Positions 1 through 39,615 of a stretch of 39,615 nt of DNA are shown here, in pieces (the first letter of the stretch is position 1; every line of letters starts with the position of its first letter). Under the pieces are notes generated by a model. The model saw nothing but the letters and a program-made list of their open reading frames with translations, was not told the origin of the DNA and made no database searches. This stretch comes from Clostridiales bacterium (GTDB lineage Bacteria; Bacillota; Clostridia; Lachnospirales; Lachnospiraceae): contig JAAYHD010000053.1 of the NCBI GenBank assembly GCA_012735495.1, positions 1 through 39,615 of the forward strand, read 5' to 3'. A program made the translations under genes and the position numbers.

Positions 1-2
1 CA

Positions 3-92
3 CATTCCAGCCTCAACGGTCTCACTCCAGCTCAAGTTGCTGGTATAAAATACTCGGATAAAGAACGGTTATTCTGGCTTTTGGTAGCTTGA
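3..92 (+). pseudogene. 3' end of a DDE-type transposase/integrase (cut by window edge)
   Basis: Reading from base 3 gives 29 residues ending at the TGA at 90-92. The visible stretch includes HSSLNGLTPAQVAGIKYSD, a typical C-terminal tail of integrase-core (DDE) transposases, where an S-L-N-G-x-T-P-A pattern follows the catalytic domain. Only the tail is in the window, so neither the IS family nor whether the gene is intact can be decided. The type is set to pseudogene only because the gene is partial here. Bases 93-305 hold no gene: there is a 6-bp hairpin (GTCCTG/CAGGAC, 121-140) and T-rich sequence, and I found no clear terminal inverted repeat. Confidence 0.6.
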
Positions 93-305
93 GTAATATT
101 CAGATTTCAATGTTCATTCCGTCCTGTGCCGTGCCAGGACTATTTGCGTTGCCCTAATTATTTCGTTAAGGCTTGCACATCACTTTTTTTCATGTTACTT
201 TGTTCTTAGTCGTTTCCATTAGTAGGCTTTTTTCTTTTTAGAGATCTACCAAAGGTCTTTCAGGTCTCATTTTTTCATACTTAGTTAACAGAGCCCGAAT
301 TTGAT

Positions 306-1076
306 TTAATTTATGCAAAAATATGATTTCATAACTCTATCAAATACATAGGGCTGGTCCAGGTATGAATAATGGCCCGCGCCTTTCAGAACGACAAGAC
401 CCGCGCTGGGGATAAGCTTCTCCATAAGACGCCCGTCTGAAAGAGGAGTGGCTGTATCCATATCCCCCCATATCAGCAGGGTGTCCGCCTTAATATTCGG
501 GAGATGATCGGTAAGGTCCTCATTTACCGCCTTTACAAGGCACTGCCTCATAATCGGCGAGGCATTTCTGTAATCGGCCGAGCCCTGCCTGCTTTTCCAT
601 TTCTCTATGGCCTCGGGGAATAATTTTTGTAAAAATTTAATACTAAAGATTTTTTTTCCAATCTTGTACGCCCGTATCTTTGCTTTTTGTTTCATGGTTC
701 TTTTAGGCCGGATTCCGGCGCTGTCTATAAGCACTATCTTATCGATTTTTACCGGCAGATCTTGCCTTGCGGCCAGCTTTATTATAATCCTTCCTCCGTA
801 TGAGTGGCCGATAAATGAAGCTTCCTGCACATTCAGCGCATCAAGGAATTTTAGAACAAAATCCGCATAATCATCCACCGACCATGGCTCTTTGGGCTCG
901 TCGCTGCCGCCAAAACCCGGAAGGTCCAATTGAATTACCCTGTATTTTGAGTTTATCGAATTTGCAACCGAATCATACATGGACAGGGTGGTTCCCCATC
1001 CCTGCAGGATAACAACATCTTTGCCTTCGCCCGTTATTTTATACTCCACCTTGCAGTTATCCACCAATATTTCCAT
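306..1076 (-). CDS. alpha/beta hydrolase (256 aa)
   Basis: A single-domain alpha/beta-hydrolase-fold protein with no signal peptide, so cytoplasmic. The fold is complete: an oxyanion-type LQGWGT loop near residue 25, nucleophile elbow GHSYGG with Ser92, acid Asp207 in the WGDMDTATP loop, and His235 in GAGHYSYLDQP. The length matches the family. A cap insertion rich in Lys and aromatics (about residues 122-165) would set the substrate, which cannot be predicted. The ATG at 1076 follows an AGAGGA ribosome site by about 7 bases. It is divergent from the DUF503 gene and points toward the transposase tail. Esterase, C-C hydrolase or haloperoxidase-like activities are all possible. Confidence 0.9.
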   Translation of the reverse strand: MEILVDNCKVEYKITGEGKDVVILQGWGTTLSMYDSVANSINSKYRVIQLDLPGFGGSDEPKEPWSVDDYADFVLKFLDALNVQEASFIGHSYGGRIIIKLAARQDLPVKIDKIVLIDSAGIRPKRTMKQKAKIRAYKIGKKIFSIKFLQKLFPEAIEKWKSRQGSADYRNASPIMRQCLVKAVNEDLTDHLPNIKADTLLIWGDMDTATPLSDGRLMEKLIPSAGLVVLKGAGHYSYLDQPYVFDRVMKSYFCIN

Positions 1077-1096
1077 TCGGACATCCTCTTTACTAA

Positions 1097-1125
1097 ATTA
1101 TGTAGATTTTCAAATCTTCAGTCAC
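1097..1125 (-). promoter_or_regulatory. candidate promoter for the alpha/beta hydrolase
   Basis: On the minus strand GTGACT and CATAAT are separated by 17 bases. The spacer contains a perfect inverted repeat AGATTT-TC-AAATCT (1105-1118), which could be a regulator site. It lies about 20 bases upstream of the ATG. The match is moderate. Confidence 0.4.
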
Positions 1126-1185
1126 CAGTATAACTCAAACCGGGTCCCAAGTAAAGCCAAAAGCACATTCATTTTGGCCTGGTCA

Positions 1186-1214
1186 TTGACTTTATGCCGT
1201 CAAGACTGTAGATT
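1186..1214 (+). promoter_or_regulatory. candidate sigma-A promoter for the DUF503 gene
   Basis: TTGACT (1186-1191), 17 bases, TAGATT (1209-1214), about 75 bases before the DUF503 start. The -35 is strong and the -10 matches four of six positions. Confidence 0.45.
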
Positions 1215-1287
1215 TGATACTATAAAGATTAATGCTGATATACGAAACTGCCGATGGGGCAGAATAAGCCGGAAAAGAGGTGCTGTT

Positions 1288-1569
1288 ATGGCAGTCGGGA
1301 TTGCTACGGTAAGAATATATGCGCCCTGGGTGCATTCTTTGAAGGAGAAGCGCACTGTTGTAAAAAGTATTTGCGCAAAGGTTCGAAATAAATTCAATGT
1401 GTCCATAGCCGAGGTCGGGGACCAGGATGTCCACCAGAGCATAATCCTCGGCTTTGCCTGTGTTGCCGGTGACAACTCCCATGCGGGGCAGGTTATTGAT
1501 ACGGTAATCCGGTTCATTGAAGGGAACACGGAGGGAGACATAGTTCAAATAGAGCGTGAGATCGTATAG
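1288..1569 (+). CDS. DUF503 / YlxP-like protein (93 aa)
   Basis: A short protein of the DUF503 family (Bacillus YlxP type, usually about 92-95 residues). The N-terminus carries the family pattern IYAPWVHSLKEKRTVVKS, followed by VRNKFNVSIAEV and a C-terminal helix ending IEREIV. The fold is a small alpha/beta domain. The family is often found beside ribosome-maturation genes, but its role is unsettled. The start is the ATG at 1288, which has AGAGG seven bases upstream. A longer reading frame that begins at 979 overlaps the divergent gene and is not supported. The gene stands alone, ahead of the metF promoter. Confidence 0.88.
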   Translation: MAVGIATVRIYAPWVHSLKEKRTVVKSICAKVRNKFNVSIAEVGDQDVHQSIILGFACVAGDNSHAGQVIDTVIRFIEGNTEGDIVQIEREIV

Positions 1570-1590
1570 CCTGATATTCCCGGGCAGTTG

Positions 1591-1619
1591 TTGACTTATA
1601 ACGGATGAAAGGCTAAAAT
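1591..1619 (+). promoter_or_regulatory. sigma-A promoter upstream of metF
   Basis: TTGACT (1591-1596), 17 bases, TAAAAT (1614-1619), a near-consensus promoter about 70 bases before the metF ATG. No S-box, T-box or cobalamin riboswitch fold was seen in the short leader. Confidence 0.65.
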
Positions 1620-1689
1620 AAGTGAAAGTTTATCCTGCACGCAGACAGCAAATTAATGATTTAAAAAGGTTTTTGAAAGGGGTTATAAT

Positions 1690-2556
1690 ATGCAGATAGC
1701 TTCTTTATTTCAGAAAAACAGGCCGGTTTTTTCTCTTGAGATTTTCCCGCCCAAGAGGACGGGTCCGATTGATACGATATATAAGACCCTGGACAGCTTA
1801 AAGGATCTTGAGCCCGATTTTATCAGCGTAACATATGGTGCAGGGGGGAATGCGGCGGATACCTCGACAGCCGACATAGCGGGTAATATCCTGCACAGGT
1901 ACGGGATACTTCCCCTGGCCCATTTAACATGCGTAAACTATTCCAGGCACGAGGTCGAACAGATACTGGAAAGGCTTAAGGAAAAGAATATCAAGAATAT
2001 CCTGGCATTAAGGGGTGATATCAATCCGGACATACCTCCTAAAAAAGAGTTTTCCCATGCCAGCGATCTTGTAAAATTCATAAGGGAAAAGGGCGATTTC
2101 TACATATCCGGAGCCTGCTATCCCGAAGGGCATGTGGATGCGAAAAGCCTGGATGAGGATATAGAGCATTTAAAGGCTAAGGTGGACGCGGGTGTTTCCC
2201 ATTTGATATCACAACTTTTCTTTGACAATGCTTATTTTTATAATTTCCTGGAGAAGGCAAGAAAGAATGGCATAAATGTACCCATTCAGGCCGGAATAAT
2301 GCCGGTAATTAACAAAGCCCAGATTGAGCGCATGGTAACCCTATGCGGAGCGAGCCTCCCTTCCAAGTTTACGAAAATGATGCAGAGATTCGAGCATTCT
2401 CCGGAGGCCATAAGGGAAGCGGGGATAGCCTACGCGGTGGACCAGATCGTGGACCTGGTCGCCCATGGAGTGGACGGAATCCACCTGTATACAATGAATA
2501 ACCCCTATGTCGCAAGGAGGATATCCGACAGCATTAAAGGAATATTGTATGCCTGA
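1690..2556 (+). CDS. metF: methylenetetrahydrofolate reductase (288 aa)
   Basis: Catalyses 5,10-methylene-THF to 5-methyl-THF using FAD, feeding methionine synthesis or, in acetogenic Clostridia, the methyl branch of one-carbon metabolism. The TIM-barrel family pattern is complete: FSLEIFPPK near residue 15, then DFISVTYGAGG at about 41-51, HLTCVNYSR at about 79-87, LALRGD at about 105-110, and QLFFDN in the second half. The length is normal. A GAAAGGGG ribosome site lies just upstream of the ATG. No MetV-like zinc protein gene adjoins it, so it does not sit in the usual Wood-Ljungdahl cluster. It is monocistronic, with its own promoter at 1591. Confidence 0.95.
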   Translation: MQIASLFQKNRPVFSLEIFPPKRTGPIDTIYKTLDSLKDLEPDFISVTYGAGGNAADTSTADIAGNILHRYGILPLAHLTCVNYSRHEVEQILERLKEKNIKNILALRGDINPDIPPKKEFSHASDLVKFIREKGDFYISGACYPEGHVDAKSLDEDIEHLKAKVDAGVSHLISQLFFDNAYFYNFLEKARKNGINVPIQAGIMPVINKAQIERMVTLCGASLPSKFTKMMQRFEHSPEAIREAGIAYAVDQIVDLVAHGVDGIHLYTMNNPYVARRISDSIKGILYA

Positions 2557-2686
2557 TATACCTGATGCATTTTCTCATCTGACATTATCGAACATAAGGC
2601 GACATTAAACATTGCACTATCCTGTATAATGAATTACAATGGTTAAAGAGCTTTATACTTAAATCTAATAAACAGGGGTGAGCAAT

Positions 2687-3808
2687 ATGGTCGAGGTAAG
2701 AGAGGTAAAAACGAAAAGGGAACGCAGGATATTCGCATCATTCAACGCGGACATGTATAAGGACGTACCGCAGGCCATACCGGATCTTGTATCGGATGAG
2801 TACAACAACTTCCTTCCGGGCAAAAACCCGGCATTTGAATACTGCAGGGTCAGGCAGTTTCTTGCCTACAAGGACGGCAGGTGCGTAGGCCGGATAGCCG
2901 GAATAATCAACGATGCGGCGAATACCAAATGGAAGACAAGCCGGATTCGTTTTTCAAGGGTGGATTTTATTGATGATCCGGAAGTGTCCGAGGCCTTGTT
3001 CAAGGCGGTGGAGGACTGGGGAAGATCGGAGGGATTGACCCAGATTCATGGCCCCATCGGCTTTTGCGACCTGGACCAGGAGGGTATGCTGGTGGAAGGC
3101 TTCGTCAGAGAAGGTATGTTTATAACGATATATAACTATCCTTATTATGTCGAGCATATGGAAAGGCTGGGGTTTGTCAAGGATATAGACTGGATTGAAT
3201 ACAGGATAAAGATGCCCGAACAGAAGAATGAGAGACTGAAGGAGCTTTCCGACCGCGTGCTGGAAAGGTTTAATTTAAAACTTATAGAGCCCAAATCAAA
3301 GAAGGAAATCAAACCTTATCTTCCGAAAGTATTCCAGCTTATCAATATATGCTATGAGAACCTGTACGGAACCGTAGAGCTGTCACAGGCGCAGATCATG
3401 AAATACTACCATCAGTTCATAATGCTGGTAAATACCGATTATGTCAAGTTCATAGAAGATGAAAACGGTGACCTGGTCGGGTTCGGATTGGCCGTGCCAT
3501 CCATGAACGACGCGGTAAAGAAAAGCAACGGAAGGCTTTTTCCGTTCGGATGGTACAGGGTTTTAAGAACGCCTTACAAGCAGCATGATGTACTGGACCT
3601 GTATCTTGTCGGCGTGGTTCCGAAGATGCAGAACAAGGGCCTTACGGCAATACTTTTAAATTCCATGACTGAAACGGCAAGAAGGAATAATGTAAAGTAT
3701 GCCGAGACCGGACCCGAGCTTGAGACAAATACCCAGGTACAGGCCTTGTGGAAACATTTTGAAGTCGAGCAGCACAAGCGGAGAAGATGCTGGATTAAGG
3801 ACTTGTAA
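2687..3808 (+). CDS. GNAT-fold acyltransferase-like protein (373 aa)
   Basis: A double-length GNAT-type protein. The C-terminal half holds the recognisable acetyl-CoA region: LDLYLVGVVPKMQNKGLTAILL (beta-4 plus the P-loop-like turn) and then ETGPELETN. The N-terminal half (about residues 20-180) looks like a second, degenerate GNAT lobe with HGPIGFCDLD. Proteins of this layout are annotated only as N-acetyltransferases and the substrate is unknown. I chose the ATG at 2687 because AGGGGTG (2674-2680) sits six bases upstream. The GTG at 2678 lies inside that ribosome site. A TATAAT at 2625-2630 may be a -10 but has no convincing -35. It is convergent with apbE across a long hairpin. Confidence 0.8.
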   Translation: MVEVREVKTKRERRIFASFNADMYKDVPQAIPDLVSDEYNNFLPGKNPAFEYCRVRQFLAYKDGRCVGRIAGIINDAANTKWKTSRIRFSRVDFIDDPEVSEALFKAVEDWGRSEGLTQIHGPIGFCDLDQEGMLVEGFVREGMFITIYNYPYYVEHMERLGFVKDIDWIEYRIKMPEQKNERLKELSDRVLERFNLKLIEPKSKKEIKPYLPKVFQLINICYENLYGTVELSQAQIMKYYHQFIMLVNTDYVKFIEDENGDLVGFGLAVPSMNDAVKKSNGRLFPFGWYRVLRTPYKQHDVLDLYLVGVVPKMQNKGLTAILLNSMTETARRNNVKYAETGPELETNTQVQALWKHFEVEQHKRRRCWIKDL

Positions 3809-3870
3809 AAGATAGATTCAATAGTGATTTATCTTGAGAAAGGATGGCGACCCGCTCATATACAAAAATA

Positions 3871-3937
3871 CGGCTTCATTAATATGTATGTTTTATACGG
3901 ATCAAAATCCGGATAAGCATGCATATTAATGGGGCCG
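3871..3937 (+). terminator. 67-nt near-perfect hairpin between convergent genes
   Basis: Left arm 3871-3902 pairs with right arm 3907-3937: about 30 base pairs, one bulged T, one mismatch and a CAAA loop. All five other non-Watson-Crick positions become G-U pairs if the plus strand is transcribed, which favours a plus-strand RNA. The sequence after it is only weakly T-rich (GTTTGATTT). The most likely role is termination of the GNAT gene, possibly in both directions, but the stem is far longer than a usual terminator. A small palindromic repeat element is the alternative. Confidence 0.6.
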
Positions 3938-3954
3938 TTTGATTTAAAGGGGCG

Positions 3955-5001
3955 TCAGTATTTCTTAATAATCAGTTCACCGAAGCCCGGGGTGTATTCT
4001 GCCGAGCCGTCGGGATATATCCAAAGAGCTTCAGCACCGTCAATGCTTTTAATCAGGGAAAGTCCTTCCTCATAGGGCATATTGAAAATGGCTGTTGAAA
4101 GCACATCCGCAAGCCCCGAGTCCTCACATACCACCGACACCGCGGTAAAGTATTCGGAAGGCATTAGGGTGTCCGGATTGATTATATGATGATAAATCTT
4201 TCCGTCCACGGTATAGTATCTTTCATAGTTGCCGCTGGCAACTAGGGAAAGGTCATTTAAGGCAAGGGCATAAAGAGTGGTTTTTTCAGAGTCCTTATCG
4301 GGGTTTTTAACACCAACGCTCCAAGGGGCCTTTTCCGCGCCTTTTCCTCCCACAGCACGGACATTACCGCCCACGCTCAGGAGAAAATCAGTGTATCCCG
4401 CGACGATGGCCTTTTGGGTGACCTGTTCGGTGGCGTAACCCTTTGCCACGGCACCTACATCCAGGCTCATCAAGCTGTCAGTAATAAATACGGTGGAGCT
4501 TTCCTCGTCTATAATCAAATTGTCGAGGTCGGTGTGCTTATTGGCTTCCGTAAGCAGTTCCATCGGAGGAAGTGATGCGCTTAACGGATCATCGATTCCC
4601 TGGGTACGGTATTCATGCCAGATTTTCAAAACCGAGCCCATACCCACATTTACCGTGCCATTGGACAGTTCATAAGCCTCCTTGCAGTATTTAAGCAGGT
4701 CGATTATCTTTTTGTCCACCGTTACTGGGGTTATGCCGGCGCTGTCATTTATCGTCTTAATATTGTTTATGCCCTCATATGAATTATAGATATCATACAG
4801 CTGATGATAGGTCTCCAGCTCATCGTGTATGAAGTTGACCAGTTCGTTGAATTCTTCCTCGCTGTCAGCATAGGCAACGACCTCCGTAATCGTATTGAAC
4901 AGGGTTAGAAAGCTGCCATGGTATTTTTGAAGCTTCTTGCCGCAGGAGGAAGAAATAAGTGCTGTCATAATAAGTACTATTGTAAAAACGGTTCTTTTCA
5001 T
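3955..5001 (-). CDS. apbE: FAD:protein FMN transferase, ApbE family lipoprotein (348 aa)
   Basis: ApbE attaches FMN from FAD to a Thr of target proteins outside the cytoplasm. The N-terminus is a lipoprotein signal with Cys20 in the ISSSC lipobox, so the enzyme is membrane-tethered. Family patterns follow: FNTITEVVAYA, a GTVNVGMGSVLKIWHEY segment, LDVGAVAKGYATE (nucleotide and metal site), LSVGGNVRAVG, and HHIINPDTLMPS near residue 257. The length is normal. The ATG at 5001 has AGGAG about 6 bases upstream. It lies downstream of, and on the same strand as, a two-repeat FMN_bind-like lipoprotein that is its natural candidate substrate, but has its own promoter at 5075-5103. Confidence 0.93.
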   Translation of the reverse strand: MKRTVFTIVLIMTALISSSCGKKLQKYHGSFLTLFNTITEVVAYADSEEEFNELVNFIHDELETYHQLYDIYNSYEGINNIKTINDSAGITPVTVDKKIIDLLKYCKEAYELSNGTVNVGMGSVLKIWHEYRTQGIDDPLSASLPPMELLTEANKHTDLDNLIIDEESSTVFITDSLMSLDVGAVAKGYATEQVTQKAIVAGYTDFLLSVGGNVRAVGGKGAEKAPWSVGVKNPDKDSEKTTLYALALNDLSLVASGNYERYYTVDGKIYHHIINPDTLMPSEYFTAVSVVCEDSGLADVLSTAIFNMPYEEGLSLIKSIDGAEALWIYPDGSAEYTPGFGELIIKKY

Positions 5002-5074
5002 AGATTACTCCTGTCATGGTTTGCTCTATTGTCCATGCTTCCGCCGGTTTATCACCGGCAATATCCTTCTTGAT

Positions 5075-5103
5075 AGAATAGCACAGACATTAAAATCGTG
5101 CAA
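5075..5103 (-). promoter_or_regulatory. promoter of apbE with hairpin leader
   Basis: On the minus strand TTGCAC, 17 bases and TATTCT, with an extended -10 TG. The transcript would carry a leader of about 65 nt containing a perfect 6-bp hairpin (GCCGGT-loop-ACCGGC, 5043-5059) ahead of the ribosome site. Confidence 0.55.
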
Positions 5104-5126
5104 TCATGTTTGCATAAAACAGATAC

Positions 5127-5166
5127 GGGGATGCAAAACATTTGGTTTGATATGCCTTGCATCCCC
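5127..5166. terminator. hairpin terminator after the FMN_bind-like lipoprotein gene
   Basis: A perfect 10-bp stem GGGGATGCAA / TTGCATCCCC with a 20-nt loop lies 33 bases past the lipoprotein stop codon. The direct T-run (TTTTATTTATT) is on the plus-strand side. In the minus direction the stem is preceded by an A-tract and followed by a weaker TGTTTTA. It probably ends lipoprotein transcription before the apbE promoter and may work in both directions. Confidence 0.55.
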
Positions 5167-5198
5167 TTTTATTTATTGCCTTATTTGCCTATTAAATG

Positions 5199-6196
5199 CT
5201 ATTTTGCATATGCTCCGGCTTCATCAACCACGGCTATGAAATCGGTGATGTGCATTGTTACGGAGCTTAACAGGTCCTCTTCTGCAGGATAGCCGTCTTC
5301 CAATGCAATTCCCTTAACATCAGCAACTGTCTTGCCCTTGATGTATTTGCAGAAAGCCTCGGACTGCTCAAACCATTCCTTGCCGATACCGGAAGCCTGC
5401 TTCATGTTGTAGTCGTAACCGCGCTCGAGCTTGGTCTGGAAATTGTCATTCAGGTTGGATGTGATTTTACCTTCGGTGTTGAAGGATACGTTTGTCTGGG
5501 AAGCGTCAATAATGCTGCTGGTAATCTTTCCATTCTTGTCAAAGGATACGGCGCCATAGTGCGATAAGCCTGAACTACGCCATCCGCCTCGGCGGTCGCA
5601 TTCTTTGTGCTGCTGCCGGCACCGGAAACGATTCCAAGACCCAGCTTGTCGCCTTCCTTGGCACCCAGATCCTTGGCATTTTTTACAGCCTTCTCAATAG
5701 CGCTTATGATGCTTGCTATATTGATTGTAACCGAGCTTGTCAGGTCCTCGTCGGTAGGATAGCCTTCCTCAAGAGAGATGCTCTTGATTTCATCGATGGT
5801 TTTTCCTGTTACATACTTCTCAAGAGCTTCAGCCTGCTCATACCATTCCTTGCCTATCGGGGAATCCTTCTTCATGTCGTAAGCTTCCTTCAGTTCCTTC
5901 TTGCTGTCGAATGTCTTCGAAAGGTCGGTGGTAATCTCGCCTGTGGCTGAGAAGTTGAACTTGGTCTGTACAACGTCGATTACGATGTTCCTTATAACAC
6001 CTTTGTCATCTACAAGAACTGCAACTGCTGTTGAGTCAACCTGTGCAGTACCGTCTTTTTCCTCAGTAGCTTCCTTTGAGCTGCCGGCGCTGGTGACAAC
6101 TGCAAGTCCGGTTTTAAGGCTCTTGCTGGAGCCGCATGCTGTGAACATGGTCATAACCACAGCGATGCATAAAAGAATTGATACAATTTTTTTCAT
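5199..6196 (-). pseudogene. two-repeat FMN_bind-like lipoprotein, broken by a one-base frameshift
   Basis: A lipoprotein (signal from the ATG at 6196, lipobox FTAC with Cys21) built of two homologous units. The first is about residues 28-174, the second starts near 187. Each unit contains a DDKG/DKNG beta segment, a GKEWxEQ helix with CKY or EKY, a GK-[TS]-[IV] helix, EDGYP or EEGYP, then D-L-x-S-S-V-T and an amphipathic helix. The last motif sits where FMN_bind domains carry the ApbE target S-G-A-T, with the Thr kept (Thr157 in unit 1). The frame breaks near 5563 after Gly-Val-Val-Gln-Ala-Tyr; one missing base would restore it. The second frame runs open to the TAG at 5199. The ATG at 6196 is preferred because GGAGGA precedes it. 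It could also be a sequencing error in a functional gene. Confidence 0.75.
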
Positions 6197-6242
6197 AAAA
6201 TAATCCTCCATTTGTTAAATTATTAACTTAGAATGTGATTAT

Positions 6243-6271
6243 ATGATACTACTTTTTACTTGCATAGTCAA
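6243..6271 (-). promoter_or_regulatory. sigma-A promoter of the FMN_bind-like lipoprotein gene
   Basis: On the minus strand TTGACT, 17 bases and TATCAT, about 45 bases before the start codon. Confidence 0.6.
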
Positions 6272-6338
6272 TTTGTTTTTACAGCACTAACTGGTATGGG
6301 TTTTAACAATAAAATAAATAAAAATATGCTATATTAAG

Positions 6339-6365
6339 AAAAAAGCGGAGCATCCTTCATGCCGC
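6339..6365 (-). terminator. terminator of the coat protein gene
   Basis: On the minus strand GCGGCAT-GAAGG-ATG-CT-CCGC is followed by TTTTTTC: a 7-bp stem with a 2-nt bulge and a clean U-tract. It lies about 75 bases after the coat-protein stop codon. An alternative outer pairing GGAGCAT/ATGCTCC (6347-6398) may compete. Confidence 0.6.
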
Positions 6366-6441
6366 GGAAACGGTGTCCTGCTGCATAAATTATGCTCCTT
6401 AAGGATGTGTACCATCATTTTACTGATATAATACAGGAATG

Positions 6442-6981
6442 CTACTGGGCCGTATACATACCCTTGCTCTGCATATATGCAAAAATGGACTCGCCGTGCT
6501 TTTGCTCTTCTTTTTGGATATGATTCAGTACATCGCGAATCTGAGGATTTTTGCATTCAAAAATTGTAGTGTCATAGGTTCCGGAGATATATTTTTCGGT
6601 ATTAAGCATATCAATACACATATCCTTGTCAGTAATATTGAATCCTGGCATTCCGGATACCCTGGCCGATTCCTGCTGCGACATGGTCATACCGGTTTTC
6701 TGCTGTCCTGACTGTTGCTGGCCGGTGGCCTGCTGTCCGGACTGCTGCTGGTTAGTGCCGCCTTGACCGGTTACGGACGGAATCTGGCCGCTCAAAAGCT
6801 GATTGACCGTCTGCAGGTGCACCCTTTCCTGCTGGGCGATGTTTTTGAATAGTGTCCTTAATTCCGCGTCAGACGCGATGCTTGCATAACTGTCATATTT
6901 TATTATGCATTGTTCTTCATGGGACTTTTGATCCTGAAGGAGCAGCTGTTCTTTTGTCGACAGATTAACATTTGTAATCAT
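6442..6981 (-). CDS. CotF-family spore coat protein (179 aa)
   Basis: A ferritin-like helical coat protein of the CotF type, deposited on the spore. The N-terminal half holds the helices KEQLLLQDQKSHEEQCIIKY and LRTLFKNIAQQERVHLQTVN. The C-terminal half has DMLNTEKYISGTYDTTIFEC and NHIQKEEQKHGESIFAYM. The E-x-x-H/Q spacings are like di-iron helices but metal binding is not established. Between the halves lies a low-complexity linker of about 30 residues made of G-Q-Q, Q-S-G and A-T-G units. The start at 6981 is preferred because GGAGGTGAT lies seven bases upstream. A codon five triplets earlier overlaps that site. It is divergent from marR. Confidence 0.87.
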   Translation of the reverse strand: MITNVNLSTKEQLLLQDQKSHEEQCIIKYDSYASIASDAELRTLFKNIAQQERVHLQTVNQLLSGQIPSVTGQGGTNQQQSGQQATGQQQSGQQKTGMTMSQQESARVSGMPGFNITDKDMCIDMLNTEKYISGTYDTTIFECKNPQIRDVLNHIQKEEQKHGESIFAYMQSKGMYTAQ

Positions 6982-7045
6982 GTTTATCACCTCCACAATA
7001 AGTATTTCTAATATTTCAAAAATTATCCGCCCAAATATTTTTATG

Positions 7046-7074
7046 TTGACATATAGGAAAAGAAATAATAAAAT
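7046..7074 (+). promoter_or_regulatory. consensus sigma-A promoter of marR-degV
   Basis: TTGACA (7046-7051), exactly 17 bases, TAAAAT (7069-7074). This is among the strongest promoters in the window and lies just upstream of the palindromic operator at 7081. Confidence 0.75.
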
Positions 7075-7080
7075 AGTTTC

Positions 7081-7108
7081 AATATTTTAATTAAAATATT
7101 TTAATTAA
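7081..7108. promoter_or_regulatory. palindromic tandem operator, probably for the MarR protein
   Basis: AATATTTTAATTAA occurs twice head to tail (7081-7094, 7095-7108), and bases 7081-7100 form a perfect 20-bp palindrome. It covers the expected transcription start, 7 bases after the -10 and 24 bases before marR. MarR proteins bind such palindromes as dimers and usually repress their own operon, so autorepression is the likely use. Confidence 0.6.
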
Positions 7109-7132
7109 GAGACATGATAAGGTGGTGACTCC

Positions 7133-7552
7133 ATGCTGGAAAAGGAGTTCGAGAGATTATATTATAAATTCCGGGAGAATTTCTGCAGGAATCTCTTTGA
7201 ATGTGTCAAGGACGGGAGTATTAACCCATCCGATTTGTATTGCCTGGAGGTCATTTTTCTGTTAGGCAAGCCGAAAGTAAAGGAATTTGCGGAGAAAGTG
7301 AACATATCGCTGCCCAATGCGTCGTACCGCATCAATAACCTGATAGAAAAGGGCTATCTGCGGAAAGTCGCATCCAAACAGGACCGGCGTGAGTATCATC
7401 TTGAGGTTACGGACAAGTTCTTATGCAGCTACGGCCCAAATGCATCCTTTAATGTAAGGCTCATGAGCCGTATCCGCGAAAAATTCAGCAAGGAAGAGAT
7501 TGGTGTGCTGGAAAGAATGATTCGGAAAATTGTTGACGAGATAATGGAATAA
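7133..7552 (+). CDS. MarR-family transcriptional regulator (139 aa)
   Basis: A winged-helix dimer-type regulator of normal MarR length. Helices LYCLEVIFLLG and KVKEFAEKVNIS lead to the recognition helix SLPNASYRINNLIEKGYL at about residues 63-80. The wing reads KVASKQDRREYHLEVT (residues 82-97), where the D-x-R-R-E pattern is the family's hallmark. A C-terminal dimer helix ends the protein. GGTGGTGA lies before the ATG. It is 13 bases ahead of degV, so the two are co-transcribed. With a palindrome at its own promoter it probably represses this operon. The degV partner suggests a lipid-related signal, by analogy with FabT, but the effector is unknown. Confidence 0.9.
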   Translation: MLEKEFERLYYKFRENFCRNLFECVKDGSINPSDLYCLEVIFLLGKPKVKEFAEKVNISLPNASYRINNLIEKGYLRKVASKQDRREYHLEVTDKFLCSYGPNASFNVRLMSRIREKFSKEEIGVLERMIRKIVDEIME

Positions 7553-7565
7553 GAAAGGACATGAT

Positions 7566-8411
7566 ATGGGAATCAGAATTATAACGGACTCAACATCAGA
7601 CATCGGCATAAGGGAGGCTGCCGGGTTAGGCATTACGGTTATTCCCTTGAAGGTTATCTTTGACGGAAAGGAATACAAGGACGGAATTGATATTACAATT
7701 GACGAATTTTATGAAAAACTGGCAGCAGCCGAATGCCTGCCGACCACTTCACAGCCTTCGCCGGATGATTTTTTGGAATATTTTATTGAAGGGAAGAAGG
7801 CAAATGACAGTATAATCGTGATAGTAATTGCGTCAAAGCTTAGCGGTACCTTCCAAAGCGCAATGATTGCCAGGGAAATGGCAGAATATGAAGATATTCA
7901 TATTATTGACAGCAATACAACCACCTGTGCCCTCAGGATTTTGGTGGAGCAGGCTGTAAAGCTGAGGGATGAGGGAAAGGGAACGGAAGAAATCGTTGAG
8001 ACCCTGATTGAACTCAGGGACAGGATTGTTCTTCTTGCCATGGTGGACACACTGGAATATCTTCATAAGGGGGGCCGCCTGTCAAAATCCTCTACAATAT
8101 TGGGAACACTTTTAAAGTTCAAACCGATAATTACGGTGAAAGAAGGAGCCATAGGGGTATTGGGAAAGGAAAGAGGGCTCAACAAAGCCATAGGACGGGT
8201 GGTGGATGAAATCGGGGTATTTGGTGAAATAGACACTTCTTATCCCATCTTTCTTGGATATACCGCCCGGGATGAACAGAGCAGGCTGTTAAGGGACAAG
8301 CTGAATGAAAAATATGGATTAATGGATTTGCCAATGCATCCTGTGGGATGTGTGGTCGGTACCCATGCGGGTCCGGGGGCCTGCATGATAACCTATGTGA
8401 AAAAGCAGTAA
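7566..8411 (+). CDS. DegV family fatty-acid-binding protein (281 aa)
   Basis: DegV proteins bind a long-chain fatty acid between two domains. In Firmicutes the FakB members of this family present it to the kinase FakA for phosphorylation. Here the N-terminus ITDSTSDI (residues 6-13), TTSQPSP (60-66) and SKLSGTFQSA (90-99) form the family's lipid head-group pocket. The second domain carries MVDTLEYLHKGGRLSK. Its length is typical. It is the second gene of the marR operon. No fakA homologue is in the window, so its exact role (FakB-like carrier or other) is inferred from the family. A strong terminator follows. Confidence 0.92.
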   Translation: MGIRIITDSTSDIGIREAAGLGITVIPLKVIFDGKEYKDGIDITIDEFYEKLAAAECLPTTSQPSPDDFLEYFIEGKKANDSIIVIVIASKLSGTFQSAMIAREMAEYEDIHIIDSNTTTCALRILVEQAVKLRDEGKGTEEIVETLIELRDRIVLLAMVDTLEYLHKGGRLSKSSTILGTLLKFKPIITVKEGAIGVLGKERGLNKAIGRVVDEIGVFGEIDTSYPIFLGYTARDEQSRLLRDKLNEKYGLMDLPMHPVGCVVGTHAGPGACMITYVKKQ

Positions 8412-8416
8412 TATTA

Positions 8417-8441
8417 AAGGGGCGTCAGCCCCTTTATTTTA
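8417..8441 (+). terminator. rho-independent terminator of marR-degV
   Basis: AAAGGGGC, a GTCA loop and GCCCCTTT, then ATTTTA. A compact perfect 8-bp stem five bases after the degV stop codon. Confidence 0.85.
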
Positions 8442-8480
8442 TGCAGTGGTGTCTCCCGCTAATGTATTATATGCGGATCG

Positions 8481-8493
8481 CATAACATATAAT
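8481..8493 (+). promoter_or_regulatory. possible mother-cell sporulation promoter -10
   Basis: CATAACATA matches the sigma-K -10 pattern CATA-N3-TA and overlaps a TATAAT (8488-8493). It lies 30 bases ahead of the spore-type LysM-GH18 gene. No firm -35 was found, so this is weak and rests mainly on the gene's expected sporulation timing. Confidence 0.3.
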
Positions 8494-8523
8494 GAAGCAA
8501 AGCCTTATATTCTGGTGAATATT

Positions 8524-9819
8524 ATGATTATTCATGTTGCAGGGGAAGGGGAAACCATCAATTCAATTGCGCGGCTGTACGGCCTTTCGGCCGAGAGACT
8601 GGCCCTGGAGAACGGCATCGGTCCTGCTGTCAATCTTGCCGTTGGAGAGACCATAGTTATATTATTTCCGGAGATAGTTTACACCGTCCAAAACGGCGAT
8701 ACCCTGTCAGGCATAGCATCGGCTCACAATATTTCCATAATGGAACTTCTCAGAAACAACCCTTATCTGGTTGAAAGAAGGTATATATATCCGGGAGAAA
8801 CGGTTGTAATCAAATACGAGGATGCCAAAATCGGACAAATATCCACAAACGGATATGTATATCCGTTTGTTAATTTAGAAACACTTAGAATGACCCTGCC
8901 TTTTTTGACATTCCTGTCAATATATGGTCATGCTTATACCTCCACGGGGGATATTATCGACATCAACGATTCGGAGATTATCCATATATCCAGAGAATAT
9001 GGCGTGGCTCCCATTATGGTTCTTACAGGCTTTGCCACCGGCCCTATGGAAGAAATTGCACTGCTTCACGATTTGCTGATTAATCCGGAGTTGCAGGACA
9101 ATTTAATTGCCAATTTGCTGAATATATTAGCCAGAAAAGAATATTATGGTGTCAGTTTTACGACACCGTATATATCACCTCCGGACCGACGCTTGTATAT
9201 AGAATTCATAGGAAAGCTGTCGGCGCGGCTGAAGGCCGGAGGGTATAAGGTTTTCCTTACACTGACCCGAAGCTCCTTTGACCTGCTGACAAATGTGGAC
9301 TATGAGAGCCTGCGGTATGATATCCTTGGAGTGCTGGTGGATAACGTAATAATAATAACCTACGAGTGGGGATTCGCCTATGCGCTGCCACCCACCATAG
9401 TGGCCTTCGATACACTGAATAATTTCACGGAATACGGCATCAGCCTGATTGACTCTAAAAAGCTTGAGATTGGGTTCTCAACCATCGGGTATATCTGGCG
9501 GCTTCCGTTTATAGAAGGTGTTGTAACGGGCCAATCGATCACATATAACTCGGCAGTCAGCCTGGCCAGGGAATACGATGCCGTAATCCGTTTTGATGAT
9601 ATAACCAGGGCGTCATACTTCCAGTACTTCTCGGATTATGAATATATTGTCAGGTTCAGGGATGCGAGAGGTATTAATGAAATACTGCATGTGGTCCCGG
9701 AATATGGGGTTGAAGGAGTATCCATATGGAATGTCATGTATTTTTTTAACCAGCTGTATTTTCTGTTGAATTCGCAGTTTGACATAAAAAAGGTTATACC
9801 GTTTGATTTGCCCCAATGA
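8524..9819 (+). CDS. LysM-GH18 spore protein, catalytic motif lost (431 aa)
   Basis: It has the layout and length of Bacillus SleL/YaaH: LysM 1 (about residues 2-47), LysM 2 (about 51-97) and a GH18 barrel (about 105-431). No signal peptide is seen, as in SleL. In active relatives the fourth strand reads like G-V-N-I-D-F-E-Y, supplying Asp and the catalytic Glu. Here residues 209-217 read GVSFTTPYI, so Asp is Thr213 and Glu is Pro215. I infer a peptidoglycan-binding pseudoenzyme of the spore coat or cortex surface. The start is the ATG at 8524, where the LysM domain begins and which aligns with the paralogue's start. An open frame reaching back to 8446 includes the preceding intergenic region. 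A degenerate tandem copy follows. Confidence 0.85.
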   Translation: MIIHVAGEGETINSIARLYGLSAERLALENGIGPAVNLAVGETIVILFPEIVYTVQNGDTLSGIASAHNISIMELLRNNPYLVERRYIYPGETVVIKYEDAKIGQISTNGYVYPFVNLETLRMTLPFLTFLSIYGHAYTSTGDIIDINDSEIIHISREYGVAPIMVLTGFATGPMEEIALLHDLLINPELQDNLIANLLNILARKEYYGVSFTTPYISPPDRRLYIEFIGKLSARLKAGGYKVFLTLTRSSFDLLTNVDYESLRYDILGVLVDNVIIITYEWGFAYALPPTIVAFDTLNNFTEYGISLIDSKKLEIGFSTIGYIWRLPFIEGVVTGQSITYNSAVSLAREYDAVIRFDDITRASYFQYFSDYEYIVRFRDARGINEILHVVPEYGVEGVSIWNVMYFFNQLYFLLNSQFDIKKVIPFDLPQ

Positions 9820-9893
9820 GGCAATACGGAGCAAATGCATAATTATCAAACAGTATTTCATATATTGAAACAAAGACTATAATGGGGATTGTA

Positions 9894-10931
9894 ATGATTA
9901 TTCATGTTGTCAAGCAGGGGGAAACGATAAGCTCCATTGCCGAACTATATGGAAAATCTGCTGAAAGACTGGCCTTGGAAAATGGGTTAATCGAAACCGA
10001 CAGGCTGGCTGTCGGCGAAACCCTGGTTATTCTTTATCATGAGATAGAATATACGGTGGAAGAGGGAGACACCCTGGGCAATATAGCAAGAAAGTATAAT
10101 GTAAGTATTATGGAGCTTCTGAGAAATAATCCCTATCTTTCAGACAGGCAGTATATTTACCCGGGCGAAGTCATTGTGATTAAATATATGGCGGAAAGGA
10201 CAAGGAAGATCACGACCAACGGCTTTGCATACCCGTTCGTTAATATCGACACTCTTAGAAAAACCTTGCCGTTTCTTACATATCTCACTGTTTTCAGCTA
10301 TTATTATACCGACCGGGGAGAAATAATAAATATAAACGATGCCGAGATAATTCAAATATCAAAATCCTATGGCGTTGCCCCAATTATGATGCTGTCCGGG
10401 TTTTCCATAAGCCAGGATGAAGAGGTGGAAGTTGTTCATAATTTATTGATCAATGAAGATGCCCAGTATCTGCTGATCAACAATTTAATAACTATCCTGC
10501 TGAACAAAGGATATTACGGAATAAATTTAAAACACCATATATAGCTCCCGCGGACCAGCCCCTGTTTACGGAATTTATAAACAAGCTGTCCACCCGCCTT
10601 CATGCGGCGGGTTATGTCGTTTTTATCAGCCTGACCATGACTGTTTTTGAGCTCTTGTCCAATATAAGGTACGAAGGACTGCCGAATGAGAGATCCAGTT
10701 TGACGATATAACAAAATCCTCTTATTTTATGTATACCTCCCAATATGAATATATAGTCCGGTTCAGGGATGCCAGGGGGATAAATGCTGTCCTGAGCCTT
10801 ATTCCAGCCCATAACCTGGACGGACAGCCATATGGAATGTCATGTTCTTTTTTAACCAGATGTGGCTTCTCATTAATTCGCAGTTTGAAATAGACAAGGT
10901 TATCCCGTTAGGCATTGGGGAGGATGGTTGA
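9894..10931 (+). pseudogene. decayed tandem paralogue of the LysM-GH18 spore protein
   Basis: Homologous from its first residue to the gene at 8524: both LysM repeats and the first third of the barrel are intact, and the shared stretch KGYYGIN aligns with KEYYGVS. Three lesions follow. A frameshift near 10530 puts a stop at 10544; in the next frame the protein continues K-T-P-Y-I-A-P. An internal deletion near 10685 joins the region after the fifth strand directly to the FDDIT segment and loses roughly 110 codons. A further frameshift near 10825 precedes the final I-W-N-V-M segment, which ends at the TGA at 10929-10931. Like its partner it reads T-P where the catalytic acid should be. Its 3' end overlaps the convergent glycerate kinase gene. 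Confidence 0.85.
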
Positions 10932-12066
10932 CTGTTACGGCTTTTATAAGGCGGAACACCTGCTCGGCAGCCGATACAAGGTTAGCCCGGGCGGTTTCGT
11001 ATTTCATGGCTTCTTCAACGGTCATAGGAAGCCTTAGGATTCCAAAGAAGGCATCTATGCCTTCTTCATTGCATTTGCCCGCGTCCTCGGTTATTCCTCC
11101 TGCAAAGGCAATCACCCTTTTTCCATGCTTTTTGGCCAGCGCGGCAACGCCTGTCGGGGCTTTGCCCATGGCTGTCTGGAAGTCGAGCCTGCCTTCGCCT
11201 GTAATTACAAAATCAGCATCCTTTATATCCTCTTCAAGCTTAGTCTCTTTTAGTATGATTTCAATGCCGGATTCCAGCCTTGCATTCAGGAAAGTAAGAA
11301 ATGCGTAGCCCATGCCGCCTGCCGCGCCGGTTCCGGGTATGCGGGCGGTATCCTTGCCGGTTATTTTTTTGACCGTGTCGGAGTATACCCTAAGGCCCCT
11401 GTCGAGCATTTTCACAATTTCGGGAGTCGCTCCCTTTTGGGGACCGTAGATATATGCCGCTCCGTTGAGGCCGTACAGGGGATTGTTAACGTCGCATGCC
11501 ACCCTGAAGCTGCATTCATCAAGCTCAGGCATTACACCTTCCATGTCAAGACCTGCTATCCTTTCAAGATCCCTTCCTTCGGGCCCTACCGGAACCCCCT
11601 CGGAATCAAGAAACCTAAAGCCCAATGCCTGGAGCATGCCGATACCCCCGTCATTGGTGGAACTTCCTCCTATGCCTATGATGAAATCACGGCATCCTCT
11701 TTCTATAGCGTCCCTTATCATCTGTCCCACCCCATAGGTGGATGTGTAAAGGGGATTCAGCATTTTTCTTGGAATTAACTTGATGCCTGCTGCTTGTGCC
11801 ATCTCCATTACAGCGGTCCGGCCGTCACGCAGTATCCCGTATGAGCATGCCACATTATCCCCCAGAGGTCCTGATACGTCTATTGTAATCCTTTTGCCGC
11901 CCATTCCCGACAGAAGGGCATCAACGGTGCCCTCACCGCCGTCTGCCAGAGGCTTAACAATAACCTCGGCATCACATACCTTTAGAATGCCTTCCTTAAC
12001 GGCATTGCCGGCCTCCATTGAGGACAGGCTTCCCTTAAATGAATCTATGGCTATAACAACCTTCAA
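10900..12066 (-). CDS. glycerate kinase, GlxK/GarK family (388 aa)
   Basis: Phosphorylates D-glycerate to 2- or 3-phosphoglycerate in the cytoplasm, a step of glycerate or glucarate breakdown. The family's patterns are all present: VVIAIDSFKGSLSS at the N-terminus, ADGGEGT, GIGGSSTNDGGIGM, ACDVNNPLYG, GAAGGMGYAFLTF and GEGRLDFQTAMGKAPTGVA. The start is the TTG at 12066, because GGGAG lies eight bases before it and the family's N-terminus begins there. The ATG at 12114 would overlap the upstream gene and add 16 unrelated residues. The last dozen residues run into sequence antisense to the spore pseudogene, suggesting a displaced stop codon. It probably forms an operon with the gene at 12087, 20 bases upstream. 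Confidence 0.93.
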   Translation of the reverse strand: MKVVIAIDSFKGSLSSMEAGNAVKEGILKVCDAEVIVKPLADGGEGTVDALLSGMGGKRITIDVSGPLGDNVACSYGILRDGRTAVMEMAQAAGIKLIPRKMLNPLYTSTYGVGQMIRDAIERGCRDFIIGIGGSSTNDGGIGMLQALGFRFLDSEGVPVGPEGRDLERIAGLDMEGVMPELDECSFRVACDVNNPLYGLNGAAYIYGPQKGATPEIVKMLDRGLRVYSDTVKKITGKDTARIPGTGAAGGMGYAFLTFLNARLESGIEIILKETKLEEDIKDADFVITGEGRLDFQTAMGKAPTGVAALAKKHGKRVIAFAGGITEDAGKCNEEGIDAFFGILRLPMTVEEAMKYETARANLVSAAEQVFRLIKAVTVNHPPQCLTG

Positions 12067-12086
12067 GAGCCATGCTCCCTTCTTAT

Positions 12087-12938
12087 TTAGAATGTATCCC
12101 TTGTTATTCTCCATATTACACCTGTGTTTGGTAGGATTATATTTGGGTTTTCCGGAAGGCTGGTCCCCATATCCACCACATAGCTGCTGTTTGATACATA
12201 CAGTCTGCCTTCAAAGAATTTTAAATAATTTGCACATCTGACACCCCATGCAACAAGCTCTATATCAGAGCCGTCAATATTTGCCCTGAGGATGCTTGCG
12301 GTGGCTTTAACCACTCCCTTGCGCATTTCGTTTCGTTCATTAGCTTCCCCGAATGGGGAAAAGGCACCCGTAGTTGAAGTTTCGCCGGTATTGGAGATAA
12401 GAATGTTTTTGGTGGTAAAATTCTGGCCTTTAAGTATGATAGGCATACCTGGCTTATCACAGAAAAATGAATAATCCGGGACCCATAGGTTGTCGGGCCC
12501 TACGACACCGGAGTTGGTGGCGCTTCCAACACCAAAGTACATCTTGCCGTCAGGACCGAAATCCACCCGGCAATTGCTGTAGTCACCATAACAGGGCAGG
12601 CCGGTAATTATATTCTTTCTTTCGCCGTCAAGGCTAACTGTTGTAATAGCAGTTTTATGGGATACATATATGTCCCCTCTCCTATAATTAATCCCCAGCA
12701 AAGGTACATTGAAGTGTTCGGCAATAACTTCGAAGCGACCGTTTCTTAATTCTGATATGCTGGGGTTCCCGTTGGTCAATCCGGAATTGGAAATAAACAT
12801 ATGGCCGTCTTCGGTAAAAAGGATACTGCTTGGAGCATCAAGGCCTTCGGCAAATACCTCTATGGAATACCCTCTTTCCAACGTAATATCCATAGGGTTG
12901 ATATATCTTGAACCGTTGCCTGTTTCATAATATATCAT
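12087..12938 (-). CDS. glucose/sorbosone dehydrogenase-like beta-propeller (283 aa)
   Basis: Resembles the soluble PQQ glucose/sorbosone dehydrogenase fold. Propeller blades are visible as LDAPSSILFTEDGHMFISNSG, LGINYRRGDIYVSHKTAI, RVDFGPDGKMYFGVGSATN, SILRANIDGSDIELVAWGVR and LYVSNSS. The protein is shorter than usual (about 350-400 residues in relatives) and stops soon after the AWGVR blade, so later blades are missing or the protein is a compact variant. There is no signal peptide, and Clostridia rarely make PQQ, so enzymatic function is doubtful. The start ATG has only a weak GGGATG ribosome site. It is upstream of glycerate kinase on the same strand and may share its pathway of sugar-acid handling, but that is a guess. 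Confidence 0.65.
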   Translation of the reverse strand: MIYYETGNGSRYINPMDITLERGYSIEVFAEGLDAPSSILFTEDGHMFISNSGLTNGNPSISELRNGRFEVIAEHFNVPLLGINYRRGDIYVSHKTAITTVSLDGERKNIITGLPCYGDYSNCRVDFGPDGKMYFGVGSATNSGVVGPDNLWVPDYSFFCDKPGMPIILKGQNFTTKNILISNTGETSTTGAFSPFGEANERNEMRKGVVKATASILRANIDGSDIELVAWGVRCANYLKFFEGRLYVSNSSYVVDMGTSLPENPNIILPNTGVIWRITRDTF

Positions 12939-12992
12939 TCTAACATCCCATTAAGCGTTTTATTACATTATATTCAGAAAGAATGCTGATAA

Positions 12993-13124
12993 CTATCCGG
13001 GAAGTAAAACATGAAAGGTTATTATATCATCAATATATTCCGCCCATATTTTTCCCCCGTGGAGCTTTGTAATCCTTTCAGCTATAGCCAAGCTCATGCC
13101 GTTTCCGCCTGTTCGTACAGCTAA
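12993..13124 (-). pseudogene. relic of a sensor histidine kinase (C-terminal ATPase tail)
   Basis: About 40 readable residues on the minus strand ending at a TAG at 12993. They contain RTGGNGMSLAIAERITKLHG, GKIWAEY and TFHVLLPG. This is the G2 box, last strand and end of a histidine-kinase HATPase_c domain. Upstream in the same frame a stop appears at 13125, and no dimerisation or H-box sequence was seen, so only the last part of the gene survives. It lies between the propeller gene and GH2 in a 329-bp stretch that has no other gene; bases 12939-12992 show nothing recognisable. Confidence 0.75.
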
Positions 13125-13176
13125 TTATACCATTTTTGCGGGCTCAGTAGAATCCGCAATTCTTATTTCCGGACAT

Positions 13177-13223
13177 AAAAAGAAAGAGCTGTTTCTCCGC
13201 TAATTAATTAGTCCTGAAACAGC
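13177..13223 (-). terminator. terminator of the GH2 gene
   Basis: On the minus strand GCTGTTTC and GAAACAGC flank a 20-nt loop that itself holds the palindrome CTAATTAATTAG. A TCTTTCTTTTT tract follows. The other side reads CCCTTTT, so it could work in both directions. It lies 45 bases after the GH2 stop codon. Confidence 0.7.
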
Positions 13224-13267
13224 CCCTTTTACAATCCGGATGCTCCCTGGATGTTAGGATTAATATT

Positions 13268-16200
13268 TTATTCCTCAAATTTAAACCACATGAAATCGAA
13301 ATTGCTTCCCGGCAGGAAGACGAAGGAGATTTTGTTTTTGCCGGTTATCCTTTCAATTTCAAATGTCCGTTCGGCCATATCGTCAGAAGCCTCAAACACT
13401 ACAAGCCCGCGGCTTTCGCCTTTTTCGTTCTCCGCAAGAATTACAATCGAGTTTTTGTCAATATTGGATTTACCAGAAATGGTAATTTTTGACGCTCCAT
13501 TTTCGGTGAAATCCATATCATAGAACTCGATAGAAACGTTATTGCCCGCATGCACTGCGTTGTTCTCCATTACGGCGTAATCGTCCCCGTAAATCTTGTC
13601 ACATTCGCAGGCATAGTTTTTCTCAAAGGCACGGTTTATCATATCAAAGCTGAAGCCCTTGAAGTGCAGCCTGTTAAAGAATACAAAGCTGATTGTTTTT
13701 ATGCCCTTCAGCCGCCTTGGCAGGATATAGGTTTCCGGCTGGTATACGTTCCATATCGTTGGCTTCTGGTAAATAACCTCCGTAAGGAATACGCTGCCTT
13801 CTTCACCGGGGATGCCTTCCCATATCTGAATGGGATATGCCTCGCCGTTCAAAGTAAAGATAGGCATTGTAATCCTGTTCGATCCCACGGGGCCAAAATC
13901 GATGTCCTTAAATCCGACCACCGTTTGGGCGTCGTGCATGGGGCAAATGCCTTTATCATTTCCGTTTCCTACTTCTCCCTTGTTATAATCATATAACCCG
14001 GCAGAGATGAAATCATAAGGATTCTTGTATGCGGTGCCAATACCCGAAGCGGTGAACTCCAACTGGGATATCAGCTTGGTCTTATCGGTGCCGTTTTTGC
14101 TTGTACAGCGGAGGTAAAAGTCCCCGTCGGCAACGGCCGTAACCTTGGCCGTAAGGCCGTTGGTTTCAAGCCTTGCCGTATTAATCGGAATGCCTGCGAC
14201 ATTTACAATGCTCCATTCAACTTCCTTATAGGTTGTGTCCGCAGGATGAAGCACCGCCTTTACGGCAACGGTGTTTCTGTCTTTATTAAGCTTTGTATCG
14301 CCCTCAACTACAATTTCTATCTTACGGACAGGTATTTCATCCGGGGTACCCATTACAACCGGGTAATCCATATTGGCCGCGAGAGGCGCCACACCGGTCA
14401 GATCCGAGGAGTCGGGCAGTGATTCAAATTCAATGTATGCGGGCTCCATACCCTTTGAGGATACCTCGACAAAAACCTTTCCGGGCTCAAAGGTGGAGCC
14501 GATCAGTGCCATCAGCTTTCCGGAAAACAATCTGCGGGTTAAGCCTTTATACTGGTCATAATCCGTACTGTCGCCGTTGTCGAGGCCGACAAGGCTGCCG
14601 GAACCGGTTACTTTTACAAATACCCGGTTGTTGGCATTCTCCACCGGATTGCCGTCCTTGTCCTCCATGCTGATTTCAAGGAATATTATGTCCCGCCCGT
14701 TGCTCTTAAGGGTGTATTTATCGGGCTTTAACCTGATTCTTGCAGCATCACCGAAGGACCTTCTTATGTCGGTTGCTATCACATTGCCGTTTTCATCATA
14801 CGCAACCGCTTTGATTTCACCGGGTTCATACGGTATCTTCCAATGGCCTAAAAGCTGGTTTCCGTTCTTATGGTCAATTTCAAACCGTCCCATGGATTTG
14901 CCGTTAAAGAACAGCTCAATCAGGGGGGCGTTGGAGCAGACTCTAACGTCAATGAGCTGACCCGGGTTAAAGTCCCAATACGGAAAGACGTGAACCATCG
15001 GATTCTTGCGGTAATCCGTCCATTCCGCCTGGTATATATAGAAGGTATCCTTCTTAAAGGTAGCCGTGTCAATTTGCCCGAAATAAGAGTTCTTGGTCTG
15101 GTAAGGAGTGGGTTCCCCAATATAGTCAAAGCCGGACCATATGAACTGGCCGAGAGAGAAAGGGACATCCCTGTCGGATATAATTACTTCCTCGGTGGAA
15201 CGGGCTCCCCAGCTTGTGGAACAGTTGCCGAGAACGGAGCACTGTTCATCATCATCGGACATGATGGACTGCTCGTAGGGGAAATGGTAAATGCCCCTGC
15301 TCTGCACGGTGGAAGAGGTCTCACTGCCGTATATGACCCAGTCGGGATACTTTGCATGGTGTTTATTATAGTATTGCGCTGCATAGTTGTATCCGACAAC
15401 CTTCAGCACGTCTGCGCATTTCTGGGTGTTATCCCACGGCATGAAATTCGAGCCGAAGGTAACGGGGGCATTTTTCTTGGGGTCATACTTTTCCACCAGT
15501 TCCTTAAGCATCTTTGTAATCTCCAGGCCCCGTTTTTCATCGGCGTGGGTATCGTATATCTCGTTTCCAATACTCCAAAGAATCAGGCACGGATGATTTC
15601 TGTCCCTCATAACCCAGCTTCTTACATCAGCCTCAACCCATTCATTAAAGAACCGGGCATAATCATAGGTTGTCTTGGGCCTTTCCCACATATCGAAGGC
15701 TTCGCAGTTGATAAGAAAGCCCATCTCATCGGCAAGGTCCATAAGTTCGGGAGCGGGCATGTTGTGGGCCGTGCGGATGGCATTTATGCCCATTTCCTTT
15801 AATATTTTCATTCTTCTGGCCATTGCCGCCCTGTTGAATGCGGCACCCAGGGCTCCCAGGTCGTGGTGCTCACAGACCCCGTATATTTTCATTTTTTCAC
15901 CGTTGAATATCAGTCCGCGGTCAGGATCCATCTCGATAGTCCTGAACCCCACGTTATGGGGCAATATTTCGATGGGCTCACCGGATTCCTTCTCCAGCAC
16001 GGTCTCAAGCTTGTAGAGATTCGGGCTGTCGGGGCTCCAGAGCAGAGGACTTTCAATATACATTACCTGGCTGTCCGTAATGGCGGACTTGCCCGTTCCA
16101 TTTCCGCGAGGGCTTACCGTGCGGGAAACGGCCGCCGTCTCTTTCCCTTCATGATAAAGCCTGTGGGTAAGCCTTAAATCCTCTTTGATAACAAGGTCCG

Positions 16201-16696
16201 TATCTATCTCAACCCGCCATCCGTCCTGTGTTTTTCTCGTGGATATATAAACCCCGTCGGTCGTGATATGGTTTTCTTCCCTTGTCTTAAGCCAGACATT
16301 CCTATAGATTCCGGCGCCGGAATACCACCTGCTGTTTGGGCTTTGGTATACAACCTTTAGCAGGATTTCATTCGGTCCCTTCCTCAAGGCGTCCGTGATA
16401 TCATGCTCAAAAGACGAATAGCCGTATTTCCAGGTTCCTATGTATTTCCCGTTGACATAGAGCCATGAATCCATGTAGACACCCTCAAAATACAGAAGAA
16501 CGCGCTTCCCCTCCTCATTGTGCACATAATTCTTCCGGTACCATCCGATACTGTTTTCATATAAATTCAGCGTGTTAAAAATAAGCCAGTCATGGGGAAC
16601 GGATACGGGTTCGAATTTCAAACCTTCACAGCTCTCCGCGCTTAAGTCCGATTTTGCAAATTCCCATCCGTCGTTGAATAATATCTTCCTGTTCAT
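13268..16696 (-). CDS. GH2 glycoside hydrolase with Ig-like and CBM-like C-terminal modules (1142 aa)
   Basis: A retaining exo-beta-glycosidase of family GH2, most like beta-galactosidases. Modules: sugar-binding sandwich (about residues 1-140, with WYRKNY and FEGVYMDSWLYVNG), Ig-like domain (to about 265), and TIM barrel (about 265-570) with acid/base Glu379 in WSIGNEI and nucleophile Glu459 in YGSETSS. A DUF4982/Ig-type domain follows, then a Big-like domain (about 760-860) and two CBM6/35-like sandwiches at the end. There is no signal peptide, so it is probably cytoplasmic. The start is the ATG at 16696, ten bases after AAGG; the GTG at 16705 lies too close to that site. It is the only gene left of the mannan operon likely to act on the same oligosaccharides. 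A beta-mannosidase specificity cannot be excluded. Confidence 0.9.
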   Translation of the reverse strand: MNRKILFNDGWEFAKSDLSAESCEGLKFEPVSVPHDWLIFNTLNLYENSIGWYRKNYVHNEEGKRVLLYFEGVYMDSWLYVNGKYIGTWKYGYSSFEHDITDALRKGPNEILLKVVYQSPNSRWYSGAGIYRNVWLKTREENHITTDGVYISTRKTQDGWRVEIDTDLVIKEDLRLTHRLYHEGKETAAVSRTVSPRGNGTGKSAITDSQVMYIESPLLWSPDSPNLYKLETVLEKESGEPIEILPHNVGFRTIEMDPDRGLIFNGEKMKIYGVCEHHDLGALGAAFNRAAMARRMKILKEMGINAIRTAHNMPAPELMDLADEMGFLINCEAFDMWERPKTTYDYARFFNEWVEADVRSWVMRDRNHPCLILWSIGNEIYDTHADEKRGLEITKMLKELVEKYDPKKNAPVTFGSNFMPWDNTQKCADVLKVVGYNYAAQYYNKHHAKYPDWVIYGSETSSTVQSRGIYHFPYEQSIMSDDDEQCSVLGNCSTSWGARSTEEVIISDRDVPFSLGQFIWSGFDYIGEPTPYQTKNSYFGQIDTATFKKDTFYIYQAEWTDYRKNPMVHVFPYWDFNPGQLIDVRVCSNAPLIELFFNGKSMGRFEIDHKNGNQLLGHWKIPYEPGEIKAVAYDENGNVIATDIRRSFGDAARIRLKPDKYTLKSNGRDIIFLEISMEDKDGNPVENANNRVFVKVTGSGSLVGLDNGDSTDYDQYKGLTRRLFSGKLMALIGSTFEPGKVFVEVSSKGMEPAYIEFESLPDSSDLTGVAPLAANMDYPVVMGTPDEIPVRKIEIVVEGDTKLNKDRNTVAVKAVLHPADTTYKEVEWSIVNVAGIPINTARLETNGLTAKVTAVADGDFYLRCTSKNGTDKTKLISQLEFTASGIGTAYKNPYDFISAGLYDYNKGEVGNGNDKGICPMHDAQTVVGFKDIDFGPVGSNRITMPIFTLNGEAYPIQIWEGIPGEEGSVFLTEVIYQKPTIWNVYQPETYILPRRLKGIKTISFVFFNRLHFKGFSFDMINRAFEKNYACECDKIYGDDYAVMENNAVHAGNNVSIEFYDMDFTENGASKITISGKSNIDKNSIVILAENEKGESRGLVVFEASDDMAERTFEIERITGKNKISFVFLPGSNFDFMWFKFEE

Positions 16697-16869
16697 ATGA
16701 ATCACACCTTCTGATAGTATTTATGTTTTTTTAAAATTGGAGAAATCTTTGCATCGATTTTATCATAACAACCTAAAATTATCATCATATATATTATCAC
16801 TTCTTTACCTATATTTTTAAACCTTTTAAGCCTTGGGCTGACCGTATGTGACATCGTCACTGAAATACA

Positions 16870-16899
16870 TTGTCAGCCGTGCTATATTTCATTTATAAA
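16870..16899 (+). promoter_or_regulatory. candidate promoter of the thioredoxin gene
   Basis: TTGTCA (16870-16875), 18 bases, TATAAA (16894-16899). An alternative extended -10 TGCTATATT sits at 16880-16888. A 13-bp inverted repeat GTGAC-ATC-GTCAC at 16848-16860 lies just upstream of the -35. Confidence 0.45.
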
Positions 16900-16921
16900 A
16901 TGATAACAAGGAGGAGATATT

Positions 16922-17233
16922 ATGGCATCCATAAAAATAACAAAGAATAATTTCAAAGACGAGGTGCTTAATTCAAAGGAACCGGTTTTGCTGGATTTCT
17001 GGGCTTCCTGGTGCGGTCCCTGCAGAATGGTGGCCCCGATTATAGAAGAAATAGCCAATGAAGCCGATGGGGTAAAGGTGGGCAAGGTAAATGTGGATGA
17101 AGAGGGAGAGCTTGCTGCCATGTTCAATATCATGAGCATTCCTACCATAATGGTTTTCAAGGATGGAAAAATAACTTCCGCAGCAGTCGGTGTCCGCCCG
17201 AAAAGTGAATATCTCGGCATGCTTAAGGCCTGA
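16922..17233 (+). CDS. trxA: thioredoxin (103 aa)
   Basis: A cytoplasmic dithiol-disulfide oxidoreductase. The active site WCGPC is at residues 30-34 (Cys31, Cys34), with the buried Asp25 in LLDFWASW and the cis-proline Pro74 in MSIPTIM. The length is standard. AAGGAGGAGAT precedes the ATG. No thioredoxin reductase gene is adjacent, so the reductant partner is elsewhere. It is followed by desulfoferrodoxin and a Crp/Fnr regulator, making a small oxidative-stress neighbourhood, although the desulfoferrodoxin gene has its own promoter. Confidence 0.96.
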
Positions 17234-17255
17234 CCGGCATGCCGCATCCAGACGG

Positions 17256-17295
17256 TTGACTAATATATCAAGTTAAATTATACTTTAATTGATAT
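17256..17295 (+). promoter_or_regulatory. desulfoferrodoxin promoter with overlapping inverted-repeat operator
   Basis: TTGACT (17256-17261), 17 bases, TATACT (17279-17284). An inverted repeat covers the -10: ATATCAA-g-TTAAA (17265-17277), six central bases, TTTAATTGATAT (17284-17295), giving 12 paired positions and one extra G. A repressor bound here would block the promoter. A peroxide or metal repressor of the PerR/Fur type is a plausible binder because desulfoferrodoxin genes are often under PerR in Clostridia, but the box does not match the PerR consensus closely. Confidence 0.55.
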
Positions 17296-17346
17296 GTTGT
17301 TAACCGTTTTTTTCCGGCTGTTTGCCAAAGAAAGGAGAGAAGGATT

Positions 17347-17730
17347 ATGCAGAACGAGCTAAAATTTTTCAGGTGCAAGGAATGTGGAAATATCATAGTA
17401 AAAATTAATGATTCAGGAGTAAATGTGGTATGCTGCGGCAATGAGATGGAGGAGATGGTTGCCAATACCGTCGACGCGTCAAAAGAAAAGCACGTACCCA
17501 GCGTATCGATTGTCGGAAGCATAGTCCGTGTCGATGTAGGTGAAATCCCCCATCCAATGGAGGAAAAGCATTATATCATGTGGGTTTGCATCCATACAAA
17601 AAAGGGCTCCCAGATAAAATACTTAAAGCCGGGGGATGAGCCGAAAGCCACATTTGTCCTGGATGATGACGAAGTGATTGCGGCATATGAGTACTGCAAC
17701 CTTCACGGCCTTTGGAAAAAGGATATTTAG
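17347..17730 (+). CDS. desulfoferrodoxin / superoxide reductase, two-iron type (127 aa)
   Basis: Reduces superoxide to hydrogen peroxide without making oxygen, a defence of anaerobes. Centre I is a rubredoxin-like Fe(Cys)4 site made by Cys10, Cys13, Cys29 and Cys30. Centre II is the catalytic Fe(His)4Cys site with His49 (in EKHVP, which also brings Glu47), His69, His75, Cys117 and His120 (YCNLH). All ligands are present and the length is normal, so it is the classical two-centre form. GGAGAGAAGG precedes the ATG. It is monocistronic between its own promoter and the terminator at 17752. Electrons would come from rubredoxin, which is not encoded nearby. Confidence 0.95.
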   Translation: MQNELKFFRCKECGNIIVKINDSGVNVVCCGNEMEEMVANTVDASKEKHVPSVSIVGSIVRVDVGEIPHPMEEKHYIMWVCIHTKKGSQIKYLKPGDEPKATFVLDDDEVIAAYEYCNLHGLWKKDI

Positions 17731-17751
17731 TCCGGCAAATATACATCGCAG

Positions 17752-17790
17752 AATACATGCAATATTTTACATATTACATGTATTTTTGTT
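17752..17790 (+). terminator. terminator of the desulfoferrodoxin gene
   Basis: AATACATG and CATGTATT enclose AATAT-TTTAC-ATATT: 13 pairs with one mismatch and a 5-nt loop, followed by TTTGTTTT. It is AT-rich but well formed. Confidence 0.6.
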
Positions 17791-17875
17791 TTATCCAAAT
17801 GGTGGATTTTAGTTAGGAATTAAAGTATAATGTGTAATAAGGGGGCTGTATAATTACGAAAGCGGGAGGTCAGGC

Positions 17876-18553
17876 ATGGGCGTAAACAACGATTATTATA
17901 AGGAAACCTTGAAATTCTGGAGCAATCTTTCCGATGACCAAAAGGCATTGCTGGATCGTGCCATTGTAAAAAGGCATTTCCGAAGAGGAGAAAAGCTGCA
18001 CGGCGGTTCGGAAAAATGCTCGGGGCTTTTTCTTATTGAAAGCGGCCAGGTTCGTGCCTATATCATCTCCGAAAACGGGAAGGAAATAACATTATATCGC
18101 CTGTTTGACAGGGATGTATGCATATTTTCCGCTTCCTGCATTATGAGAAACATCACATTCGATATCTTTATTGAGGCTGAAAAGGATACGGAGGCATATC
18201 TAATTCCCATCCATGTCTTTGACAAGCTCTTAAAGGAGTCCCTTGCCGTTCAGATTTTTGCAAATGAACTTATGGCGTCCAGATTTTCCGAGGTCATGTG
18301 GGTCATGGAACAGGTTGTATTCATGTCGCTGGACAAAAGGCTGGCCATTTTCCTGCTGGAACAGTCAAATATTGAAGGAACGGACAATATTGTAATTACC
18401 CACGAAAAAATTGCAAATCATCTGGGGACCGCCAGAGAGGTGGTAACCCGGATGCTGAAATATTTCCAGAATGAAGGAATGGTGTCATTGAACAGGGGTT
18501 CAATTGATATAACAAACCGAAATAAGCTGGAAAGGCTCACAATGTACGGATGA
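17876..18553 (+). CDS. Crp/Fnr-family transcriptional regulator (225 aa)
   Basis: An N-terminal cyclic-nucleotide-binding-type beta-roll (about residues 12-125, with FRRGEKLHGGSEKCSGLFLI and GKEITLYRLFDRDVC) is joined by the dimer helix to a winged helix (about 150-225). Its recognition region reads HEKIANHLGTAREVVTRMLKYF. The R-E-x-x-R pattern is typical of the Fnr/FixK/Crp family. It lacks the N-terminal cysteine cluster of FNR, so it is not an oxygen-sensing iron-sulfur FNR of the E. coli type. Cys48 and Cys87-type residues in the roll could still be redox-active, which is speculation. GGGAGGT precedes the ATG. A TATAAT lies at 17826 without a good -35. The beta-CASP gene starts 25 bases later. 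Confidence 0.9.
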   Translation: MGVNNDYYKETLKFWSNLSDDQKALLDRAIVKRHFRRGEKLHGGSEKCSGLFLIESGQVRAYIISENGKEITLYRLFDRDVCIFSASCIMRNITFDIFIEAEKDTEAYLIPIHVFDKLLKESLAVQIFANELMASRFSEVMWVMEQVVFMSLDKRLAIFLLEQSNIEGTDNIVITHEKIANHLGTAREVVTRMLKYFQNEGMVSLNRGSIDITNRNKLERLTMYG

Positions 18554-18578
18554 TTAAGTCATAAAGGAGGCCATGCAT

Positions 18579-20171
18579 ATGCGTTTGACTTTTTTAGGAG
18601 CCACTCGTGAGGTTACGGGAAGCTGTTTTTTTCTTGAGGCTTGCGGAAAAAACATTCTTATAGACTGCGGCATGGAGCAGGGGAAGGATATGTTTGAGAA
18701 CCAGGAGCTGCCCATATCGGCAGCTTATGTGGATGCGGTGCTGCTTACCCATGCGCATATAGACCATTCCGGAAAGCTCCCTCTGCTGTATAATCAGGGC
18801 TTCAGAGGCAGGATACACGCAACCGGCGCAACATGTGCCCTGTGTGATATAATGCTCCGTGACAGCGCCCATATCCAGATGGCAGAAGCAGAGTGGAGAA
18901 ACAGAAAAGGAAAGCGTGCCGGCGGCAAGATATATGTTCCCCTTTATGATATGGAAGACGCAATGGGAACTGTCCGTTTGTTTGTCCCTCATGAATATAA
19001 TGAAAAAACCAAGCTTTATGACGGCATAGAGGTACGATTTACGGATGTTGGCCATCTGCTCGGCTCGGCCAGTATCGAGGTATGGATTACTGAAAACGGA
19101 GAGACAAAAAAGATTGTATTCTCAGGAGACATTGGAAATGTGAACCAGCCTCTTATAAATGATCCGCAGTACATAAAAGATGCGGATTATGTGGTGATGG
19201 AGTCAACCTACGGTGACAGGTACCACGAAGCACCACCGGATTATATAAAAGAGCTTGCGGATATAATTCAGGAAACCTTCGACAGGGGCGGAAACCTGGT
19301 CATTCCGTCCTTTGCCATAGGAAGAACCCAGATGCTTCTTTATTATATAAGGAAGATCAAGGAAGAAGGGCTTGTTAAGGGACATGGCAATTTCAAGGTA
19401 TATGTGGACAGCCCGCTGGCCGTTGAGGCTACGAACATCTATGAAAAGAATATATTCGGATACCTGGATAGGGAGACCATGGAGCTGATTAATGCGGGAA
19501 TTAACCCGATTAAGTTCCCGGGGTTAAAAACCGCCATCACCTCCGATGAATCAAAAGCCATTAACTTCATCGATGAACCGAAGGTTATCATTTCCGCGGC
19601 GGGGATGTGCGACGCGGGCAGAATACGCCATCATCTTAAGCATAATCTTTGGCGGGAGGACAGCACAATTCTCTTTGTAGGGTATCAGGCGGAAGGCAGT
19701 CTGGGAAGAATAATACTGGACGGGGCGTCCGAGGTCAAGCTGTTTGGAGAAACCATCCATGTGAAAGCCCGGATATGCCAGCTGAAGGGCGTCAGCGGAC
19801 ATGCTGACAGGGAAGGGCTGCTTAAATGGCTGAGGGCGTTTAAGAAGAAGCCTGAAAGGGTGTTCGTGGTTCACGGCGACGACAGGGTTACCGAAATGTT
19901 TACCGAATATATAAGCAAGGAACTTGGGTATAATGCATATGCGCCTTACAGCGGGACGGTTGTGGACCTTTTGAGGAATGTAATTGTTGTTGAAGGAAAG
20001 CCGATTCCGGTTTCAAGGAAAGAGGAGAGGGCAACCACAGTATTCGATCGGCTGGTGGAGGCGGGCAAGAGACTTATGGCCGTCATTCAGCGCAACAAGG
20101 GGGGAGCAAACAAGGACCTTGCCAGGTTTACGGATCAGATCCATGCGCTGTGCGACAAATGGGACAGATAG
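18579..20171 (+). CDS. MBL-fold beta-CASP ribonuclease-like protein (530 aa)
   Basis: A metallo-beta-lactamase-fold protein with a beta-CASP insert, like the YSH1/CPSF73-related bacterial proteins. The zinc motif HAHIDH is at residues 58-63. DVGHLLGSAS supplies the next histidine, FSGDIG the Asp, and then come ESTYGDR, VIPSFAIGRTQ and the beta-CASP box IISAAGMCDAGRIRHHL. The C-terminal zinc ligand is in KGVSGHADREGLL, and VVHGD follows. A tail of about 45 residues after the RMMBL domain is family-variable. The ATG at 18579 has AAAGGAGG eight bases upstream; the ATG at 18573 is too close to it. It is probably co-transcribed with the Crp/Fnr gene and yccF. The RNA or other substrate is unknown. 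Confidence 0.92.
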   Translation: MRLTFLGATREVTGSCFFLEACGKNILIDCGMEQGKDMFENQELPISAAYVDAVLLTHAHIDHSGKLPLLYNQGFRGRIHATGATCALCDIMLRDSAHIQMAEAEWRNRKGKRAGGKIYVPLYDMEDAMGTVRLFVPHEYNEKTKLYDGIEVRFTDVGHLLGSASIEVWITENGETKKIVFSGDIGNVNQPLINDPQYIKDADYVVMESTYGDRYHEAPPDYIKELADIIQETFDRGGNLVIPSFAIGRTQMLLYYIRKIKEEGLVKGHGNFKVYVDSPLAVEATNIYEKNIFGYLDRETMELINAGINPIKFPGLKTAITSDESKAINFIDEPKVIISAAGMCDAGRIRHHLKHNLWREDSTILFVGYQAEGSLGRIILDGASEVKLFGETIHVKARICQLKGVSGHADREGLLKWLRAFKKKPERVFVVHGDDRVTEMFTEYISKELGYNAYAPYSGTVVDLLRNVIVVEGKPIPVSRKEERATTVFDRLVEAGKRLMAVIQRNKGGANKDLARFTDQIHALCDKWDR

Positions 20172-20185
20172 AACGGAGGTTGCTT

Positions 20186-20545
20186 ATGGGCTGCTTGGGA
20201 AATATTATTTGGTTCATATGCGGAGGATTCATAAGCGGATTAAGCTGGATTGCCGCCGGATGCCTGTGGTGTATTACGATTGTAGGGATACCGGTTGGTG
20301 TTCAATGCTTTAAATTCGCAAAGCTATGCTTCTTTCCCTTCGGGAAGGAAGTGGTTTATGGCGGAGGTCCGGGCTCACTGCTGTTAAATATAATCTGGCT
20401 GATTTTTACCGGGATTCCCCTGGCTGTCGAATCCGCCGCGATGGGATGCATTTTATGCATAACCATAATTGGAATACCGTTCGGTCTGCAGCATTTTAAG
20501 ATTGCAAAACTGGCCCTGATGCCTTTTGGAGCCAGCGTTAATTAA
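20186..20545 (+). CDS. YccF domain membrane protein (119 aa)
   Basis: A small integral membrane protein with two copies of the YccF (DUF307) unit. Each unit has a hydrophobic helix followed by CITIVGIPVGVQCFKFAKL (unit 1) or CITIIGIPFGLQHFKIAKL (unit 2) and a P-F-G turn. Three to four membrane segments are likely. The function is unknown. The start is the ATG at 20186, five bases after GGAGGT. An earlier frame opening at 20150 would overlap the end of the beta-CASP gene. Its stop codon lies inside the loop of the terminator hairpin. Confidence 0.9.
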   Translation: MGCLGNIIWFICGGFISGLSWIAAGCLWCITIVGIPVGVQCFKFAKLCFFPFGKEVVYGGGPGSLLLNIIWLIFTGIPLAVESAAMGCILCITIIGIPFGLQHFKIAKLALMPFGASVN

Positions 20546-20570
20546 CGCCGGTTCCATTTGTATTTTTTTT
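20528..20570 (+). terminator. terminator overlapping the end of yccF
   Basis: GGAGCCAGCG and CGCCGGTTCC pair around TTAATTAA (one mismatch, one G-U). The hairpin spans 20528-20555 and is followed by ATTTGTATTTTTTTT. The yccF stop codon is within it. Confidence 0.65.
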
Positions 20571-20586
20571 GCATTTGGGTTATAAT
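20558..20586 (+). promoter_or_regulatory. promoter of the phosphoribosyltransferase-like gene
   Basis: TTGTAT (20558-20563), 17 bases, TATAAT (20581-20586). It overlaps the terminator's T-tract. A leader of about 180 bases follows with no recognisable riboswitch; it contains an inverted repeat CATAC-CGT-GTATG near 20662. Confidence 0.5.
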
Positions 20587-20772
20587 TTATAATATACAAA
20601 AAACCATTCTATCTACCGATAAAAAAAGATTCATAAAGATTTCTTTCGGCATCTTGACTACATACCGTGTATGCACCTGTATCATTCCGGTCTGATTAAG
20701 TACCCGCAAATAACAAAAAGCTGAAAAACCTAATGAGAATATCAAGCTATTCCAAGCGGAAGGGGGTATATA

Positions 20773-21414
20773 ATGGAACAAAGGTCCATCAAGGTTTATG
20801 CGCCCGATAACAAGAAAATTTCACTGAAGGTGATACCGGGGCATTTTGCCACATCAAATTCTCACATCAACCTGTATATCGACCTTACAGCCGCAAAAAC
20901 CCGTTTGAGCGATGCCATGGAAGCAGCGCGTGTTATGGCCAGGCAATATTTAAATAATGTAATAATTGATACGATTGTCTGCCTGGACAACTGTGAGGTT
21001 ATAGGGGGCTTTCTGGCCAAGGAACTGACCGATGCGGGAATCATGTCACAGAACATGCACAAGACAATGTATATTGTTTCGCCGGAATTCAATACGAACG
21101 GTCAGATGATCTTCAGGGACTGCAACCAGGGAGCCATATTTAATAAGAATATCCTGCTGCTGGTTGCATCCGTGACAACCGGAGATACCATCAGGAGAAG
21201 CCTGGAATGCATAAGGTATTACGGAGGACGGGTAACCGGGATTAGTGCCATATTTTCCGCGGTGGAGGAGGTCGAGGGCATGAAGGTCAATTGTATTTTC
21301 AGAAAATCGGATCTGCCCGACTACCAAAGCTATAAAATTAATGAATGCCCTTTGTGCAATGTAGGTCAAAAGCTTGATGCAATTGTAAACGGATATGGTT
21401 ACATGAGACTGTGA
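20773..21414 (+). CDS. phosphoribosyltransferase-like protein with degenerate PRPP loop (213 aa)
   Basis: A type-I phosphoribosyltransferase fold related to orotate phosphoribosyltransferase. The core strand-loop reads ILLLVASVTTGDTI at residues 127-140. In active enzymes the two residues before the T-T-G turn region are acidic (D/E-D/E) and bind PRPP; here they are Ala132-Ser133. A C-terminal E-C-P-L-C pair (Cys192, Cys195) is seen in OPRT-like relatives. The protein may be a regulator or a ligand-binding relative rather than a PRTase. AAGGGGG lies six bases before the ATG. It is monocistronic. Confidence 0.7.
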   Translation: MEQRSIKVYAPDNKKISLKVIPGHFATSNSHINLYIDLTAAKTRLSDAMEAARVMARQYLNNVIIDTIVCLDNCEVIGGFLAKELTDAGIMSQNMHKTMYIVSPEFNTNGQMIFRDCNQGAIFNKNILLLVASVTTGDTIRRSLECIRYYGGRVTGISAIFSAVEEVEGMKVNCIFRKSDLPDYQSYKINECPLCNVGQKLDAIVNGYGYMRL

Positions 21415-21475
21415 TTTTTAAAGGAGAAAGGATATTTTTATACAAAATTTACGGTTCAAAAAAAGACATGATGTG

Positions 21476-21516
21476 AAAAAGGCATTGGTTAGCAAGGGTA
21501 CTATCAATGCCTTTTT
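21476..21516 (+). terminator. strong terminator ahead of the mannan operon
   Basis: AAAAAGGCATTG and CAATGCCTTTTT form a perfect 12-bp stem with a 17-nt loop, ending in the T-run. It separates the PRTase-like gene from the mannan promoter region. Confidence 0.85.
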
Positions 21517-21537
21517 GCGTGCAAAAATGGATGCAAT
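21517..21537. promoter_or_regulatory. upstream copy of operator-like motif (site A)
   Basis: GCGTGCAA, five bases, GATGCAAT. The same motif with a four-base gap recurs at 21647-21666, and the two copies flank the operon promoter. Each copy has two directly repeated TGCAA half-sites 11-12 bases apart. Confidence 0.5.
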
Positions 21538-21575
21538 GTTAACTAAAAAATATTTATAAAAAATGAAATTAAAGG

Positions 21576-21604
21576 ATGACTTTTTTGCAGTAGTGTGCTA
21601 TAAT
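21576..21604 (+). promoter_or_regulatory. promoter of the mannan-utilisation operon
   Basis: ATGACT (21576-21581), 17 bases, TATAAT (21599-21604), with an extended TG-C before the -10. This is the only strong promoter seen ahead of the 18-kb operon. The 314-base stretch from 21415 to 21728 has no gene: it holds the terminator, two operator copies and this promoter. Confidence 0.7.
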
Positions 21605-21646
21605 TTATGCATAATCAACAAAAAATGCTTTGTTTAATGTGCATAA

Positions 21647-21666
21647 GCGTGCAATATTGATGCAAT
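21647..21666. promoter_or_regulatory. downstream copy of operator-like motif (site B)
   Basis: GCGTGCAA, four bases, GATGCAAT, about 40 bases after the expected transcription start. A further TGCAT at 21640 and TGCAC at 21668 put four TGCA cores close together; those at 21640, 21650 and 21661 are spaced by about one helical turn. Site A is 130 bases upstream. Confidence 0.5.
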
Positions 21667-21728
21667 ATGCACCCTTACTACAAAGAAAATTCTCCATATT
21701 ATAGTAATTGAGCGTTGACGAGGTAGCC

Positions 21729-23327
21729 ATGAATATAAAAAGATTACATATCACAATATGGATTTTACTGCTGGCATTAATTCTGACAGCATGCGGCACA
21801 AATAAAGATACCGATACCGACATAAATGACAATAAAGCAACAGGTGGAGACATATCACAGGAAGTCCCGGGCGATGAAGCCGGCGGCGAAGAAATCATAG
21901 AACCGGAAGTAATACCGGTATATCTTGAAGGTGAACAAAAGCTCGTATATGCCGTTGAAGCGGAGGATGGGTCGTTTACCGGCAATGTAGGAACTGACGA
22001 CAGCGGTTCAGGATACACGGGAACAGGTTATGTCAAGGGCTTCGAAAAAGATAATGACACCATGACGGTGGTGATATCCGTCGAACAGGACGGAAAGTAT
22101 GATTTAAGGTTTGTCACCGCCACAATGGGTGGATATAAAGAGAACTATGTATATGTGGACGGGGAAAACATGGGAGTGATTGTTACCGAGACCACGGATT
22201 TTTCGGATTCCGTTCTGGAGCATGTATACCTGTCCGCAGGAGAACATGAGGTTACGGTAAAAAAATACTGGGGATGGATTAAGATAGACAGATTAGAGGT
22301 ATATACTGCAAAGCAAATAAATCCTGAGAAATATAACATAAAGCCGGTTCTTGCGAATAAGAATGCAACGGAGAACACAAAACGGCTTATGAGTTACCTG
22401 TGCGACATATATGACGAGTATTTCCTTTCCGGCCAGTATTGCGATTCGGGTCAATACGGCAAGGAATTTGTGGTAATCAAAAGAGCAACGGGAAAGACGC
22501 CGGCCATATTGGGGCTGGATTTCATGGAATATACGCCGTCCAGGGTTGAAAACGGAAGCAAGGGCAAACAGACCGAGCTTGCGATTAATTTCTGGAATAA
22601 CGGCGGAATTGTCACGTTCTGTTGGCACTGGAACGCCCCGAGCAAATACCTTACCAAGGAGTGGTACAGGGGATTCTATACGGAAGCGACCAACATTAAT
22701 CTGAAAAAAATCATGGACGGAGATGATCAGGAAGGCTATGACCTCCTGATGAGAGACATAGACGCGATTGCGCAGGAGTTGTTAAAGCTTCAGGAGGCGG
22801 ATGTGCCGATATTGTGGAGGCCGCTTCATGAAGCCAGCGGCGGATGGTTCTGGTGGGGAGCGTCGGGACCGGAAGCGTATATAAAGCTTTATAAACTGTT
22901 ATTCGAAAAGCTGACATATGAATATGGACTGAACAATCTCATCTGGGTATGGAACGGACAGGACAAGGATTGGTATCCGGGTGATGAATATGTGGATATC
23001 ATCGGCGAGGATATCTACCCCGGTGAAAGGGTATACACATCTCAGATCGCCCGCTACCTGAAAGCCCTTGGCTATACGAGCTCGGCAAAGCTCACATACC
23101 TGACCGAAAATGGCTGCCTGTTCGACCCGGATCTTGCCATTAGGGACGGAGCGATGTGGGGAAGCTGGTGTACCTGGGGCGGAGAGTTTGTCGCGAAGGA
23201 TATCGGGATATATACTCTCAGCGAGCAGTACACCGAGGAATATATGCTGAAAAAGGTATACTCACATGAGAAGGTATTATGCCTGGAGGATTTGCCGGAT
23301 CTTACCGCGTATCCAATTGGTGAGTAA
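21729..23327 (+). CDS. GH26 beta-mannanase lipoprotein with CBM35-like module (532 aa)
   Basis: An endo-beta-1,4-mannanase that cuts mannan at the cell surface. A lipoprotein signal ends at Cys22 (LTAC) and is followed by an acidic linker to about residue 65. A CBM35-like sandwich (about 72-196, with YAVEAEDGSFTGN and KIDRLEVYTAKQ) comes next, then the GH26 barrel (about 212-525). Catalytic residues are clear: acid/base Glu368 in WRPLHEASGGWFWWG and nucleophile Glu460 in YLTENG. The ATG at 21729 has GAGGT upstream; an upstream TTG frame at 21708 lacks its own ribosome site. It is the first gene of the operon. A related GH26 specificity (for example mannobiohydrolase or mixed-linkage glucanase) is less likely, given the GH130 gene downstream. 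Confidence 0.93.
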   Translation: MNIKRLHITIWILLLALILTACGTNKDTDTDINDNKATGGDISQEVPGDEAGGEEIIEPEVIPVYLEGEQKLVYAVEAEDGSFTGNVGTDDSGSGYTGTGYVKGFEKDNDTMTVVISVEQDGKYDLRFVTATMGGYKENYVYVDGENMGVIVTETTDFSDSVLEHVYLSAGEHEVTVKKYWGWIKIDRLEVYTAKQINPEKYNIKPVLANKNATENTKRLMSYLCDIYDEYFLSGQYCDSGQYGKEFVVIKRATGKTPAILGLDFMEYTPSRVENGSKGKQTELAINFWNNGGIVTFCWHWNAPSKYLTKEWYRGFYTEATNINLKKIMDGDDQEGYDLLMRDIDAIAQELLKLQEADVPILWRPLHEASGGWFWWGASGPEAYIKLYKLLFEKLTYEYGLNNLIWVWNGQDKDWYPGDEYVDIIGEDIYPGERVYTSQIARYLKALGYTSSAKLTYLTENGCLFDPDLAIRDGAMWGSWCTWGGEFVAKDIGIYTLSEQYTEEYMLKKVYSHEKVLCLEDLPDLTAYPIGE

Positions 23328-23364
23328 CGGCAAATAAGACATATATGTTTAAGGGGGATTTGAC

Positions 23365-26300
23365 ATGCTTTTCAACCGGCATCTGAAGAAAATCGTTACA
23401 TATATTCTTATAACAGTTTTAGCAGGAATATCTATACAGATAAATAAATCGGACGCATGGGCGGCTACCGATATCCCCGAAGAGGTTTTTGAGGAAACGG
23501 TAAGGGCTCATTCTGTTGACAGTTCAATTGTTCCGTATAATGAGTACATCCAGGCATTTGAGCAGGTATATCCTGATAAGGAAGTCGTTATATATGCCGC
23601 GGATTTCACAAGATATGAAGAGGACGGCATAACCGTAACTCCGCAGGTTTTCAGCGATTACGAGGGTATGGAAGGGGACTCCGTACTGACACAGGACAAT
23701 GCCCTGATAGAATTTGACGTGGAGATTGAGGAAAGCGGCTTTTACTATCCCTGCCTTACATATTATCCTGTCGAAGGCAAAAGCTCCGATATTCAGAGAA
23801 GCTTCTTCGTGGACGGAAAGCTCCCTTATAATGAAATGGCGTTGATTGAGTTCTACCGGGTATGGAAGCTGGAAGCGGAAGAAAGATATATCGACGAAAA
23901 CGGTGTCGAGGTAATAAGGTGGAGGAAGGATAACCAGGGAAACGACTTAAAGCCAAAGAGCGTTGAAGCGCCTCAATGGATATCGTCATACTGCTACGAC
24001 AATGAAGGCTATATTACCAGTCCTTTGGCCATATATCTTGAAAAAGGAAAACACACTATCAGCATGCTTTCTTTAAGGGAACCCATGCTGCTTCACGACA
24101 TTACACTGAAAAAAGCGGAACCTGTGCTTGATTATGCGGCAACCAAGGCGCAGTGGGACGCAGCGGGCCATGGAAATACTTCCGGACAGTTTGTAAGAAT
24201 TGAAGCCGAGAACGCATCCCTTACATCATCACAGATGCTGTATCCAAGGCAGGACCAGTCATCACCTGCCGTTTACCCATCAAGTCCAAAAACACTTCTT
24301 AACAATACCATTGGAGACAACTCCTGGAGAAATGCCGGGCAGTGGATCCAATGGGATTTTGAGGTGCCCGAATCCGGATATTATCATATCTCATTACATG
24401 CAAAGCAAAGTTATCTCAGAGGCATAAATGTATCCAGAAAAATAACAATAGACGGCGTGGTTCCGTTCGATGAAATGTCCGACTACGAGTTTAAATACAA
24501 CTCCCGCTGGAGAAATATCGTGCTTTCGGACAGCGAAGGCGATCCGTATTATTTCTATCTGGAAAAAGGCAAGCATACCATACGCATAGAAGCGGTACTT
24601 GGCGACTTCGGAAACATCGTCAGCGAGGTCCAGGAAGCGGTAACAAAGCTTAACTCCATTTACCGCAAGGTTATCCGCATAACCGGTGTTGCTCCCGATA
24701 AATACAGGGACTACCAGATTGAAAGCGTCCTGCCCAACATCGGGGCGGAGCTTACGTATGTAAGGGACCAGCTGGCGGCGGCGATAACCAGGCTCAGGGA
24801 GGTTGCGGGCAAGAACTCCGACAAAGAAACGGTGCTACGTACCATGCGCGACCAGCTTACCCAATTGATCAAGGACCCGGAGGATTTCGTCAAAGTCATA
24901 ACCTCGTTCAGGATTAACGTGCGCGCGTGCGGCAACTGGATAACACAGGTTATTCAGCAGCCCCTGGCTATTGACAGGATTAACATATACTCGCCGGATG
25001 TCAAGGTTAAATATGAGAATACATCCTTCTGGTCGAGATTGGTATATGAAATAAAGAGACTTTTCTACTCGTTCATCATTGACTATAACATGATAGGAAA
25101 TATTTCCGAGGACGATTCCGAGAATGTAACACTAACCCTTTGGATCGGAACGGGAAGAGACCAGGCCAATGTGATAAAATCACTGATTGACGATAATTTT
25201 ACAAACACAACGGGCATAAACGTGAATGTTCAGCTTGTTGACATGAGCAGCCTGCTTCGCGCAACTCTGGCCGGTGAGGGACCGGATGTGGCCATTCAGG
25301 TTGGCCCAACCCAGACTGCGACCGCACAGGTGGCCGCCAACATGATAAGCCAGGCAAATGATACCCCGGTCAACTACGGCATACGTAATGCCGTGCTGGA
25401 TCTGACGCAGTTTGATGATTTCCAGGAGGTTGCGGCGAGGTTTTCCGAAAGCGCCCTGGTTCCGTTCACTTACGACGGCGCGGTTTATGCGCTGCCGGAT
25501 ACCCAGACCTTCCTTATGATGTTCTACAGAATGGATATTCTCAAGGAAATAGGGCTTTCCATACCGAGAACATGGGATGAGGTCAAGGTTGCAATGACGG
25601 TGCTGTCAAAGAACCAGATGGATTTCGGCATGATGCCCGGTGAGCAGGTCTTTGCCATGCTGCTGTATCAAATGGGCGGATCATATTACAACGAGGACGG
25701 AACAAGATCCGCACTCGATTCCGATATTTCCATAAATGCTTTCAAGCAATACTGTGAATTCTACACGGATTACAAGATAGACAAGGAAACAAGCGTTGAG
25801 GAAAGATTCAGAACGGGCGAATGCCCCCTGGTAATTGCCGACTATACCTTCTATAACAACCTTCAGGTATCGGCACCCGACATCAAGGGACTCTGGGGAT
25901 TCACTGTCGTCCCCGGCATCATGCAGGAGGACGGCACCATAAACCATACTACGGGAAGCATAGGTCTGGTGGACATGATTATGGCCGACACCAAGCATCC
26001 TGAAGAAAGCTGGGAGTTCCTGAAATGGTGGACATCCGAAGAAACCCAGACCATATACGGCAGGGAAATGGAAAGCCTTATGGGCTCCAGCGCGAGAATA
26101 GCCACCGCAAACCTGAAAGCATTGGGCAACCTGGCATGGCCTGTGGATGATTATAAAGAGCTTATGAAGCAATTTGAACAGGTTAAAGGTATTCCCCAGG
26201 TTCCGGGAGGATACTATTCATGGCGTAATGTTAACAATGCATTCTATACCGTAACGACCGAAACGGACACGGCCAATCCCAGGGAAGAGCTCATGGAAAA

Positions 26301-26376
26301 GGTTATTTACATAAATGCGGAAATCGAGCACAAGCTGAGAGAATTGGGCTTGGAAATTCAAGAGGAAGATAGGTAG
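23365..26376 (+). CDS. large extracellular solute-binding protein with N-terminal carbohydrate-binding-like modules (1003 aa)
   Basis: A secreted or membrane-held binding protein of an ABC sugar importer, about twice the usual size. The signal or anchor covers residues 8-27, with a likely cut near Ala-Trp-Ala at 31-33 and no lipobox. Two sandwich modules follow (about 75-250 and 275-412). The second opens with RIEAENASL, as CBM6/35 modules do, and both finish with YLEKGKHTI. A helical linker (415-545) leads to a family-1 type binding domain (about 586-990) with LTLWIGTGRDQ, GEGPDVAIQVGPTQ, YALPDTQTFLMMFYRMD and WEFLKWWTSEE. It lies 37 bases after GH26 and 10 before the first permease. Such fused proteins occur in clostridial and Paenibacillus clusters. 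The ligand is presumed to be manno-oligosaccharide. Confidence 0.88.
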   Translation: MLFNRHLKKIVTYILITVLAGISIQINKSDAWAATDIPEEVFEETVRAHSVDSSIVPYNEYIQAFEQVYPDKEVVIYAADFTRYEEDGITVTPQVFSDYEGMEGDSVLTQDNALIEFDVEIEESGFYYPCLTYYPVEGKSSDIQRSFFVDGKLPYNEMALIEFYRVWKLEAEERYIDENGVEVIRWRKDNQGNDLKPKSVEAPQWISSYCYDNEGYITSPLAIYLEKGKHTISMLSLREPMLLHDITLKKAEPVLDYAATKAQWDAAGHGNTSGQFVRIEAENASLTSSQMLYPRQDQSSPAVYPSSPKTLLNNTIGDNSWRNAGQWIQWDFEVPESGYYHISLHAKQSYLRGINVSRKITIDGVVPFDEMSDYEFKYNSRWRNIVLSDSEGDPYYFYLEKGKHTIRIEAVLGDFGNIVSEVQEAVTKLNSIYRKVIRITGVAPDKYRDYQIESVLPNIGAELTYVRDQLAAAITRLREVAGKNSDKETVLRTMRDQLTQLIKDPEDFVKVITSFRINVRACGNWITQVIQQPLAIDRINIYSPDVKVKYENTSFWSRLVYEIKRLFYSFIIDYNMIGNISEDDSENVTLTLWIGTGRDQANVIKSLIDDNFTNTTGINVNVQLVDMSSLLRATLAGEGPDVAIQVGPTQTATAQVAANMISQANDTPVNYGIRNAVLDLTQFDDFQEVAARFSESALVPFTYDGAVYALPDTQTFLMMFYRMDILKEIGLSIPRTWDEVKVAMTVLSKNQMDFGMMPGEQVFAMLLYQMGGSYYNEDGTRSALDSDISINAFKQYCEFYTDYKIDKETSVEERFRTGECPLVIADYTFYNNLQVSAPDIKGLWGFTVVPGIMQEDGTINHTTGSIGLVDMIMADTKHPEESWEFLKWWTSEETQTIYGREMESLMGSSARIATANLKALGNLAWPVDDYKELMKQFEQVKGIPQVPGGYYSWRNVNNAFYTVTTETDTANPREELMEKVIYINAEIEHKLRELGLEIQEEDR

Positions 26377-26386
26377 GAGGATAAAT

Positions 26387-27334
26387 ATGGCTGCGAAGAG
26401 AAAAAATGTACCTGCAGATGCCGCTGAAATCGCAAGAATGCAGGGAACACTCAGATACCGGATACGGAAAAACAGAATATCTTATGTAATGCTGGCACCG
26501 TATTTCATCCTCTTCTTCCTGTTTACGGTATTGCCTGTCATAGCGTCGATATTTTTCAGCTTTACGGATTTTAATGTTCTTGAGCTTCCAAAATTCGTAG
26601 GTTGGAAGAATTACATAAAACTGCTCCTTGAAGATGACATATTTATTATATCGCTGAAAAACACGCTGCTGTTTGCGGTAATAACAGGACCCATAAGCTA
26701 CCTGCTTTGCCTGCTGTTCGCGTGGATTATCAATGAGTTCAAGGGAAAACTTAGGGCATTCCTTACACTGATATTCTATGCCCCAAGCATAAGCGGAAAC
26801 GCATATGTGGTATGGAACCTGATTCTTACGGGCGACCGTTACGGATATTTAAACGGATTGCTCCTCAAGTACGGAATTATTGATGAAGCCATCCTGTGGA
26901 TGAAGACGGAGAAGTACATATTGCCGATACTTATGATCGTACAGCTGTGGTTAAGCCTTGGTACCGGATTCTTAGCCTTCATAGCAGGACTTCAGACCAT
27001 AGATCATACGATGTATGAAGCTGCTGCAATTGACGGTGTAAGGAACCGTTGGCAGGAGCTGTGGTTTGTCACGCTGCCTGCAATGAAGCCGCAGTTGATG
27101 TTCGGTGCAGTCATGCAGATTACACAGTCATTTGCCGTTGCCGATATTTCCATCAACCTGGCAGGAAACCCGTCAGTTAATTATGCCGGTGCTACGGTAA
27201 TTACCCACCTCCTGGATTACGGTTCCACCAGATTTGAGATGGGATATGCGTCTGCTATTGCAACCATTCTATTCCTGCTAATGGTGGGAACAAATAAACT
27301 GGTGCAGAAAATGCTTAGGAGGGTTGGTGAATAA
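26387..27334 (+). CDS. ABC sugar importer permease 1a, MalF/UgpA type (315 aa)
   Basis: A six-helix inner-membrane permease of the carbohydrate CUT1 class. The first membrane span is YVMLAPYFILFFLFTVLPVI. The cytoplasmic EAA loop that docks the ATPase reads EAAAIDGVRNRWQELWFVTLP-like at about residues 220-240. A Lys/Arg-rich N-terminal tail of about 30 residues precedes the first helix. AGGAGGA precedes the ATG, 10 bases after the binding-protein gene. Its stop codon overlaps the start of the next permease by one base, so the pair is translationally coupled. No ATPase gene is present in the window; a shared MsmX-type ATPase is the likely motor. Confidence 0.93.
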   Translation: MAAKRKNVPADAAEIARMQGTLRYRIRKNRISYVMLAPYFILFFLFTVLPVIASIFFSFTDFNVLELPKFVGWKNYIKLLLEDDIFIISLKNTLLFAVITGPISYLLCLLFAWIINEFKGKLRAFLTLIFYAPSISGNAYVVWNLILTGDRYGYLNGLLLKYGIIDEAILWMKTEKYILPILMIVQLWLSLGTGFLAFIAGLQTIDHTMYEAAAIDGVRNRWQELWFVTLPAMKPQLMFGAVMQITQSFAVADISINLAGNPSVNYAGATVITHLLDYGSTRFEMGYASAIATILFLLMVGTNKLVQKMLRRVGE

Positions 27335-28251
27335 TGAGCAGGAGAAGGCAAAGAGTCATTGTAGACTACTCCAACCGAAAATGGGTTCCCTTCTGGATGA
27401 GAGCCAAGCAGACGAAGCTCAACCGTTCGAAGGCGGGAAACGGACTGTTATTTGGCCTGATGTTCATCTGTGGAATATTCATGGCGCTTCCGCTTGTCAT
27501 GGTTGTCAACAACGCATTAAAGCCACTGGATGAATTGTTTCAGTATCCGCCCAAGGTTTTTGTTAGGAATCCAACCCTTGAGAACTTTTCGGACCTGTTT
27601 GTGCTTATGAGCGACACATGGGTGCCGTTTTCAAGATATATAATGAACACGGTAATCATAACAATGGGCGGCATGGTCGGGCATGTGCTGTGCGCATCCC
27701 TGGCGGCGTATCCGCTGGCGAAACATAAATTTCCGGGTAGAGATATTCTGTTCAACATGGTTATACTGTCAATGATGTTTTCCTGGACGGTAACACAGAT
27801 ACCCCAATATCTCATTATTTCGCTGATGGGAATTAACAATACATACCTGGCATTGATCCTCCCGGCATGGTCCTTCGGCATGGGACTGTACCTGATGAAG
27901 CAGTTCATGGAGCAGATTCCCGATTCATTGATTGATTCCGCCAAGATAGACGGAGCCGGCGAGTTCAGTATATTCTGGAGGATTGTGATGCCGAATGTTA
28001 AGCCCGCATGGCTGACGCTGGCCATATTCCAGTTCCAGTACATGTGGGGCAATACCGGCGGAACATTCCTGCGTGACGAAGAGCTCAAGCCCCTGCAGTT
28101 TGCCCTGCAGCAGATTGTACAGGGCGGAGCGGCAAGAGCCGGTGCAGGCGCGGCTGTCACATTTGTTATTGCCGCAGTGCCAATAACATTCTTCCTGATT
28201 GCTCAGAGCAATATTATGGAGACTATGACTACTTCCGGTATGAAGGAATGA
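27334..28251 (+). CDS. ABC sugar importer permease 1b, MalG type (305 aa)
   Basis: The second permease of the first pair, forming a heterodimer with the product of the gene it overlaps. Membrane spans start with LLFGLMFICGIFMALPLVM. The periplasm-facing segment FRYPP-like (FQYPPKVFVRNPTLENF) is typical of MalG relatives. The EAA loop is the variant SAKIDGAGEFSIFWRIVMP (about residues 207-225). The ATG sits in TAATGA at the junction. It is followed within 15 bases by the NHL/TPR gene, whose ribosome site overlaps its last codons. Confidence 0.93.
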   Translation: MSRRRQRVIVDYSNRKWVPFWMRAKQTKLNRSKAGNGLLFGLMFICGIFMALPLVMVVNNALKPLDELFQYPPKVFVRNPTLENFSDLFVLMSDTWVPFSRYIMNTVIITMGGMVGHVLCASLAAYPLAKHKFPGRDILFNMVILSMMFSWTVTQIPQYLIISLMGINNTYLALILPAWSFGMGLYLMKQFMEQIPDSLIDSAKIDGAGEFSIFWRIVMPNVKPAWLTLAIFQFQYMWGNTGGTFLRDEELKPLQFALQQIVQGGAARAGAGAAVTFVIAAVPITFFLIAQSNIMETMTTSGMKE

Positions 28252-28265
28252 GAGGTGTTATCCAC

Positions 28266-29765
28266 ATGAGAATGTCTAAAAGGTGTTCAAGGGCAATAAT
28301 TATTATTCTGGCTGTTGTAGGCATGCTTGGCAACTGCGGTGTTGCCTTGGCGAACGATTTGCCTTATGACACCTATAACTATAACTTCTATGAATATATC
28401 GTTTATACCCCGGCGGCATATGTTCCCGCAGGCTCCATATCGGGCACCCGTCTTGTATATAACGGCGAGCCCCTGGGGGCTTTCAAAAACCCGCAGGACA
28501 TATGCAAGACACCTGACGGCGAGGTAGTTATAGCCGACACCGGCAACAACAGGATAGTATTCCTCAGCAAGGACATGAAAACCGTTATCAAGGTCATAAG
28601 TGAATTTGAAAATAACGGTGAAGCTGACAAATTCTCATCACCTACCGGTGTTTGCGTATCAAAGAAAAACGAGCTGTACATTGCGGATACGTACAACAAC
28701 AGGATTGTGGTTCTGGACAATAATGGCAGTCTTATAAAGATAATCAGGGATCCTCAATCGGAAATCCTGGAGGAAGGATATGTTTTCTCTCCCTTGAAGG
28801 TAACCGTTGACTACGCGGACAGGGTTTACTGCATAGCCCAGAATATGTTTGAGGGCATCATGGTATTTGAAGATAACGGCCAGTTTGTAGGCTTTATAGG
28901 AACCATTGAGGTTAAGATATCCCTTTGGGATAAATTCTGGAAAAGAATCGCCACCAAGGAAGAGAGGTCGAATCAAAAACTCTTTATTCCTACCGAGTTT
29001 ACCGGCATTGATATAGATGACGACGGATTCGTATACGCTTCCAACATAGATGAGGATGGAACCCAAGCGGTACGAAGGCTCAATCCCAAGGGCGAGGATG
29101 TTATTAAAAAAGGCGCGAACAAGAATCTCGGAGGAGATCTGTGGACGAGCGGATATACAAGATATTCCGGGCCATCACAGATAACCGACGTTGTATATAG
29201 ACAGAAAGGTATGTATTCACTCCTGGACAGAAGAAGGGGGAGAATATTTACCTATGACCATGAAGGCAATTTGCTGTATATATTCGGAGGATTGGGTACC
29301 CAGGCGGGAACATTCGTTACTCCTGTGGCAATTGAAAATATAGGCAATACAATTATCGTTCTAGATGCATACAGGGCGGAGATTCTCATATTCACGGAAA
29401 CAATGTACGGAAGCCTAATCAATCAGGCGGTGGCGTTAAGATATGACGGGGATGAAACAAAGGCCGTGGAGCTATGGGAGAAGGTCCTTGAACTGGATGA
29501 GAATAACGAACTTGCATATGTAGGTATAGGAAAAGCATACCTTACCGCCGGGGATTATGTAAATGCCATGAAGTACTTGAAACGCGGAATGAGCAGCGAG
29601 TTCTATTCAATAGCATTCAGAAGATACAGAAACAAGGTGCTTAAGGAAAACATGAGCTATATCCTCACCGGCCTGATTGTGGCTGTGTTTGCCCTGGTAA
29701 TCGGAGTGAGTATCTATCGCAGGAAGAAAGGAATAGTCAGGGAGGAGGGGCTGCTGAATGAGTAA
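28266..29765 (+). CDS. NHL beta-propeller / TPR membrane protein (499 aa)
   Basis: A secreted propeller held in the membrane by its C-terminus. The signal peptide ends near Ala-Leu-Ala (27-29). NHL repeats fill about residues 65-380, with the recurring IADTGNNRIV and IADTYNNRIV blades. One or two TPRs follow (about 383-442, with ALRYDGDETKAVELWEKVLE), then a membrane span (about 464-484) and a basic tail. NHL propellers are protein- or glycan-interaction platforms. The topology suggests a surface scaffold beside the permeases. The ATG at 28266 is preferred since AGAGGTG lies eight bases before it; an ATG at 28248 overlaps the permease stop. Its 3' end overlaps the YIP1 gene by eight bases. 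Its function in sugar uptake is unknown. Confidence 0.85.
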   Translation: MRMSKRCSRAIIIILAVVGMLGNCGVALANDLPYDTYNYNFYEYIVYTPAAYVPAGSISGTRLVYNGEPLGAFKNPQDICKTPDGEVVIADTGNNRIVFLSKDMKTVIKVISEFENNGEADKFSSPTGVCVSKKNELYIADTYNNRIVVLDNNGSLIKIIRDPQSEILEEGYVFSPLKVTVDYADRVYCIAQNMFEGIMVFEDNGQFVGFIGTIEVKISLWDKFWKRIATKEERSNQKLFIPTEFTGIDIDDDGFVYASNIDEDGTQAVRRLNPKGEDVIKKGANKNLGGDLWTSGYTRYSGPSQITDVVYRQKGMYSLLDRRRGRIFTYDHEGNLLYIFGGLGTQAGTFVTPVAIENIGNTIIVLDAYRAEILIFTETMYGSLINQAVALRYDGDETKAVELWEKVLELDENNELAYVGIGKAYLTAGDYVNAMKYLKRGMSSEFYSIAFRRYRNKVLKENMSYILTGLIVAVFALVIGVSIYRRKKGIVREEGLLNE

Positions 29766-30390
29766 GTATTTCTCCAAGGAAAAACTGAAGTATGTATTTT
29801 ATACGATGTCCCACCCGGTGGACGGCTATTACTGGATCCGTCATATCGATAAGGGAAGCGTGCCGATAGCTGTTATTCTTGTAATGCTGTTTTCCTTCAG
29901 TTTTACTCTCAACCGTCTTAAAGCCAGCTTTGTTGTCAACGAGTTGGATCCCCGTACGGTTGACAGCCTTACCGAGTTGGGAGGTGTGCTCCTGCTTTAT
30001 ATCCTGCTCTGTATAAGCAATTGGTCGGTTACATGTCTTATGCAGGGAGAAGGAAGGCTTAAGGACATTGCCATAGCAATAGGCTATGCGATGCTACCGC
30101 TGATCATATCCTTTAATCTTGCGACATTGGTCAGCCAGTTCATTGCCGATGGCGAGGAGGCTTTCTACTACCTGATATTAGGGGTGGGAATAGCATACGG
30201 GTTTATTATGATGCTTATAGGCATCATGCAGGTACATAACTATACCTTGGCTAAAACACTTATAACCCTGTTTCTTACGCTGTTAGCGGCATTTATTATA
30301 ATATTCATAGGTCTGCTGATTGTGGACCTTGTAACCAAGGTTTACAACTTCTTTGAGAGTTTATACATAGAGATTGTATTCAGAATGTAA
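29758..30390 (+). CDS. YIP1-family membrane protein (210 aa)
   Basis: A polytopic membrane protein of the YIP1 fold with about five hydrophobic helices: SVPIAVILVMLFSFSFTL, LLLYILLCISNW, AIGYAMLPLIISFNLATLV, YLILGVGIAYGFIMMLIGI and LITLFLTLLAAFIIIFIGLL. The short loop QGEGRLKDIAIAIGYAMLP is the family's conserved segment. Bacterial YIP1 proteins have no settled role; the name comes from eukaryotic Rab-interacting relatives. It overlaps the preceding NHL/TPR gene by eight bases, so the two are tightly coupled and probably act together. It is followed by the DUF5696 gene. Confidence 0.85.
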   Translation: MSKYFSKEKLKYVFYTMSHPVDGYYWIRHIDKGSVPIAVILVMLFSFSFTLNRLKASFVVNELDPRTVDSLTELGGVLLLYILLCISNWSVTCLMQGEGRLKDIAIAIGYAMLPLIISFNLATLVSQFIADGEEAFYYLILGVGIAYGFIMMLIGIMQVHNYTLAKTLITLFLTLLAAFIIIFIGLLIVDLVTKVYNFFESLYIEIVFRM

Positions 30391-30433
30391 GCAACGTATC
30401 TCAAGAAAATGCTGAGTGGAGAATGATGTTAGC

Positions 30434-33040
30434 ATGAAAAAGTCGGTGGAAATAAAGTATAAGAAAAGAAAAAAGCTGATAGGCAAGTTCGGCTGGTGCG
30501 CGCTTGGCCTGATTGCCATAGTGGTTGTTGTCTGGCTGCTTTATTACTATATCCGCTTTTATTCATACAATGAGTATAAACAATATCTTCGTGAGAACGA
30601 TTATGAGGAGGGCGCCGAGTATGCCCCCATCCCGGAAGACGAACCTTCTGTTCCGGGCTTTGAGCTTGTGGCGGAAAATGACAAGCTTAAGCTTTATACG
30701 GATACCAAGACCGCCACGGTAGCCATTTATGACAAGAGAAACAACAAGGTTGTCTATACAAACCCCATTGATGCGGATAATGATGAAAAAGCCAATGAAA
30801 TGAATAAGAATTACCTGAAATCACAGTTCATATTGGACTATTTCAATAAGAACAGGGCGGCGGGCATATATGACTCCTACAGCATGTCGGTGGTCAGAGG
30901 CCAAATCAAGGTTGAAAGCATTAAGAACGGAATACGTTATATATATGACGTAGGTGACCATCAGACATCCACCACGGGCATTGTTCCCATCTATTTTTCA
31001 CCCGAGAAGATGGATGAAGTAATGTCGAAGCTTCCGGAAGATGATGCGACAGCTCTGCGGCGTTATTACATAAACAGTACTGATTTTCCGGGACTTCTGG
31101 AATTAAACGGTGTTGCCAGGAAGAACAAGAAATCAATTCAGAAGATAGAAGGTTTTCTTGAGAGCATCGGGTTTACTGAAGAAGATTATAACGAACAGAT
31201 GGCACTGGCGGGAGTTGAACCTGCAGAAGCGCTTTACTTCATAATACCGCTTGAGTACAGGCTTGAAGATGACGGTGTTCTTGTATCCATTCCTACAAGC
31301 AGGATAGAAGAATACGGCGAAGCAAAGATATACAGGATTCAGCTGCTCAGGTACATGGGAGCGGGCGGCATCAATGAAAAGGGATACATGGTCGTTCCCA
31401 ACGGTTCGGGATCCATAATCAACTTTAACAACGGAAAGACTAACGCAAACGATTATTCCCAGTATATTTACGGCATGGATCCCCTGGCCGATGCGCTAAC
31501 CCAGACCGAATATACTGAAAAAGCCAGGCTGGCGCTGTTTGGAATATGCAGGGAGGATTCGTCAATCCTTGCAACGATTGAGGATGGAGCCACACTGGCA
31601 TCCATATCGGCGGGCATCAGCGGAAAATTTAATTCTTATAACTATGTTTATCCGTCCTTCATGCTGAGACTGTATGACATACTGTCCATATTCGGCAGCA
31701 CGGGAAGCGCGGCAGACCTGCCAATTGTTGTAAAAGACTTGTATGACTGCAACCTTACGGTCAGGTATACCCTGCTTACCGATGAATATCCGGGCTTCAG
31801 CGGATTAGCCAACTACTACAGGCAGCGTTTGATTAATGAAGGGGTGCTTGCATATAAGAACGGAAACGGAGACATACCGTTCTATTACGATATAATCGGA
31901 GGAGTCAAGGAAACGGCATTCTTCCTTGGTACACAGTACCTTACCGTAAATCCTGTAACAACATTTAAGGAAGCCGGTGAGATATTTGACGATTTGTATT
32001 CGGAGGGAATTACAAATCAGGTAATAAACTTCCAGGGATGGTTTAACGGAGGGTATTATCACGATGTTACAAGCAAAATAAAGGTTATTAGAAAGCTGGG
32101 TGGAAAATCGGGGCTGGAAGAGCTCAGCAGCAAGGTGGAGGAAAAGGGAGGTTCCTTCTACGCCGATACGGCACTTCAGCGTGTATCATATATCAGCAAG
32201 CGATACAGCGCCTACAATGAAACCTCAAGGTATTACGGGGCAGGCTATTACGCATGGTTTGCCAATGTAAACCCGACCACGTTTCTTAAGCTGTCAACCC
32301 TTGGCTACCGTGAAACAGGTTATTACCTGGTATCGCCAAAGTTCCTGCCCAGGTATGTAAACGGACTGGTTAAAGGCTTAAATAAACTGGATATAGCAGG
32401 TATATCCCTGCGCGACCTTGGCGATGTCCTTCATTCCGATCAGAGGAGAACAAACATCATTAACAGGGAGGAAGCGCTGGATGTCGTGCTTGGACAGTTC
32501 GACAAGATTGCAGGCACCGGGAAGGATATCCTGATAAACGGCGGCAATGATTACAGCTTTAAATATACATCAAATATAATAAATGCCCCGATATCGGATA
32601 ATGACTTTTTCATAATTGATGAAAGCATACCGTTGTACCAGATGATTATACACGGATGCATCGATTATGCAGGCGGAATTATCAACTACTATGATGATAT
32701 GGAGCGTACGGACCTGGTACTGCAGCTGATTGAATACGGAGCATCACCCCATTACCAGTTTACGGCAGATACCGCCAATGAAATGAAATATACGGGTCTT
32801 AATAAATACTATTCAACCAAATACGACATATGGAAGAATGAAGCGGTGGAGATTTACAAGACGGTTAATAATGCCCTTAAGAGAGTATCCGGTGAGCCGA
32901 TGGTTAATTATGAGGTACTGCAGGAAGGAGTCAAAAAGATAACCTACGGCAACGGTGTTAGTATATACATTAACTATTTATCAGAGGATGTGTATGCGGA
33001 CGGTATAAATATTCCGGCCAAGAGCTATGAAATCAGATAA
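30434..33040 (+). CDS. DUF5696 membrane-anchored protein, glycoside-hydrolase-like (868 aa)
   Basis: A signal-anchor protein: a basic N-terminus, one membrane span (about residues 17-41) and then a large outside region. Residues about 75-440 are beta-rich, with FELVAENDKLKLYTDTKTA and a NGSGSIINFNNGK turn. From about residue 440 the sequence looks like an alpha/beta barrel: GFSGLANYYRQRLI, NFQGWFNGGY, YADTALQRVSY (Asp578), GISLRDLGDVLHSD (Asp661, Asp664), ILINGGNDY and a C-terminal sandwich ending GINIPAKSYEI. This order resembles large retaining glycosidases, but I cannot assign catalytic residues with confidence. The start is the ATG at 30434; a GTG at 30416 has no ribosome site. Its partners in the operon suggest a surface role in mannan or decorated-oligosaccharide processing. 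Confidence 0.75.
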   Translation: MKKSVEIKYKKRKKLIGKFGWCALGLIAIVVVVWLLYYYIRFYSYNEYKQYLRENDYEEGAEYAPIPEDEPSVPGFELVAENDKLKLYTDTKTATVAIYDKRNNKVVYTNPIDADNDEKANEMNKNYLKSQFILDYFNKNRAAGIYDSYSMSVVRGQIKVESIKNGIRYIYDVGDHQTSTTGIVPIYFSPEKMDEVMSKLPEDDATALRRYYINSTDFPGLLELNGVARKNKKSIQKIEGFLESIGFTEEDYNEQMALAGVEPAEALYFIIPLEYRLEDDGVLVSIPTSRIEEYGEAKIYRIQLLRYMGAGGINEKGYMVVPNGSGSIINFNNGKTNANDYSQYIYGMDPLADALTQTEYTEKARLALFGICREDSSILATIEDGATLASISAGISGKFNSYNYVYPSFMLRLYDILSIFGSTGSAADLPIVVKDLYDCNLTVRYTLLTDEYPGFSGLANYYRQRLINEGVLAYKNGNGDIPFYYDIIGGVKETAFFLGTQYLTVNPVTTFKEAGEIFDDLYSEGITNQVINFQGWFNGGYYHDVTSKIKVIRKLGGKSGLEELSSKVEEKGGSFYADTALQRVSYISKRYSAYNETSRYYGAGYYAWFANVNPTTFLKLSTLGYRETGYYLVSPKFLPRYVNGLVKGLNKLDIAGISLRDLGDVLHSDQRRTNIINREEALDVVLGQFDKIAGTGKDILINGGNDYSFKYTSNIINAPISDNDFFIIDESIPLYQMIIHGCIDYAGGIINYYDDMERTDLVLQLIEYGASPHYQFTADTANEMKYTGLNKYYSTKYDIWKNEAVEIYKTVNNALKRVSGEPMVNYEVLQEGVKKITYGNGVSIYINYLSEDVYADGINIPAKSYEIR

Positions 33041-33051
33041 GGAGAATAAAA

Positions 33052-33963
33052 ATGAAAAAAAGACTTACTCTTTCACAGAAAAGAATGATTAATGGCTACC
33101 TATTCATCCTTCCTTGGTTGATTGGTTTTATATTCTTTTATATCAGGAGCATATTGCTGACCACCCAGTTCTCATTTTCACGACTTTCGGTGGAAACGGT
33201 GGGAGGCTACACCCTGGACCATGTAGGTCTGCAAAATTACGTGTATGCTTTCCGTGAGCACGGTACCTTCAAGCAGATACTGACATCCTCGATTTTCAAC
33301 ATGGTGCTGGACGTTCCGCTTATCATATTTTTCAGCCTGTTCATGGCCATCCTGCTGAACAGGGAGTTCAAGGGCAGAACCCTTGTCCGTGCAATTTTCT
33401 TCCTGCCGGTTATTATGAACAGCAGCGCGATTGCAACCGCCCTGCGGTTAAGTGAGCAGTTTGTGGCGGGAGGAATTTCGGCGGGCAGCAGCCAGATGTC
33501 GACGGAAACAGTATCGTCCACAGTCAATGTATCCTATTATATTGACCTGTTTGGTCAGCTGGCGCTGCCGAACAGGGTACTGGATTACATAGTAGCCGCC
33601 GTAAGCCGCATAAACAGCATCATTACGGCATCAGGAGTGCAGATTGTAATATTCCTTGCGGCGCTCCAGTCCATACCAAGCTCGATGTACGAGGTTGCCA
33701 AAATCGAAGGTGCCACAGCTTATGAGACCTTCTGGAAGGTTACATTCCCCATGGTAATGCCTCACATAATAACAAACGTCGTATATACGGTAATTGATAA
33801 ATTTGCCGAAAGCGATGTGGTGACCCTGGCATATAATACGGCATTTACGGATTTTAATTATGGACTCAGTTCGGTATTCAGCCTTGTAAGTACGGCGGTA
33901 ACCTGCCTGATATTGATCCTGGCGGTCGGATTCCTGCAAAAACGGACGTTCTATTACAATTAA
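33052..33963 (+). CDS. ABC sugar importer permease 2a, MalF/LplB type (303 aa)
   Basis: The first permease of a second pair. The N-terminus is a short basic tail followed by GYLFILPWLIGFIFFYIRSI. The EAA loop reads SMYEVAKIEGATAYETFWKVTFP (about residues 215-237). Between the third and fourth helices it carries an extra outside loop of about 45 residues (about 137-182) rich in Ser, Thr and Gly, longer than in permease 1a. GGAGAAT precedes the ATG, 11 bases after the DUF5696 stop codon. It pairs with the permease at 34009 and probably uses the lipoprotein at 37089 as its binding protein, based on order alone. Confidence 0.92.
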   Translation: MKKRLTLSQKRMINGYLFILPWLIGFIFFYIRSILLTTQFSFSRLSVETVGGYTLDHVGLQNYVYAFREHGTFKQILTSSIFNMVLDVPLIIFFSLFMAILLNREFKGRTLVRAIFFLPVIMNSSAIATALRLSEQFVAGGISAGSSQMSTETVSSTVNVSYYIDLFGQLALPNRVLDYIVAAVSRINSIITASGVQIVIFLAALQSIPSSMYEVAKIEGATAYETFWKVTFPMVMPHIITNVVYTVIDKFAESDVVTLAYNTAFTDFNYGLSSVFSLVSTAVTCLILILAVGFLQKRTFYYN

Positions 33964-34008
33964 CATCGTTTTATATACTTAATCGCAAGAAAGGAAACAG
34001 GTATTAAG

Positions 34009-35007
34009 ATGGATACTGGTAAAAGCGTAGGTATTAAAAACAGAATAAGGACAATAACCGAGAATCCGAAAATTGTGAACAGCACCAGGGGAATGAAGGC
34101 CGATTTTAAAAAGCTGCTAATCAAGGTTTTCAGCTTCGTTGTAATAGTAGGAATCTGCTATGTTATACTGTCGCCTATTATCGGCATGATAGTCAGCTCG
34201 TTCATGTCCGATTCGGACAGGTATAATCCGATGGTATACATGATTCCAACCAGTCCGACACTGGAAAAGTATAAGATATCATGGGCGAGAATGAATTATC
34301 TGCCTACCATGGGAAGAAACCTTCTCTATTCAATCACCCTGATGCTGATACAGATTTTCATTTGTTCAATGGTCGGCTACGGATTTGCAAGATTCCGATT
34401 CCCGTTAAGGAGACTGCTGTTTGCCTGTGTGGTTGTTATGATAGTTATTCCCGACCACACCATCATGCTTCCGCTTTACATGACATTCAAGAATTTTGAT
34501 CCCTTGGGGCTGGTATCCTTGTTTGCGGGAAAACCCTTGGTCCTTATGGGGACCCCGATACCAATGTATATTATGACCATATTCGGGTGCGGTGTCCGTT
34601 CAGGACTGTACATATACATTTTTAACCAGTTTTTCAGAAACCTGCCAAAGGAGATCGAAGAGGCAGCTTTGGTTGACGGAGCGGGCATATGGTATACATA
34701 TTTCAGGATAATGCTTGTAAATGCCATACCTGCCGTTGTAACCGTCGCAGTTTTTTCGATGGTATGGCAGTACAATGACACGTTTTACGCAAAGTTATTT
34801 CTGATCAGCGAAAATATAGTAATCAGCAAGAAGATAACCACACTGCAGTCGGTAATAGCCAACGTTGATAAGATCCTGGACACGTCCATACAGGAGTTGT
34901 ATTTAAGTGCCGGCGTAGTGCTGATTATGCTGCCGATTATTATCATCTATGTCGCTCTTCAGAAATACTTCATAGAGGGTGTGGAGCGCAGCGGTATTGT
35001 CGGATAG
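34009..35007 (+). CDS. ABC sugar importer permease 2b, MalG/LplC type (332 aa)
   Basis: The second permease of the second pair. A hydrophilic N-terminal tail of about 35 residues precedes the first membrane span VFSFVVIVGICYVILSPIIG. The EAA loop is EEAALVDGAGIWYTYFRIML (about residues 220-239). It is somewhat longer than permease 1b because of the N-terminal tail. AAAGGAAAC precedes the ATG with suboptimal spacing. It lies 45 bases after permease 2a. A 65-base gap before the next gene contains an AT-rich stretch that could hold a weak internal promoter, but no clear -35 was seen. Confidence 0.92.
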   Translation: MDTGKSVGIKNRIRTITENPKIVNSTRGMKADFKKLLIKVFSFVVIVGICYVILSPIIGMIVSSFMSDSDRYNPMVYMIPTSPTLEKYKISWARMNYLPTMGRNLLYSITLMLIQIFICSMVGYGFARFRFPLRRLLFACVVVMIVIPDHTIMLPLYMTFKNFDPLGLVSLFAGKPLVLMGTPIPMYIMTIFGCGVRSGLYIYIFNQFFRNLPKEIEEAALVDGAGIWYTYFRIMLVNAIPAVVTVAVFSMVWQYNDTFYAKLFLISENIVISKKITTLQSVIANVDKILDTSIQELYLSAGVVLIMLPIIIIYVALQKYFIEGVERSGIVG

Positions 35008-35072
35008 TATGATAATTCGCTTCAGCCCAAAACATAAAAACTTTATATAAAATAAAGAAGGAGGAGTAAAAA

Positions 35073-37025
35073 TTGAAGGCAAAAAAACTGATTGCGCTTT
35101 TACTCTGCGCACTACTGGTTCTGTCCTTGGTAGGATGTAAAAAAGACGATACCAAGACAGACACTCTTGTGGATGGAATCGAGGATACATCCGGACAGGA
35201 GGATCAGAAAGAAGACACAAAGAGTGACGACCAGGCTCAGAAAGAAGACGGCAAAAAAGATGAACCTGCAGTAGAAGTCCAGGAAGCCAGCATCGACTTC
35301 GAAGACGGTTTATATGGCTTTGTTGCCATCTATACCGCTCCGCCGAATGCAGACGCATCCGAGCTGTCCATTGCTGACTTCAACGGAAGCAAGGCTTTGA
35401 AGGTTACCAATATGAACGGTAAGTACCCTTATGTTGCTATCGACATTGCAAGCCTTGCGGGGGACAAGATTACCGAAATCAAGACCATTACCATGGATGT
35501 AGGTGTTGAGCATCCTGACGGAAAATTCCATGCCATATCGGGAAAGATTTATGCTTACAGCGGTGAAAAGAGAAAAGAATCAAACGATCCCTTCTCTGTA
35601 TATGTCGCTACAAGGAACCCGAACACGGCAAAGGCCGTACTTGACGAAGGTGAAGAATTTGTAGTCGGATATCAGAACATGATTATAGTAGCTCTTGATA
35701 CCGATACCGGAGCACAGGCAGGTGTAGGCAGTGCAAACCTGTATATCGACAATATCCGCCTGTTGGACGCAGCCGGCAATGTTATAAAGGTTGACACCAG
35801 CGTGGCATTTGCGGAGCCTCCGGGATTCTCCGAGGTTGACAGAACCAACCTGATTCCGGTTAAGAATGAAGTAGAGATATGGTCAAATGACAGCGGCGCT
35901 GCCTGGGCACAGGGAACCGGATGCCTGACAGTTGCACAGGGCGGAACATTTGATCCGGCTCTTATAACCGAGGATTCCGTAATAACCATTTACTATCAGT
36001 CCGAAGGCGATATGTGGCTGGTACTGCAATCCTGGGTAGACGGAGCACCGTTCGGATGGCAGAGAGTTGCCGACCAGGGAGCTTCCATAAAGAATCCTAG
36101 CGGTACAATCGCTCAGATTACATACGATCAGCTGGTACAGTACTGCAACACAACGGATTTTGTAACTTATCTCAGCATGATTCAATGCGAAAGCGATAAG
36201 GACTGGAGCGTATCCAGCGTAACAATCGGACAGAGATCCGGTATTGTTAGTCTTAAGAATGAAGTAGTTATCTGGACCGATGACAAGGGCGATGCCTGGG
36301 CACAGGGAACCGGCTGCCTGACTTTGAAACAGGGCGGAACATTTGATCCTGCTTTAATCCAGCCCGGCTGTGTAATAAATATTGAGTATAAGTCAGAGGG
36401 CAATATGTGGCTGGTACTTCAGTCAGGGGATCCGGGTGCTCCATTCGGATGGCAGAGAGTTGCCGATGGAGGAGCTTCATATACCGACGGTTCGGTATGC
36501 CAGATAACCTATGACCAGCTCGTTGAATACTGCAAGACTGACGATTTCGTTACTTACTTGGATATGATCCAGTGCGAAAGCGATCAGCCTTGGGAAGTTT
36601 ACAAGGTTTCCATTGGTTATCCTTCAGGATTGGTACCTGTAGCAAAGGAAACTGTTATAACTGAGTTTGAAGGCGACAGTGACGCTGCATGGGCACAGGG
36701 CAAGGGCGTTCAGACCCTAGCTTATGGCGGAACCTTTGATCCCGCTTTGATACAGCCCGGCTGCATCTTTTCAATTGACTACAAGTCCGACGGAAATATG
36801 TGGGTAGTAATGCAGTCCGGGGCAGAAGGCGCACCTTACGGCTGGCAGAGAGTGGCCGATAACGGAGTTGCAGCAAGCAACGGCAAACGTGTACAAATAA
36901 CCTATGATCAGCTTGTACAGTACTGCGGTACCGAGGACTTTGTCGGAACCTTAAGCCAGCTGCAATGTGAAAGTGACCAGCCTTGGGAGGTTTACAGGTT
37001 CTCGATTGGTTATCCCGTTGAATAA
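35073..37025 (+). CDS. surface lipoprotein with three 130-residue repeats, probable glycan-binding protein (650 aa)
   Basis: A lipoprotein (Cys22 in LVGC) with an acidic Lys/Asp/Glu linker to about residue 70. A beta-rich N-terminal module follows (about 73-245, with SIDFEDGLYGF and NLYIDNIRLLD). Three tandem repeats fill residues 260-390, 391-519 and 520-650. Each repeat contains AWAQG, GGTFDPALI, a Y-x-S-[ED]-G-[DN]-M-W segment, QS, GAP-[FY]-GWQRVAD, QITYDQLV-[QE]-YC, QCESD and a closing beta strand. Conserved Trp and Tyr fit a sugar-stacking role. I do not recognise the repeat family; by context it should bind mannan or its oligosaccharides. The start is the TTG at 35073, five bases after AAGGAGGAG and exactly where the signal begins. 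It sits between permease 2b and its binding protein. Confidence 0.78.
   Translation: MKAKKLIALLLCALLVLSLVGCKKDDTKTDTLVDGIEDTSGQEDQKEDTKSDDQAQKEDGKKDEPAVEVQEASIDFEDGLYGFVAIYTAPPNADASELSIADFNGSKALKVTNMNGKYPYVAIDIASLAGDKITEIKTITMDVGVEHPDGKFHAISGKIYAYSGEKRKESNDPFSVYVATRNPNTAKAVLDEGEEFVVGYQNMIIVALDTDTGAQAGVGSANLYIDNIRLLDAAGNVIKVDTSVAFAEPPGFSEVDRTNLIPVKNEVEIWSNDSGAAWAQGTGCLTVAQGGTFDPALITEDSVITIYYQSEGDMWLVLQSWVDGAPFGWQRVADQGASIKNPSGTIAQITYDQLVQYCNTTDFVTYLSMIQCESDKDWSVSSVTIGQRSGIVSLKNEVVIWTDDKGDAWAQGTGCLTLKQGGTFDPALIQPGCVINIEYKSEGNMWLVLQSGDPGAPFGWQRVADGGASYTDGSVCQITYDQLVEYCKTDDFVTYLDMIQCESDQPWEVYKVSIGYPSGLVPVAKETVITEFEGDSDAAWAQGKGVQTLAYGGTFDPALIQPGCIFSIDYKSDGNMWVVMQSGAEGAPYGWQRVADNGVAASNGKRVQITYDQLVQYCGTEDFVGTLSQLQCESDQPWEVYRFSIGYPVE
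35850..37022 (+). repeat. three tandem coding repeats of about 390 bp
   Basis: Units at about 35850-36242, 36243-36629 and 36630-37022 code for the homologous modules of the lipoprotein. They are clearly alike at protein level but diverged in DNA, so this is an old triplication rather than a recent tandem expansion. Units 2 and 3 share the DPALIQPGC segment; unit 1 differs there. Confidence 0.8.
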
Positions 37026-37088
37026 CTCTAGGTAACCATTTAGGATGATGCGTATAATTATGCCCAAAAATAAAGGAGGTAAAAATTA

Positions 37089-38582
37089 ATGAAATTTTTA
37101 AAGAAATTTCTGGCACTTCTGCTTGTGTGCTCGCTTGTTATAGCAGCAGTTGCTTGTAACAAGTCGGATTCCGGTGAAAAAGATACATCCGGTAAGGAAG
37201 TTACAGATAATAAGAATGATACTGAAAAACAGGATGGCAAGCAGGATGATGGGAAAAAGGACGAAAACGGTTCATCAAGAAGTGGTGAAAAGAGAATCAT
37301 AAATATTGGTACATGGTGGGTACAATACTACGACAGTTCACATACTTCTCTTGAAGATGACCCGTCCTATTCGGGTACTCTTGCAGCACAGCTGAAGTTT
37401 GATAATGTAAAGAAGATTGAAGACAGATATAATGTTGAGTTTTATTGGCAGAACCTGACATATCAAGGCACATTGGAATCCTTGAATGTATCTGTTATGG
37501 CAGGAAAGCCTGACTGTGACATCTATCTGGTAGAGCTTAGCTTTGGTATTCCTGCAGCATTGAACGGTCTTGCAACAGATATGAAGACCGTCCTTCCTCC
37601 GGATCATGACCTGTTCACAGATCAGGTTATAGCAAGGTATCTTGACCTGGGCGATGGCAAGGCTAATCTCCTTAAGAGAGCAGAAGCTGCAAGTGTAGTT
37701 GAGGCAACATATCCTCTTGCTTTCAACCTCCAGCTGCTTCAGAAATACAATCTTGAGGATCCTCGCGAGCTCTATAAGAGGGGCGAATGGACCTGGGATA
37801 AGTTTATTGAGTACTGCCAGACTCTGACGGATGATACCGACGGAGACGGTAAGCCTGATGTATACGGATACTGTGGTTACATAAACGAGACATTTGAACA
37901 GTTGCTTCTGAGCAACGGAGCAAGCGTTGCCGCCACAACAACCGAAGAGCTTACCAGCGCAGCTACCGGTGAGGTTCTTCAGATGGTCTATGATATGTAC
38001 AATGTTTACAAGGTATGCTATCCTTACGACTTTGAATCCGGCTCTCCTAGTGATACCATGAGATTCAAATACAGGGATGGAAACATTGGCTTCTGGCCTT
38101 GCGCAGCATGGATTCTTGGTTCAAACGCTGACTATGACTACACCGGTGAAAATGGTGTTACCCTTGAGTTTGATACCGTATTCGTACAATGGCCTGTTGG
38201 CCCTTCAGGAAACCAGGAAACCAACGGCGGCAAGGTATCGGCCGGTGAGTACTACATTATTCCTGCAGGCGTAGAGGATCCTGAGCTGGTATTCAACGTA
38301 CTGTATGATATGTGGAACTGGTTTGACGGAGATACATCAATCCGTGACGACGAAGAGGCCCTGCACTGGTGGTATGCCGTTACAGCCAAGGACGAAGACC
38401 TCCAGGTTAACAATTTCAATGTTATGTTTGATGTAGGAAGCAGGGAAGTATTTGAGCTTTGGAATAATCTTAGCATCACTTATGACTTTGACAGCCTGAT
38501 CAAGGGTGAAATGACACCTGCACAGTTCCAGGAGACCCATAAGAATCAGGTACAGGATGCTCTGAATGCATATTTCAAATAA
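37089..38582 (+). CDS. extracellular solute-binding lipoprotein of an ABC sugar importer (497 aa)
   Basis: A family-1 binding protein with lipobox AVAC (Cys23) and a long charged linker (about residues 25-65). The mature part begins with RIINIGTWWVQYYDSSH. It continues with KKIEDRYNVEFYWQNLTYQ, a GKPDCDIYLVELSFG strand, GEWTWDKFIEYCQTL and a calcium-like loop TDGDGKPDVYGYCGY. Later segments are DGNIGFWPCAAWILGSN and VSAGEYYIIPAGVEDPELV. Aromatic residues are abundant, as expected for an oligosaccharide pocket. AAAGGAGGT precedes the ATG. A TATAAT at 37053-37058 might be an internal -10 that raises its expression, but no good -35 accompanies it. It is probably the partner of permeases 2a and 2b. 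Confidence 0.92.
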   Translation: MKFLKKFLALLLVCSLVIAAVACNKSDSGEKDTSGKEVTDNKNDTEKQDGKQDDGKKDENGSSRSGEKRIINIGTWWVQYYDSSHTSLEDDPSYSGTLAAQLKFDNVKKIEDRYNVEFYWQNLTYQGTLESLNVSVMAGKPDCDIYLVELSFGIPAALNGLATDMKTVLPPDHDLFTDQVIARYLDLGDGKANLLKRAEAASVVEATYPLAFNLQLLQKYNLEDPRELYKRGEWTWDKFIEYCQTLTDDTDGDGKPDVYGYCGYINETFEQLLLSNGASVAATTTEELTSAATGEVLQMVYDMYNVYKVCYPYDFESGSPSDTMRFKYRDGNIGFWPCAAWILGSNADYDYTGENGVTLEFDTVFVQWPVGPSGNQETNGGKVSAGEYYIIPAGVEDPELVFNVLYDMWNWFDGDTSIRDDEEALHWWYAVTAKDEDLQVNNFNVMFDVGSREVFELWNNLSITYDFDSLIKGEMTPAQFQETHKNQVQDALNAYFK

Positions 38583-38662
38583 TCCGCATTCATAGCTCCG
38601 TAAAGTGCATAAATACTTGAGACTGAGCTTACATGACTTAACTTACACTCAAGGAGGAATAT

Positions 38663-39615
38663 ATGAGTAATCTTAAAATGATAGCACCACCTGTACCTAA
38701 TGTGCCATGGCAGGAAAGACCGGAAGGTATAAAGAATGCTCCCGTATGGAGATATACCGAGAATCCCATTATCGGCAGAAATCCGATAAAAGGTGTTGCG
38801 AGAATCTTCAACAGTGCTGTTATGCCTTACGGAGATGGCTTTATCGGAGTCTTCAGAGGGGAGCAGACAGATGGTGTTCCTCACATATACCTTGGCAGAA
38901 GCAAGGACGGCATCCGCTGGGAGTTTGACGAAGAAAGGATACCCTTCGTCGACGAGGAAGGCAATCCTGCAATGCCGGTATATGCCTACGATCCCAGGCT
39001 TGTAAAGGTGGAAGACACCTATTACATAATCTGGTGTCAGGACTTCTACGGAGCATCGATTGGACTTGCCAAAACAACCGATTTTAAGACATTTACAAGA
39101 ATTGAAAGCCCGTTCATTCCGTTCAACAGGAATGCGGTTCTGTTCCCGAGAAAAATAAACGGCAAATACATGATGCTCAGCAGGCCTTCGGACAGCGGGC
39201 ACACACCTTTTGGAGACATCTTCATCAGTGAGAGCCCGGATATGATTTACTGGGGAAGACACAGGCATGTTATGAGCCGTGGAAGCAACTGGTGGGAGAG
39301 TCTTAAGATTGGTGCGGGGGCAGCTCCTATAGAAACCAATATCGGTTGGCTGCTTTTCTATCATGGTGTATGCCAAACCTGTAACGGCTATGTATATTCA
39401 ATCGGTGGCGCAATACTTGATCTTGAACAGCCGTCGATTGTCAAGTACCGCTGCAAGAACATTCTTCTTACACCGGAAGAATGGTACGAAGAACGGGGCT
39501 TTGTGCCTAACGTATGCTTCCCTTGCGCTACGATACATGACCCGGATACAGGCAGAATAGCCATCTATTACGGTGCGGCTGACAGCTATGTCGGCCTGGC
39601 ATTTACCCAGTTCGA
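38663..39615 (+). CDS. GH130 beta-mannoside phosphorylase, 3' end beyond window (317 codons seen)
   Basis: The frame opens at an ATG eight bases after AAGGAGG and stays open to the window's last base. It has no signal peptide, so it is cytoplasmic. The sequence shows the GH130 five-blade propeller: ENPIIGRNPIKGVARIFNSA, FRGEQTDGVPHIYLGRSKDG, YAYDPRLVKVEDTYYIIWC with the likely catalytic acid Asp110, FNRNAVLFPRKINGKY, SRPSDSGHTPFGD and APIETNIGWLLFYHG. Such enzymes cleave beta-1,4-mannosyl-glucose or manno-oligosaccharides with phosphate, giving alpha-mannose 1-phosphate. The two activities (GH130_1 versus GH130_2) cannot be separated here. It completes the mannan pathway of the operon. Confidence 0.93.
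   Translation, partial: MSNLKMIAPPVPNVPWQERPEGIKNAPVWRYTENPIIGRNPIKGVARIFNSAVMPYGDGFIGVFRGEQTDGVPHIYLGRSKDGIRWEFDEERIPFVDEEGNPAMPVYAYDPRLVKVEDTYYIIWCQDFYGASIGLAKTTDFKTFTRIESPFIPFNRNAVLFPRKINGKYMMLSRPSDSGHTPFGDIFISESPDMIYWGRHRHVMSRGSNWWESLKIGAGAAPIETNIGWLLFYHGVCQTCNGYVYSIGGAILDLEQPSIVKYRCKNILLTPEEWYEERGFVPNVCFPCATIHDPDTGRIAIYYGAADSYVGLAFTQF

Follow-up and report, generated by a model that had tools for sequence, protein, structure and literature searches.

Gene content and conservation of a predicted double sugar importer associated with NHL/TPR, YIP1 and DUF5696 proteins in plant-fibre-degrading Gram-positive bacteria

Some plant-fibre-eating Gram-positive bacteria possess a strongly conserved group of some eight genes, in which two sugar importers accompany three uncharacterised surface or membrane proteins. 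One copy occurs in the window analysed here, a stretch of 39,615 nucleotides from a Clostridiales bacterium corresponding to a whole contig (JAAYHD010000053.1; contig C24 of genome G000). Between its two permease pairs lie an NHL propeller/TPR protein, a YIP1-family membrane protein and a DUF5696 protein, together referred to as the trio. The gene set has the look of a single import machine whose attached enzymes change with the plant polysaccharide. If this is true, annotation mistakes a structural subunit for a GH129 enzyme and breaks up a single machine into two transporters and two orphans, and the machine would help to explain the import of large, branched oligosaccharides by some Gram-positive fibre degraders. 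The idea is directly testable, since the genetically tractable Anaerocellum bescii (C. bescii) very probably carries a copy.

Operon of the window

The initial annotation described a co-directional run from a GH26 to a GH130 gene with tiny gaps or overlaps and no ATPase. Every gene that it named is present, on the + strand and in the order given, with spacings between -8 and +80 bases across the whole run, GH26 to GH130, and none of them matches an ABC ATPase in Pfam:

21576..21604, + strand: weak promoter-like site, extended -10, upstream of GH26
21729..23327, + strand: GH26 lipoprotein with an N-terminal CBM35 (PF02156 9e-72, PF16990 2e-18)
23365..26376, + strand: SBPbig, a 1003-aa binding protein (PF01547 over residues 603-895)
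26387..27334, + strand: PA1, MalF-like permease of importer A (PF00528; EAA-type loop; own clade)
27334..28251, + strand: PA2, MalG-like permease of importer A (PF00528; EAA-type loop; own clade)
28248..29765, + strand: NHL propeller/TPR protein (NHL E=3e-16, plus TPR)
29758..30390, + strand: YIP1-family membrane protein (PF04893, Yip1, 3e-12)
30416..33040, + strand: DUF5696 protein (PF18952 3e-194)
33052..33963, + strand: PB1, permease of importer B (PF00528; EAA-type loop; own clade)
34009..35007, + strand: PB2, permease of importer B (PF00528; EAA-type loop; own clade)
35073..37025, + strand: lipoprotein with three CBM65_1 stretches (PF18259 9e-59), the "repeat lipoprotein" of the initial annotation
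37089..38582, + strand: SBP2, binding protein of importer B (PF01547, 25.2 bits for a cut-off of 26)
38663..39615, + strand: GH130 beta-mannooligosaccharide phosphorylase (PF04041 7e-71), cut by the contig end

The GH26 gene starts with an ATG at 21729 leading to a lipobox (LTAC), an in-frame TTG being located at 21708. Promoter-like sites of the kind found upstream of it number 31 in the window for 39.7 expected in shuffles. An Rfam scan of the window at gathering thresholds returned no match, and a PHROGs scan of three proteins returned nothing of note.

The four permeases all exceed the PF00528 cut-off and belong to MalF/MalG-type families with EAA-type loops, as in CUT1 importers, and each pair has a putative cognate binding protein, SBPbig scoring above the SBP_bac_1 cut-off and SBP2, a family also present in the surveyed loci, just under it. 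SBPbig displays, ahead of SBP_bac_1, two N-terminal CBM35-like stretches that are alike by eye. Its profile, built from 26 homologues, matched many binding-protein structures and, at positions ~290-390, the cycloisomaltooligosaccharide glucanotransferase 5x7g; a structure of the N-terminal part predicted from 3 sequences was unusable (mean pLDDT 43.7). Hydropathy indicates an N-terminal signal-like segment (13-37) and a C-terminal transmembrane helix (467-492) in the NHL/TPR protein, and about five hydrophobic segments in YIP1, while the DUF5696 protein has an N-terminal membrane anchor (20-50) followed by a GH129-like region; a surface location is predicted for the trio.

The conserved unit extends from SBPbig to SBP2 (23365-38582), and the substrate-specific part is composed of GH26, a predicted surface beta-mannanase acting as cargo enzyme, the CBM65 lipoprotein, predicted to be a cargo-specific glycan binder, and GH130. 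With GH26 outside, an importer and the incomplete GH130 inside, the gene content fits a mannan-to-mannose-1-phosphate route. The designation of mannan operon suits this copy but does not extend to a general role, other copies carrying other enzymes.

Conservation of the gene set and variation of its cargo

A single-protein query against the genome contigs gave 4 loci; the synteny set comprises 70 DUF5696 loci, all re-read in six frames, one further locus (L104) being left out of the counts as a GH129. Weak matches to DUF5696 (about 18-37 bits) were excluded from the membership, and seven genomes had such matches only; the four that were fetched proved to be one GH13, two DUF6259 and one GH129. 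An apparent DUF5696 fusion in another locus (L140) was due to masked sequence.

NHL and YIP1 each lie upstream of DUF5696 in 69 of the 70 loci, and PB1 lies downstream in 68, the misses of these three genes corresponding to contig edges. PB2 follows in 64 and is missing from the vicinity in L100 and L101, both from a single genome. The finding expected if the trio were not tied to importer genes, namely its occurrence mostly elsewhere, was absent from this survey: the trio is linked to importer genes wherever the contig is long enough to show it. SBPbig was inside the fetched stretch in only 47/70 loci, seven of the misses having at least 8 kb on both sides. DUF5696 and PB1 are spaced by 20 bases or less, or overlap, in 59 of 64 loci, the spacing being exactly -4 in 25. 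An identical order is seen across the phylum and also on two named plasmids, which places it beyond chance. NHL/TPR and YIP1 form one protein in 43/69 loci, a frequent fusion which supports a complex.

At the genome level, the same 41 of 398 genomes of the phylum carry DUF5696 (E below 1e-90), NHL-YIP1 (E up to 1e-20) and SBPbig (E up to 1e-60), with Fisher p values of 6e-54 and 1e-52 that carry no correction for kinship. DUF5696 is found in 28 of the 33 genomes of the window's genus, the window's own genome excluded, and up to nine near-full-length copies occur in one genome (G533). The search of viral contigs for relatives found none.

The enzymes beside the module vary between loci and correspond to mannan, xylan, pectin or alginate, often including debranching types. 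This survey covered 157 co-directional neighbours, or 142 once the window and four near-duplicate loci were removed, with Pfam run on 131 of the 142; counts per family are lower bounds, drawn from the top 25 among 70 and among 72 families. Owing to this variation, the module looks like a chassis rather than a mannan device.

One import system or two

The reading that we prefer, with a probability slightly short of even, is that the segment from SBPbig to SBP2 encodes one integrated oligosaccharide import system, with the trio as a scaffold beside importer B and DUF5696 gripping the glycan. The module would import oligosaccharides cut from plant polysaccharides through two CUT1-type importers, SBPbig-PA1-PA2 and SBP2-PB1-PB2, served by one shared stand-alone MsmX-type ATPase. 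Membrane YIP1, joined to the extracellular NHL/TPR propeller, and membrane-anchored DUF5696 would constitute a scaffold next to PB1-PB2. Through its extra carbohydrate-binding-like domains, SBPbig may retain the substrate close to the enzyme that cuts it, and importer B, or both importers, may receive chains from the trio. The attached enzymes would set the cargo, here mannan with GH26 outside and GH130 inside, elsewhere according to other enzymes.

This integrated reading draws on the co-occurrence, synteny, fusion, tight DUF5696-PB1 spacing and varied cargo described above, on the kinship of DUF5696 with GH129 glycosidases without conservation of their catalytic columns, and on three further observations. 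Firstly, tree distances of the module proteins co-vary, including among copies inside one genome: rho reaches 0.90 for DUF5696-PB1 (n=32), 0.92 for YIP1-PB2 (n=25), 0.87 for PB1-SBPbig (n=11) and 0.85 for PA2-PB1 (n=13). Secondly, the window's genome has a single MalK/MsmX-type ATPase gene by PF17912, the one Pfam model used, located outside the operon, and in a plasmid copy a single ugpC ATPase gene stands directly ahead of both permease pairs; we infer that importers A and B share this type of ATPase. Thirdly, the xylan degradation locus of C. bescii (xloEFG-X-GH129-axoFGE-xyn genes, Athe_0174-0185), as presented in the excerpts considered of PMC8579813 and PMC12285236, is an operon raised on xylan whose operator is bound by XynR. 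Its gene order (PMC8579813 Table 3, in part) is that of the window and of L078 in genome G163, where a binding protein, two permeases, an NHL-YIP1 fusion, DUF5696, two permeases and a binding protein precede a GH43/CBM6 protein. The window has an additional CBM65 lipoprotein before SBP2; the C. bescii locus differs from it by its xylan cargo and by the fusion of NHL and YIP1. In these excerpts the locus is divided into two separate transporters plus one X gene and one GH129, and no unified system is described. The earlier statement that no mechanism had been described agrees with the literature found, although the operon itself is already in print for C. bescii; DUF5696 is not mentioned by name in the open-licence literature searched.

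The principal alternative, which is possible but rather doubtful, is that two CUT1 importers, differing in specificity and working independently, merely share an operon and that the trio is an accessory of importer B only, either an assembly factor or a glycan presenter. It agrees with the excerpts of PMC8579813, which treat AxoFGE and XloEFG as distinct transporters, and with the position of the trio, adjoining PB1 wherever the contig suffices whereas SBPbig is often not local. In comparisons made inside genomes, both DUF5696 and YIP1 track pair B (0.79-0.92) more closely than PA1/PA2 (0.53-0.78); NHL does no better with B (0.79, 0.79) than with A (0.84, 0.84). SBPbig-PA1-PA2 also stands alone in five genomes (L133, L135, L138, L139, L141), and three genomes in which DUF5696 was not found (G075, G098, G140) hold SBPbig-PA pieces, so that importer A may work on its own. 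Conversely, SBPbig is absent from none of the 41 DUF5696 genomes, the pieces of the latter three genomes lie on contigs of 3.1-4.3 kb, too short to read the linkage of SBPbig with the trio, and the plasmid ATPase gene heads both pairs. Full integration sits badly with the stand-alone copies of importer A. They are counted against the integrated reading together with the frequent distance of SBPbig, the two loci lacking a nearby PB2, the behaviour of NHL, the acids of some DUF5696 members and the two-transporter description of C. bescii.

The cello-oligosaccharide importer Athe_0595-0598, one of the CUT1 importers sharing MsmX/MsmK, likewise consists of a binding protein and two permeases without a local ATPase; it has one permease pair, and the excerpt considered of PMC12838199 mentions no NHL, YIP1 or DUF5696 partner. 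The module holds two such pairs, which would share one ATPase type. A bolder proposal, which we regard as unlikely, would see in these pairs, physically joined by a YIP1-NHL/TPR scaffold, with a dead-glycosidase DUF5696 as chain guide and hand-over of long or branched chains from A to B, an unrecognised class of two-engine glycan importers, whose function in single-membrane bacteria would be comparable to that of SusCD. Both SusCD systems and the AlgSM1M2Q1Q2 alginate importer are dedicated capture systems in which surface partners help to take up long glycans. The likeness would be functional, residing in the surface partners and in the many copies per genome; unlike SusCD, the module belongs to single-membrane bacteria and has no TonB receptor, and no homology to either system was seen.

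DUF5696 and the role of the trio

The trio had been proposed to form a surface complex that processes or delivers oligosaccharides. A complex gains support from the NHL/TPR-YIP1 fusion, and the tie to importers from the gene order of the loci; processing does not, as DUF5696 is GH129-like but the nucleophile and acid/base are not conserved in 46 members. Profile searches with DUF5696 matched GH129 structures at 1e-13 to 1e-9, and hhalign gave 99%, with a kinship over about 436 columns spanning the catalytic domain. Pfam Glyco_hydro_129, at E up to 0.1, was listed for none of the 46 members; GH129 genes were searched as a comparison only. We take D435 of NagBb to be the GH129 catalytic nucleophile and E478 the acid/base. 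Their equivalents in the window are R666 and N708, and the columns of the 46 members, in one profile alignment, read R12 G6 S6 E4 Q3 F3 D3 and others for the nucleophile, and D11 E8 N7 S7 T4 and others for the acid/base. Acids occupy both columns in 2/46 members, while, of the five GH129-type proteins, all 5 show D and 4 show E at these places. On this alignment, DUF5696 is a distant GH129 relative without conserved catalytic positions. It differs from the GH129 glycosidases, such as NagBb (5wzn) and the 3,6-anhydro-galactosidase 5opq, which it resembles by profile kinship, also through its membrane anchor and its linkage to importer genes. A DUF5696 structure predicted from 5 sequences was unusable (mean pLDDT 36.9).

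It is improbable, though less so than the regulatory role considered last, that DUF5696 is an active membrane-bound glycosidase, divergent from GH129 and relying on a different set of catalytic residues, that would remove side chains ahead of import, with NHL-YIP1 as its anchor. The GH129 kinship, the name GH129 given to the C. bescii gene (PMC8579813, in part) and the frequent debranching enzymes among the neighbours would suit such an activity, as would the conserved acids D675 (42/46), D355 (41/46) and E773 (41/46). E or D is present at the acid/base column in 19/46 members, and a one-residue register shift would place an acid near the nucleophile in 21/46 and at both places in 11/46, so that some members may be active. 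The rarity of members with both acids argues against it, and one activity is ill-suited to a cargo ranging from mannan to alginate and pectin. In the integrated reading, DUF5696, descended from a GH129-type glycosidase, would most likely grip glycan chains without cutting them.

To our knowledge YIP1 has no transport role, which may be taken as support for a trio acting as sensor or regulator of the importers outside the transport path. This role, in which propeller and TPR, known as interaction modules, would sense a ligand and YIP1 transmit it, is very improbable: a two-component pair lies just ahead of the module in B. fibrisolvens, but Pfam found a signalling domain in none of the three proteins and the C. 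bescii operon is assigned, in the published excerpts considered, to XynR and AraR, which are regulators of an ordinary kind.

The operon of the window and its permease pairs

The window is identical with one contig, C24, of the 69 that make up a draft assembly of 2.24 Mb. Twelve genes run along its + strand:

21729 to contig end, + strand, in gene order: GH26-CBM35; binding protein of 1003 aa (SBPbig); PA1 and PA2, permeases of importer A; NHL/TPR protein; YIP1 protein; DUF5696 protein; PB1 and PB2, permeases of importer B; lipoprotein with three CBM65_1 stretches; second binding protein (SBP2); GH130

GH130 is the last gene and is incomplete at the contig end. No ABC ATPase match was found among the genes of this run, and a MalK-type OB domain is present in one gene of the genome. 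The gene content, order, common direction and ATPase absence described in the initial annotation were correct in all parts tested. The segment from SBPbig to SBP2 is hereafter referred to as the module, the NHL/TPR, YIP1 and DUF5696 proteins as the trio. The lipoprotein with CBM65 domains (35073-37025) is an odd member of a mannan operon, such domains being known for xyloglucan and beta-glucan binding; the substrate of this operon may be glucomannan. A 213-aa protein without Pfam match (20773-21414) precedes GH26, and proteins of 225 and 213 aa, alike in position and size, hold the same place in loci L035 and L036 of the survey described below.

Conservation and linkage of the module across the phylum

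DUF5696 (PF18952) was searched in a sample of 398 phylum genomes, at most three candidates being scored per genome and copies thus undercounted; 52 genomes gave matches, strong in 41 (E below 1e-90) and weak only in 11. The weak matches were left out of the membership; four of their proteins were fetched and are GH13, DUF6259 (two) and GH129. The neighbourhoods of 63 strong matches, together with the window, both further copies in its genome and four named relatives, constitute 70 loci, all six frames of which were scanned with profiles derived from these loci. YIP1 and NHL/TPR lie directly upstream of DUF5696 in 69/70 loci, and downstream of it PB1 follows directly in 68 and PB2 in 64; PA1 plus PA2 are present in the fetched stretch in 49. 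Absences of YIP1, NHL and PB1 all correspond to contig edges, as do three of the six for PB2; the others are L069, with PB2 elsewhere in the stretch, and L100 and L101, both from genome G377, where none was seen. In these last two, DUF5696 and PB1 are followed instead by proteins of 1611 and 1864 aa, of which the longer contains CBM and carboxypeptidase-regulatory-like domains. SBPbig was retrieved within the fetched stretch in 47/70 loci, seven absences having at least 8 kb on both sides.

NHL/TPR and YIP1 form a single protein in 43/69 loci and are separate in 26 (42 and 25 of 67 by another method). DUF5696 and PB1 are spaced by 20 bases or less, or overlap, in 59/64 pairs, with an ATGA-type -4 overlap in 25. 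DUF5696 was found in 28/33 genus relatives of the window, with nine near-full-length copies in G533 and a count of ten, fragments included, in G555; this multiplication within the genus recalls SusCD pairs.

At the genome level, an NHL-YIP1 profile (E up to 1e-20) matched 43 of the same 398 genomes, namely the 41 with DUF5696, G223 (a contig-edge fragment) and G335 (weak). An SBPbig profile (E up to 1e-60) matched 48: the same 41, three whose SBPbig lies with permease A on 3.1-4.3 kb contigs (G075, G098, G140), and four in which only the C-terminal binding domain is matched (G007, G050, G087, G116). At most two candidates were scored per genome, making copy numbers lower bounds. Co-occurrence with DUF5696 gave Fisher's p of 6e-54 (NHL-YIP1) and 1e-52 (SBPbig), values in which the kinship of genomes overstates the independent cases; the 41 genomes spread over 18 family labels. 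This presence in the same 41 genomes speaks for a functional link between both importers and the trio, yet importer A need not adjoin importer B, since SBPbig-PA1-PA2 stands alone in five genomes (G058, G124, G150, G220 and G095; loci L133, L135, L138, L139 and L141).

We favour the module as one integrated importer, in which the trio would be a membrane scaffold beside PB1-PB2, DUF5696 would grip chains and SBPbig would serve as a capture arm close to the polymer; a physical complex with hand-over of the chains is inferred, in which both permease pairs would share one ATPase type. The main rival reading, in which the importers work independently and only B is served by the trio, is favoured by the stand-alone loci and by the three genomes possessing importer A but no DUF5696, whereas the genome-level co-occurrence of A components with the trio argues against it.

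The four permeases fall in four clean clades, a result whose independence is limited because members were picked partly by profile label; A and B are accordingly distinct pairs that do not stem from a recent duplication. Tree distances correlate across loci, with rho between 0.70 and 0.95. Within genomes, a comparison that largely removes species history, rho reaches 0.90 for DUF5696-PB1 (n=32), 0.92 for YIP1-PB2 (n=25) and 0.89 for YIP1-PB1 (n=30), against 0.64 for DUF5696-PA1 (n=14) and 0.53 for DUF5696-PA2 (n=13, p 0.06). That DUF5696 and YIP1 travel with pair B is only a tendency, because NHL displays no such preference (0.79 with PB1 and PB2, 0.84 with both PA1 and PA2) and high values also occur for some pairings of A with B proteins (PB1-SBPbig 0.87, n=11; PA2-PB1 0.85, n=13).

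DUF5696 kinship with GH129 and features of the other proteins

A PDB search with a 46-member DUF5696 profile retrieved GH129 structures (5opq, 1e-13; 8rzg and 8rzk, 2.5e-12; 5wzq and 5wzn, NagBb, 1e-9), and hhalign aligned DUF5696 with five GH129-type proteins at 99% probability over 436 columns. The nucleophile D435 and acid/base E478 of NagBb, whose letters agree in the sequence, align with R666 and N708 of the window protein. Among the 46 members, the D435 column holds R12 G6 S6 E4 Q3 F3 D3 and others, the E478 column D11 E8 N7 S7 T4 and others, with acids at both in 2/46; the GH129-type proteins have D in 5/5 and E in 4/5. With the register off by one, the neighbouring column (D20 Y7 S6 and others) is acidic in 21/46, and both places in 11/46. 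Judged from these counts, the GH129 catalytic pair is not kept. The best conserved acids are D675 (42/46), D355 (41) and E773 (41), and DUF5696 may be a re-wired enzyme or active in some members. By eye, members of the alignment fall into a shorter class (about 730-770 aa) and a longer one (about 850-1000 aa), apparently set apart by ~100-200 inserted residues that precede the conserved region.

Topology of the trio relies on a simple hydropathy count. DUF5696 is predicted to be an anchored extracellular domain because of its basic N-terminus and single hydrophobic segment at 20-50. NHL/TPR has a signal-like segment (13-37) and a hydrophobic one (467-492), YIP1 about five hydrophobic segments; together they are predicted to hold a membrane-tethered propeller on the outside. 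In SBPbig, two stretches that resemble each other by eye precede the binding domain, and one of them matches in a profile search a cycloisomaltooligosaccharide glucanotransferase region, presumably a CBM35. EAA-type loops are kept in all four permease families, which therefore look able to bind an ATPase.

Published counterpart and varying neighbour enzymes

The C. bescii operon xloEFG-X-GH129-axoFGE-xynF and on has a gene order equal to that of L078, its presumed copy in our survey, X being the NHL-YIP1 fusion and GH129 the DUF5696 gene. The available parts of PMC8579813 assign it to XynR and AraR and describe it as raised on xylan, proximal genes of the locus being up ~10- to 100-fold versus cellobiose and distal ones 4- to 9-fold; those of PMC12285236 describe XynR binding at the operator of the xloEFG operon. 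Athe_0181, SBP2 if gene order holds, is a non-catalytic protein aiding mannan degradation according to work cited in the accessible portion of PMC10492685. MsmK-powered importers with a single permease pair are described in PMC12838199 and PMC12710961. Within the accessible text of these five papers, X and GH129 are not treated as transporter parts, and open-licence literature yielded no mention of DUF5696 and no match for Athe_0177 or for YIP1 with a permease or NHL.

Pfam scans of two lists, together 131 co-directional neighbours, gave as minimum counts of enzymes five GH43, four each of GH10, GH42, GH26 and GH5, three each of GH31 and alginate lyase, two each of GH130, GH28, GH3 and alpha-L-fucosidase, and one each of GH94 and pectic acid lyase. 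Of the two other module copies in the window's genome, one neighbours GH43 and GH94, the other GH5. Since its neighbour enzymes vary, the module resembles a chassis to which different enzymes can be attached. On Butyrivibrio fibrisolvens D1 plasmid pNP243 it accompanies GH43 and a two-component pair. On Paenibacillus cellulosilyticus plasmid NZ_CP054609.1 (L129), a full module directly follows one ugpC ATPase gene and precedes three LLM-class flavin-dependent oxidoreductases; because of these and of the lack of any glycosidase in the stretch examined, the cargo of this copy may be something other than a usual polysaccharide.
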